Assembly: GCA_031291415.1 (NCBI GenBank)
Contig: JARLJB010000255.1
Location: 1 to 46,266 of the forward strand
Length of the DNA stretch: 46,266 nucleotides
Direction: 5' to 3'
Source of the DNA: Telmatospirillum sp.
GTDB lineage: Bacteria > Pseudomonadota > Alphaproteobacteria > Rhodospirillales > Magnetospirillaceae
Below are positions 1 through 46,266 of this stretch, piece by piece. A program made the position numbers and the translations under genes. The notes under the pieces were generated by a model. That model was not told where the DNA came from and did no database searches. It saw nothing but the letters and a program-made list of their open reading frames with translations. How positions within the stretch are numbered: position 1 is the first letter of the stretch; each line of letters opens with the position of its first letter.

Positions 1-279
1 CGACCATTTGGCACGATACTCGGCCGGCGACAGTCCGTGGTCGGTCGCAATGTGCCGCTTGAGCATCGACAGTTCCTTGCCGCATTCCAGGCAGGTAATC
101 GCATCGGGCCTCACCGATTTCCGGATTGAGACGGCCGGAGCCGCGGCCGGCTCGGCGACAGGTTCTCCGGCGCTGATGAGTGCGGCATAAGTTGACTTGA
201 TCAAATCCGGTATTTGATCGTCTGAAACCTGGTTATTTCGCAGATATGCGGAAACAATTTCGACCGTATTTTTAAGCAC
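1..279 (-). CDS. MucR/Ros-family zinc-finger transcriptional regulator (3' part cut by window edge)
   Basis: Read on the minus strand this gives 93 codons running off the left edge. The C-terminal part holds the Ros/MucR core, with CLECGKELSMLKRHIATDHG followed by LSPAEYRAKW. This is the single prokaryotic Cys2His2 zinc finger (Cys-X2-Cys and two His) and the conserved segment after it. The N-terminal part (VEIVSAYLRNNQV) matches the usual helical region. I place the start at a GTG (277-279), preceded by a good ribosome site (AAGAGG, about 8 bases upstream); an in-frame stop lies just above. MucR proteins are global regulators of exopolysaccharide, motility and virulence in Alphaproteobacteria, so this gene is also the best clue to the host class. 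The target genes cannot be told from the window. Confidence 0.85.
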   Translation of the reverse strand, partial: MLKNTVEIVSAYLRNNQVSDDQIPDLIKSTYAALISAGEPVAEPAAAPAVSIRKSVRPDAITCLECGKELSMLKRHIATDHGLSPAEYRAKWS

Positions 280-397
280 AGCAGGGGCCTCTTGAGCAGA
301 TGTTCGTATTGCAGAGGAAAATACATATTACTTTTTCCGGGAAAGCAACACCTTCAGATACTTTAAGAGGACAGAGGCGCGGAGAAGACCGCCATGT

Positions 398-814
398 TCA
401 TGCGGGCGCCCTGGCAGGCACCGCTCCATCGGCAGCTTTAGCCGGCTGGGCCGCCCAGTCAGCAATTTCCAATGCATGCTCTTCGACCCACCGGTCCAGT
501 TCCCTCACGACTCCGCTGAGCGACAACCCCAACCGCGTCAACGAATACTCAACCCTTGGCGGAACCTCCGGATAGGAGCGTCGGCTGACAAGGCCGTGTT
601 TCTCCAGCTTCTTCAGGGCCTGAATGAGCATCTTTTCCGAGATTCCACCGATGCGCCGGCGAAGCTCGGCGGTTCGATAGGTCTTCTCGCTGAGCGCATG
701 AATGACGAGCAAAGCCCATTTTTCGGCCAGGAGACCCAATACCATGCTGGCCGGGCACATTGGCAGAAAGACGTCGCATTCAAGCGAGCGGAAAGGTTCA
801 GAACTATTTTCCAT
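398..814 (-). CDS. HxlR-type winged-helix transcriptional regulator
   Basis: The 138-residue protein has the typical HxlR size and layout. A short N-terminus with a Cys (CPASMVLGLLAEKWALLVI) leads into the winged helix (RRRIGGISEKMLIQALKKLE, then GLVSRR and the wing VEYSLTRLG). The early Cys and the PASMVLGLLAEKW segment are hallmarks of the family, some members of which sense electrophiles or oxidants through that Cys. It is divergent from the metallo-hydrolase gene at 923, with about 110 bases between them, the usual arrangement for a local regulator and its target. The C-terminal tail rich in Ala and Pro is unremarkable. Confidence 0.9.
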   Translation of the reverse strand: MENSSEPFRSLECDVFLPMCPASMVLGLLAEKWALLVIHALSEKTYRTAELRRRIGGISEKMLIQALKKLEKHGLVSRRSYPEVPPRVEYSLTRLGLSLSGVVRELDRWVEEHALEIADWAAQPAKAADGAVPARAPA

Positions 815-816
815 AC

Positions 817-843
817 GTACCTCAGGGTGTGTACTTCCCGTAC
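817..843. promoter_or_regulatory. Candidate HxlR operator with repeated GTAC motifs
   Basis: The 108-base divergent gap between the HxlR gene and the hydrolase gene contains three GTAC tetramers, at 817-820, 831-834 and 840-843. The last two are separated by five bases (GTACTTCCCGTAC). Several HxlR-family regulators bind dyads built on GTAC/TAC half sites, so this is a reasonable autoregulatory operator. The call rests on motif spacing and position only. Confidence 0.35.
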
Positions 844-922
844 GGAATGTATCCGCCTAGATTGCGGAAAGCAATGCGCGGCGACTGTCCTGATCCGCGC
901 CTAACCCGCTGGGAAGCACACG

Positions 923-1894
923 ATGAAATCAATGTTCTCCGCTCTCGTCATGGCCGGCAGCCTGCTTGCCACACCGGTTTTTGCGCAGCCTGCGCCCATC
1001 GCCCCGCAACAACAGCAGGCACCCGGTTTCTACCGCGTCAAACTCGGAACCTATACGGTAACCGCGCTGACCGACGGCACCACCCCGGTGCGATTCGACA
1101 CACTGATTCATCGGCGCGACAAGGCGGTGCTGGACCGCGCATATCGGGAAAAGGGGATCGATGATCACCGCGAAACGTCGATCAACGCCTTCCTCGTCGA
1201 TACGGGCGAAAAGCGAATTCTGATCGACGCGGGAACCGGCAAGCTCTTCGGCGATTGTTGCGGCCGGATCCCCAAGACGCTGGAGGCCGCAGGCTATTCA
1301 GTCGAGTCAATCGACACGATCCTGTTGACACATGTGCACGCCGATCACTCCGGTGGCCTTACGCAAGATGGCAGCCGCATCTTCCCCAACGCCGACATCT
1401 ATGTCGCAAAGGCCGAGCTGGATTACTGGTTCGACGATCAGGCGAAGGCGCATGCCAAGACTGAAAATCAGAAGATGTTCGTCGAGGGACGAGCTTCATT
1501 GGCTCCCTACATCGCCGCTGGACGGATTCGAACATTCCTTGGCGCGGCGACCCTGTTTCCGGGCATTCGGTCGATCCCGGCGCCCGGCCACACTCCCGGC
1601 CACAGTTTCTACGAAGTCGAAAACGAGGGGCATCGCATGCTCTTCCTGGGCGACGTTGTCCACCTTGCGGAAATCCAGCTGCCCTATCCTTCGACCACCA
1701 TCGACTTCGATGCGGACGAGTCACTCGCGGCGCAAACCCGCAAACGAGTTTTGTCGGAACTTGCCGATAGTCACGAATTGGCCGCGGCGCCGCACATATC
1801 GTTCCCAGGCATGGGCCATATCTATCGCGATGGGAAAGGTTATGGATGGGCGCCGATCCCCTATTCCGCGAATGTCGTGGAAGTCGGGCAATGA
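923..1894 (+). CDS. Secreted metallo-beta-lactamase-fold hydrolase
   Basis: 323 residues with a Sec signal peptide (MKSMFSALVMAGSLLATPVFA, cleavage near AFA-QP). The metal-binding motif THVHADHSGG (residues about 137-146) is intact, followed by the second-site histidines in PAPGHTPGH and by FLGDVVH and GMGHIY. These are the ligands of a di-zinc MBL enzyme. The family includes lactonases, glyoxalase II-like enzymes and other periplasmic hydrolases; the substrate is not evident. It starts at an ATG with a GGGAAG ribosome site, divergent from the HxlR regulator, which probably controls it. Nothing suggests damage. Confidence 0.88.
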   Translation: MKSMFSALVMAGSLLATPVFAQPAPIAPQQQQAPGFYRVKLGTYTVTALTDGTTPVRFDTLIHRRDKAVLDRAYREKGIDDHRETSINAFLVDTGEKRILIDAGTGKLFGDCCGRIPKTLEAAGYSVESIDTILLTHVHADHSGGLTQDGSRIFPNADIYVAKAELDYWFDDQAKAHAKTENQKMFVEGRASLAPYIAAGRIRTFLGAATLFPGIRSIPAPGHTPGHSFYEVENEGHRMLFLGDVVHLAEIQLPYPSTTIDFDADESLAAQTRKRVLSELADSHELAAAPHISFPGMGHIYRDGKGYGWAPIPYSANVVEVGQ

Positions 1895-2056
1895 GAACCT
1901 GATCTTCACCACCAGTGCCGCAACGATGATTTCTGTCCATGGCGGTGGTCTGCAATTCCTCGATGATCTCGGCAATGGTCGTGGCGTTGCTTGCCACCGT
2001 TTCCATTCCTTGGCCACCCGGTCGCGGAAGGCGATCACCAACACCCCCAGGTGCCG

Positions 2057-2644
2057 TCATTTTGATGGCTGGATGAGCTTGTCGGCCGCAATCTCGTTGA
2101 TCGCCGCATGGTTCTTGGCAAGAAGGCCGCTCACATAAGCCTGTTCGGTCTGCGCCATCTTCTGCTGGCGTAGCGAGGCGATCAGCGACTGGCGAACCTG
2201 ATCGAGCGGTTTGGGCTGGGCGGGCCTGGTTCCCAGCATCTCGACGATATGCCATCCGGCGCCGGTGTGGATGGGGTCGGATACCTCGTTATCGCTCAGG
2301 CCTTGAATGGCCTTGCGAATTTCGGGAACAATCTGGCTTTCCGGAGCCCAGCCGGCGTCTCCCCCGTGCCCGCCGCTCGCCTTGTCGTCGGAATTGGCGG
2401 CAGCCAGGGCGGCGAAATCCGCTTTCTTGTCCCGCGCTTTGCGGGAGATGTCCCTGGCCTTCGCCTCCGCCGCCTTCGCCGCCGCAGGATCGCTTCCGGC
2501 CGGTTCGGCGATGAAGATCTGGGCCAGATGATATTGACGCGGAACCATGAAGCGGTCGCGATTGGCGGCGTAGGCGTCCTCGATCTCCTTGTCACTGGGA
2601 TAGGACTCGGGCAAGCGGACCCTGAAATGCAATCTGGTCCGCAC
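2057..2644 (-). pseudogene. Parvulin-type peptidyl-prolyl isomerase, 5' end missing
   Basis: The C-terminal part of a PpiC/SurA-like periplasmic foldase is clear. It has a lead-in (YPSDKEIEDAYAANRDRF, VPRQYHLAQIFIA), the parvulin core (SGGHGGDAGW, then IHTGAGWHIVEML) and a C-terminal helix (LAKNHAAINEIAADKLIQ). Intact relatives carry a longer N-terminal chaperone region and a signal or membrane segment; here the reading runs only as far as a GTG at 2644 and homology appears to stop between about 2610 and 2640. At that point a glycoside hydrolase fragment begins on the other strand. I therefore read it as a gene that lost its promoter and 5' half through a rearrangement or assembly join. Whether the remnant is expressed is unknown. 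Confidence 0.7.
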
Positions 2645-3944
2645 CTCGCATTATCCGCAGTCGAGATGGTTTCTCGATCATTGCGATCGGATCGGTCTGC
2701 TGGTCTTCGAGGAGATTCCAGGATGGCAGCATCTTGGCGGCGACGCCTGGAAACGTCAGGCCGTCGGCACGGTGCGGGGGATGATTGAGCGCGACTGGAA
2801 CCACCCGGCCATCGTGTTGTGGGGAGTACGCATCAACGAATCCGCCGATAGTCACGACTTCTACACGGAAACCAACCGTCTGGCTCACGAGTTGGACCCC
2901 ACCCGGCAGACCGGAGGCGTACGCTACACCAGCGATAGCGAGTTCCTGGAAGACGTCTACACCATGAACGATTTCGCTCTGGGGTCGGAATCGTTGCCGG
3001 GCAGCAATTCCTTACGGATCGCAACGCGCGATCCGCGCCAGGTGACGGGGCTGCCGGACGCGGTCCCTTATCTGATTACGGAATTCAACGGGCATATGCA
3101 TCCGACCAAGCGTTTCGACTGCGAACAATGGCAGGCCGAACACGTCCTGCGCTATCTCGAGGTGCTGAACAGCGTCTACGGCAATCCCTCCATCTCTGGA
3201 TGCATCGGCTGGTGCATGGCGGACTACAATACGCACAAGGACTTCGGATCCGGCGACCGCATTTGCCATCATGGCGTGCTGGACATGTTCCGCGAACCGA
3301 AATTCGCTGCCTATGCCTACATCAGCCAGCGCGATCCGTCCGATCAGGTGGTTTTGCAGCCGGTCACCTACTGGGCTCGTGGCGAACGTGAAATCGGCGG
3401 CATCCTGCCGCTGATCATTCTGACCAACTGCGACGAAGTGGAACTGCGCTACGGCGACGGATTGGCCAAGCGGATCGCGCCGGACCGGGCACGTTTCCCC
3501 CATTTGCCGCATGCGCCGGTCGTCGTCGACCACAGCCATTTCTCCACCGAGGAATTGGGGCAATGGGGTATGCAATGGGAAGACGCCGTGTTCACGGGAT
3601 TCATTGACGGCAAAGCGGTGGCGACGGTCAAACGCGTCGCCAATCCCGTCGCCAGCAGGTTGCAGATCGAGGCCGACGACGACCGGCTGTCGTCGGAACC
3701 AGGTGATTCGACGCGCGTGATCGTGCGTGCGCTGGATCAGGCCGGCACCCTGTTGCCGTTCCTGGACGACCCCGTGACAATTGAGGCGCGAGGGCCGGTA
3801 GCGGTGGTGGGACCGGCGGTTATCACGCTCCGGGGCGGCACGACCGGATTTTGGCTTAAGTCGACCGGAGAGAAAGGACTGGTGACGGTCACCGTGTCGT
3901 CTCCCCGTTTTGCCCCCGTCATGATGACGGTACAGATGGAATGA
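2628..3944 (+). pseudogene. Glycoside hydrolase family 2 (beta-galactosidase/glucuronidase type), 5' truncated
   Basis: About 438 codons of a GH2 enzyme. The frame enters mid-protein at NLVRTSHYPQS, a block that normally sits some 300-400 residues into the enzyme, then continues FLDHCDRIGLLVFEEIPGW and RDWNHPAIVLWGVRINES. The acid/base glutamate (WGVRINES) and the nucleophile glutamate (LITEFNGH) are both present, followed by C-terminal beta-sandwich regions. The sugar-binding and immunoglobulin-like domains before the barrel are absent, as is a start codon with a ribosome site; an ATG at 2781 would begin inside the barrel. It is followed by the ABC ATPase gene 42 bases downstream, suggesting a former sugar operon. 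The start given is the first base where homology is convincing. Confidence 0.75.
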
Positions 3945-3986
3945 ACGGGACACAGGCAATCGGATGACATCGGCGGTGATCAAATC

Positions 3987-5072
3987 ATGAGCAACGTTAC
4001 TCTACGCGACGTCTATAAATCCTTTGGAACGACCGATGTCATCAAAGGCGTAACTCTCGAAATCAAATCCGGTGAATTCGTCGTCTTCGTCGGTCCATCG
4101 GGATGCGGAAAGTCGACATTGCTGCGGATGACGGCGGGATTGGAGACAATTTCCTCCGGAACGGTGGATATCGACGGAGTCTGCGTGAACGACGTCGATC
4201 CGTCGAAACGCGGCATCGCGATGGTGTTTCAGTCCTATGCTCTCTATCCGCATATGACAGTCCGCGAGAACATGGGTTTCGCCCTGCGGTTTGCCGGCAC
4301 ACCCAAGGCGGAGATCACCCGGCGGGTTGCCGACGCCGCGCGGATTCTCGAGCTGGAACCATTACTCGAGCGCAAGCCCGGCCAGCTGTCGGGCGGCCAA
4401 CGACAGCGCGTCGCCATCGGCCGGGCGATTGTGCGCGATCCCAAGGTCTTTCTGTTCGACGAACCATTGTCCAACCTCGATGCGGAGCTCCGCGTGAACA
4501 TGCGTGTCGAAATTGCCCGGCTGCATAAGAGACTGGGGGCAACGATCGTCTATGTGACCCATGATCAGGTCGAGGCGATGACGCTGGCTGACAAGATCGT
4601 GATCCTGCGGTCCGGACAGGTCGAGCAGATCGGCGCCCCCCTCGATCTTTACGACAATCCGGCGAACATGTTCGTGGCCGGATTCATTGGCTCACCAAAG
4701 ATGAATTTTCTCAAAGGGATCATCACGGACGCCGGAGAGGGACGTCGCAGCGTGCGTCTGTCGGACTTCGAGCAGGCGGAGGTTCCTCTGTCGCTGCACG
4801 GGGCGACGCCGGCGCCGGGGACCGAGGTGACGCTGGGGGTGCGGCCCGAGCATTTCTCCGGTGAGGCCGGTTCGGCCAATCTGCATTTGGTGATCGACAT
4901 GGTGGAACATCTGGGTGGCGAAAGCTTCGCCTACGCGCGCCACGGACAGGGCCATCCGGTCATCATCAAGATGCGAGACGGCCGCAGCCACCGTTCCGGC
5001 GACAAGATCGAGGCCCGGTTCGATCCAACGCAGGCTCTGGTGTTCGATCAGGCCGGACAGCGGATACATTAG
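3987..5072 (+). CDS. Sugar ABC transporter ATP-binding protein (UgpC/MsmX/MalK type)
   Basis: 361 residues. The order is Walker A (GPSGCGKST, about residue 37), Q-loop ([10 protein letters not shown]), ABC signature ([14 protein letters not shown]), Walker B ([12 protein letters not shown]) and H-loop (YVTHD). A C-terminal TOBE region with GVRPEHF follows. This architecture energises carbohydrate importers of the CUT1 class. No permease or binding protein lies next to it; its neighbours are a broken GH2 gene and a broken GH4 gene, so the original operon has probably lost parts. It could still serve permeases encoded elsewhere, since MsmX-type ATPases are often shared. A second, similar ATPase lies at 43130 in the xylan locus. 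Confidence 0.93.
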
Positions 5073-5083
5073 CCTAAAAAACA

Positions 5084-5215
5084 ATTCACAACGGAGGACA
5101 CAGAGAACACGGAGATAAATCAATAGGTTCTGGGTCTCGTCCTGATTGCCCACCGGGTGAGATGACAGATTACTTTATGCGATTGGAATGCCTCCGTGAA
5201 CTCCGTGGTGAACTG
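5084..5215. repeat. Inverted repeat of CACGGAG/CTCCGTG type between ABC and GH4 genes
   Basis: The left arm at 5084-5114 reads CACAACGGAGGACACAGAG then AACACGGAG. The right arm at 5191-5215 reads CTCCGTGAACTCCGTGGTGA, largely its reverse complement. About 76 bases separate the arms. Purine-rich GAGGACACAGAG repeats of this sort occur dispersed in many environmental genomes. The 212-base gap in which it sits has no other gene-like content. I take it as a mobile or dispersed repeat rather than a terminator, because the loop is long. Confidence 0.5.
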
Positions 5216-5284
5216 CCGAATTTAGGATCAATGGCTTCTCGCCCGCCAGAGACCGAGGCGCGCGTCCCGACAAGGGGAAGGGAT

Positions 5285-6655
5285 ATGAGCATGCCCGTTC
5301 GTTCCGACCATCCGAAGATCACCTTCATCGGCGCGGGAAGCACCGTATTCGCGCGCAATCTTCTGGGGGATATTCTGTCCCGGCCAGCCTTGCAACGGTC
5401 GCGCATCTGTCTGTTTGATGTCGATCCGACGCGCTTGGCCTCGTCGGAAAAAGTTGCGCACCGGGTGGCCGGGGTTCTGGACTGCCGGCCGGCGATCGAG
5501 GCGACGACCGACCTCGAGCGCGCCCTCGACGGCGCCGACTATGCGATCAACATGATTCAGGTCGGTGGCTATAAGCCCTGCACGGTCACCGATTTCGAAA
5601 TTCCCAAGCGCTTCGGCCTGCGCCAGACCATCGGCGATACGCTCGGTATCGGGGGAATCATGCGGGCGTTACGGACGGTTCCCGTTCTAAGCGCGATGTG
5701 TCGGGCCATGGAGCGCCTGTGCCCGGACGTCGTGCATCTCAGCTACGTCAACCCGATGGCGATGAACTGCTGGGGGTTGGCAAGGACCACGACGATCAAG
5801 ACCATCGGCCTGTGCCACAGCGTGCAGCACACCGCCGGAGAATTGGCCAGGGATATCGGGATTGACCTCGAAGAGATTTCCTATACCGTCGGCGGCATCA
5901 ATCACATGGCGTTTTTCCTGCGTTTCGAGCGCGCCGGCGAGGATCTTTATCCTTTGGTCCGCAAGGTCATCGAAGACGGCCGCGTACCGCCCGGTAACCG
6001 CGTCCGCTATGATATGTTCGAACGGCTTGGTTTCTTCGTGACGGAATCCAGCGAACATTTCTCGGAATATGTGCCGTGGTTTATCAAGCGCGGCCGGCAA
6101 GACCTTATCGAACGATTCAATATTCTTCTCGACGAGTATCCACGCCGCTGCGAACAGCAAATCGCCGAATAGGAGCAGCAACGCGACAGTCTGGAAAATC
6201 CGACCACGGCCTTTACCGTCAACCGAAGTGTCGAATACGGGTCGCAAATCATCGACAGTCTGCAAACGGGCACACCATCAGTGATCTATGGCAACGTCGT
6301 CAATGGCCCGTTGATCGAGAACCTGCCGGCCGACTGTGTCGTCGAGGTTCCGTGCCTCGTCGATGGCAACGGCATTCGGCCGATTCCCATCGGTCGAATG
6401 CCAGTCCATCTGGCGGCGTTGATCCAAACCAACGTCAACGTCCAGGCCTGCGTGATCGAGGCTTTGATGGCGGGCAAACGCGAGCATGTCCATCATGCAG
6501 CGATGCTTGATCCCCATACCGCCGCCGAGCTTGATCTGAACCAGATCCACGAACTGGTCGATACGCTGCTCGACGCCCACAGGAACTGGATTCCTCCGGC
6601 TCTATCGATCGTCACGGACGGGCCGGAGTGTCGTGCATCTGCTTCAAAAGACTGA
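5285..6655 (+). pseudogene. Glycoside hydrolase family 4 (alpha-galactosidase-like) interrupted by one in-frame TAG
   Basis: The start is the ATG at 5285 behind AAGGGGAAGG. The product shows the GH4 NAD site (KITFIGAGSTVFARNLLGDI), the nucleotide-side segment YAINMIQVGG, the Asn motif NPMAMNCWG, the Cys-His metal motif GLCHSVQHTA and GINHMAFFLRF. At codon 296 (6170-6172) the frame meets TAG, but coding continues in the same frame with no shift: EQQRDSLENPTTAFTVNRS, then the GH4 C-terminus (CVVEVPCLVDGNGIRPIPIG, LDPHTAAELDL). Read through, the protein would be about 456 residues, normal for GH4. GH4 enzymes need NAD and Mn. The simplest reading is a nonsense mutation in a decaying operon. The 3' end overlaps the converging ceramidase-like gene by 44 bases. 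Confidence 0.85.
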
Positions 6656-7952
6656 CAACCGCGGAAGCCGCGGCCTCGCCAGAACCACGGGCATAGCGCG
6701 AGTTCCGCGCTTCATAGGTGAAGCGGCCGTAACTGGCGGCATCGGGCATGTATTTGGCGATGCCATCGACCATCGTCAGCACGATAGTGTGGGCGAAGGG
6801 CGAGCCGATTTTGATCTGCGTTCCGACGCTCGCGGCAAGCTCTGCCTGAAAACCCACAAGCACGATATCGCCGATCTGTATCAGAACCACGGGGACCCCG
6901 ACCTTTGCGCCCGGTTGGTAGGTGTAGGACGTAACCGGCCCGCTGGATGCACTCTCGGGCGAGGCGGCCTGCGATATCACCTCCACGCTGCTGCGGAGAA
7001 TTCGCAGTTTCGGGGTGTTGGTCGACGAGATCTCTTCGCTCACCCTGAGGACGTCGCCCCCCAAGCGCTCGCCAAGCAAATCCACCAGAGTAAACCCTGC
7101 GTCATGAATATCGTTTCGCGACACGCTGCCGTCTTTATTGGCCACGTAACGATCGGCCATGAGATAAGGCGCCTGATCGCCGGCCGCTCCGACCAAAAAC
7201 ATCGCCACCATGCCGGAGCCGTAATGCGTTTCCAGATAGCGCGTCGCCGCGCCGGCAAGGTCCGCAGAAACCAACTTTCCCCCCTTCTCACTTTCCGAGT
7301 CGCTCATGATCGAGGATTGCACGGCATGGTTCATCAACACAGCCAGCGGCTTGCCATCAAGGGTATTGAGCCGGAGCACCGCGAGAGAAGAATCGGCGTA
7401 GCCGGTCTCATTGGCCCCGAACCACCAGCCCCTGGCTGTCGGAACGTCACGATTGACATTCACCCGACTATTGCCAAGACCGAAGCCCAACCGCGCCGGC
7501 TGCAGCGTCGAAGTGGCCTGCGTTGTCGCGGCCTGTACTGCCGCACCGATCGCCAGCCCGAGAGCCGCGTCCTTCTCCTTCAAATTGGCGGCCGAGTGGT
7601 CCAACGGAAGCACATGGGGCGCCGAGAAGGTATGGCTGGCACAGACAATGATATTGTCTGATGAAACGCCGGCCGCCTTGTTCAGTATAGCCTTCGCATT
7701 GGCGATGACCTCGTCCGAGATGGAGGTCAGGTCCATCACGACGATCCCGATCCGCTCGCTGCCGTCTTCCATGAGCAAGACCCGCACGGCGAGCGGATCG
7801 TGCTGGCCGACGAAGCCGTCAATTGGATAGAGATCGGCGGGGATTTGGATGTCCGCCCGCCCGACTCCGGCGTTAAAGGCTCCTGCTTCCGCCCCGTTTC
7901 CAAAGACCATCAAAGCAAAAATAACCGCTTGTACCAGAAGGGGAACCCGCAT
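6612..7952 (-). CDS. Secreted neutral/alkaline ceramidase-family protein
   Basis: 446 residues beginning MRVPLLVQAVIFALMVFG, a Sec signal peptide ending near AEA-GAF; AGAGGA lies 10 bases before the ATG. The mature start FNAGVGRADIQIP is typical of the neutral ceramidase N-terminal domain, as are GIVVMDLTSIS, LMNHAVQSSIM and FLVGAAGDQAP. It is shorter than the well-known Pseudomonas ceramidase (about 670 residues) and lacks the C-terminal domain. The family's metal motif, usually HTHSGP, reads SHTFSAPH, so one histidine is replaced by Phe, although a His follows nearby. Ceramidases hydrolyse ceramide to sphingosine and fatty acid outside the cell, which would fit the sphingoid genes downstream. 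Because of the altered motif, activity is uncertain. Confidence 0.78.
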   Translation of the reverse strand: MRVPLLVQAVIFALMVFGNGAEAGAFNAGVGRADIQIPADLYPIDGFVGQHDPLAVRVLLMEDGSERIGIVVMDLTSISDEVIANAKAILNKAAGVSSDNIIVCASHTFSAPHVLPLDHSAANLKEKDAALGLAIGAAVQAATTQATSTLQPARLGFGLGNSRVNVNRDVPTARGWWFGANETGYADSSLAVLRLNTLDGKPLAVLMNHAVQSSIMSDSESEKGGKLVSADLAGAATRYLETHYGSGMVAMFLVGAAGDQAPYLMADRYVANKDGSVSRNDIHDAGFTLVDLLGERLGGDVLRVSEEISSTNTPKLRILRSSVEVISQAASPESASSGPVTSYTYQPGAKVGVPVVLIQIGDIVLVGFQAELAASVGTQIKIGSPFAHTIVLTMVDGIAKYMPDAASYGRFTYEARNSRYARGSGEAAASAVVSLLKQMHDTPARP

Positions 7953-8064
7953 CAATACTTTGTCCTCTTTGCAACTTTACGAAGGAATGTTTCTAGAACG
8001 GGACGGGCCACAAGAAGGGACTCTTCGTCGCCACATGTTGCTTGAGCTGCCTGGCCTTTCCGGC

Positions 8065-8322
<258 letters not shown>

Positions 8323-8593
8323 TCATGAATCCGTCTCATGCGTCCAAGCCGTTCTTACCACCTAATCGCGTACCGCCGCACCTGTCAAATTCCCACCATC
8401 CGCAGTGTGGGAAGCGCATCCCCTTCGTCTGACTCTTGTCGACCGCCAAGGTCGGCACCGTCGCCATAAAGCGATCGAGGCGATGAAACATTCAGAAAGA
8501 AAATCAGACCATTGATCATATTTTTACGGGACATCCTGCTCTCCGACAGACGAAAAACGGACATATTCCAGCAAATTTTGCAAATTCTTGACG

Positions 8594-8622
8594 TTGACAC
8601 ATGATCGTTGATCACATATTAA
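8594..8622 (+). promoter_or_regulatory. Sigma-70-like promoter with an internal palindromic operator
   Basis: TTGACA (8594-8599) and TATTAA (8617-8622) are separated by 17 bases. The spacer carries the palindrome TGATC-GTT-GATCA (8602-8614), so a protein bound there would block RNA polymerase. It lies about 50 bases before the leader reading frame and the aldolase operon. The binding protein is unknown; the TetR regulator at 12589 is one candidate. The rest of the 355-base gap from 8323 holds nothing I can assign. Confidence 0.5.
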
Positions 8623-8669
8623 TTGAAGACGGGATCAATATCCATCCCTTCAGCGGGAGGAGGAAGAGT

Positions 8670-8741
8670 ATGCACCCATGGCTGATGCATCTTTGGTCAC
8701 CCCCCTTTTTATGCCCGAACGCCAAAGGTCGGCGCCGATGA
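8670..8741 (+). CDS. Possible 23-codon leader peptide coupled to the aldolase start
   Basis: An ATG at 8670 sits 6-7 bases after a near-perfect ribosome site (GGGAGGAGGAAG). It opens a 23-residue frame rich in Trp, Pro and terminal Arg (MHPWLMHLWSPPF... ending GRRR). The stop TGA at 8739-8741 overlaps the ATG at 8738 in the form ATGA, the classic layout for translational coupling. The strong ribosome site fits this frame better than the alternative aldolase start at 8678. No homologue is recognised; it may be only a fortuitous frame. Confidence 0.35.
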   Translation: MHPWLMHLWSPPFLCPNAKGRRR

Positions 8742-9385
8742 GCCGGTTTACGGCCGCCCGCTGGAGCGTCGTGGATGCCTGCGTCGCCTTGGCCGATCGC
8801 GGATACCTTGCCGGTATCGGCGGGAATGTCGCCTTGCGCCTCGATGAACAGCATCTGGCCGTCACCCCGACCTCGGCGGATTATTACACCATGACCGCCG
8901 ACGACATCTGCGTCCTCAGCCGCGATACGCTGGCCGTGGTCGAGGGACAACGGGCGCCGACGGTGGAAAAATCACTGCACGCGGCAATGCTCGCCTTCCA
9001 CACCGATTGCCGGGCCTGCGTCCATACACATCAGCCGGTGGCGAGCGCCGTCGCGCTGCTGTCGGTGGACTTGCCCCTTGGCGACCGTCACCGCACCCGG
9101 CTGGGAGAATTGGCGGCACTGGTGCCCTATGCCCCCTCCGGCACGGCGCTGCTGGCCCGAGCCCTCAAGAAGACGTTGAGACCGGGCAATCGCGCCTATC
9201 TGATGCGCAATCATGGCGTTATCTGCGCCGTCCCGACCCTCGATGATGCGCTGGCCGATCTCGGCGCCATCGAATCGGCGGCAGCCGCATTTTTGCTGGC
9301 GAGACTGCGAAACGACGACCTGCCCCCCGGAATTGCGGCACTGGCCATAGAGAAGCTTGAGCACATCGCCCACACCGTCAGCTGA
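8738..9385 (+). CDS. Class II aldolase (fuculose-phosphate-aldolase type)
   Basis: From the ATG at 8738 the protein has 215 residues, the normal family length. A start at 8678 would add 20 residues of unconserved sequence. Family motifs are intact: GIGGNVALRL (phosphate-loop side), the catalytic Glu in PTVEKSLHAAML, the zinc pair HTH in CVHTHQPVAS, and the third zinc His in LMRNHGVI. Such enzymes split ketose 1-phosphates or related hydroxy-ketones into dihydroxyacetone phosphate and an aldehyde. It is first of a four-gene operon with an aminotransferase (16 bases downstream), an aldolase-like paralogue and an SDR enzyme. In this lipid setting the aldehyde side could be long-chain, but the substrate is not shown by the sequence. 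Confidence 0.87.
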   Translation: MSRFTAARWSVVDACVALADRGYLAGIGGNVALRLDEQHLAVTPTSADYYTMTADDICVLSRDTLAVVEGQRAPTVEKSLHAAMLAFHTDCRACVHTHQPVASAVALLSVDLPLGDRHRTRLGELAALVPYAPSGTALLARALKKTLRPGNRAYLMRNHGVICAVPTLDDALADLGAIESAAAAFLLARLRNDDLPPGIAALAIEKLEHIAHTVS

Positions 9386-9401
9386 GAGAGGAAGCACACC
9401 G

Positions 9402-10862
9402 ATGAACGTCTCCGCCGTCCCTTCCCGGTCGACTTACGCCATCAGCGCCTGGACCGACACGGATCAGGTTTATCGCCGCCTCAATGCCTTGTTGAAACTG
9501 CCGCCACGGCCGATCAGGCGCGATGCGATGCAAGACGTCCTCAACTACTTCGACAACCGCTGCCGGCGCTCGAAAGAGTTGGCCGCACGCGCCGCCGAGA
9601 TCATTCCCGGTGGCGTGCAACACAACCTGGCCTTCAACTATCCCTTCCCTTTGGTGGCCGAAAAATGCGACGGCCCTTACATGTGGGACGTCGACGGTAA
9701 CCGCTATATCGATTTCCTGCAGGCAGGCGGCCCGACGCTGCTCGGTTCCAATGACAGAACCGTCCGGCATCGGGTGCTGGAACTGCTCGACAGCTGCGGT
9801 GCGGTGACCGGACTATCGCACGAATACGAGATAAAGCTGGCAGAACTGATCCGCAGCCACATGCCGAACATCGAAATGTTTCGCATGCTGGGATCCGGCA
9901 CCGAGGGCGTGATGGCGGCCATCCGGCTGGCCCGCGCCTATACGTCGAAAAAATGGATCATCAAAGTTGGTGGCGCCTATCACGGATGGAGCGACCAGAT
10001 GGTCTATGGCATGCGCTTGCCCGGTACCGGCCGGCGAGAAGCCGTTGGCATTCCCAAAGCCTCCACGGCCTATACCCAGGAGGTCTTTCCCAATGATCTC
10101 GGTGCGCTGCGGCGCAAACTGTGGCTGAACCGTCTGCGCGGAGGAACGGCCGCGGTCGTCGTCGAACCGTTGGGACCGGAAAGCGGAACACGGCCGGTGA
10201 CAGAGGATTACAATCGGCAAGTACGCGCCCTGTGCGACCAATTCGGCGCCCTGCTGGTCTTTGACGAGGTGGTGACCGGCTTCCGTGTCGGGCTTGGCGG
10301 GGCACAGGGCTATTTCGGCGTCAGACCGGATCTGACGGTGTTCGGCAAATGTCTGACCGGCGGCTACCTGATGGCCGGCGGCGTTGGCGGCGCCAGGGAT
10401 GTCATGATGCTGCTGGCTGGAGGTATCGGAGCGACCAGTCGTCGTGCCTTTGTCGGGGGCACCCTGTCCGCCAATCCTCTATCCTGCGTCGCAGGATTTT
10501 ACGCGATCGAAGAGATGGCCCGCACCAACGCCCCGGTGCTTGCCGGCAAAGCCGGCGACAGGTTGTGCCGGGGCTTGAATGCAATCATCGAGCGGCGCGG
10601 CTTGCCCTACGTCGCCTACAACCAGGGCTCGATCGTTCATCTTCAGACCTCGGCGGTCCTGTTGATGAGCATGCGCAACCCGCTCAAGCTGATGAAAGAG
10701 GCGATGGCGCGCAAGCATATGATGGAGGAGATCGGAGCCGCCTATCTCGCCCACGGCATTCTCACCCTGGCCGGCAGTCGGCTCTACACCAGCATGGCCG
10801 ACACCGACGAAGTCATCGACGACGCCTTGGCGCGCTTTGACCAGGTATTGGGGTTGGTGTAA
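9402..10862 (+). CDS. Class III PLP aminotransferase (glutamate-1-semialdehyde aminomutase-like)
   Basis: 486 residues from the ATG at 9402, behind GAGAGAGGAAG. Fold-type I class III features are present: GGVQHNLAF, GPYMWDVDGNRYIDFLQAGG, LGSGTEGVMAAIRLARA, the PLP-ring aspartate in LLVFDEVVTGFR, and the Schiff-base lysine near residue 316 in VFGKCLTGGYLMAGG. It differs from HemL by an N-terminal extension of about 40 residues (TDTDQVYRRLNALLKLPPRP) and by its context between two class II aldolase-family genes. It probably transaminates or deaminates an amino alcohol or amino ketone; a sphingoid base is a candidate by context. Its stop overlaps the next gene's start by one base, so the genes are co-translated. 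Confidence 0.88.
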   Translation: MNVSAVPSRSTYAISAWTDTDQVYRRLNALLKLPPRPIRRDAMQDVLNYFDNRCRRSKELAARAAEIIPGGVQHNLAFNYPFPLVAEKCDGPYMWDVDGNRYIDFLQAGGPTLLGSNDRTVRHRVLELLDSCGAVTGLSHEYEIKLAELIRSHMPNIEMFRMLGSGTEGVMAAIRLARAYTSKKWIIKVGGAYHGWSDQMVYGMRLPGTGRREAVGIPKASTAYTQEVFPNDLGALRRKLWLNRLRGGTAAVVVEPLGPESGTRPVTEDYNRQVRALCDQFGALLVFDEVVTGFRVGLGGAQGYFGVRPDLTVFGKCLTGGYLMAGGVGGARDVMMLLAGGIGATSRRAFVGGTLSANPLSCVAGFYAIEEMARTNAPVLAGKAGDRLCRGLNAIIERRGLPYVAYNQGSIVHLQTSAVLLMSMRNPLKLMKEAMARKHMMEEIGAAYLAHGILTLAGSRLYTSMADTDEVIDDALARFDQVLGLV

Positions 10863-11473
10863 TGGAAATCGTCTCGTTGCGCCGCGCCGCGGCGCGCCTG
10901 ATTGGCAAGAAGCTGCTCCAGCCCGGCGACAGCCTGTCCTGCCGCCTGACGGACCAAGCGCTCGCGGCAAGTTTGCGCATCGGCGCCGACGGCGGCGTTG
11001 GTGCCGATCACCAGTTGTTGCAACCCGACGCGGCGGCCCCGCTCAACTCGCACGAAGGGATCTATGGACGCCGTCCCGATGTGGGAGCCGTCGTTTTTTC
11101 ACAACAACCGTGGGCCACAGCTCTGATAAAGGCGCCGCGCGCCATGCCCGGGCTGTTCGACGAGCAGGTCCGCCATCTTGGTTCGACGATTGCCAAACTC
11201 GACGTCTCAACGCTCGCCACCGGGAACAACGGCTTCCTGCTCGATGACGCCGTTCTATGTCTGGGCGTGACCCTCGAACGCGCGGTATACAACGTGGAAT
11301 TGTTGGAGAAATGCGCGACAGCCTACCTCCTGGCGACGACCACCGGCACGCGACCGACATGCGTCCCCTGGGTGATCCGCCTGATCGCCGGCAGGCGTTT
11401 GCGCCGCGACGAACGCTATGCGGCCGATTGCCACAGGCAAGGCAGGATTCCGGTTTTCAAATCCGCCTATTGA
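10862..11473 (+). CDS. Class II aldolase-like protein lacking the metal-binding histidines
   Basis: 203 residues. The aldolase/adducin fold is recognisable from LNSHEGIYGRRPDVGAVVFS and GNNGFLLDDAVLCLGVTLE. However, the zinc motif normally written V-H-T-H reads FSQQPWATA here, so both histidines are gone, and the third, in N-H-G, reads GNNGF. The catalytic Glu position (LNSHEGIY) appears kept. It starts at the last base of the aminotransferase stop codon. It may be a regulatory or structural partner of the intact aldolase at 8738 (a hetero-oligomer) or a metal-independent binding protein. It has no stops or frameshifts, so it seems to be under selection rather than decaying. Confidence 0.75.
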   Translation: MEIVSLRRAAARLIGKKLLQPGDSLSCRLTDQALAASLRIGADGGVGADHQLLQPDAAAPLNSHEGIYGRRPDVGAVVFSQQPWATALIKAPRAMPGLFDEQVRHLGSTIAKLDVSTLATGNNGFLLDDAVLCLGVTLERAVYNVELLEKCATAYLLATTTGTRPTCVPWVIRLIAGRRLRRDERYAADCHRQGRIPVFKSAY

Positions 11474-11527
11474 AGTCGTCACACCGCGTGACGGCACCGC
11501 CCCCCAAAGTTCCGGAGAGATCCGAGC

Positions 11528-12562
11528 ATGCAAACGGCACTTGTGACAGGTGGAAGCGGATATGTGGCAGGGCATTTGGTAGACCTTCTGTTGATGGAAG
11601 GGTACCGGGTCCACACGACGGTGAGAAGTCTTTCAAAACAGAAAAAACTATTGAATCTTAACCGTCTAAGAAATATGCACCCGAAAGATCTAAAACTATT
11701 CGAGGCTGATCTTTTGCAGGAAAAATCCTTTGACGAGGCGATGAAAGGTTGTGATGTCGTTTTTCACGTTGCATCGCCTTTTCTCATGCCGGAACAAATC
11801 AAGGATGGTCAAAAGGATTTGCTGGAGCCAACCCTCAACGGCACCAGAAACGTTCTGAATTCCGTTAACAGATACGAGAGCGTCAAAAAAGTCATCTTCA
11901 CGTCGACAGTTGGGGCGATATTTGGAGATTATTCTGACGTATACGATATGGAAGATGGCGTTCTTCGGGAAAAATATTTTAACTCGTCAAGTACACTTCA
12001 AAACAATCCATATCATTATTCAAAAACGATAGCTGAACAGGAAGCGTGGAAAATTTGCAAGAATCAGAACCGTTGGAAAATGGTTTCCATAAATCCTGGA
12101 CTGATACTCGGTCCATATTGGACACCAACATCGGATTCTGGAAGCTTACATCTGCTGGACGAACTGCTGAAAGGGTACTTCTTCTACGGAGCACCAAATT
12201 TCAGTTTTACTTATGTCGATGTCCGTGACGTGGCATTGGCCCATTTGCGAGCGGCCGAGCGAGACGATGCGTCCGGCCGCTATATCGTCGCCGAGAAAGC
12301 GATGATTTCATTCCTGGATATGTCTCTCATCATCGGCCCTGCCCACAAACACCCCTGTCTCCTGCCCACGCATACCGTGCCGGACTGGGCCGTTCGCATG
12401 TTGGGGCCATTCTTCGGATTAACTCAGGATTACATCCGCAAACACCTGGGAATATGTTTTGCCGTCGATAACCAGCGAAGCATTGATGAGCTTGGCATGG
12501 TTTATCGGCCCATTTCACAAACGCTGACGGATCATTACCAGTCTTGGCTTCAGTGGCGGTAA
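11528..12562 (+). CDS. NAD(P)-dependent extended SDR (dihydroflavonol-reductase-like)
   Basis: 344 residues with the Rossmann motif TGGSGYVAGHLVDLLL at the N-terminus, DVVFHVASPF, the catalytic Ser region FTSTVGAIFG and the YxxxK pair in YHYSKTIAEQ. NPGLILGPYWTP and FTYVDVRDVALAH are typical of DFR/cinnamoyl-CoA-reductase-like enzymes, which reduce ketones or aldehydes with NADPH. It follows the aldolase-like gene by about 55 bases and has its own ribosome site (CCGGAGAGA). The first two thirds (roughly 11640-12200) are visibly AT-richer than all neighbours, with Lys, Asn and Ile codons, while the end returns to local composition. This hints at a transferred or recombinant gene. The substrate is unknown. 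Confidence 0.85.
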   Translation: MQTALVTGGSGYVAGHLVDLLLMEGYRVHTTVRSLSKQKKLLNLNRLRNMHPKDLKLFEADLLQEKSFDEAMKGCDVVFHVASPFLMPEQIKDGQKDLLEPTLNGTRNVLNSVNRYESVKKVIFTSTVGAIFGDYSDVYDMEDGVLREKYFNSSSTLQNNPYHYSKTIAEQEAWKICKNQNRWKMVSINPGLILGPYWTPTSDSGSLHLLDELLKGYFFYGAPNFSFTYVDVRDVALAHLRAAERDDASGRYIVAEKAMISFLDMSLIIGPAHKHPCLLPTHTVPDWAVRMLGPFFGLTQDYIRKHLGICFAVDNQRSIDELGMVYRPISQTLTDHYQSWLQWR

Positions 12563-12588
12563 TATCCGGAGCAACTCCCGACCGGGTA

Positions 12589-13230
12589 TTATTGGCGACC
12601 ATGCTTCCGCTGAACGGTCTCCATCATCGCGATCATCATGACCTTCAACTGGCCGATCATTTGGTCGCGAAGCGGTGATGCGACGGCCAACGCCAGGCGA
12701 ACGGTACCGCTGGTGACTTCGGCGAAAAGCAGGGCCAGGGCAAAAGCCTCGGACGGATCCATCGGCGCCAACACGATCATGATCAGCGGCGTGATCAACT
12801 CGGCGCTACGCTTGGTATCGGTAACATCCAGCGCACGCAACACCGGATCCGCTTGCGCCGCCGCCCAAATGGCATGGGCCGCCGGATTTTCCCGCTGAAA
12901 GTCGTAATGGGCCTCGACCAGCCGGTCGACGGCGCGTTCCACGGTCGGACGTCCATTGGTTTCCACGAGAAGCGTCGCCAGTTCTTTTTCAAAGGCGACT
13001 TGCGCATGTTCGAAATTCCGCTTGGCGAGTTCTCTGATGATCGCCGTTTTGGATGGAAAATACTGATAGACCGAACTGATCGGCACCCCCACCCGACGGG
13101 CGACCTCGCGCATTGCGAATTCTTCGGCGCCGACCTCGATGATCAACCCCAGCGCAATATCGAGGATCGCTTCGACGCGGCTTTTGCTGCGCTCCTGCTG
13201 CGGGCGCCGACGGGGCTCAGCGTCGCTCAA
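12589..13230 (-). CDS. TetR-family transcriptional regulator
   Basis: 213 residues beginning at a TTG (no suitable ATG near). The N-terminal helix-turn-helix is canonical: ILDIALGLIIEVGAEEFAMR, EVARRVGVPISSVYQYFPSK, IIRELAKRN. The C-terminal ligand domain (PTVERAVDRLVEAHYDFQRE onward) is variable as usual. It converges with the SDR gene, with only 26 bases between the stops, and lies just downstream of the AraC gene on the same strand. It could repress the aldolase operon, whose promoter holds a palindrome at 8602-8614; that link is a guess from proximity. Confidence 0.92.
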   Translation of the reverse strand: MSDAEPRRRPQQERSKSRVEAILDIALGLIIEVGAEEFAMREVARRVGVPISSVYQYFPSKTAIIRELAKRNFEHAQVAFEKELATLLVETNGRPTVERAVDRLVEAHYDFQRENPAAHAIWAAAQADPVLRALDVTDTKRSAELITPLIMIVLAPMDPSEAFALALLFAEVTSGTVRLALAVASPLRDQMIGQLKVMMIAMMETVQRKHGRQ

Positions 13231-13297
13231 AATGCGGTCTCCGGCGGGAATGTCTCGCCGTGTTCAGATTTGATAAGACTGGAAATAGGCATGACCC

Positions 13298-14407
13298 CTA
13301 ATAGAGCTGTTTGCGATAACTGTTCGGTGAGACGCCCGCCCATTGGTAGAAGGCTCGCCGGAATGACCGACTGTCGCTATAGCCTAGTCGCCAGGCAATT
13401 TCCTCAAAATGAAGAGACGTATTCCTCAGATAATTGAACGCCAATTGCTGACGAACGGAATTTAATATTTCGCGATAGCTGGTATTGTATTCAGACAGTC
13501 GATTACGCAGCGTCCGACTTGTCATCTTGAATTCTTTCGATATCTCCTCGATATCGGGAAATGATTGGGCACGTTGCAACAATGCCTGGCGGATTTTCAT
13601 GACAAAGCTATTGGTGGACTGATGCTCCGCGAGAAAGACTTCGCAAAGATCGGTGGCGATCGCCGCCGTTATTTCATTTGCCTGAATCAATGGGATGTCG
13701 GCCGTGTTCTGGTCGAATACGATCTGATTCCGTGGGGCGCCGAAACGGACAGGACAGCGAAAAATCTCGTCGTAGCGCCGACAATAGTCGGGGGCGGAAA
13801 ACTGAAAGTCAACGCGGAGAGCCGATACGGCTCGACCGGTGAGCAACGGAGCCGAGAGGAAAACTGACAGAAATTCCTCTTCCATTGAAAACCGGATGGC
13901 ATCGCCCAAATCGCACGGAGGTTCGGCGATCCAATAACATTCCCCGTTTTCCACAAGGAACCGCAACCGGTTCAGGGTCGAGGAAACGCGATGATAGCGT
14001 TGCCCGATCTCCAAGGCTTCTCTCAGGGTCTTGCAGCAACTGACGGCCAGGCCAAGCACGCCCCAATGGGTCGGTCGCACCCGCAGGCCAACCTCGATTC
14101 CCAGATCAGGAATCGGGCTCAAATGAACCGCCCGCTGAATGATGGCAAGGAAGCTGGCATAGGGCAAAACCAGCCGGCCGTCGCAAAGGTCCCGCGGCGT
14201 CATGCCAAACCCGCTCAACAAAGTCTCGGGCGACACACCATGCTCTGCCAGGACCGTGGCGGCAATATTGATCAAATGTAAAGGAATCGGCCAGCCATCG
14301 GTCATTTTCGCGACCATGCCGTCACGTTCGACCGGATCGACGCCAGCGCGCGGCGGAAGACGCTCGCCGGACGCGGGTGACTTTTGCGGGGCTGACACGG
14401 ATCTCAT
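13298..14407 (-). CDS. AraC-family regulator with AraC-type N-terminal effector domain (SphR-like candidate)
   Basis: 369 residues from the ATG at 14407; internal Met at residues 31 and 35 are alternative starts. The N-terminal two thirds match the arabinose-binding-domain group of AraC proteins (ILLSGF-like segment with GMTPRDL, DLGIEVGLRVRPTHWGVLG, AVSCCKTLREALEIGQRYH). The C-terminus holds the paired HTH (DIEEISKEFKMTSRTLRNRL, EEIAWRLGYSDSRSFRRAFY, WAGVSPNSYRKQL). It is divergent from the eleven-gene operon at 14738, across 330 bases. In Pseudomonas aeruginosa the AraC-family protein SphR senses sphingosine and activates ceramidase and sphBCD-type genes. The gene content here makes an equivalent role likely but unproven. 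Confidence 0.88.
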   Translation of the reverse strand: MRSVSAPQKSPASGERLPPRAGVDPVERDGMVAKMTDGWPIPLHLINIAATVLAEHGVSPETLLSGFGMTPRDLCDGRLVLPYASFLAIIQRAVHLSPIPDLGIEVGLRVRPTHWGVLGLAVSCCKTLREALEIGQRYHRVSSTLNRLRFLVENGECYWIAEPPCDLGDAIRFSMEEEFLSVFLSAPLLTGRAVSALRVDFQFSAPDYCRRYDEIFRCPVRFGAPRNQIVFDQNTADIPLIQANEITAAIATDLCEVFLAEHQSTNSFVMKIRQALLQRAQSFPDIEEISKEFKMTSRTLRNRLSEYNTSYREILNSVRQQLAFNYLRNTSLHFEEIAWRLGYSDSRSFRRAFYQWAGVSPNSYRKQLY

Positions 14408-14737
14408 CCTCGTACGATCGACTTTCCCAGAATAGTCCGGCGACGTCGCCGACGCCAGCGCGAAGCGTCTGAAAAGACAGACTTCATCTGACGGTGTTTC
14501 CGCAATTGTCCGGTGTTTTTCCCCCGCCGTCCTGTTTTTGCGTCTTGTTATCGTTACAATGTCATGGAAGGGTCACATCTCGTCCACTCGCACGGACAAC
14601 GACGATCCGGCGTGGGAATACCAAGCTGTCTCCAAGAGTAACTTGGTGCGTGAAACATAACTCCATCGACAACGACAGGCCTTTTGATTTTGTAACACAA
14701 ACATAAATCAAGACCCAACAAGTGGAGCTAACTATAC
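14408..14737. promoter_or_regulatory. Divergent control region of the AraC gene and the eleven-gene operon
   Basis: This 330-base gene-free gap lies between divergent starts. It contains two direct copies of CGGTGTTT at 14492-14499 and 14511-14518, spaced 19 bases start to start, close to the two-turn spacing of AraC-family half sites. A 14-base perfect palindrome, CGGCGACGTCGCCG, lies at 14438-14451. The end nearer 14738 becomes AT-rich (TTTTGATTTTGTAACACAAA), as expected for an activator-dependent promoter, but I could not fix clear -35/-10 boxes. GTGGAG 10 bases before the ATG at 14738 is the ribosome site. Confidence 0.4.
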
Positions 14738-16168
14738 ATGTTCACACAGCGATCCACAGGCGGCACCACAACGATGCGATTGGGCATGAAACCGGCCGAT
14801 TCCTGGCTGACATTGCTTATGGGGGTGTCCTTTCTCGTTCTTGCCCAGGGAGCATTGGCCGCCGATGCGGGAGCGTTGGGCACCAGCTTGACCGCGGCCG
14901 GCGGCGATCCGGGCGCAAGCAGTGACGGCATGGTTCCTGCCATCGAAAATGCCTCCCCGCAGCTTCCCGGATGGACCTGGGGAAAACCAAGAAAGGATTT
15001 CTTTAAATACAAGGATGACAAACCGATTTATTCCGTCACGTCTCAGAATTACGAGAGATATATTCAGTTCCTATCCCCCGGGCAAATAGCGCACCTCAAG
15101 CAGGATGCCAAATTCCGGATGGACGTCTATCCCAGCCGACGGATCTGTACCATCCCGGATTTTGTCGCCGAGAACACAAAGAAAAACGTCGGGTTGGCGA
15201 AATTGGGGACCGACGGTTGGAGTTTATCCGACGCGGTGTTGCCGGCCATTCCGTTTCCCATGCCGGGCAACGGCGCCGAAGCAATGTGGAACATGAAGAT
15301 CCGCTATCGCGGCGTCGGGGTTGACTGGAAAAAGGAAAATACGTCGCTGTCGCCGCGACCCGGTAGCGACGAATGGATCAGGGCCATTCAGGAACAAACG
15401 ATCTATTTCCCCTGGGGAGAGAAAGGATCTCACAAGCTTTCCGACCTTCCAAAATACGATTCCATGATTTATTTCAGCTACTTTTCCCCGACGGCGCAGG
15501 CTGGTCAAGCCGTCGTCGGATCCAGCTCCTTTAATGAAACAGGTTCCGAGGCCTATTATTACTTTCCAGGGCAGCGGCGCGTCCGCCGCATGCCGACCTA
15601 TTCCTACGATGCCCCGGAAGTCGGCTCTGAGAATACATATCTCGTCGATGAAGCATTCATGTTCAACGGGCCACTCGATCGCTTCGACTGGAAACTGGCC
15701 GGCAAAAAGGAGCTGATCGTCCCCTATAATGCCTTGGACGTCTACAATTTCAACGGAAACGAAACTGATCTCGTGCAGTCAAACGGTCTTGATCCAAGTA
15801 TTCGCCGTTATGAAATTCACCGCGTCTGGGTTGTCGAAGCCTCAGTCAAAGAAGGAATGCGGCACGTATCGCCAAAGCGAACCTACTATCTGGATGAGGA
15901 TAGCTGGAACGCTCTTCTGGCCGAAGACTATGACGCGAAGGGCGCCATTTGGAAGGTCCGGGAAGGATATCTCATTCCCGTCTATGAACTGGGCACCTGC
16001 GACGTAGAGGCTTTCGCCCAATACGCCTTGCAAGACAACCGCTTCCTCTTTGACGATGCGGTTCTCGGGCGCGGCGTCGATGCCCGCTGGGTCACCGAAG
16101 CGGACGGCCCGAAATTTCACACCGGGTTCTACAACGCCGAGAACTTGCGCGCCATCAGCGATCGCTAA
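14738..16168 (+). CDS. DUF1329 periplasmic lipid-handling protein
   Basis: 476 residues. A signal peptide (LTLLMGVSFLVLAQGALA, ending near residue 42) exports it; an ATG at 14774 is an alternative start with the signal intact. The mature protein has DUF1329 features: YERYIQFLSPGQIAHLKQD, WNMKIRYRGVG, GSEAYYYFPGQRRVRRMPTY, the acidic FDWKLAGKKELIVPYN and YYLDEDSW. The family resembles outer-membrane lipoprotein-sorting folds (LolA/LolB-like). It is habitually encoded beside DUF1302 and RND/MMPL genes in degraders of hydrophobic compounds. It heads the long operon, so it probably carries the lipid substrate between membranes. Confidence 0.88.
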   Translation: MFTQRSTGGTTTMRLGMKPADSWLTLLMGVSFLVLAQGALAADAGALGTSLTAAGGDPGASSDGMVPAIENASPQLPGWTWGKPRKDFFKYKDDKPIYSVTSQNYERYIQFLSPGQIAHLKQDAKFRMDVYPSRRICTIPDFVAENTKKNVGLAKLGTDGWSLSDAVLPAIPFPMPGNGAEAMWNMKIRYRGVGVDWKKENTSLSPRPGSDEWIRAIQEQTIYFPWGEKGSHKLSDLPKYDSMIYFSYFSPTAQAGQAVVGSSSFNETGSEAYYYFPGQRRVRRMPTYSYDAPEVGSENTYLVDEAFMFNGPLDRFDWKLAGKKELIVPYNALDVYNFNGNETDLVQSNGLDPSIRRYEIHRVWVVEASVKEGMRHVSPKRTYYLDEDSWNALLAEDYDAKGAIWKVREGYLIPVYELGTCDVEAFAQYALQDNRFLFDDAVLGRGVDARWVTEADGPKFHTGFYNAENLRAISDR

Positions 16169-16199
16169 GCCTTGCTTTCGATAAGGGAGGGGTCAGACG

Positions 16200-17873
16200 A
16201 TGCTTCTATCGCCAAATTTGTCTCCGTGCCGACGGCGTGGATATGGGAAATATGGGTTTGCGCTACTTGCCGTGATGGCATCGACAGGCCCGGCCCGGGC
16301 GGAAACCTTCGACGCCGACGGCACCACCATCAGTTTCGACTCGACACTGACTGCAGGCACCGGCATTCGCACCCGAAAGCCGAGCTGTCAGTTGATCACC
16401 GCGGGCGCATCCGGCGCCGGTGCACCTCAAGGATGTCTTGGCCCTTACAACGGCCTGGGAGACCAGGGCGACCTCAATTACAAGGCCGGGCAGGCCTTCA
16501 CGACCTATCTCAAAGGGACCCACGAGCTATTGGTGGCGACGCCCGACGACTGGAAGTTCCTCGGACGCTTCAGTTGGCTCAAGGATTTCACCGCCGCCAA
16601 CAATAGCGGTTATGTGAGCGCGACCAACCCCACGGGTCTGTCGATGCCCAGAAGCGTGCAGGACGACCTCAGAACCCAGGTGCGCCTCTTGGATCTGTGG
16701 GGAGCCAAATCATTTCAATTGAATGGCGAGGAAGCGCGCATTCGCGTCGGCGAGCAAGTCATCAACTGGGGAGAAAGCGTCTTCCTGGCTGGCGGCATCA
16801 ATCAGACGAATGCGATCGACGTCATGCGGTTGTCGCAACCGGGAACCCAGTTGAAGGAAGTATTCCTGCCGGCGCCGATCGTCAGCCTGGCTTCCGGGCT
16901 CGGCCATGGACTGAACGCCGAGGTCTATTATCAGGCCCTGTGGAACGCCGACTATTTGCCGCCTACCGGCAGTTATTGGTCGATGACCAATGGCCTGGGA
17001 ACGGGACACAACGATTACAATTACGCCAATATTCAAAAGCCGCATTCGCAGCAATACGGCGCCTCGCTACGCTGGCAGCCCGAAGGGACGTCGATCAATT
17101 TCGGTACATATCTCATCAGCTACCAGGACAAGATACCTGTCGTCGGGTTCAACACCGCCGGGACGCAGGAATGGGTCTATGTCCCGAACCGCAGACTTTA
17201 CGGACTGAGCGCCAGCTTCCCGATCGGAGACTGGGCTGTCGGGTCGGAGCTTTCCTATCGCCCAAGGGACACCGTGACGCTCAATCCGGTCGACTGTCAG
17301 CTGAATGGCAAGGTCGGAGGCTGTTATATCGACAAATCGAAATACCAAGCCGCCTTGTCCGGCACACTCAGCATGGACGGCAGCGATTACCGCTACATCA
17401 CCAAGTCACTGGGCGCAGACCAGGCGTCCTTCATCATCGAGGCGGTGGGCGTCAAGTACTCCGATCTGGGGACGTCCTACAACGGCAATTCGGTCGCCGC
17501 CGGCGGACTGAGTTGGGGCAATCTGACGACGCCGGGTACAAGTTTTCCCGCTCAAAGCGTTCCCACCGGAACCTCGACGTCCTGGGGTTACAATCTCGAC
17601 TTCAGCTGGACCTATGACGGCACCGTCCTGCCAGGCTGGAGGATTACTCCCGAGGTCTATTTCTTCCACGCGGTCAGCGGCCGTACACCCAACGCTTCGT
17701 CTCAATTCATGGCGGGAGCCAAGTCGGCAAACTTCGCCATCACCTTTGCCCAAAATCCTGCGAACTGGCAGGTGGGCGTCAACTATTCGAAGTTTTGGGG
17801 AACCGATATCGCCTTCGATCAACCCCTGGCCGACCGCGACTTCGTCGGCATCTATGCGTCGCGCAGTTTCTGA
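16200..17873 (+). CDS. DUF1302 outer-membrane beta-barrel protein
   Basis: 557 residues behind a strong ribosome site (GGGAGGGG). The N-terminal signal peptide (YGKYGFALLAVMASTGPARA) is followed by a family opening, TISFDSTLTAGTGIRTRKPS. Diagnostic segments include RIRVGEQVINWGES, FLAGGINQTNAIDVMRLSQP, EVFLPAPIVSLASGLGHGL and WQVGVNYSKFWG. It ends in an aromatic C-terminal strand (GIYASRSF), as expected for an outer-membrane barrel with a terminal Phe. By family association it is a porin or lipid channel that works with DUF1329. The analogous outer-membrane protein of the Pseudomonas sphingosine regulon (SphA) might fill the same role, though I do not claim orthology. Confidence 0.88.
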   Translation: MLLSPNLSPCRRRGYGKYGFALLAVMASTGPARAETFDADGTTISFDSTLTAGTGIRTRKPSCQLITAGASGAGAPQGCLGPYNGLGDQGDLNYKAGQAFTTYLKGTHELLVATPDDWKFLGRFSWLKDFTAANNSGYVSATNPTGLSMPRSVQDDLRTQVRLLDLWGAKSFQLNGEEARIRVGEQVINWGESVFLAGGINQTNAIDVMRLSQPGTQLKEVFLPAPIVSLASGLGHGLNAEVYYQALWNADYLPPTGSYWSMTNGLGTGHNDYNYANIQKPHSQQYGASLRWQPEGTSINFGTYLISYQDKIPVVGFNTAGTQEWVYVPNRRLYGLSASFPIGDWAVGSELSYRPRDTVTLNPVDCQLNGKVGGCYIDKSKYQAALSGTLSMDGSDYRYITKSLGADQASFIIEAVGVKYSDLGTSYNGNSVAAGGLSWGNLTTPGTSFPAQSVPTGTSTSWGYNLDFSWTYDGTVLPGWRITPEVYFFHAVSGRTPNASSQFMAGAKSANFAITFAQNPANWQVGVNYSKFWGTDIAFDQPLADRDFVGIYASRSF

Positions 17874-17908
17874 ACTGGACCCGGCCTCCGACCAAGGAAG
17901 AACGACGG

Positions 17909-20311
17909 ATGAACGCCTACACGGCCCATATGCTGGCGCGGACCACCAGTCTGCTCGAAAACTTTTGCTTTCGCTTCCGCACGCCTTTTCTCATCTGGCT
18001 CGGCGCCTTCACGGTCGTCATGGGCTATTTCGGCTTGCAACTGCGAATGGAAGCCGGTTTTGAAAAGCAGCTCCCCGCCGATCACGAGTATATCGCGACA
18101 TTCAAGAAGTATCGCAACGACGTCATCGGCGCCAATCGTCTGACGGTCGTCGTCAAGGCCGCCAGCGGCTCGATCTGGTCGAAAGAGGGGCTCGACCGGC
18201 TCTATGACGTCACGCAAGCCGTCATGTTCCTGCCGAACGTCCTGCGTGCCAACGTGCAGTCGCTATGGACACCCAATACCTTCGTCAACGAAATCACCGA
18301 AGACGGCTTTCGAGCCGATCCTCTGATCGGCGGCACTGTGACTCCTGACCGCTTGACACCCGGGTTGATCGCGGAAATCCAGCGGTCGGCAAATCAGGGG
18401 GGATTCATCGGAACCCTGGTGTCGCACGATCAGTCCAGCGCAATGATCATCGCCGAGCTTTCTGAAATCGGCACCGACGGCAGCAAGATCGATTACGTCA
18501 AGTTCAACGACACGCTTGAAAAGCAGATCCGCAAGAAATTCGAAGACGCCGGGTTCAAGATCGAAATCATCGGCTTCGCCAAGGAAATCGGCGATATAGC
18601 CGACGGCGCCTCGGGTGTCTTTCGTTTCTGCGCAATGGCTCTCGTGCTGACGTCCCTCTCCGTCTACTGGTATTGCCGATCAATCCGATTCACGTTTCTT
18701 GCCATCTTCTCGTCGTTCACGTCGCTCGTATGGCAATTTGGCGCGCTCCGCTTGCTGGGGATGGGCCTCGACCCGCTGGCCGTCCTGGTTCCATTCCTGG
18801 TGTTTGCCATCGGGGTGTCGCATGGCGTGCAACAGATCAACGCCATGCTGCGGACGCTCTCGCTCGGCAAGACCACCATGGAAGCGGCCAGGTCCAGCTT
18901 TTCGGGCCTGCTGATTCCCGGCCTGCTGGCATTGGTGACGGCGTTCGTATCCTTCATCACCCTGGTCATGATCCCCATTCCCATGGTGCGTGAATTGGCG
19001 ATTACGGCGTCGTTGGGGATCTTCTTCAAGATTACGACCAATCTTGCCATGCTACCGGTGGCCGCATCCTATTTTCATTTCAGCAAGGACTATGCCTGCT
19101 CGGTCATGGCCACCCTGGAATACCGGGCCGGGTACCTCAAACGCATCGCCCGGCTGGCCGAGCCCAACAGAGCCGTGATCGTCGTCCTGGCGACCCTGGG
19201 CCTGTTGGCCGTCGCCGTTTGGCAAAGCCGTGACCGCGTGGTGGGCACCTTGGAACCCGGCGCGCCCGAGTTGCGGCCGGATGCGCGTTTCAACCTCGAT
19301 GCGGTCGACATAGCCGGCAGTTACGACATGGGACTGGATTGGCTGACGGTGATTTTCGAAGCGCCGCCGCAGTCTTGCGACAATGTCGCACTGGGAACTT
19401 ACCAAGACAAATTCCTGTGGTCGATGCAGAACGTCGACGGCGTTTTATCGGCGGTCTCCTATTCCAGTCAGTTGAAGACCTACAATCAGGGATACAACGA
19501 AGGTTATCCCAAGATGAACGCCGTGCCCATCGATCCGGCGAATTACGCGGCGTTAAGCACAGAGATCGGAAGAATCCGCGGATTCATGAGCAAAGATTGC
19601 AATATGACGGCCGTTTACCTGTTTTTGGCCGATCATAAGGCGACCACGATCAATCATGTCATCGATCAGGTTAAGGCCTTTCGGACCGCCAACACCCTGC
19701 AAGGCGTCGCCATACGTCTGGCCTCGGGCAATGCCGGGGTCTTGGCGGCGGTCAACGACGAAGTGGCGAAAAGTGAAACGCCGATGCTGCTTTATGTCTA
19801 TGCAGCCATCGTCTTGCTGGTCTTTACCGTCTACCGGGATTTGCGGGCGGTGGTCGCCTGTTGTCTGCCGCTGACCGTTGCCACCTTCATCGGCTATTGG
19901 TTTATGAAGGAATTACGGATAGGCCTCACGGTCGCCACCCTTCCGGTTATGGTCCTGGCGGTGGGAATCGGTGTCGATTACGCTTTCTACATTTACAACC
20001 GCCTGCAACTGCATTTGGCCGAAGGCGCACCGATCGTCGAGGCGATCGAAAATTCGATCCTCGAAGTCGGGGCAGCCACGATCTTTACCGCCCTCACCCT
20101 GGCGGTCGGCGTGGCCACCTGGGCCTTCTCCAGCCTGAAGTTCCAGGCCGACATGGGCAAGCTTCTGGCCTTCATGTTCATGGTCAATATGGTGATGGCC
20201 ATGACCGCCCTGCCCGCCCTGGTCGTTGTCCTGGAACGGCTGTTTCCGCGCCGCGGTCCCGTCAAGGCGCCCGGCCTGCTCTGTCACGGCAAAACGGGAG
20301 ACGTCCGATGA
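17909..20311 (+). CDS. MMPL/RND-family hydrophobic-substrate transporter (HAE3/HpnN-like)
   Basis: About 800 residues from the ATG at 17909 (AAGGAAG ribosome site). The layout is two-fold. One membrane segment near the start (FLIWLGAFTVVMGYFGLQL) and a periplasmic loop are followed by a bundle (ALVLTSLSVYWYC, PLAVLVPFLVFAIGVSHGVQ, GLLIPGLLALVTAFVSFITL). Then the second half repeats the plan (LLYVYAAIVLLVFTVY, TVATLPVMVLAVGIGVDYAF, GAATIFTALTLAVGVATWAF). GIGVDYAFY and GVSHGVQQ are typical MMPL motifs. Relatives move hopanoids, mycolates and sterols. Its stop overlaps the next start as ATGA. In this operon it is most simply a lipid importer or envelope shuttle, but the direction of transport cannot be read from sequence. 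Confidence 0.9.
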   Translation: MNAYTAHMLARTTSLLENFCFRFRTPFLIWLGAFTVVMGYFGLQLRMEAGFEKQLPADHEYIATFKKYRNDVIGANRLTVVVKAASGSIWSKEGLDRLYDVTQAVMFLPNVLRANVQSLWTPNTFVNEITEDGFRADPLIGGTVTPDRLTPGLIAEIQRSANQGGFIGTLVSHDQSSAMIIAELSEIGTDGSKIDYVKFNDTLEKQIRKKFEDAGFKIEIIGFAKEIGDIADGASGVFRFCAMALVLTSLSVYWYCRSIRFTFLAIFSSFTSLVWQFGALRLLGMGLDPLAVLVPFLVFAIGVSHGVQQINAMLRTLSLGKTTMEAARSSFSGLLIPGLLALVTAFVSFITLVMIPIPMVRELAITASLGIFFKITTNLAMLPVAASYFHFSKDYACSVMATLEYRAGYLKRIARLAEPNRAVIVVLATLGLLAVAVWQSRDRVVGTLEPGAPELRPDARFNLDAVDIAGSYDMGLDWLTVIFEAPPQSCDNVALGTYQDKFLWSMQNVDGVLSAVSYSSQLKTYNQGYNEGYPKMNAVPIDPANYAALSTEIGRIRGFMSKDCNMTAVYLFLADHKATTINHVIDQVKAFRTANTLQGVAIRLASGNAGVLAAVNDEVAKSETPMLLYVYAAIVLLVFTVYRDLRAVVACCLPLTVATFIGYWFMKELRIGLTVATLPVMVLAVGIGVDYAFYIYNRLQLHLAEGAPIVEAIENSILEVGAATIFTALTLAVGVATWAFSSLKFQADMGKLLAFMFMVNMVMAMTALPALVVVLERLFPRRGPVKAPGLLCHGKTGDVR

Positions 20312-21306
20312 GACGGAGATTTTCCCCGCGGCTCCCGACGTTTCTGGTCGGAATCGCCACACTGGCAATGGCTTTCGGAGCAGGCGCCGAAGCCATGGCG
20401 CCTGAGCTGCACGTCACTGCCGCCGTCCCCACGCCGGCGGCGACCCATGCAGAAATGCTGGATGTGACGCGGGCCGGCGACCGTGTCGTGGCGGTCGGCG
20501 ATCACGGCATCGTTTTGCTGTCCGACGACGACGGCGCAACCTTCCGCCAGGCCAGGTCGGTCCCGGTTTCCTCGGTGCTTACCGGGGTGTCCTTTGCCGA
20601 TGCCCGTCACGGTTGGGCGGTCGGCCATTGGGGACTCATCCTTGCCACCATTGACGGCGGTGAGACCTGGAGGATCCAACGAACCGACACCGGGGAGGAT
20701 AGGCCTCTGTTCTCGGTGTTCTTCCTCAACGACCGCGAAGGCCTCGCGGTGGGGCTGTGGTCGCTTGTGCTGCGAACGGCGGACGGCGGTAAAAGCTGGG
20801 AACAGGTCATTCTGCAGCCACCGCCCGAAGGTGGCAAAGCGGATCGCAATCTGTTCAGGGTCTTTGGCTCGAACAGCAAGACAGTGTTTGTAACCGCCGA
20901 ACGTGGGACGGTCCTGCGCAGCGACGACGGCGGACGGAATTGGCGGTATCTGACAACAGGTTACAGCGGATCGTTGTGGACGGGTGTGGTACTCCGCGAC
21001 GGCGCGCTCCTCGTCGGTGGCCTGCGCGGCCGGATATTCCGCAGCGAGAACGGTGGCACCACCTGGCAAACCCTTGCCATCGACGCCAAAAGCTCGATCA
21101 CCGGTCTGGTGGAAGCCGCGGACGGCGCGGTAGCCGCCGTCGGTCTGGACGGCGTGCAAGCCGTCAGTTCGGACGGCGGACGGACGTTCAAAACGACGCA
21201 GCGCGACGATAGGTCACCGTTGACCGGCGTCTTGCCGGTCAAACACGGATTGCTTCTGTTTTCCGACCAGGGAGTGGTCGACGGGACGGAAGCTGCGAAG
21301 CCGTGA
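20308..21306 (+). CDS. Secreted YCF48/HCF136-like beta-propeller
   Basis: 332 residues with a signal peptide (LVGIATLAMAFGAGAEAMA). At least six Asp-box-like repeats are seen: SDDDGATF, TIDGGETWRI, TADGGKSWEQ, SDDGGRNWRY, SENGGTTWQT and SSDGGRTFK. This predicts a seven-bladed propeller of the photosystem II stability-factor family. Non-photosynthetic bacteria carry such genes next to DUF1329, DUF1302 and MMPL transporters. It is translationally coupled to the MMPL gene by ATGA overlap, so the product probably docks on that transporter's periplasmic side. It has no catalytic motif. Confidence 0.88.
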   Translation: MRRRFSPRLPTFLVGIATLAMAFGAGAEAMAPELHVTAAVPTPAATHAEMLDVTRAGDRVVAVGDHGIVLLSDDDGATFRQARSVPVSSVLTGVSFADARHGWAVGHWGLILATIDGGETWRIQRTDTGEDRPLFSVFFLNDREGLAVGLWSLVLRTADGGKSWEQVILQPPPEGGKADRNLFRVFGSNSKTVFVTAERGTVLRSDDGGRNWRYLTTGYSGSLWTGVVLRDGALLVGGLRGRIFRSENGGTTWQTLAIDAKSSITGLVEAADGAVAAVGLDGVQAVSSDGGRTFKTTQRDDRSPLTGVLPVKHGLLLFSDQGVVDGTEAAKP

Positions 21307-21354
21307 CGGGCGGCATGCGCCGTCCGCCACGCAAACCGAAAGGCAAGGAAGATC

Positions 21355-22791
21355 ATGGACTTCGCAGAGATCGTCGGCCTTCTCTATCCCTATGCCGAAC
21401 GCTTTCCCCTCAATCGTGCGCTTCCCGAAGAAGGATTGAGCAAAGATGAGATTTTGGCGCGCCTGGAAATAATGGCGCGAACCGAGAACAACGGATGGGA
21501 AAACGGCCGCTGCTCTGGAACCATCTATTTCGGCGACCACGCCCACTATGAATTTCTGAACAAATGCTTTGGCTACTTCAGCCACGTCAACTCGCTGCAA
21601 AGGGATATGTGTCCCAGCATGAATTACATGGAAAGCGAGATCATCTCGATGACGCTGGAGATGCTGAATGCCGAAGCGGCGCGGCGGCACAATCCGCTTC
21701 ACCAGCCATGCGGCGTCGTTGGATTCGGCGGAACCGAAAGCATCCTCAACGCCATGCTGGCCTATCGCAACAAGCTGCAGGCGGAAAAAGGGATCGATCG
21801 GACCGAAGCCATTTTCCCCGACACGGCACATGCCGCCTTCGCCAAGGCCGCGCATCTGTTCGGGATGACACTGGTTGTCGCGCCGACCGATCCGGTCAAG
21901 ACAACGGTCGACGTCGATTTCATCGGCGATCATATCACCGAGCGCACGGCGGTCGTCATCGGCTCGGCCGGCAATTATCCCTACGGCACCATCGATCCGA
22001 TCGAGGAGCTGTCGTCCGTCGTGTTGGAGAAGGGAACCAATCTGCACGTCGATGCATGCCTCGGCGGCTGGATCCTGCCGTGGGGCCAGGCACTTGGCTA
22101 TCCCAACATTCCGCTTTTCGATTTCCGGTTGCCGGGCGTCACATCCATCTCGGCCGACACCCACAAGTTCGGATACGGCTTGAAAGGCACCTCGATCCTG
22201 GCTTGGCGGGACAAGTCCTTCCGCCATCATCATTATCATTTGATGCCGGACTGGAAGGGCGGCGCCTATGCGTCGCCGGGCATCGCCGGCAGTCGTTCAG
22301 GAGGATTGATCGCCGCGACCTGGGCGGCCATGCGCCATCTGGGGAGAAACGGATACAAAGAAAAGGCGAAACGCATATTCGACACATCTTTCGCCATGCA
22401 GGACATCATCAAAAGTCATGCTGAATTGAGACTGATGGGAAGTCCGACATTTTGTTTTTCTTTTACGTCCGACATTTTCAATATTTACCATGTGAACGAC
22501 TTTATGCTGACGCGCGGTTGGCGGTTTAACGGCCAACAGTCGCCCGATGCCATCCACATGTGCGTCACCGGCCCGCAGACCCGGCCCGGTGTCGTCGATG
22601 CCTTCGCCGCCGATCTGGCCGACGCCGTCGCCTACGCGAGACAACCGCCGCGCCGCCTGCCGAAAAGTGCCGGGGTCTACGGTGGAGGCGGCGTCGAATT
22701 GGAGACGGACGACTCCCTGACCCTCTCTCATTTTCTGACAATGGCAATGGATGCCTGCCAGGACGGCAGTCATCTGTTGGCCTCCCACTAA
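21355..22791 (+). CDS. Sphingosine-1-phosphate-lyase-like PLP-dependent enzyme
   Basis: 478 residues of the group II decarboxylase/S1P lyase fold. RCSGTIYFGDHAHYEFLNK and FSHVNSLQRDMCPSMNYME closely follow the lyase signature (SGTIY..., N-LQRD-CPS-NYME). GFGGTESILNAMLAYRN binds phosphate of PLP. HVDACLGGW holds the ring aspartate (about residue 233), and SADTHKFGYGLKGTS the Schiff-base lysine (residue 271). The N-terminal membrane anchor of eukaryotic lyases is absent, as in known bacterial enzymes. The reaction would be cleavage of a sphingoid-base 1-phosphate to fatty aldehyde and phosphoethanolamine. A kinase gene follows after 9 bases and a fatty-aldehyde-type dehydrogenase next, which supports this reading over a glutamate or tyrosine decarboxylase. 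Confidence 0.85.
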   Translation: MDFAEIVGLLYPYAERFPLNRALPEEGLSKDEILARLEIMARTENNGWENGRCSGTIYFGDHAHYEFLNKCFGYFSHVNSLQRDMCPSMNYMESEIISMTLEMLNAEAARRHNPLHQPCGVVGFGGTESILNAMLAYRNKLQAEKGIDRTEAIFPDTAHAAFAKAAHLFGMTLVVAPTDPVKTTVDVDFIGDHITERTAVVIGSAGNYPYGTIDPIEELSSVVLEKGTNLHVDACLGGWILPWGQALGYPNIPLFDFRLPGVTSISADTHKFGYGLKGTSILAWRDKSFRHHHYHLMPDWKGGAYASPGIAGSRSGGLIAATWAAMRHLGRNGYKEKAKRIFDTSFAMQDIIKSHAELRLMGSPTFCFSFTSDIFNIYHVNDFMLTRGWRFNGQQSPDAIHMCVTGPQTRPGVVDAFAADLADAVAYARQPPRRLPKSAGVYGGGGVELETDDSLTLSHFLTMAMDACQDGSHLLASH

Positions 22792-22800
22792 AGTTCGGCC

Positions 22801-24384
22801 ATGACAACAGGACCTTACGTTCTTGCCGTCGATCTCGGCACCAGCGGACCGAAGGTGACGCTGGTGTCGCTGTCGGGCGCCATCGTGGCGTCCGGACGCG
22901 CCTATGTCGAGACGATTCATACCGCGGACGCGGGGGTGGAACAGGATGCCGAAGCGATTTGGACGGCAGTGAAACAGGCGATCAAGGCGACGCTGTCCGG
23001 TGCCGACGTCCGGCGCGAAGACATCGTCGCCATCGGCTGCGCCAGCCAGTTTTCGTCGATCGTTGCCGTTGATGGCCAGGGACGGCCGACCATGAACATG
23101 CTGATGTGGGCCGACAAACGGGGCACCAAGGCCGACCTTGGCCCGCTTCCGAACTTTCCCTCCGGGGTCGACCGGCCATGGCATCTGCTGCGTTGGCTGA
23201 GAGTCCACGGCATTCCGCCGGTCGAAGCGGGGACGTCGCTTGGACATATGCGCTTCATCAAGTTTGCCCGGCCGGACGTCTATGAAAGAACGGCCAAGTT
23301 TCTCGAGCCGATGGACTACCTCAATCTTCGTTTGAGCGGACGTGCCGCAGCCAACCAATGCACGGCGTTCCTGATGCTGCTGGTCGACAACCGTACGCTG
23401 AACTCGACGCGCTACGATCCGGCCCTGGTCCGCGCCTCGCTGATCGACCGGGAAAAACTGCCCGACTTGCTGCCCTGCGAGGAAATCGTCGGCACCCTGT
23501 TGCCCGAGGTCGCGGAGGAACTTGGCCTGGCAAAGGAAACCAAGGTGGTCGGAGCCATCAACGACACGCAAGCCGGGGCCCTGGGATCCGGCGCCTTCCT
23601 GGGAAATGCCGGCGCCATCGCGATTGGCAGCACCAGCGTCATGTTCACCCATGTGCCGTTCAAAAGAACCGACGTCCGCAATCTGATTCTCAGCATGCCA
23701 AGCCCGGTCCCGGACAAATATTTCGTCATGGCGGAAAATGGCGTGGCCGGAGCGGCTATCGAGCATTTCTTCAATAATCTGGTACTGGTGGCCGACGATT
23801 TCGGCGCGCTATCGAGCCACAACAAATATCAACTGCTGCAGGCCGCGGTGGAAAGCGTCCCCTCCGGCGCCGATGGCGTCATGTTCCTTCCCTGGCTCAG
23901 CGGCGCCTGGGCCCCCTGCGGCGATGCGAAAATGCGCGGCGGCTTCATCAATCTTTCCATGAATACAACACGTCGCCATCTGGCCCGCGCCATCCTCGAA
24001 GGCGTGGCCCTCAATATGCGGTGGCTGAAGGGACCGACCGAACGCTTCGCCAAACGGAAATTTTCGCATTTCGTCTTCCATGGCGGCGGCGCCGAATCAT
24101 CGATCTGGGCGCAAATCATGGCGGATGTCTTGACCACCCCAGTCCACCAGATCGAGCACCCACAATTCACCAGCGGCCTCGGAATCGCCAGCGCGGCCTT
24201 TACTCATCTTGGGATGACTGATTTCGAACAGTTTCAAAGGAAACTGAAGATCAAGGCCATCTTTGACCCCAATAAGCTCCATGCGAGCATGTACGAAGAT
24301 ATGTCGGAGAAGTTCATCCACGCATTCAAGGCGACACGTTCCATTTACCGCAAAGGGTCACGAACAGGGTTTTGGGCGAATTGA
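22801..24384 (+). CDS. FGGY-family carbohydrate kinase (candidate sphingoid-base kinase)
   Basis: 527 residues. The N-terminal phosphate loop YVLAVDLGTSGPKVTLVSLS, the segment GVEQDAEAIW and MLMWADKRG are standard for FGGY kinases such as xylulokinase. GAINDTQAGALGSGAF and the C-terminal ATP site (HFVFHGGGAESSIWAQIMAD, then QFTSGLGIASAAFTHLG) are intact. The enzyme class phosphorylates hydroxyls of sugars and polyols. It lies only 9 bases after the lyase gene and 38 before the aldehyde dehydrogenase gene. If the lyase acts on a 1-phosphate, this is the only kinase in the cluster able to make it. That would be an unrelated fold doing the job of sphingosine kinase (normally DAG-kinase family). 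An ordinary sugar-kinase role is the alternative. Confidence 0.85.
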   Translation: MTTGPYVLAVDLGTSGPKVTLVSLSGAIVASGRAYVETIHTADAGVEQDAEAIWTAVKQAIKATLSGADVRREDIVAIGCASQFSSIVAVDGQGRPTMNMLMWADKRGTKADLGPLPNFPSGVDRPWHLLRWLRVHGIPPVEAGTSLGHMRFIKFARPDVYERTAKFLEPMDYLNLRLSGRAAANQCTAFLMLLVDNRTLNSTRYDPALVRASLIDREKLPDLLPCEEIVGTLLPEVAEELGLAKETKVVGAINDTQAGALGSGAFLGNAGAIAIGSTSVMFTHVPFKRTDVRNLILSMPSPVPDKYFVMAENGVAGAAIEHFFNNLVLVADDFGALSSHNKYQLLQAAVESVPSGADGVMFLPWLSGAWAPCGDAKMRGGFINLSMNTTRRHLARAILEGVALNMRWLKGPTERFAKRKFSHFVFHGGGAESSIWAQIMADVLTTPVHQIEHPQFTSGLGIASAAFTHLGMTDFEQFQRKLKIKAIFDPNKLHASMYEDMSEKFIHAFKATRSIYRKGSRTGFWAN

Positions 24385-24422
24385 TACTGCCACAGGGCAG
24401 AAATACATCAGAGGAAGAGGAT

Positions 24423-25901
24423 ATGAACGCCACGCCCCCGCAGGAACCTCTGGCTGACGACCGATCTCCGGCCGAAAGTGATCCCCGGCACATCAGGGCG
24501 GTCTTCGACGGTCACCGGGAAACGGCTTTGCGCTGGCGTTACTCCACTGCGAAGGAGCGGATCGTCCGCATCAAAAGACTGCGCGATGCCATGATGACAA
24601 AGCGCGATGCCTTGTACGACGCGTTCTCGTGCGATTTGCGCAAGCCGGCCGCCGAAGTGGAAGCATCCGAACTGCTGCCGGTCATGGACGAGATGCGCCA
24701 TGCGATCGGACGAATCAAGAGTTGGATGAAACCCCACAAGGTCCATCCGACCGCCACCATGCTGGGGACATCCGGTTGGGTCCAGTATCAACCGCGCGGG
24801 CGCGTGCTGATCATGGCGCCCTGGAATTACCCATTGAACCTCTGCCTCGGTCCGCTGGTGTCGGCGCTGGCCGCCGGAAATACCGCCATCGTCAAACCAT
24901 CGGAGATGGCCCCGTCGGTGTCGGCGCTGCTGACCGGCATCATCAGCGAAACCTTTCCCCGATCCGAAGTCGCGGTCTTCGAAGGTGGATTGCCGACGGC
25001 GCAGGCTCTGCTCGATCTGCCGTTCGATCACATCTTCTTCACCGGCTCGCCTTCGGTCGGCAAGATCGTCATGACCGCCGCCGCCAGACATCTCACCAGC
25101 GTTACGCTGGAATTGGGCGGCAAATCTCCGACCATCGTCGGCCAAACTGCCGATATCCGTCTTGCCGCCGAAACCTTGATGTGGGGCAAGTTTCTCAATG
25201 ACGGACAGACCTGCGTCGCGCCGGACCATGTCTATGTGCACGACTCGGTAAAGCAGGATTTCATCGCCGAATGTCTCAAGGTGCTTCGTGCGCGCTACGG
25301 TGAAACCCCAAACGGGCGAAAGCAGACGCCGGATCTCACGCATGTCGTCAACCGTCGCCACGCCCACCGTATCGCCGCGCTGCTTGCCGACGCGACCGAA
25401 CGGGGCGCCCGAATTCTGATCGGCGGCGACGTCGACATCACGGACAACTATGTCGCACCGACGCTGATGGACCGGGTGCCGGCCGATGCAAAGATCATGG
25501 AAGAGGAAATCTTCGGTCCGCTGCTGCCGATCCTGGATTTTTCCCAACTGGACCAGGTGATCGCCGACATCAATGCCCGCCCGAAACCACTCGCTCTCTA
25601 CCTCTGGAGCCGAGACCGGCAGGAAATCGACCAGGTGATGGGGCAGACGACCTCGGGCGGCGCCTGCATAAACCACTGCATGATGCAGTTTGCCCACGGC
25701 GGGTTGCCTTTCGGAGGCGTCAATACTTCGGGCATCGGCAATGCGCATGGCCATTATGGCTTCAGAACGTTTTCCCACGAACGCGCTGTCCTGCGCTCAT
25801 CACCTCTGATGCTGGTCAAGATGTTCTATCCGCCATACACGAAATCCCGCAGCCGCATCATCCGCCGGGTTGTCGATATGCTGCGCCTGCCCATGTTGTG
25901 A
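24423..25901 (+). CDS. Aldehyde dehydrogenase, class 3 / fatty-aldehyde type
   Basis: 492 residues from the ATG at 24423 (AGAGGAAGAGG ribosome site). ALDH3-type features include VLIMAPWNYPLNLCLGPLVS, IVKPSEMAPSVSALL, FFTGSPSVGKIVMTAAA and the general-base Glu in VTLELGGKSP. The nucleophile Cys is in NDGQTCVAPDHV, and EEEIFGPLLPIL and LPFGGVNTSGIG complete the set. The C-terminus carries an extra hydrophobic/basic stretch (FYPPYTKSRSRIIRRVVDML), reminiscent of the tail of membrane-associated fatty-aldehyde dehydrogenases. It would oxidise the long-chain aldehyde left by lyase cleavage to the fatty acid. The lyase, kinase and dehydrogenase genes form a tight trio. Confidence 0.9.
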   Translation: MNATPPQEPLADDRSPAESDPRHIRAVFDGHRETALRWRYSTAKERIVRIKRLRDAMMTKRDALYDAFSCDLRKPAAEVEASELLPVMDEMRHAIGRIKSWMKPHKVHPTATMLGTSGWVQYQPRGRVLIMAPWNYPLNLCLGPLVSALAAGNTAIVKPSEMAPSVSALLTGIISETFPRSEVAVFEGGLPTAQALLDLPFDHIFFTGSPSVGKIVMTAAARHLTSVTLELGGKSPTIVGQTADIRLAAETLMWGKFLNDGQTCVAPDHVYVHDSVKQDFIAECLKVLRARYGETPNGRKQTPDLTHVVNRRHAHRIAALLADATERGARILIGGDVDITDNYVAPTLMDRVPADAKIMEEEIFGPLLPILDFSQLDQVIADINARPKPLALYLWSRDRQEIDQVMGQTTSGGACINHCMMQFAHGGLPFGGVNTSGIGNAHGHYGFRTFSHERAVLRSSPLMLVKMFYPPYTKSRSRIIRRVVDMLRLPML

Positions 25902-26017
25902 GACTTGCTAAGGGACAAATGCCGCACTGCCTGCAGGCGGTGAACAACAGAAAGAGAACACCGCCAGATCGAAGATCTTTGTACCCAAACGACGAAAGAA
26001 CGGAGGATCGCAACGCC

Positions 26018-27205
26018 ATGGAGTCCGGATCTTCACCGACGCCGACGTCGAACCAGATCGGCCTGGCGCTGTTCATGGGTTCGACCGCTCTTCTGATGCT
26101 TGGACTGCAGCCGATTCTATTGGGCGAATTGGTGGACAAGCACGTCATTACGATGGAAGGGGTCGGGATCGTCGCCATGGGGGAGATCGTTGCCCTGGGA
26201 GTGGGGGTCGCGCTGGGTGATGCCGTGCTTCCCCTGGCCCGCTACAGACTCATCGCCGCGATGGCCGCGCTTGCGGTGGGAACGCTCGATGCGGCCACGC
26301 TTCAGGTCACGGGCGACGCCGCATTTTCCGCCTTGCGCGGAGCGGCCGGTTTGGCGGAGGGCGTGCTGGTGTGGATAGCCACCAGTCTCATTGTCCGCAC
26401 GGACAAGCCGGATCGCCTGGCGGCGATTTTCATGGTCGTCCAGACCATCAGCCAAACGGGAATGGCGCTGGCGCTGGCGACCTGTGTCGTGCCGCAAGGC
26501 GGTTGGCGGGGAGGTTTCCTGGTCCTGGCTGCGGCGACATCGGTTTGCGCCCTTCTCGCCCTTGGACTTCCACCTGGTCTGCGGCCACTGACGCCCCCCA
26601 CGACCGAGAAGACCTTCAGCTGGTCGACCACCACCCTGCTGCCCCTGGCCACCGCCTTCCTGCAGATGGCGGCGATTGGATCGCTGTGGGCCTATCTGGA
26701 ACCGCTCGGCGTAAGGGTCGGCTTCGGGCCTGAGGGTGCGCAAGCCATGGTTTCGGAAGTGCTCTGTTTGCAAGTCGCCGGCGGCATGTCCGCCATTTGG
26801 CTGGTCCGCCGGTTCGATATTGCGCCGACCTTGGGGACCGGGGCTTTGGTATTGGCGGCGGTCGCTGGCGGCATTTGGCTCCTGCCGGCCGGCGCCACGC
26901 TGAAGTTCTCCCTGTTCTGCGCTGTTTTCGGTTTTTCCTGGCTGTTTCTCATGCCGTTCCACTTTGGCCTGGCCTTGCGGGTCGACGCCAAGGGCCGGAT
27001 CGCCATGCTCGTTCCAGCGGCGCAACTTCTCGGATCGGCTTTTGGTCCGCTGACGGCGTCACTGGTGGTAAGCGGCGACGACGCGACCCCCGTTCCCCTC
27101 ATCAGTCTCGGCTTCGCCGCTTGCACCGTCGCTCTCGTCCTATTCGGACGCAAGCGGTGGACGACAACACACGGGTCCTGCGACGCGCCCCGCGTCGCCA
27201 CGTGA
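26018..27205 (+). CDS. Major facilitator superfamily transporter
   Basis: About 395 residues from the ATG at 26018, seven bases after a CGGAGGATCG ribosome site. An upstream in-frame extension to 25898 has no ribosome site and is soluble in character. Many hydrophobic helices are evident (LALFMGSTALLMLGLQPILL, VAMGEIVALGVGVALGDAVL, AALAVGTLDAATLQ, FCAVFGFSWLFLMPFHFGLA). The mid-protein loop is short. It resembles MFS members of unknown substrate often linked to aromatic or lipid catabolic genes. It lies within the operon, 116 bases after the dehydrogenase, and may carry a product or the free base across the inner membrane. Confidence 0.8.
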   Translation: MESGSSPTPTSNQIGLALFMGSTALLMLGLQPILLGELVDKHVITMEGVGIVAMGEIVALGVGVALGDAVLPLARYRLIAAMAALAVGTLDAATLQVTGDAAFSALRGAAGLAEGVLVWIATSLIVRTDKPDRLAAIFMVVQTISQTGMALALATCVVPQGGWRGGFLVLAAATSVCALLALGLPPGLRPLTPPTTEKTFSWSTTTLLPLATAFLQMAAIGSLWAYLEPLGVRVGFGPEGAQAMVSEVLCLQVAGGMSAIWLVRRFDIAPTLGTGALVLAAVAGGIWLLPAGATLKFSLFCAVFGFSWLFLMPFHFGLALRVDAKGRIAMLVPAAQLLGSAFGPLTASLVVSGDDATPVPLISLGFAACTVALVLFGRKRWTTTHGSCDAPRVAT

Positions 27206-27251
27206 CGTGGCGGACGAATGGCTCAAGACCAAGAGGACAGGAGGAGAAAAA

Positions 27252-27569
27252 ATGCCATCCCAGCGAGTCTTGCTTGCCGCCTTCCTGCTGGCCATCCCCG
27301 TATCGTCGCGAGCCGAACTCACCGAACGGCAGAGTCTGCTGCTCAACAATAACTGCCTGCAGTGTCACTCACGGGAAAATACCGGCGCACCGCTGATCGG
27401 CAATCCGGACGACTGGAAAGAACGCAACAGGCAGGGCGAAGAGGGACTGTTGCGCCATGTCATCCAGGGGCTGCGCGGCATGCCGCCGTTCGGCTATTGC
27501 GCGGCATGCGATGAAGCCGATTTGCGCGCCCTCATTCGCCGGATGTCGGGTTTGGACGGGGGAAGATGA
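27252..27569 (+). CDS. Periplasmic mono-haem c-type cytochrome (electron acceptor of the next gene's enzyme)
   Basis: 105 residues; ATG at 27252 after AGGAGGAGAAAA. A signal peptide (VLLAAFLLAIPVSSRA) precedes one haem site, NNCLQCHS (CXXCH). The likely axial methionine is in LRGMPPFG. A further CAAC without histidine (GYCAACDEADL) is seen near the C-terminus, perhaps a disulphide or metal pair. The stop overlaps the start of the oxidoreductase gene (ATGATG), so the two are made together. The protein probably takes electrons from that FAD enzyme. A mono-haem cytochrome is, as I recall, also part of the sphBCD set of Pseudomonas aeruginosa. Confidence 0.9.
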   Translation: MPSQRVLLAAFLLAIPVSSRAELTERQSLLLNNNCLQCHSRENTGAPLIGNPDDWKERNRQGEEGLLRHVIQGLRGMPPFGYCAACDEADLRALIRRMSGLDGGR

Positions 27570-28969
27570 TGCATCTTAGCCGCCGTAAATTACTTCGGAC
27601 CGCCGCCTCCGGGGCAATTGCTTCGCTTTTGCCGGGATGCGGTCCCCGCAACACGGAACCGCAGATGCCGGTCGGTTACCAGCTTGGCAAACCACTGCCT
27701 TGGGTCAATTGGGCCGGCAATCAGTACTGCTATCCCGCGAAACGGCTGGGCCCCGGCACCGAGGCCGAAATTGTCGAAGCACTTCGTCGGGCACCGGGCG
27801 TGGTTCGCGCCGTCGGCGCCAGCCATTCCTTCACTGCTCTGGTGCCGACCGACGGCACGCTGATTGCCACCGATCTGTTGAGCGGCCTTGCCGGTCACGA
27901 TGATGCGACATCGCAGGCGGAGGTTTGGGCGGGAACGCGCCTGCACGATCTTGGACCGATGCTTGCCGACATTGGACAGGCGTTGCCCAACATGCCGGAC
28001 ATCGACTACATCGCGCTCGGCGGCGCCATCGCCACCTCAGCCCATGCCACTGGCTCGCAGTTCGGATCCCTCTCAAGTACCGTGGTCGGTTTGAGCCTCG
28101 CCACGCCGGACGGCCGACTGATGGAATGTTCGGCGACCCAAAACCGCCAACTGTTTGCCGCCGCTCGCGCCTCGCTCGGGGCATTGGGCGTGATTACCCG
28201 GATCCGGCTTCAGAACGAACGATCCTTTCAACTCACCGAAGTCAATCGGGTCGAGCACACCGAGGACATTCTCGCCGATCTCGACGAGCGCGTCGCGCGG
28301 CATCGGCATTTCGAATTCCTGCCGATCGTCCATTCCGATCTGGCCGTCACCGTCTCGACCGACCTGGCTCGACCGGGTGACCAGGACGCTGGCACGGAAA
28401 ACCCTCAGGCCGTCAATACGCTGCGCAAGGCTTTCGATGCCATCGGCTGGATGCCCGGCGCCGATCGGATTTACGACATTCTGCTGGAGACCGTCTCGGG
28501 CGGCGATCGGACAATTCGCACGGGACCGTCCTACACGGTATTTCCGCATGTGCGCGAGGTCCGGTTCCGCGAAATGGAATACGCCGTGCCGGCCGACGCC
28601 GGCCCCGCATGCCTGCGCGAGATCCTTGAAACCATCCGCAGGCGGAACATTCCGGTGTGCTTCCCGCTGGAGTACCGTCGCATCGCCGCCGACGACATCT
28701 GGCTGTCAATGTTCGAAGGACGGCCGAGCGCGTCCATTTCCGTCCATCAATTCGGCGATCTCGACCACAAAGCCTATTTTGCCGAAATCGAACCGATCTT
28801 CTGGAAGTACGAGGGGCGCCCCCATTGGGGCAAGCTCCATTCGCTCGATGCCACGCGGCTGGCGGCCCTCTATCCCCGTCACTGGAAGGATTTCCGCGAC
28901 GTCCGTGGCGAGATCGATCCTGAGGGCAAGATGCTCAATCCCCACCTGAAAACGATTTTGGGAGGCTGA
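27566..28969 (+). CDS. Tat-exported FAD-dependent oxidoreductase, ALO/alditol-oxidase type
   Basis: 467 residues. The N-terminus (MMHLSRRKLLRTAASGAIAS then LLPGC) combines a twin-arginine motif with a lipobox-like Cys, suggesting a folded, membrane-anchored periplasmic flavoprotein. FAD_binding_4 features are VVRAVGASHSFTALVPTDG, where the His is the usual covalent FAD site of this family, and ALGGAIATSAHATGSQFGSL. The C-terminus is of the D-arabinono-lactone/alditol oxidase type (HWGKLHSLDATRLAALYPRH, DPEGKMLNPHLKTIL). Relatives oxidise primary alcohols of polyols or lactones. With the cytochrome before it and a PLP enzyme after it, oxidation of the C1 alcohol of a sphingoid base is an attractive but unproven role. 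Confidence 0.88.
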   Translation: MMHLSRRKLLRTAASGAIASLLPGCGPRNTEPQMPVGYQLGKPLPWVNWAGNQYCYPAKRLGPGTEAEIVEALRRAPGVVRAVGASHSFTALVPTDGTLIATDLLSGLAGHDDATSQAEVWAGTRLHDLGPMLADIGQALPNMPDIDYIALGGAIATSAHATGSQFGSLSSTVVGLSLATPDGRLMECSATQNRQLFAAARASLGALGVITRIRLQNERSFQLTEVNRVEHTEDILADLDERVARHRHFEFLPIVHSDLAVTVSTDLARPGDQDAGTENPQAVNTLRKAFDAIGWMPGADRIYDILLETVSGGDRTIRTGPSYTVFPHVREVRFREMEYAVPADAGPACLREILETIRRRNIPVCFPLEYRRIAADDIWLSMFEGRPSASISVHQFGDLDHKAYFAEIEPIFWKYEGRPHWGKLHSLDATRLAALYPRHWKDFRDVRGEIDPEGKMLNPHLKTILGG

Positions 28970-28971
28970 CC

Positions 28972-30240
28972 TTGATCTCGCGTCGCATCCTTCTGGCGGG
29001 CGGAGCCGCCGCTGCCATCGCGGTGGCCTTGGCCAGACCCCGCGAATTCAGCGGCGGACATTCGGCCTATTTCGCCAATTTGAATACCATGTTGCACAAC
29101 GAGGGCATCGACCGGCCAGTACTGCTCATCGACCTGGACCGGCTTGACCGCAATATCGACCGCCTTGTCGCCTCGGCCAGAACTGGTACGCCGCGCAACT
29201 ACCGCATTGCAGTCAAATCGGTACCGACTCCCGGCCTGGTCGATTACATCGCCAGCCGGGCCGCAACCAATTCAGGCATGGTCTTCGATCGTCCTTTCCT
29301 TGAAGACATGGCCCGCCTGCGGCCACGGTCGGACCTGCTGCTCGGCAAGCCGATGCCGGTGGCGGCCGCCGCGACGTTTTACGATCATGTCCCTGGCGCC
29401 TTCGATCCATCGCGACAGCTGCAATGGCTTATCGATTCTGATGCACGGCTGGCACAATACCTTGAGTTGGCCCAGGATCGCCGGCTCAGGATGCGCATCA
29501 ATCTGGAGATCGATGTCGGGCTGCATCGTGGTGGCTACGCCGATCCAGCAGCTTTGGCCGGTGCCCTCCAGACGATTGCCGATCATCCGGAGCTCCTCAT
29601 TTTTTCAGGCTTCATGGGCTACGACGGTCATCTCCTCGGGCTGCCTGGATTTCTGGCCGACGGCGAGGCATCCAAGGTGAAACAACGCTATGGCGCCTTC
29701 GTCGACGTCCTGCGCCGCCGGTTTCCGCAGTTCGCAGGCACTCCTTTGACCTTCAACGGTGCCGGCAGCCCGAGCTTCCGCTATCACGAAAGCGGATCGC
29801 CGCTGAACGACATTTCGGTGGGATCGGCATTGCTCAAGCCGGCACATTACGACCTGCCCCTCATCGCCGATTTCGAGCCGAGCGCCTTCATCGCCACACC
29901 GGTTCTCAAACGAGGGGCAAGCAACGGAATTCCCACCATGGAATGGCTGGGCGGTCCGATGGTGACCTGGGACCGGAACACGACGGACATGCTGTTCACT
30001 TACGGCGGCAATTGGCTGGCCGAACCATTGTCCCCGACCGGCGTACGTCCGGCCGGGCTTTATACCAGCTCGAACCAGGAGGGCTATTACGCAGCGAAAG
30101 GCGTGGCGCTGGCAGTCGACGATTTTCTCTTTCTGCGGCCGACCCAGTCCGAAGCCGTGCTTCTGCAATTCGGTGATCTGCTTGGGGTGCGCGGGAGTAC
30201 CGTCGAACAGCGCTGGCCGGTCCTCACGGTCGGCCTGTAG
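28972..30240 (+). CDS. Tat-exported fold-III PLP enzyme (D-threonine-aldolase/alanine-racemase-like)
   Basis: 422 residues starting at TTG (28972), six bases after GGGAGG and two after the preceding stop. The N-terminus MISRRILLAGGAAAAIAVAL is a twin-arginine signal, so the enzyme would be exported folded with its cofactor. DRPVLLIDLDRLDRNIDRLV and NYRIAVKSVPTPGLVDYI (Schiff-base Lys near residue 82) begin the PLP barrel. RINLEIDVGLHRGGYADP, FSGFMGYDGHLLGL and TFNGAGSPSFRYH are typical of the D-threonine-aldolase/DSD1 group. That group splits beta-hydroxy-alpha-amino acids. A sphingoid base oxidised at C1 would have exactly that 2-amino-3-hydroxy pattern. Last gene of the operon. Confidence 0.85.
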   Translation: MISRRILLAGGAAAAIAVALARPREFSGGHSAYFANLNTMLHNEGIDRPVLLIDLDRLDRNIDRLVASARTGTPRNYRIAVKSVPTPGLVDYIASRAATNSGMVFDRPFLEDMARLRPRSDLLLGKPMPVAAAATFYDHVPGAFDPSRQLQWLIDSDARLAQYLELAQDRRLRMRINLEIDVGLHRGGYADPAALAGALQTIADHPELLIFSGFMGYDGHLLGLPGFLADGEASKVKQRYGAFVDVLRRRFPQFAGTPLTFNGAGSPSFRYHESGSPLNDISVGSALLKPAHYDLPLIADFEPSAFIATPVLKRGASNGIPTMEWLGGPMVTWDRNTTDMLFTYGGNWLAEPLSPTGVRPAGLYTSSNQEGYYAAKGVALAVDDFLFLRPTQSEAVLLQFGDLLGVRGSTVEQRWPVLTVGL

Positions 30241-30287
30241 CACCCCAAACGCAGGGAGTGCACGCCGCCCATCGGCACAGATGCGGG

Positions 30288-31175
30288 TTACGAGGCCGGC
30301 GTCCGACGAGCCATCTCGACAAAGGCCTTGACCGCACAGGACGTCTCGCTGGCACGGCTCAGCAGCACCAGTTCGGACGGCAGATCGAAGTCGGCAAGCG
30401 GTCGATAGGTGATATTGTCGATCCCGACGGCGCCAATGGGTCCGGGGACCAGCGCCAGGCCGAGACCGGCGGCCACCATCGTCAGCACCGTCAAAGTGTT
30501 GGCGACGCGGTGAACGATGCGTGGCTCCCGGCCCAGCAATTGTCGCAGCACGATCAACTGTCCGACATCCGCGCCATGGGCGGCGTAGAGAATAAACCGT
30601 TCGTCAGCCAGACCCGCCGACGTCAGGGACGCCTCGTCCGACAGGGGATTGTCGGCGGCCATAGCGATCAGCCAAGGCCAGGAACCGATCCGATCGGCCA
30701 CGAGTTGTGAATCGAATGCAATGCCGAGGACCGGGCAATAGGCGATGTCACAGCGATTTTGTAACAACGCGTCGGCGTGAAGCAAAGCCGGCATCTCACA
30801 TAAATCCAGCTGCACCGCCGGACGGCGATCATGAAATACCCGAAGATCGGCCGATAGCTTACCGGCAAAAGCGGCATTGCCGGCAAAGGCGATCCGTATG
30901 CTTCCCGTTTCGCCGCGCGCCGCCCGCTGGACGACGGACTTGGCGCGCTCGGCCTGGAGAAGTGTCTGCTCGGCCTCGACGCACAAAAGACGACCCGCCT
31001 CGGTCAACTCGACCTTGCGGCTGGTCCGCAGAAACAGCGGCGTCCCCAGCTCGTCCTCAAGCGCGCGAATCTGCATGCTCAGCGCCGGCTGCACGATATT
31101 GAGGCGGCGCGCAGCCCTGCCGAAATGCCCCTCTTCGGCGACAGCAAGGAAATATCGAAGATGACGCAGATCCAT
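30288..31175 (-). CDS. LysR-family transcriptional regulator
   Basis: 295 residues, intact. The N-terminal HTH reads LRYFLAVAEEGHFGRAARRL, NIVQPALSMQIRALEDELG, then LFLRTSRKVELTEAG. The effector domain follows (GSIRIAFAGNAAFAGKLS, DIAYCPVLG, VAAGLGLALVPGPIG). It converges with the eleven-gene operon (47 bases from the last stop) and is divergent from the alpha/beta hydrolase at 31328, which it probably controls. It belongs to the BenM/CatR-like size class; the effector is unknown. Confidence 0.93.
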   Translation of the reverse strand: MDLRHLRYFLAVAEEGHFGRAARRLNIVQPALSMQIRALEDELGTPLFLRTSRKVELTEAGRLLCVEAEQTLLQAERAKSVVQRAARGETGSIRIAFAGNAAFAGKLSADLRVFHDRRPAVQLDLCEMPALLHADALLQNRCDIAYCPVLGIAFDSQLVADRIGSWPWLIAMAADNPLSDEASLTSAGLADERFILYAAHGADVGQLIVLRQLLGREPRIVHRVANTLTVLTMVAAGLGLALVPGPIGAVGIDNITYRPLADFDLPSELVLLSRASETSCAVKAFVEMARRTPAS

Positions 31176-31191
31176 GGCGTCACGTTAAATC

Positions 31192-31224
31192 GATCATTTT
31201 TTATGATCAATTAGTAATATCAAT
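31192..31224. promoter_or_regulatory. Candidate LysR operator between the LysR and hydrolase genes
   Basis: The 152-base divergent gap is AT-rich against its surroundings. It holds the inverted repeat GATCAT-N5-ATGATC (31192-31208). Directly after it comes ATTAGTAATATCAAT (31210-31224), which fits the LysR T-N11-A pattern. Position and symmetry suggest autoregulation and control of the hydrolase. Confidence 0.45.
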
Positions 31225-31327
31225 ATATTCGACGTGATCGCGTCTCGCCCCCATCTAGGGAGTTGTCTGCAGCCGGTCTCCATGTCTGGCCGTTTCCGGC
31301 CGGCTGAACCGCATTTGAAGGACCTCC

Positions 31328-32284
31328 ATGATGACCGATCGGAAGAACGACTTGCCCCCGCCGGCTTCGGCCAAAGTGATCGAGACGAGGCCCTTGTCCC
31401 GACCGGAAGCGGCGCTGTCTGGCTTTGAGCATCGTTTTGCAACAGTCGACGGCATCCGATTGCACTACGTCACCGGCGGAAAACCTGGCGGCGACGTCGT
31501 GGTTTTGCTGGCGGGTTTCCCGGAGAGTTGGTACGCGTGGCGGAAGGTCATGCCGCTTCTCGCGGCAAACTACGAGATCGTCGCCCTCGATCTTCCCGGG
31601 CAAGGCGACTCCGATCGGCCCGAAAGCGGATACGATACCGAGACTCTCGCCGCCAGACTGCACGGTCTGCTCCAACAACTGGGTATCGATCAGTACTTCC
31701 TGGCCGCCCACGATGTCGGCGCATGGGTCGCCTATCCCTATGCGGCGCTCTACGCCAAAGAAGTCCGCCGTTTGACGCTCCTCGACGCCGGCATCCCCGG
31801 CGTCACGCTGCCTGATGCTTTACCGACCTCTCCGGATCGGGCCTGGCGTACCTGGCATTTCGCATTCCATGTGATCCCGGATCTGCCAGAGATACTGATC
31901 GGCGGACGGGAGCGCGACTATCTGACCTGGTTCCTGCGCAGGAAAGCCGCCGATCCATCAACCTTTTCGGATGCCGACATCGATGAATATCATCGTGTTC
32001 TTATGGCAGCTGGCGGATTGCGCGCCGGTCTCGCCTACTACCGGGCAGCGGCATTGTCCGGAAGGCAGAACCAGTCCATTGTCGCCAAAGGCAAGCTTGT
32101 CATGCCGGTCCTGACATTGAGCGCCGACCAGGGATCGATCCCCGACATGGCCGCCCCGCTCGGGGCTTTTGCCGATGACGTGCGTGGCGCGACAATCGCC
32201 CACTGCGGTCACTTTCTGCCAGAAGAACAACCCGAAGCGGTCGCTCGCGAATTATCTGCATTCTTCGCTGCGCAGCCTCGGTAG
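31328..32284 (+). CDS. Alpha/beta-hydrolase (epoxide-hydrolase/haloacetate-dehalogenase-like)
   Basis: 318 residues; two adjacent ATGs at 31328 and 31331. The oxyanion motif GFPESWYAW, the nucleophile elbow AAHDVGAWVAYPY with Asp as nucleophile, and the late His in CGHFLPEEQPEAV are seen. A nucleophilic Asp points to epoxide hydrolase or dehalogenase chemistry, not esterase chemistry. LDLPGQGDSDRPESGYDT is typical of the same group. A lid domain lies between about residues 160 and 240. It is divergent from a LysR regulator. A link to the sphingoid genes is not evident beyond adjacency. Confidence 0.9.
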   Translation: MMTDRKNDLPPPASAKVIETRPLSRPEAALSGFEHRFATVDGIRLHYVTGGKPGGDVVVLLAGFPESWYAWRKVMPLLAANYEIVALDLPGQGDSDRPESGYDTETLAARLHGLLQQLGIDQYFLAAHDVGAWVAYPYAALYAKEVRRLTLLDAGIPGVTLPDALPTSPDRAWRTWHFAFHVIPDLPEILIGGRERDYLTWFLRRKAADPSTFSDADIDEYHRVLMAAGGLRAGLAYYRAAALSGRQNQSIVAKGKLVMPVLTLSADQGSIPDMAAPLGAFADDVRGATIAHCGHFLPEEQPEAVARELSAFFAAQPR

Positions 32285-32384
32285 GGGCGAAACCGCAGAT
32301 CGCCGGTAATCCGATCGCGGACAATTTGAGGTGACGCATGCCCGACCAAAAGGATGGTAGAATGCCCGACCGGGGACACGATGC

Positions 32385-32458
32385 GCGGGCTTGGTATAGG
32401 GGTTGTGCCTTAGCCTTCCAAGCTAAAGAGACGGGTTCGAATCCCGTAGCCCGCTCCA
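32385..32458 (+). tRNA. tRNA-Gly (anticodon TCC)
   Basis: The acceptor arm GCGGGCT pairs with AGCCCGC and is followed by TCCA, so CCA is encoded. The anticodon arm is TTAGC-CTTCCAA-GCTAA with anticodon TCC, and the T arm is ACGGG-TTCGAAT-CCCGT. All arms pair and the length is about 74 bases. Its 3' end is followed 158 bases later by an integrase start, so it probably served as an integration site. Confidence 0.95.
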
Positions 32459-32615
32459 ATTCAAGTTCCGCAAAAATCCATGAAGTTCTGTAAGAGATTG
32501 AAATCAGAGAACATTCCTCTGATGGTGTTCCAGCGGCTTCGAGTCCGGATAGTTGCTTAAACGGGCGCGGTGATGGGATGAGGGTTTAGCTTCCGACGTA
32601 ACTCGGGAGCATAGC

Positions 32616-32666
32616 TTGCCTCTTACGGACACCGCCGTCCGGCAGGCCAAGGCCACCGGGAAGCCC
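32616..32666 (+). pseudogene. Stub of a P4-type tyrosine integrase
   Basis: A TTG start behind CGGGAGCATAGC opens PLTDTAVRQAKATGKP, the familiar first 17 residues of P4-family integrases (PLTD-AIR-AKP...KP). After this the similarity stops; the frame runs on to 32867 without recognisable content. No catalytic Arg, His or Tyr remains. Position just downstream of tRNA-Gly is the classic place for an island integrase, so the element has lost its recombinase. The rest of 32459-32853 shows no gene that I recognise. Confidence 0.7.
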
Positions 32667-32820
32667 GTGCCCTGTGCAACGAGGCCCGCGCGCTGCTGGC
32701 TGGAGCCTCAAACTTTTTCATCAATGCCTCCGGTGCGCATGAGCCAAAGAACGCTACGCGGAAACGAAATATTCAGTGCCACACACATGCCATTTAGCCG
32801 TTCGTGTTTCGGAATGAAGA

Positions 32821-32846
32821 GGTGCCCCGGAGGAGTCCGGGGCACC
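32821..32846 (-). terminator. Strong hairpin terminator after the porin gene
   Basis: GGTGCCCCGGA-GGAG-TCCGGGGCACC forms a perfect 11-base-pair, GC-rich stem with a four-base loop. It starts 8 bases after the porin stop codon on the minus strand and is followed by a weakly T-rich stretch (TCTTCATTCC). The position fits intrinsic termination of the porin transcript. Confidence 0.7.
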
Positions 32847-32853
32847 ATCCACG

Positions 32854-34422
32854 TCAGAAGCCGATGATGGTAGAGTACATGAAACGATGGTCGTGAGCCG
32901 CCGTGCCCGAGGTCAGGCGCGTCGTGCCCGGAACACCGGTCAAATTGTAGCCTTTGACGACGTCTGTCGCGGCATAGTAGTACGACGGCCCCATTTGCAC
33001 CCATGGATAGGGGAACCAGACCGCGTTGATGTCGAGTTCCGAGAGGTTCTTCTGCAGCCCCTGCGTGAGCGTCGGCCCCAGAAGCGTATTCGGGTTCCAG
33101 ACATGCTGCTGGCCGAAGATGGCATTGGCTTGCCATTGGTCGCTGAACCAATGCTGGTAGGCTACCGTGTAGCCGGCTACCGGCACTGTATTCAGAGAAC
33201 CGGTACGGTTAATCACCGCCGAAAACGCGTTGCCGGCGTTTATGTAGCTGCTGATGCCTTGGCCGCCGATCAAGCGATACACGACGTTGTTGTTTTTATG
33301 ACCGACGCCGGTATAGAGCTTGCCACCGAGGTTGAGCCCCCAACCCAAGGCGCTGCCATGAACGGTCATATTCTTGCCGGTCAAAGCATAAGCCGGGTCA
33401 ATCGAACCGGCGTCATTGACTTCGAGATAACGCAGCAACGTAGTGGCATAAACGCGGCCACCGGACCAGTTATGGGCAAAGCGCATAAGGTAATCCGGCG
33501 CCTTGGTGACGTTGTTGGTCGGCATCGTGTAGGTGGCGGTAGAGAAGGTCTCGGTGTCGGCCCCCTGGAAATCGTTGACAGGATTTTCGAGGCCGAACGA
33601 AATCTGGTTTTTCTGCTCGGGATCGAGATCCAACCTGTATTGGATCACCGGTGTGCGCTTGCCGCCTTCCATGCCGGCACCGGAACTGATATCCCAACTG
33701 CCCGGTAGAGTCGCGCGGTCCTGCCAAAGTGTAAAGGTTTCGCCGAGGGTCCAGTTACCCAGCGTTCCGTAAGCCTGACGGAAACGGAACGGCGCCGAGT
33801 TCGATGATGACTGGTTGCCGGTACCGCCACCCTGAAAGTCCCCCTCGAGGAAGAACTTGACGTTGCCGAGCTCGGTCGGCGTGTTGGTCTGCAGGGCGAT
33901 GCGCGATGTGCGGGCCGACATCTGATACCGGTCGATCTGATGGGCGGCCTGCGTTCCAGGCAGGGAGAACCCATTCTTGCCGGTCGCGATCGCTGCAGAG
34001 TTGATGCCGAGAGACTGCGAACCGGGTTCGCCGATTCCGGCATTCAGGTCATACGACACGTCAAGTTTGGCGAAGCCCCCCACCTTCATGGTGGTTTTGG
34101 TTCCCGGGATCAGGAACGAACCGGCGTCGCTATAGAAGGACGGCACGCCCGCCGGCGGCGTGGGATTGGGAACAGTGACCGCGGCACTCGATGCCGCCGC
34201 GCCGGCCGTTGACTTGTCTTGGACGTCCTTGAGTTGGTTGATCAACTGATCGATCTGCTTCTGTTGGTTTTGAAGCGCATTCGTCTGGCTTTGGACCGTA
34301 TTCATCAGATCTTGAATTTGTTTGGCCTGCGCATCTGGATCAGCTGCGAATGCCGAACCGGAGAAAGCGACCATTAGGACCGCATAACTCACAGAACAAC
34401 CAACGCTTGAAAGTAACCTCAT
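32854..34422 (-). CDS. DcaP-like trimeric outer-membrane porin
   Basis: 522 residues. A signal peptide (SYAVLMVAFSGSAFA) is followed by a predicted coiled coil (KQIQDLMNTVQSQTNALQNQ and further Gln-rich heptads, residues about 33-70) and a Pro-rich linker. The barrel then begins with IPGTKTTMKVGGFAKLDVSY. Segments RTSRIALQTNTPTELGNVKF, FLEGDFQGGG, FRFRQAYGTLGNWTLGETFT and the terminal YSTIIGF are typical of DcaP/phosphate-porin-like barrels, with a terminal Phe. The N-terminal coiled coil is the hallmark of the DcaP family. It is encoded downstream of a secreted GH43 on the same strand and probably lets oligosaccharides through the outer membrane. Confidence 0.88.
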   Translation of the reverse strand: MRLLSSVGCSVSYAVLMVAFSGSAFAADPDAQAKQIQDLMNTVQSQTNALQNQQKQIDQLINQLKDVQDKSTAGAAASSAAVTVPNPTPPAGVPSFYSDAGSFLIPGTKTTMKVGGFAKLDVSYDLNAGIGEPGSQSLGINSAAIATGKNGFSLPGTQAAHQIDRYQMSARTSRIALQTNTPTELGNVKFFLEGDFQGGGTGNQSSSNSAPFRFRQAYGTLGNWTLGETFTLWQDRATLPGSWDISSGAGMEGGKRTPVIQYRLDLDPEQKNQISFGLENPVNDFQGADTETFSTATYTMPTNNVTKAPDYLMRFAHNWSGGRVYATTLLRYLEVNDAGSIDPAYALTGKNMTVHGSALGWGLNLGGKLYTGVGHKNNNVVYRLIGGQGISSYINAGNAFSAVINRTGSLNTVPVAGYTVAYQHWFSDQWQANAIFGQQHVWNPNTLLGPTLTQGLQKNLSELDINAVWFPYPWVQMGPSYYYAATDVVKGYNLTGVPGTTRLTSGTAAHDHRFMYSTIIGF

Positions 34423-34479
34423 CCTGAACTCCCCCTTTTTATTTATACAGCAAAATGGATAACGTAATAGTTACGCCAC

Positions 34480-34546
34480 GCATCTTTCAAAGAAGATGCA
34501 TTCATTACGAATTAATGCAGAATTAAATAATAAAAATTTATTATTT
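34480..34546. promoter_or_regulatory. AT-rich porin upstream region with two stem-loops
   Basis: The 262 bases upstream of the porin contain GCATCTT-TCAAAG-AAGATGC (34480-34499) and the perfect AT-only palindrome AAATAATAAA-AA-TTTATTATTT (34525-34546). Base composition is far more AT-rich than the flanking genes, as expected for a regulated promoter. The AT palindrome could be an operator; the hairpins could also shape the 5' leader or end the GH43 transcript. No protein can be assigned. Confidence 0.35.
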
Positions 34547-34684
34547 ATTGCCACACCGACAGAATTTGCCAAATTTTTGATCTTTATTGAGATCGAGATT
34601 GAGGTCGTGGAGAGAGCCTCATGAGTCCAGCAGAAAGGAACCACCTTCTCCGAACCTATAAGCGCCCCCGTCCCTATCACCGCC

Positions 34685-36364
34685 TCACGGTAGCGCTTCA
34701 TATTTGAAGTTGCGGAAGATCACTTCGCCGTCGCCGGCCGCATAGATCCCTGGACGAAGACTGAGGAAGTCGTAGGCCGTGTTGTGGTTGTAGCCTGACA
34801 CTTCCATTTGCGTGCCGAATTTCTTCCAGGTCTGGCCGTCGTAACTATAGTTGATGGTCATGATCTGACGGTCGTTGGTCAAACGCAGCCACATATGGGA
34901 GAATTTAGCGGCAGCCCCGCTCGAAGCGCATCCCATCTGGCACGCGCCGGTCCTGAGCGCCTCTGGCGCCGGATAGGGCCGGTCGTTGCCGTAGCGATGC
35001 ATGAAAATACCGTTTTCATGGAAGCCAAGGCCGGCATAGAGCTTGCTGTTGTAGAACAGCACCAGACCGGCGGTGGCATTCCCCACCAATTCCATTTCCA
35101 CCTCAACTCGATAGGCTTGGTCCCCGACCGGGAAAGTCAGCGGCGAGGAATCGGCGGGAGACTTTCCCTTGCCTTTGAGTATCAGTGCGCCGTTTTCATA
35201 GCGGACCCGCTTGGCGTCGTCGTCACCGCCTTTGTAAAAGCTCCACTGAACGCCGAATTTTGACTTGGAGAAATCGTCCGAGAAGGCCATGCCATGCGGC
35301 ACGGACTTGCCACCTGCCGGCTTCGGTATCGCCCTGCCGATGTCAAATCCCTTGGACTTAAGCCAGCCATCGGTGGTCCATTCCACCGGCTCCATCAAGA
35401 GCTGGCGACCCAGGGTATAAAAGCCCTTCTCGTAGCCGTGATAGACCATGTACCATTTCTTATCCGGCCCTTGGACCACCGAAGCATGGCCGCGCGACCA
35501 CCATTTTTCCTCTGGCGATTTGGTGCGGATAATCGGGTTGTAGGGCGAATTCTCCCAAGGGCCGAGGATCGACTTCGAACGCGCCATCAACACCATGTGG
35601 CCGGTGGGCGGACCGGCGGTGCCACCTTCGGCGAGGATCATGTAATAATACAAGCCATGCTTGACCATCTTCGGCCCTTCCTGGGCGAAGCTTTCCACCA
35701 CCCAGTCGGCGGGGAAATCCCATCCGTCATAGACATGCTTGATGTCGCCGGCCGCCGAAAGGCCATCATCGGCCAGCTGCACGTAATCGCCGCCGCTCAG
35801 ATACAAATAGCGCTTTCCGTCCTCTCCGACGATATGGCCAGGATCGATGCGCGGAATGTTGAGATCGATAGGGTCACTCCACGGCCCATGAATATCATCG
35901 GCTGTCACTACAAAAATTGTCTGCTTGTCCGCCGTCCGCCCCGGAAAATACAAGTAATATTTACCATTATATTTGAGAAGATCGGGGGCCCAGACCGAAC
36001 CGACATTCTTCTGGAGCGCCGGTGCAACCGGCTCCCAACTGACCAAGTCCTTCGAATGCCAGATCAACAAACCGGGCTGACTGTCGAAGGAGGAGAAGGT
36101 CATGTAATAGTCGTCACCGTCCTTCATTACCGTCGGATCGGGATGATCGCCGGCCATGATAGGATTGAGGTAAGTACCATTCCCCTTGTCGGCAATGCGC
36201 TGATTCTCGATACCCCGCCGCCAATCCAGCGATCCCTTTACGAAAGGTATTGTCGGCTCGCAGACGCCTCCATTTTCCGCCGCCAAGGCGGTCGGTACAG
36301 TCGAGAAGGCTGCCATGAAAACCATGGCTGATGTTAAGGTAAGAACACTTGCTGCGCGACGCAT
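34685..36364 (-). CDS. Secreted glycoside hydrolase family 43 (arabinanase/xylosidase type) with C-terminal beta-sandwich
   Basis: 559 residues; signal peptide ends near PTALA-AE. The five-bladed propeller carries the GH43 triad. The base Asp is in AGDHPDPTVMKDGDDYYM, the pKa-tuning Asp in IPRIDPGHIVG and the acid Glu in VESFAQEGPKMVKHG. VWAPDLLKYNGKYYLYFPG is also diagnostic. From about residue 370 a separate beta-sandwich domain follows (AFSDDFSKSKFGVQWSFYKG to EVIFRNFKYEALP), as in two-domain GH43 enzymes. It would trim arabinan, xylan or arabinoxylan side chains outside the cytoplasm. It is encoded upstream of the porin, with 262 bases between. Confidence 0.9.
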   Translation of the reverse strand: MRRAASVLTLTSAMVFMAAFSTVPTALAAENGGVCEPTIPFVKGSLDWRRGIENQRIADKGNGTYLNPIMAGDHPDPTVMKDGDDYYMTFSSFDSQPGLLIWHSKDLVSWEPVAPALQKNVGSVWAPDLLKYNGKYYLYFPGRTADKQTIFVVTADDIHGPWSDPIDLNIPRIDPGHIVGEDGKRYLYLSGGDYVQLADDGLSAAGDIKHVYDGWDFPADWVVESFAQEGPKMVKHGLYYYMILAEGGTAGPPTGHMVLMARSKSILGPWENSPYNPIIRTKSPEEKWWSRGHASVVQGPDKKWYMVYHGYEKGFYTLGRQLLMEPVEWTTDGWLKSKGFDIGRAIPKPAGGKSVPHGMAFSDDFSKSKFGVQWSFYKGGDDDAKRVRYENGALILKGKGKSPADSSPLTFPVGDQAYRVEVEMELVGNATAGLVLFYNSKLYAGLGFHENGIFMHRYGNDRPYPAPEALRTGACQMGCASSGAAAKFSHMWLRLTNDRQIMTINYSYDGQTWKKFGTQMEVSGYNHNTAYDFLSLRPGIYAAGDGEVIFRNFKYEALP

Positions 36365-36604
36365 CTGCCCCCCCGCAATACAAAATTACTGATTCTTTGA
36401 CTTTCCTCAGCCAGGTGATAAATGGCGAAGTTCAAAGACAGCCGTTTCCATTTTTTTATTTTCGTGCAACCCCTCCGATGAGCAGCTACAGCGAGGATGC
36501 ATGTTGCCTGCAACGCTTCATGACAACCAATTGCGAAAAACGCCAACCGCCTTGGTGATATTGTCGACCACGACCGTGCGCGACTGGAAATCGCCTGACG
36601 CGCC

Positions 36605-36966
36605 AGTGCATTGATTCATTCAGATGATTCAATGCACTAGGGATTAGGCCCGCGAGCTGATGCTAGCGTGGCCGTACAGCCCGAAGGGCAAACGACGCCG
36701 TAGGCAGGCCGAAGGCCGAGCGAAACGAGCAACGGTTTCGGAAAAACCCGCCCGGCTGAGGGTTCGGTGATCGGTTCCGATCACCGAGACTTGGTATAAT
36801 TCAATTTCCCCGCCGATAAGTCAGAGCCTACGCAGGTTGCGTGTTAAACCGATAGGCTGCTGGTGGTTGGAATCCACCACTTGACGCTCTGATGAGTAGG
36901 GCGGGCATCCTGCCCGCCTCCGACGCGAAAGCGGCGGAAATGCTGACCTTTCGGCTTCGCCGAAGG
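36605..36966. repeat. Cluster of five stem-loops in a 660-base intergenic region
   Basis: The gap between the secreted GH43 and the XylR-type gene (36365-37024) contains no convincing gene. It has inverted repeats at 36605-36638 (AGTGCATTGA/TCAATGCACT), 36765-36786 (CGGTGATCGG-TT-CCGATCACCG, perfect), 36861-36879 (TGGTGG/CCACCA), 36900-36918 (GGCGGGCA-TCC-TGCCCGCC, perfect) and 36947-36966 (CCTTTCGGCTTCGCCGAAGG). Such packing resembles REP/BIME-like elements or remains of a small mobile element. The last two hairpins could also terminate the regulator gene that ends at 37025. Confidence 0.5.
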
Positions 36967-37024
36967 ACGGGCGGGACGCCGGCCCCACTTCTGGTCTAAG
37001 GACTCATCCGTCAGATCTTCACCA

Positions 37025-38218
37025 CTAGGCCGAAAGACGTCGATCTCTGTCCAGTTGAAACTGACGCGGCGTGCAGCCAACCTCGCGCCGAAACACGGCG
37101 TACATGTATTGAAGGGACGTGAAACCGCATTTTCCGGCGACATCCGCGCAACTCGCCTCCGGCGCCGCCAGCATGTCCTTCGCCATTCGCAACTTGAAGT
37201 CCAGCATCTCCTCGTGAACCGAGTGTCCGAACTGTTTGCGGAAATGGGTTTCCAGAGTTGTGCGCGACACGCCAACGTAATCGGCGACCTGCGCAACCTT
37301 GACGCCTTGCGCAGTGAACTGGCGAATGTAATGCAACGCCCGCATCACATACGGGTCGTAGACCGGCTCGTGTCGCGACGAAATTTGCGCACTAATCCCC
37401 TCAGGCGGCACCAGGACCGGAGCGTTCGAAATGGCCTCGCCGAGCAGGCGTCGGTGAAGCAATTCCGCCGCGATGAGACCCATCATGCACGTACCTTGGC
37501 GGACCGAGCTGATCGAAATCCGCGTCAGTTGCTTGAGGAGTGGATCGTTGTCAATACCGACCAGAGCCACTTCCTCCGGCACCGAGATTGCGGCGACGAT
37601 GCACGCCTGCAGGACTTGGCGGGCACGGGCGTCGGAAACCGCGATGACTCCGATCGGCTTGGGTAATGACTTCAACCAACAAACAAGATCGCCGAGAATG
37701 GCATCCCAATCGGGCCCGTAAGTCGAGCGTCCACGGAAGATTGCAGGTTCGAGACCGTCGCGTTCGATCAGGTCGGAATAGGCCTTTTCCCGCTCCAGGG
37801 CCCAGCGGTTGGTCTCAAGCGGCGGCATACTGTAAAGTGCGAACCGGCTTAAGCCCATTTCGACCAGATGCTGGAACGCCGCCTCGACCAGCTTCTGGTT
37901 GTCAGTGGCAACATAGGGCATGCCCTTCGGATAGTCGCTCCGCCGATGGTAGGAACCACCGACCGCCACCACCGGCATCGTGGTGCCGCGAAGCGCTGCT
38001 TCAATTTCAGGATCGTCAAAATCGGCAATGATTCCGTCGCCGGTCCATGACCGGATGCCTTCGGGCGAACAACGGAAGTCTTCGTGGAGCAGCATGTCCC
38101 ATATAAGTCGGGTCGAGCGGAGGTAGTCACAAATGCCAGTGACGATCTCGCGGCCATATCCTCCCTTGGTCTTCAAGAATAAAGCGACACGAAATCCTTT
38201 TTGTTTCAGTCTGTTCAT
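37025..38218 (-). CDS. XylR-type regulator (sugar-binding domain plus AraC HTH)
   Basis: I choose the ATG at 38218 (MNRLKQKGFRVALFLKTKGG), since 13 Cys-rich residues above it are unlikely; the protein then has 397 residues. The N-terminal two thirds are a periplasmic-binding-protein-like domain of LacI type (GIIADFDDPEIEAAL, VATDNQKLVEAAFQHLVEMG, VALVGIDNDPLLKQLT). The C-terminus is an AraC double HTH (VAQVADYVGVSRTTLETHFR, CADVAGKCGFTSLQYMYAVF). This fusion is characteristic of XylR of E. coli, which senses D-xylose. It is divergent from the sugar ABC operon at 38437, its likely target. Confidence 0.9.
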   Translation of the reverse strand: MNRLKQKGFRVALFLKTKGGYGREIVTGICDYLRSTRLIWDMLLHEDFRCSPEGIRSWTGDGIIADFDDPEIEAALRGTTMPVVAVGGSYHRRSDYPKGMPYVATDNQKLVEAAFQHLVEMGLSRFALYSMPPLETNRWALEREKAYSDLIERDGLEPAIFRGRSTYGPDWDAILGDLVCWLKSLPKPIGVIAVSDARARQVLQACIVAAISVPEEVALVGIDNDPLLKQLTRISISSVRQGTCMMGLIAAELLHRRLLGEAISNAPVLVPPEGISAQISSRHEPVYDPYVMRALHYIRQFTAQGVKVAQVADYVGVSRTTLETHFRKQFGHSVHEEMLDFKLRMAKDMLAAPEASCADVAGKCGFTSLQYMYAVFRREVGCTPRQFQLDRDRRLSA

Positions 38219-38436
38219 GTCACACCACCGATCGACTGCGCACAGGCAGAAACACATCTAGATAATGCACCGTATCATAGTTTAGGAAAAAAATGCAGAA
38301 ACTGATAAAAATCGTAACGCCGGTTTGCAAGACGACCAGCCTAACCTTCTTTCGTAAATTTCCCGGAAGGCTCAGTGCACCACGCCAAGCGGTATTGCGC
38401 CGTTCGAAATAAATAAGGTCATCGTGGAGGAAACCA
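38219..38436. promoter_or_regulatory. Divergent control region of the XylR-type gene and sugar ABC operon
   Basis: 218 bases, AT-rich in the half near the regulator (TTTAGGAAAAAAATGCAGAA, then GAAACTGATAAAAATCG). The GAAA...AT pattern resembles half sites described for E. coli XylR, but only loosely. The ribosome site for the binding-protein gene is GTGGAGGAAACC, directly before the ATG at 38437. No further element is clear. Confidence 0.3.
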
Positions 38437-39693
38437 ATGAAACCGATGCTTTCCTGCGCCGCATTGGCGTTGGTGTCGTTGTTGGCGACTTCGGCTTTCG
38501 CCGAAACGGTCAAGATTCTGAGCATCGAACCAAACGTTACGTCCGGGCGTGAATTTTATGCCGACGCGGCCAAAGCGTTCGAAGCGGCCAATCCCGGAGT
38601 TACGATCCAGTTCGACTATCTCGATGACACGTCTTTCAAGTCAAAACTTCCGACGTTACTTCAATCGTCGACCCGTCCTGACGCCTTTTACACCTGGACA
38701 GGCGGCGTATTCCACGAACAGGCCGATGCCGGCGTGTTGAAGGACATCTCGGGCGAACTCGATTCCGAATTCAAGGCAACCCTTGCGCCCATCGGCCTGG
38801 ACGCCATGACCTATAAGGGCAAGACGTACGGCGTACCGATGTATGCCGCCAGCGTTACCCTCTGGTACAACAAGGACTTGACCGACAAGGCCGGTGTCGA
38901 TCCCGCCAAGATCAAGACCTGGGACGACTTCCTCTCCGCTGTGAAGGTCATCAAGGCAGCCGGTATCACCCCGATTATTGTCGGCGGCAAGGGCAAGTGG
39001 CCGCTCGCCTTCTACTACGGTTACCTGATCACCCGCATTGTCGGAACTGACGGCATAGTCGCTGCCAACACCGGCGTCGGCGGCGGGTTCGCGAGTGACA
39101 ACTTCGTTCGTGCTGGCGCGGAATTCAAGCGGCTTACCGACCTCCAACCGTTCCAGTCCGGCTTCATGGATACCGACAACAACAAAGCGCTCGGGCTTTT
39201 CGGTGATGGCAAGGGCGCCTTCGAACTGATGGGCAACTTCATCGTCGGCACACAGCGCAAGAACTCGACATCCGGCCAGGGTATTGCTCCTGACAAGCTC
39301 GGCTTCATTCCATTCCCGGCAGTAGCCGGGGGCAGGGGCAATGCTGCGGATACGTTCGGCGGGGTCAACGGCTGGCTTGTCACCAAAAACGCATCCCCCC
39401 TTACGGTAAAGTGGCTGAAATTCCTTGTGAACAAAGAAAACCAGGAAAAGAGCGCCAGCCTGGGCTTATGGCTGCCGATCGTAAAAGGAACCCAGTCGGC
39501 CATCCCTGATCCGGGCATTCGAGGCGTGGCGGAACTCCTGACCCAGGCGCCGCATCATCAACTCTATCTCGACCAGGCGTTCGGCGCATCGGTCGGATCG
39601 GCTCTGAACGATGCCGCCGCCGAACTTGCGACCGGAGATGTCGATGCCAAGTCCGCCGCCGCGAAAGTCGAAGATGCCCGTCAGCTGCGCTGA
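38437..39693 (+). CDS. Sugar ABC transporter substrate-binding protein
   Basis: 418 residues with a Sec signal (LSCAALALVSLLATSAFA). It is a family 1 extracellular solute-binding protein: FEAANPGVTIQFDYLDDTSF, TYGVPMYAASVTLWYNKDLT, KTWDDFLSAVKVIKAAGITP, GAFELMGNFIVG and VNGWLVTKNASPLTVKWLKF. These are typical for CUT1 oligosaccharide importers. It is first in an operon with two permeases, an intracellular GH43 and an ATPase, so xylo- or arabino-oligosaccharides are the probable ligand. Confidence 0.93.
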   Translation: MKPMLSCAALALVSLLATSAFAETVKILSIEPNVTSGREFYADAAKAFEAANPGVTIQFDYLDDTSFKSKLPTLLQSSTRPDAFYTWTGGVFHEQADAGVLKDISGELDSEFKATLAPIGLDAMTYKGKTYGVPMYAASVTLWYNKDLTDKAGVDPAKIKTWDDFLSAVKVIKAAGITPIIVGGKGKWPLAFYYGYLITRIVGTDGIVAANTGVGGGFASDNFVRAGAEFKRLTDLQPFQSGFMDTDNNKALGLFGDGKGAFELMGNFIVGTQRKNSTSGQGIAPDKLGFIPFPAVAGGRGNAADTFGGVNGWLVTKNASPLTVKWLKFLVNKENQEKSASLGLWLPIVKGTQSAIPDPGIRGVAELLTQAPHHQLYLDQAFGASVGSALNDAAAELATGDVDAKSAAAKVEDARQLR

Positions 39694-39750
39694 TTTCCTT
39701 ACAACCGGGTGCCAGCTCACGCGAACCGGCCCCATTTCATTGCTCGAACC

Positions 39751-40671
39751 ATGCATGCTCCCATGACCCAAAGGCCGCCCCATTCCATCACGCGCATGTG
39801 GCGCGACGGCAAGCTCACGACGATCGTCCTATTCCTACCGCCAGCGGTCGTCCTGTTCACGGTTTTCGTGATCTGGCCGATCCTCGATGCCGCACACTTG
39901 AGCTTCTTCAAGTGGAGCGGCTACGGTGCCGTGACCAACTTCGTCGGTGTTAAGAACTATAGCGTTCTCGTCGCCAATCCGATCTTCCACCAGTCACTTC
40001 TGAATTCGATCAAGCTTATACTTGCCTCTATCTTTCTGCAGATTCCGCTGGCGCTGGCGCTGGCGCTGCTTATCTACCGGAAGACGAGCGTCAACACGGC
40101 CTTCCGGTTGATTTTCTTCGCTCCCTATATTCTCGCCGAGATTGCCACCGGCCTTATCTGGAGCTTCGTCTTCGACGGCGACTACGGGATCACCGCCCAG
40201 GCTACCGCCGCGCTCGGAACCGATCCTATCTATGTTCTCGCCGATAAACACTTCGCATTTCTTGCGATCATCACCGTGATTGTCTGGAAGTATTTCGGTT
40301 ACCACATGATGATTTTCATCGCTGCTCTCCAGGCTGTCTCCACCGACCTGCTGGAAGCCGCCGAGATCGACGGCGCCCGAACCTGGCAGACAATTATCTA
40401 CGTCAAGCTTCCGCTTATCATGCATGCGGTAAAGCTCTCGATTTTCTTCGCGATCGTCGGTGCGCTTCAAGTATTCGACATCATTATTCCGATGACCAAC
40501 GGCGGACCGTCCAACTCGACCCATTCGATCGTCAGCTACCTCTATACCTTTGGCCTTGCGCAACTGAACGTCGGCTACGGAAGTGCGGTCGGCGTTGTCC
40601 TCTTCGTGCTGTGCATCACCAGTGCCTTTTCCTACAAACGTCTCGTCATGGACGGGAGGGCTCGCCGATGA
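39751..40671 (+). CDS. Sugar ABC transporter permease (MalF type)
   Basis: 306 residues from the ATG at 39751. A GTG at 39709 and an ATG at 39763 are alternatives, and none has a strong ribosome site. Six membrane helices are suggested, beginning IVLFLPPAVVLFTVFVIWPI. The cytoplasmic EAA loop reads EAAEIDGARTWQTIIYVKLP, the contact with the ATPase. TNGGPSNSTHSIVSYLY is typical of this permease family. Its stop overlaps the next permease's ATG (ATGA), so the two are translationally coupled. Confidence 0.92.
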   Translation: MHAPMTQRPPHSITRMWRDGKLTTIVLFLPPAVVLFTVFVIWPILDAAHLSFFKWSGYGAVTNFVGVKNYSVLVANPIFHQSLLNSIKLILASIFLQIPLALALALLIYRKTSVNTAFRLIFFAPYILAEIATGLIWSFVFDGDYGITAQATAALGTDPIYVLADKHFAFLAIITVIVWKYFGYHMMIFIAALQAVSTDLLEAAEIDGARTWQTIIYVKLPLIMHAVKLSIFFAIVGALQVFDIIIPMTNGGPSNSTHSIVSYLYTFGLAQLNVGYGSAVGVVLFVLCITSAFSYKRLVMDGRARR

Positions 40672-41498
40672 ACAAAGTCTCTCTTCCGGCCACGCTCGCC
40701 CGCGCGACCTTCCTTTCCTTCATCGCAGCGCTTGTCATCATGCCGCTGGTGGCCACCGTGCTCGGCGGGTTCAAGACCGTCGGCGAACTGCGGGCCTCGC
40801 CGTTCGGACTCCCGTGGGTCTGGCATTTCGACACCTATCTCGGCATCCTCGGCAGCCCGACTTTTTGGAATTTCCTTGGCAATTCGCTGGTGATTTCGCT
40901 TACAGCGGTCGCACTGACTCTCTTGTGCGCCTCGATGGCGGCTTTTGTTTTCGCCCAAATCCAATTTTTCGGTTCGCGCTACCTGCAATCCTATCTGCTG
41001 TTGGGCATGATGTTCCCCTTCGCGACAGCGATCGTCCCGCTCTTCATCCAGGTCCGCGACTTCGGCCTGCTCGACAATCCACTCGGCGTCATCCTGCCCC
41101 AGACTGCTTTCTCGATGGCGTTCGCTATCGTTCTTCTGAAGAGTTTCTTCGAACAATTGCCGAAAGAGCTGTTCGAGGCGGCCCATGTTGACGGCTGCGG
41201 CTACATCGGCTTCTTTTTCCGCTTCACGCTGCCCCTGTCGACGCCAATCCTCGCAACAGTGGGCACCTTCGTCTTTGTGCAGAGCTGGAACAACTACCTG
41301 CTTCCGCTCGTCGTGCTCAACGATCGCTCCCTCTTCACCTGGCCGCTCGGCATCATGCAGTTCCGGGGCGAATTCATCGTCGAGTGGAACAAAATCCTCG
41401 CCTTTGTCTCTCTCACCATCCTGCCCGCGCTGGTCTTCTTCGCCGTCACGCAAAAATACATCGTCGCCGGCCTCACCCGCGGCTCGGTAAAGGGATAA
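40668..41498 (+). CDS. Sugar ABC transporter permease (MalG type)
   Basis: 276 residues. Helices begin TFLSFIAALVIMPLVATVLG; the EAA loop reads ELFEAAHVDGCGYIGFFFRF. The C-terminal VTQKYIVAGLTRGSVKG is the standard ending of MalG-type permeases. It starts by ATGA overlap with the MalF-type gene and is followed after 3 bases by the GH43 gene, so the operon is very compact. Confidence 0.93.
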   Translation: MNKVSLPATLARATFLSFIAALVIMPLVATVLGGFKTVGELRASPFGLPWVWHFDTYLGILGSPTFWNFLGNSLVISLTAVALTLLCASMAAFVFAQIQFFGSRYLQSYLLLGMMFPFATAIVPLFIQVRDFGLLDNPLGVILPQTAFSMAFAIVLLKSFFEQLPKELFEAAHVDGCGYIGFFFRFTLPLSTPILATVGTFVFVQSWNNYLLPLVVLNDRSLFTWPLGIMQFRGEFIVEWNKILAFVSLTILPALVFFAVTQKYIVAGLTRGSVKG

Positions 41499-41501
41499 TT
41501 C

Positions 41502-43118
41502 ATGTCAGCAAACCTAAAGCCCGTCATCGTCAACCCAATCCTGCCCGGCTTCAATCCCGATCCATCGATCGTTCGGGTCGGTGGTGACTACTACATCGCC
41601 ACCTCCACCTTCGAATGGTATCCAGGCGTCCAAATCCATCATTCGCGCGATCTCGTGAACTGGCGGCTGCTGAGCCGCCCTCTCAACCGGGCGAGTCAGC
41701 TCGACATGCGCGGCGAGGCCGATAGCTGCGGCGTCTGGGCACCATGCCTGACCTATTCCGACGGCTTATTTTGGCTGGCCTATTCCGACGTCAAGCGGCG
41801 GCAGGGGGCGTTTAAGGACGTGCATAACTATCTCGTCACGGCGTCGTCGATCGAGGGGCCGTGGTCCGATCCGGTCTATCTCAATTCGTCGGGCTTCGAT
41901 CCATCGCTTTTCCACGACGAGGATGGGCGCCGGTGGCTGGTCAACGTCGCCTGGGATCATCGCGGTAAGCCGTCACGCTTCGGCGGTATCGTTCTTCAGG
42001 AATACGATGTGGCGGCCCGGCGCCTGACCGGGCCGATCACCAACATCTTCAAAGGGTCGCAGATTGGCCTCACCGAAGGTCCGCATCTTTACCGCCACGG
42101 CGGCTACTACCACCTGATTACCGCCGAGGGCGGCACCGGCTACGGGCATGCCGTCACTCAGGCGCGCTCGCGCACACTGACCGGTCCCTACGAGCTTCAT
42201 CCTGACGTGCATATCGTAACGGCCCGCATTACGCCCGATTGCCCCCTGCAGAGGGCGGGACACGGCGATTTCGTCGAGACAGAGGCCGGCGAAACCTATC
42301 TCGTCCACTTGACCGGTCGTTCCCGCAACGGCGGGAGACGATCGCCTCTCGGCCGGGAAACGGCGATTCAGAAGGTCATCTGGCATCAAGATGGCTGGCT
42401 GCGGCTTGCGGGCGAAAAGCAGGTTCCAAAGGTCGAGGTCGAAGCGCCGGGCCTTCCGCCATGTCCCTTCCCACCCGAGCCCGAGTGCGTCACATTCGAT
42501 GGGCCAAATCTTCACATCGCGTTTCAGTGGCTGCGCACGCCTGATCCGAAGCGGATTTTCTCGCTTGCCGAACGGCCCGGTTGCCTCCGGTTGATCGGCC
42601 GAGAATCCATCGGCTCGTGGCACGAGCAGGCGCTGGTGGCACGCCGGCAGACGGCTTTTTCCTACGATGCCGAGACCGAGATCGACGCCAACCCCGCGAG
42701 CTATCGGCAAATGGCCGGTCTCGTCACCTACTACAACCGCTTTGCCTACCATTATCTGGCGCTGACGTTTGACGAGACGATCGGGCGCTGCCTCCAGATC
42801 CTTTCTTGCAACGGCGCCTGGCCACTCGGCACATTGACGCTCGGTCTCGATGCGCCGGTTCCGATACCGGCGACCGGAACCGTCCGGATGCGCGTCGAGG
42901 TGCGGGGGGCATCGCTGCAGTTCTTCTATTCGGTCGAAGACAGCGCCTGGATCAAGGTCGGCGGTATTCTCGACGCCTCGTTTCTCTCTGACGAATGCGG
43001 AGAAGGTGAGCATGGCAATTTCACCGGCGCATTCGTCGGCATGGCGGCCAACGATCTTGGCGGTCTGGCCATGCCGGCCGACTTCTTCCATTTTACCTAT
43101 CGGACACTCGACGTTTAG
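41502..43118 (+). CDS. Intracellular GH43 beta-xylosidase/arabinofuranosidase
   Basis: 538 residues without a signal peptide, so cytoplasmic. The GH43 triad is visible: [20 protein letters not shown] (base Asp), [17 protein letters not shown] (second Asp) and [20 protein letters not shown] (acid Glu). [20 protein letters not shown] and the C-terminal beta-sandwich (about residues 330-538, with [16 protein letters not shown]) match XynB-type beta-xylosidases. It would finish imported oligosaccharides to pentoses. Located between the permease and ATPase genes of the same transporter. Confidence 0.92.
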
Positions 43119-43129
43119 GACCGGATACC

Positions 43130-44155
43130 ATGGCTACGCTTGAGTTTACCTCAGTCAGGAAGGCGTTCGGGACCACCGAGGTCATTTCTGATGTTTCGCT
43201 CCAGATCCCACACGGCTCGTTCACCGTGTTCGTCGGTCCGTCCGGTTGTGGCAAGTCGACTCTTCTGCGCCTCGTCGCCGGGTTGGAGGAGATTACGTCC
43301 GGTAGGATCTCGATCGATGGCAAGGACGTGACATTTACGCGCTCGTCCGAACGCGGCATTGCGATGGTGTTCCAGTCCTACGCGCTTTACCCGCATATGA
43401 CGGTCGCGCAAAATATCGGCTTTGCGCTGAAGATGGCCGGCAAACCGAGAGACGAGATCACGCGCCGAGTCAACGAGGCGGCGGCGGTCCTCCAGCTTCA
43501 AACGCTGCTCAACCGTCGTCCCGGCGAGCTTTCCGGAGGTCAGCGCCAGCGGGTGGCGATTGGACGGGCGATTGTCCGCGAACCGAAAGTTTTCCTCTTC
43601 GACGAACCATTGTCGAATCTCGACGCCGCGCTGCGGACCCAAATGCGGGTGGAGCTGGCGCAACTCCATAAGCGTCTTGGTGCGACCATGGTCTACGTCA
43701 CTCACGACCAGGTAGAGGCGATGACGCTCGCCGACCAGATCGTGGTTGTCAACAAAGGGCAGATCGAGCAAGTTGGCGGCCCGCTGGAGCTTTACGCCCG
43801 CCCCAAGACGGTGTTTGTCGCCGGTTTCATCGGTTCGCCGAAAATGAACCTGATCGAGGGCGATTACGCCGCCGCACGTGGTCTCCACACCTTCGGCATC
43901 CGTCCTGAGCATATCGACGTGGTTGCGACCGACGGTGCTCCATGGACGGGCGTAGTGCAGTTCAGCGAGCGGCTTGGCAGCGATACTTTTCTTCACGTTG
44001 ACGTGGATGGGATCGGGCGTGTCGTTGCCCGGTCAACCGGCGACACAAATCTCACAGGCGGCGAGCGCATCGGTCTTTCGCCGAAGCAGGGTCATGAGCA
44101 CGGTTTCGATTCGGAGAATCGAGCTATCGATAGATCAAGGATGAACGTTGTCTGA
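43130..44155 (+). CDS. Sugar ABC transporter ATP-binding protein of the xylan/arabinan operon
   Basis: 341 residues. Walker A is GPSGCGKST, the signature [15 protein letters not shown], Walker [13 protein letters not shown] and the H-loop YVTHD; a TOBE region with [11 protein letters not shown] follows. It is a paralogue of the ATPase at 3987, with the same segment order and many shared blocks. Starting 11 bases after the GH43 stop, it completes a binding protein, two-permease and ATPase importer. Confidence 0.94.
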
Positions 44156-44194
44156 CATGGCCGGCCACGGGAACGGGCGGATCGCAAGTTGAGA

Positions 44195-44245
44195 TGGTTG
44201 CGGGGAGAGGATTTGAACCTCTGACCTTCAGGTTATGAGCCTGAA
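44195..44245 (-). pseudogene. 3' fragment of a tRNA-Met gene (probable attachment-site scar)
   Basis: On the minus strand the anticodon arm (TCAGG-CTCATAA-CCTGA, anticodon CAT), variable loop, T arm (AGAGG-TTCAAAT-CCTCT) and 3' acceptor strand CCCCGCA-ACCA are all present. Upstream, where the D arm and the 5' acceptor strand TGCGGGG should be, the sequence is unrelated and cannot pair. A 51-base 3' half with an exact anticodon-stem boundary is what tRNA-targeting integrases leave behind. By the usual geometry the intact tRNA-Met would lie further right, outside the window. Confidence 0.75.
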
Positions 44246-44311
44246 GCGACGGCCGGGGCACAATCGTCTTACCGTGGCCACGGCAACCACTATCGGTTCG
44301 GCAGTGAGCGG

Positions 44312-45250
44312 TCATGCGACAAGCTGTCCCTGGCGTTCGGCGATACCGATCGTCGCTTTCGTTCCGCTGTTGAATTCAAGAAAATCGGCTTCGATGCCGT
44401 CACTGAAGATAACACCATGCTCGGGCATCTCCGAGACGACGGTCATCGCGTCATCATGAGCGATCTGGCCGACGACCAACGAGGCGGCGGTGATCCGACT
44501 GGGAAACGGTTCACGCACGAAAAAATGCAGATGGTCGGCGTCCCAGGGGAACGATCCGTCGAGAGCAGGCCGGCCTTCTCCCTGCGTGAGAGCGGCGGTC
44601 GTCGCCGCCCAGCCGGCATAAATGCTTTTCAGCCATCCGGTGGAACCAAGGCCGGTCGAAACGATGATACCGCTTGAGGACTGACGCTCCCGCCGGCCGG
44701 CAACCGAAAGGGCGTAGCGCGCCGAGGCATGGCTTTGCGGGCCGATGAAGAGATCATTGACGGCGTGGAGGGTGACACCGGTATTGAGCGTCGCCTTGGC
44801 CATGGTGACGGTTTTGATCGGTCGGCGGCCGACCAATGCCTCGGGAACAATGGCGGCCAGATCGGTCACGGCAAAGGGCAGCAGGATGCCATCCCATCGA
44901 TCGGCGTCGGGATTGACCCCGATCACCTGTTGCCCATCCAGATATTTCAAGGTGTTGGCAACCAGTCCGTCCTGCCCCAGGACGACGACAAGATCGTCCG
45001 GACCGAAAATGAAGTTGGCAAGATACTGACGATCCACCCGCTGCACGCGGCCGAAGCGGCGGAGAACCGTTTCGGCCGCCACAGTTGCTTGATGATAGTG
45101 CTCATGCTCGGCCAGATAATCGGAAAAGTCGGCCCCCAAATGTTCAACGTAGAACTGCGCCTGTTGCAGTGTGTTGAAGCGTCGGATCAGCTCGGTGAGC
45201 CTGGTCTCCCGTAACATCAGAACGATTTTGCGATCGGTTGCGGGTTGCAT
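44312..45250 (-). CDS. NAD-kinase-like (sugar kinase/ATP-NAD kinase fold) protein
   Basis: 312 residues. The NAD kinase fold is indicated by VIGVNPDADRWDGILLPF, TLHAVNDLFIGPQSHASARY (with the ND pair that binds the nicotinamide side) and SSGIIVSTGLGSTGWLKSIY. However, the usual ATP-site GGDGT reads LGQDGLVANTL, so the second Gly and the Thr are changed. A longer N-terminal helical region (RLTELIRRFNTLQQAQFYVE) is unlike housekeeping NadK. It starts 3 bases after the stop of the SPFH gene, so the pair is co-expressed. A specialised paralogue, not the main NAD kinase, is likely. Confidence 0.8.
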   Translation of the reverse strand: MQPATDRKIVLMLRETRLTELIRRFNTLQQAQFYVEHLGADFSDYLAEHEHYHQATVAAETVLRRFGRVQRVDRQYLANFIFGPDDLVVVLGQDGLVANTLKYLDGQQVIGVNPDADRWDGILLPFAVTDLAAIVPEALVGRRPIKTVTMAKATLNTGVTLHAVNDLFIGPQSHASARYALSVAGRRERQSSSGIIVSTGLGSTGWLKSIYAGWAATTAALTQGEGRPALDGSFPWDADHLHFFVREPFPSRITAASLVVGQIAHDDAMTVVSEMPEHGVIFSDGIEADFLEFNSGTKATIGIAERQGQLVA

Positions 45251-45253
45251 CGT

Positions 45254-46195
45254 CTACTCCTGCGGTTGCAGCATTTCGCGCAGCAAGTCCGGCGAAACAT
45301 TGAGTTGGCCGATTTTTCCGGCATTGTCGGCGAGATCCCGGAAGGCCAGGGCCATCAATTGGCCAGGAGCCATTCCAACCGATGCCAGGGCTTGCAGAAC
45401 CTTGGAGTCGGCGCCGTCGAAAGCCCGCATCATCGCCGCGATGCCATCTGCTTTGGCGTCGGCCTCGGCGCGCGCATTGCCGGTGGCGAGCAGCACCAGA
45501 TCCTTGTTCTGTTCCTCGAGCCCGATCTTGCCGGCCATCTCCTCCTGGGCGATCCGCAACCGGCGCTCCTGAACTGACCGCTCCGCCTCCATTTGCGCCT
45601 CGCGCACCTGCCGTTTCTTATTTTCGACCGCAACCTCGGTGGCCAGTTCGTTCTCCTTGATCGCCCGTTCCTGCTCGACAGCCGCGTTGCGCCGCGCATA
45701 GGTCGCTTCATCGGCCCGACGCAGCAGCGCTTCACGAGCCTCCGCCTCCAAGGCCCGCGCCGTTTCCGGCTTCGGCTTGATGGCCAGGATCGACAGGCCG
45801 AGAAGGTCGAGCCCCAAAGCCGCCAGGGCCGGATGCCGGCGGACAGCGTCCGAAACCCGGATTACCAGCGCCTCGCCCGACCCCAGGGCATATTTCAAAT
45901 TGAGCGCCTGCAACTCCGCCCGCATCGCCACTTGGATCTGGTCGATGACCTGCTGCGATAGCTTGTCCGGGTCCTCGGAGACATATTTTCCGTCACCACC
46001 CAGCGTAAAGTTGAGCAGGCTGGCCGTCCGCCCCGGTTCGGCAACGCGATAGGTGACCTGTCCCTGGATCGAGACCTCCTGAAAGTCGGCCGTCACCTCC
46101 TGAAAGATAAAGGGCTCGTTCACGCTGGCGGTCGGAACCACGACGATCGATGTCGTCGGTCCGAAGTACCAGAAGGAAAGTCCGGCCCCCTCCCG
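45254..46195 (-). CDS. SPFH/band-7 domain protein (5' end missing at contig edge)
   Basis: The recognisable protein begins GAGLSFWYFGPTTSIVVVPT, earlier than the GTG at 46141. The true start is probably beyond the window. The SPFH domain (FQEVTADFQEVSIQGQVTYR, ALKYALGSGEALVIRVSDAV-type segments) is followed by a long charged coiled coil (ARALEAEAREALLRRADEAT to RLRIAQEEMAGKIGLEEQNK). A C-terminal tail with ALASVGMAPGQLMALAFRDL closes it. Such proteins form oligomeric membrane scaffolds. Reading stops being coding above 46195, where a run of G and C begins. Partner of the NAD-kinase-like gene, with a 3-base gap. Confidence 0.82.
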   Translation of the reverse strand, partial: REGAGLSFWYFGPTTSIVVVPTASVNEPFIFQEVTADFQEVSIQGQVTYRVAEPGRTASLLNFTLGGDGKYVSEDPDKLSQQVIDQIQVAMRAELQALNLKYALGSGEALVIRVSDAVRRHPALAALGLDLLGLSILAIKPKPETARALEAEAREALLRRADEATYARRNAAVEQERAIKENELATEVAVENKKRQVREAQMEAERSVQERRLRIAQEEMAGKIGLEEQNKDLVLLATGNARAEADAKADGIAAMMRAFDGADSKVLQALASVGMAPGQLMALAFRDLADNAGKIGQLNVSPDLLREMLQPQE

Positions 46196-46266
46196 CGGGG
46201 GGGGGCCGCCGCGCTACTGGGTAACGTTTTTGGGTTGTTTCGTGTTTTTTAATCGAAATAACAAAA
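46196..46266. other. Anomalous contig-end sequence
   Basis: The last 71 bases open with a G homopolymer (about ten G), then GC-rich sequence, then T- and A-rich stretches ending AACAAAA. The SPFH coding frame does not continue through it. This looks like low-quality or artefactual sequence at a contig end, or a join to foreign DNA. No feature can be supported. Confidence 0.5.

Follow-up and report, generated by a model that had tools for sequence, protein, structure and literature searches.

We asked whether a gene cluster in Telmatospirillum sp. could serve to import and degrade sphingoid bases, and which kinase would then supply its lyase. The window analyzed, a 46,266-nucleotide stretch of contig JARLJB010000255.1, carries eleven co-directional genes on the forward strand (14738-30240), separated by gaps of -4 to +116 nt with the starts that we chose. 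As claimed in a first-pass annotation, these encode DUF1329, DUF1302, MMPL and YCF48-like proteins, a lyase, a kinase, an aldehyde dehydrogenase (ALDH), a cytochrome c, an ALO flavoprotein, and a fold-III PLP enzyme; an MFS transporter gene lies between the ALDH and cytochrome c genes. Judged from its sequence, the locus is likely an island gained by horizontal transfer that serves to break down free long-chain (sphingoid) bases, these substrates being our inference, and it looks able to import the backbone of sphingolipids and degrade it by up to three routes.

Lyase, sphBCD homologs and regulator

By sequence, the lyase-like gene (21355-22791) encodes a sphingosine-1-phosphate (S1P) lyase. 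Its best solved relative is Burkholderia BPSS2021 (667 bits), the PLP lysine is conserved within an aligned THK motif, and nine more PDB entries that bear the name of S1P lyase, or of its BST1 form, rank above every decarboxylase. Membership in an amino-acid decarboxylase family, which the first-pass annotation had named as counting against a sphingoid-base system, was rejected, as the best such enzyme scored 81 bits. Bacterial S1P lyases have already been characterized: according to the accessible text of PMC5234717, BPSS2021 and BPSS2025 cleave sphingoid-base 1-phosphates, with activity of BPSS2021 on S1P proven, and BPSS2021 has about 8% activity on unphosphorylated sphingosine, so a kinase is not strictly required. 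Downstream, the ALDH3-type dehydrogenase (24423-25901) called in the annotation was confirmed as closest to ALDH3-class structures. Its twelve best PDB matches, of the ALDH3/fatty-aldehyde class, scored 298-392 bits, with 329 bits for the fatty aldehyde dehydrogenase 4qgk, compared with 172 bits and below for the next group, and it probably acts on fatty aldehydes.

The last three genes of the run are homologous, in order, to P. aeruginosa sphB-sphC-sphD. They encode a cytochrome c with a signal peptide and CxxCH motif (27252-27569; 44% identity to SphB over 71 aa), an ALO flavoprotein with a twin-arginine signal (27566-28969; 48% to SphC over 469 aa; TIGR01679, 426 bits), and a fold-III PLP enzyme (28972-30240; 50.5% to SphD over 400 aa) that is also a weak relative of D-3-hydroxyaspartate aldolase (PDB 6qkb, 27 bits). 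The predicted AraC regulator is likewise present, divergently encoded on the reverse strand (13298-14407; Arabinose_bd 140 bits, HTH_18 63 bits) and related to SphR along its full length. Its identity to SphR, 33% over 325 aa, is low, and we counted this against a sphingoid reading.

We scanned for SphR-type operators as two direct half-sites spaced 6-8 bp apart with at most one mismatch per half-site. The window contains a single such pair, a candidate operator at 14497-14532 on the forward strand with a 6-bp spacer and one mismatch in each half-site, and only 2 of 5000 resampled intergenic sequences reached this result. Applied to the P. aeruginosa stretch, the same scan gave two sites and no more, each of them at an sph promoter. 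The consensus is nonetheless degenerate, and two-mismatch pairs in Burkholderia loci also fall outside promoters.

The island thus resembles the P. aeruginosa SphR regulon (sphA, sphBCD, cerN, sphR) in its sphB-C-D order and in having an AraC activator gene beside a direct-repeat operator. The two differ in that SphA belongs to PF13557 whereas the island has DUF1302, in that the island lacks a convincing cerN, and in that the island has an S1P lyase, an FGGY kinase and an ALDH, none of which is annotated in the 11 kb of P. aeruginosa sequence read. In P. aeruginosa, sphD was dispensable (PMC11893366), a point against the sphingoid reading. Since the nearest relative of the lyase is an enzyme of proven activity, and since sphBCD and the SphR-like regulator and operator match the P. 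aeruginosa sphingosine regulon, sphingoid-base catabolism is supported, with corrections, as the best reading of these sequences.

One correction concerns the proposed secreted ceramidase (6612-7955, reverse strand), whose family membership is doubtful. Its PF04734 score was 28.1 bits (24.1 in a second scan) against a cut-off of 32.1, with less than half of the profile matched, and no PDB ceramidase matched at E<=1. Neutral ceramidases carry their catalytic serine in a GDxSPN motif, and the translation has GDQAP in its place. The ceramidase call is therefore weak.

An FGGY-family kinase beside the lyase

The other correction concerns the kinase. The first-pass annotation had envisaged the canonical chain of ceramidase, sphingosine kinase, lyase and fatty aldehyde dehydrogenase (FALDH). 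The lyase and an ALDH3/FALDH-class enzyme are found, as in the eukaryotic pathway, but the chain is not literally present, given a questionable ceramidase and a kinase (22801-24384) from an unrelated family. The eukaryotic sphingosine kinase belongs to DAGK_cat, an identity (PF00781) that we rejected for the island enzyme because FGGY domains alone were found (FGGY_N 127 bits, FGGY_C 86 bits). The predicted structure (pLDDT 91.7) has the FGGY fold, and the catalytic aspartate is present, with Asp255 found in 55/55 kinases.

FGGY enzymes normally bind small sugars. The island kinase fell below the cut-off of all 12 NCBIfam models that it matched (XylB, 236 bits versus 380 required), and the lyase-linked kinases form a single clade (100/99 support) in which pentulose- and glycerol-contact positions, which we take to be Met77-His78 in XylB and an Arg-Glu pair in GlpK, are replaced. 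In all 55 sequences an aromatic residue plus Ser, Ala or Phe stands there instead, and xylulokinase and glycerol kinase identities were rejected. Given its domains, genomic linkage, clade, residue signature and model, we propose that the enzyme is a sphingoid-base kinase that would supply S1P to the lyase.

Of the 109 lyase loci found, the 80 best were used to count linkage. In 57 of these 80, an FGGY gene shared the strand of the lyase and lay within 3 kb of it, upstream in 43 and downstream in 14, with a gap of at most 124 nt in 45 of the 57. Window-type FGGY genes were found elsewhere in 21 of the other 23 genomes (288-553 bits), giving 78/80 lyase genomes overall; no kinase was found in the remaining two (L073 and L084). 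When the 1009 ORFs called in these loci were clustered, the lyase occurred in 70 loci and FGGY in 54, compared with 13, 11 and 11 for the next clusters. Across 237 genomes of one class, 52 had both lyase and kinase and 180 neither; 1 of the 53 lyase genomes lacked the kinase, and 4 genomes had a kinase with no full, close lyase. FGGY genes were absent from the short flanks of all 39 loci with distant lyase-like genes. The neighbor and co-occurrence counts indicate that the association exceeds chance, and the pair is spread over some eight phyla, judged by record titles.

The conserved pair could instead act on a smaller phosphorylated 2-amino-3-hydroxy alcohol or a sugar-like amino-polyol. Small polyols are the usual FGGY substrates, and many hosts of the pair are, by record title, free-living Acidimicrobiia, Chloroflexota and Myxococcota, for which we know of no frequent contact with sphingolipids. 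We nevertheless consider a non-sphingoid substrate unlikely, as the lyase is closest to the enzyme proven on S1P (PMC5234717, accessible text) and the island also has sphBCD, the SphR-like gene and operator, a fatty-aldehyde-class ALDH, and lipid-transport-type genes. It is similarly improbable that a conventional DAGK-type kinase encoded elsewhere makes S1P while the FGGY kinase catalyzes a downstream step. The organism's own genome does contain one DAGK_cat gene, on another contig (C44), but 13 of 14 control genomes also have DAGK_cat matches, so its presence says little; it is FGGY that adjoins the lyase in 57 of the 80 loci counted above, and the lyase products, phosphoethanolamine and an aldehyde, call for no obvious FGGY step.

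Transport genes and proposed routes

Profile scores bore out the transport genes of the annotation: DUF1329, with a weak LolA-like match (14738-16168; 376 bits), DUF1302, presumably an outer-membrane protein (16200-17873; 397 bits), an MMPL/RND inner-membrane transporter (17909-20311, start set by its ribosome-binding site; 72 bits), and a YCF48-like beta-propeller (20308-21306; 86-88 bits). The MFS protein (26018-27205) scored 30.5 bits for MFS_1, under the cut-off of 33.4, and is 41%, 40% and 46% identical to proteins of loci L062, L068 and L234. The DUF1329/DUF1302/MMPL/YCF48 set is not diagnostic because it also occurs on a Variovorax plasmid with no lyase or kinase match in the 22 kb read. 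This generic set, the single mentions of DUF1329 and DUF1302 in the available text of a monoterpene RND-transporter paper (PMC6394551), and the FGGY kinase PA3024 proposed for P. aeruginosa glycerolipid metabolism (PMC8151288, available text) could suggest that the island serves another hydrophobic compound (sterol, terpene or alkylglycerol) whose side product the lyase and kinase handle, but this is very unlikely given the specific combination of lyase, sphBCD and SphR-like genes and given that a scan of 30 window ORFs found no family of ring cleavage or of steroid or terpene metabolism, save for a generic 3-beta-HSD-type match of an epimerase.

For sphingoid-base catabolism, homology and the operator suggest that free bases would induce the genes through the SphR-like activator acting at 14497-14532, and the DUF1302/DUF1329/MMPL/YCF48 set, probably with the MFS protein, would move them across the envelope. 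In the main route, the FGGY kinase would place a phosphate on the serinol/glycerol-like head of the base, at its C1 hydroxyl, the lyase would split the C2-C3 bond to yield phosphoethanolamine and a long-chain aldehyde, as shown for its Burkholderia relatives (PMC5234717, accessible text), and the ALDH3 enzyme, judged by its family, would convert the aldehyde to a fatty acid. In a periplasmic route proposed by LaBauve and Wargo, SphC and SphB would oxidize C1, and SphD could then cut the resulting D-configured 2-amino-3-hydroxy compound to glycine and an aldehyde, a stereochemical fit that we suggest here.

A further forward-strand operon (8678-12562), missing along with its TetR gene (12589-13230, reverse strand; TetR_C_22, TetR_N) from the first-pass gene set, encodes a FucA-like class II aldolase (8678-9385; Aldolase_II 120 bits; best PDB matches L-fuculose-phosphate aldolases at 69 bits and below), a GSAM-like class III aminotransferase (9357-10862, likely start ATG about 9402; Aminotran_3 160 bits), a short class II aldolase-like protein (10862-11473; Aldolase_II 31 bits), and an NAD-dependent, 3-beta-HSD-like epimerase/dehydratase (11528-12562; Epimerase 103 bits). 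These genes recur with related FGGY kinases, and with no S1P lyase nearby, on plasmids of Burkholderia ambifaria, where an Mpo1-like gene adjoins the kinase-aldolase-aminotransferase set, and Butyrivibrio fibrisolvens. Aminotransferase identity is 72-74% to the former and 58% to the latter, and the epimerase is 59% identical to its B. ambifaria counterpart. The FucA-like aldolases of the window and of both plasmids align the Glu, His-x-His and His set of E. coli FucA, presumably the general acid and three zinc ligands; the short protein lacks the metal-ligand residues and is possibly a partner subunit. Upstream, a perfect palindrome (8602-8614) is a candidate operator and the sole exact copy in the window, although with one mismatch allowed there were 5 matches versus 2.07 expected, a number reached in 10 of 100 shuffles, and the palindrome was not found by eye in two stretches inspected.

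We tentatively suggest a previously undescribed, sugar-logic route for phytosphingosine, combined with the two above. Once the FGGY kinase had made the 1-phosphate, the aminotransferase would convert the C2 amine to a ketone. From this product, a lipid ketose-1-phosphate hydroxylated at C3 and C4, the aldolase would release dihydroxyacetone phosphate and pentadecanal by cutting between C3 and C4, and an ALDH would oxidize the pentadecanal. The L-fucose/L-rhamnose pathway shares the FGGY kinase and FucA-like aldolase families but lacks the class III aminotransferase and the lipid-operon linkage; unlike that pathway, the window has no sugar isomerase among the ORFs scanned. Because the two aldolase-linked kinases carry Thr-Glu and Met-Gln rather than the aromatic-Ser signature of lyase-linked ones, their substrate may differ, and this lowers the odds that we give to the route.

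Related loci and implications

The first-pass annotation knew of no described bacterium joining all these parts. Burkholderia-type loci nearly do: those of BPSS2021/BPSS2025, B. pseudomultivorans and Paraburkholderia oxyphila (L062, L068) cluster lyase, AraC, FGGY kinase, DUF1329, DUF1302, MMPL and MFS genes as here, with YCF48 also in L062 and an ALDH in L068. Yet the stretches of L062 and L068 examined have no sphBCD match and, unlike the island, an IMPase-family gene adjoins their kinase or lyase. The accessible text of PMC5234717 does not contain the words kinase, operon, gene cluster, adjacent or upstream, and in the open PMC literature we found no paper naming the kinase that feeds bacterial S1P lyases. 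A dedicated FGGY sphingoid-base kinase would fill this gap as the missing partner of the bacterial lyase, would be a non-homologous replacement of the eukaryotic enzyme, and would help annotators to recognize bacteria that consume sphingolipids by their sequence. The presence of sphBCD in the same island is relevant to the role of SphBC in P. aeruginosa, and the phytosphingosine aldolase route, if true, would give plant and fungal sphingolipids a new pathway of degradation in soil and rumen.

The island and its S1P lyase

The eleven co-directional genes named in the first-pass annotation do form one run on the plus strand (14738-30240), with intergenic gaps of -4 to +116 nt and the order DUF1329, DUF1302, MMPL, YCF48-like, PLP lyase, FGGY kinase, aldehyde dehydrogenase (ALDH), MFS, cytochrome c, ALO flavoprotein and fold-III PLP enzyme. 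An AraC gene (13298-14407) is divergent from this main operon, and a second operon upstream (8678-12562, plus strand) encodes a FucA-like aldolase, a class III aminotransferase, a short aldolase-like protein and an epimerase, followed by a TetR gene in the opposite orientation. Sugar-metabolism genes flank the island farther out on both sides in this 7.1 Mb genome, and a sugar-transport ATPase of the window shares 73-74% identity with proteins of Sinorhizobium and Ensifer across its eight best matches, consistent with an alphaproteobacterium. Just right of the island, a tRNA-Gly(TCC) gene at 32385-32458 is a possible integration landmark; no integrase was found among the 30 window ORFs scanned. 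A minus-strand ORF at 7977-8339 had no Pfam match, and the minus strand at ~8180-8330 resembles, by eye, a decayed LysR start.

The identity of the lyase was assessed against all PDB sequences. Its best match was the Burkholderia pseudomallei sphingosine-1-phosphate (S1P) lyase BPSS2021 (667 bits), followed by nine more sequences named as S1P lyase or the BST1 form (406 down to 217 bits), and its PLP-lysine motif THK aligns. The top amino-acid decarboxylase reached 81 bits. The earlier S1P-lyase-like call is thus upheld by sequence, and the decarboxylase assignment that the first-pass annotation had named as its counter-case is rejected. According to PMC5234717, both Burkholderia enzymes act on S1P with a Km of ~50 uM, in an assay coupled to human fatty aldehyde dehydrogenase, and ~8% activity was seen with unphosphorylated sphingosine.

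Lyase matches at E<=1e-30 occurred in 45 of 385 alphaproteobacterial genomes, our own included, when the four best candidates per genome were scored; the best match after its own gene had 250 bits and 37% identity, and a search of four genomes from the same genus gave none at E<=0.001. Scanning genome contigs confirmed 109 relatives, the best 80 of which have 53-65% identity and belong, by title, to many phyla, mostly as metagenome bins. Because near relatives are scarce in the alphaproteobacteria and its own genus while those at 53-65% are spread across many phyla, the lyase gene looks horizontally acquired. A search of 249 Burkholderiaceae genomes, which covered the lyase rather than the kinase and scored the six best candidates per genome, found a close lyase in 2 and a distant one in 1.

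The secreted ceramidase of the first-pass annotation did not hold up: the ceramidase-like gene scores below the Pfam cut-off and carries GDQAP in place of the GDxSPN motif typical of neutral ceramidases, and we dropped it as an unproven entry enzyme. For the lipid-transport set we infer transport roles; homologues of its DUF1329, DUF1302, MMPL and YCF48 genes are present at 52-70% identity on a Variovorax plasmid (L238), where kinase and lyase matches are absent from the 22 kb read. This stretch of the record is unannotated and gave three ALDH matches at 28-30%.

An FGGY kinase that accompanies the lyase

Using tblastn on the best 80 of the 109 lyase loci, we found that 57 have an FGGY gene within 3 kb and on the same strand as the lyase. 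It lies upstream at 43 loci and downstream at the other 14, with alignment gaps of <=124 nt in 45 of the 57; the called-ORF map of these loci was noisy. The other 23 lyase genomes had a window-type FGGY gene elsewhere in 21 cases (288-553 bits), and at loci L062, L068 and L136 it lay in the same stretch as the lyase but farther off. The L073 genome had no FGGY match at E<=1e-20, and the sole match in the L084 genome was 77 bits. In all, 78 of these 80 lyase genomes carry a window-type FGGY kinase. Metagenome bins are the source of most of the loci, and a few labels appear to be mistaken, among them those of three contigs titled "Bifidobacterium breve" MAGs (L114, L130, L132), which carry lyase-kinase pairs and whose kinases group with those of Acidimicrobiia in the phylogeny.

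No other lyase neighbour approaches the kinase in frequency. When 1009 called ORFs of the lyase loci were clustered, the lyase was recovered at 70 loci and FGGY at 54, and the next clusters at 13, 11 and 11. An inositol-monophosphatase (IMPase) family cluster, with PF00459 in two members scanned alone, occurs at 11 loci (L058, L062, L068, L069, L076, L077, L080, L081, L087, L128 and L136), adjoins the kinase or lyase in 10 of them, and is perhaps linked to inositol-containing sphingolipids. A Pfam tally of ORFs near the lyase (108 of 263 scanned; MFS commonest, n=6) was of little use, since its distance rule excluded the majority of genes situated between the two partners, kinase and lyase, including most IMPase genes.

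The two genes also co-occur across 237 genomes from the class to which G804 (the genome of locus L088, titled Acidimicrobiaceae) belongs. With thresholds of 360 bits for the lyase and 220 bits for the kinase, chosen after gaps in the score lists had been seen, and the six best candidates scored per genome, the kinase was present in 56 genomes and a close lyase in 53. Both occurred in 52, the lyase alone in 1 (G1122), the kinase alone in 4 (G1198, where it adjoins a partial lyase match, as well as G1305, G1111 and G1220) and neither in 180; Fisher's p for this table ignores phylogeny. Among 51 genomes with only below-threshold lyase-like matches, the kinase was present in 3, including G1198. 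Distant lyase-like genes had an FGGY match above 60 bits at 0 of 39 loci, with flanks of mostly 1.5 kb, and the next FGGY match after our own in the 385 alphaproteobacterial genomes was 186 bits (three candidates scored per genome).

The window kinase contains FGGY domains only, and its AlphaFold model (pLDDT 91.7) has gluconate, xylulose and glycerol kinases as its closest folds. A role as a pentulose or glycerol kinase is rejected on family cut-offs, phylogeny and active-site residues. The protein falls below the cut-off for all 12 NCBIfam matches shown. In a tree of 74 kinases, which took in the 54 of the 80 lyase loci with a full-length kinase (the other 26 yielded none), the window, lyase-locus and B. 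ambifaria kinases form one clade (support 100/99) with a Butyrivibrio kinase as its sister (99/91), and E. coli XylB, GlpK, LyxK, AraB, FucK and RhaB and 11 paralogues fall outside, some on long branches. All 55 kinases of the window and the lyase loci keep the catalytic Asp. At the positions of Met-His in XylB and Arg-Glu in GlpK, the sugar-contact residues of the E. coli enzymes, the first residue is aromatic (Y in 37, W in 11, F in 7) and the second S, A or F (39/9/7). His149 (54/55), Glu169 and Asp196/Arg198 (each 55/55) further mark the group. The aldolase-linked kinases of B. ambifaria and Butyrivibrio have Thr-Glu and Met-Gln at the first two positions and Asn and Asp at 169, differences that argue against a substrate shared with the lyase-linked kinases.

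We infer that the window kinase phosphorylates the serinol-like head of sphingoid bases. A search of open PMC papers found none joining sphingosine kinase, FGGY and bacteria; PMC8151288 proposes an FGGY kinase for glycerolipids.

SphBCD-like genes and candidate regulation

In a P. aeruginosa record (L233), genes for a cytochrome c5, an ALO protein, a DSD1-family PLP enzyme and a transporter accompany an annotated sphR and follow the order sphB-C-D, sphA, sphR, with names assigned by position from PMC3900636. Identities to the window proteins are 44% for SphB (71 aa), 48% for SphC (469 aa), 50% for SphD (400 aa) and 33% between SphR and the window AraC (325 aa). SphC and SphD of the window both have twin-arginine stretches, as does P. 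aeruginosa SphC ahead of its annotated start. The record is titled as plasmid p1B17416, which looks like a chromosomal piece since it carries pyrE and argB beside sphBCD/sphR. No cytochrome c, ALO or SphD match at E<=1e-5 was found in the 80 lyase-locus stretches.

C1 oxidation followed by aldolase cleavage to glycine and an aldehyde is proposed in PMC3900636. PMC11893366 reports sphingosine accumulation when sphBC is absent, finds sphD dispensable and leaves the product unidentified. Oxidation at C1 of a (2S,3R) base would change the priority order at C2 and give a D-configured beta-hydroxy amino compound. We reason that such a product would suit the window fold-III enzyme, a weak relative of D-3-hydroxyaspartate aldolase.

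The SphR site, as described in PMC3900636, consists of two half-sites TGNCCSNNRNNSNCC spaced by 6-8 bp. Single half-sites occur at chance level (138 matches versus 131 expected), so only the spaced pair is informative. The sole window pair with <=1 mismatch per half-site occupies 14497-14532 in the interval that separates the AraC gene from DUF1329, and such pairs arose in 2 of 5000 resampled intergenic sequences. The same scan of the P. aeruginosa stretch returned exactly two perfect pairs, one preceding sphB and the other in the sphA-sphR interval. At L062 and L068, the gap between the AraC gene and the kinase contains a pair with a 6-bp spacer and two mismatches in each half-site; these are weak, because a control stretch (L062:2190-3180) also yielded a one-mismatch pair and looser ones.

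The aldolase and aminotransferase operon

Upstream of the second operon, a perfect palindrome TGATCGTTGATCA at 8602-8614 is a possible TetR operator. Counterparts of genes from both window operons are grouped on a plasmid of B. ambifaria, with identities of 34% for the FGGY kinase, 45% for the aldolase, 74% for the aminotransferase, 41% for the short aldolase-like protein, 56% for the ALDH, 59% for the epimerase and 46% for the MFS; no S1P lyase match was found in the 19.6 kb examined. A Butyrivibrio fibrisolvens plasmid likewise groups FGGY, aldolase, GtrA and aminotransferase genes; identity to the window is 58% for its aminotransferase but just 26% for the kinase, 29% for the aldolase and 33% for the ALDH, and no lyase is annotated in 21 kb. 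When 22 of the 80 lyase genomes were searched for a window-type aminotransferase, nothing exceeded 208 bits (31-40% identity), which argues that the aldolase module is separate and does not travel with the lyase.

Ethanolamine-phosphate phospho-lyase, a class III relative, is only a weak alternative for the window aminotransferase, since the 58-74% relatives of the latter adjoin FGGY and aldolase genes with no lyase near. The B. ambifaria cluster is also adjoined by a PF06127 Mpo1-like gene (82 bits). Yeast Mpo1 acts on the 2-hydroxy fatty acid derived from phytosphingosine, and the Pfam name of PF06127 agrees with Mpo1. Phosphorylation by a kinase, with transamination and cleavage by a FucA-type aldolase, would convert phytosphingosine to dihydroxyacetone phosphate and pentadecanal, the C4 hydroxyl being the feature that would make the aldolase route applicable. 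We put forward the kinase-transaminase-aldolase route as a hypothesis for how phytosphingosine may be broken down.
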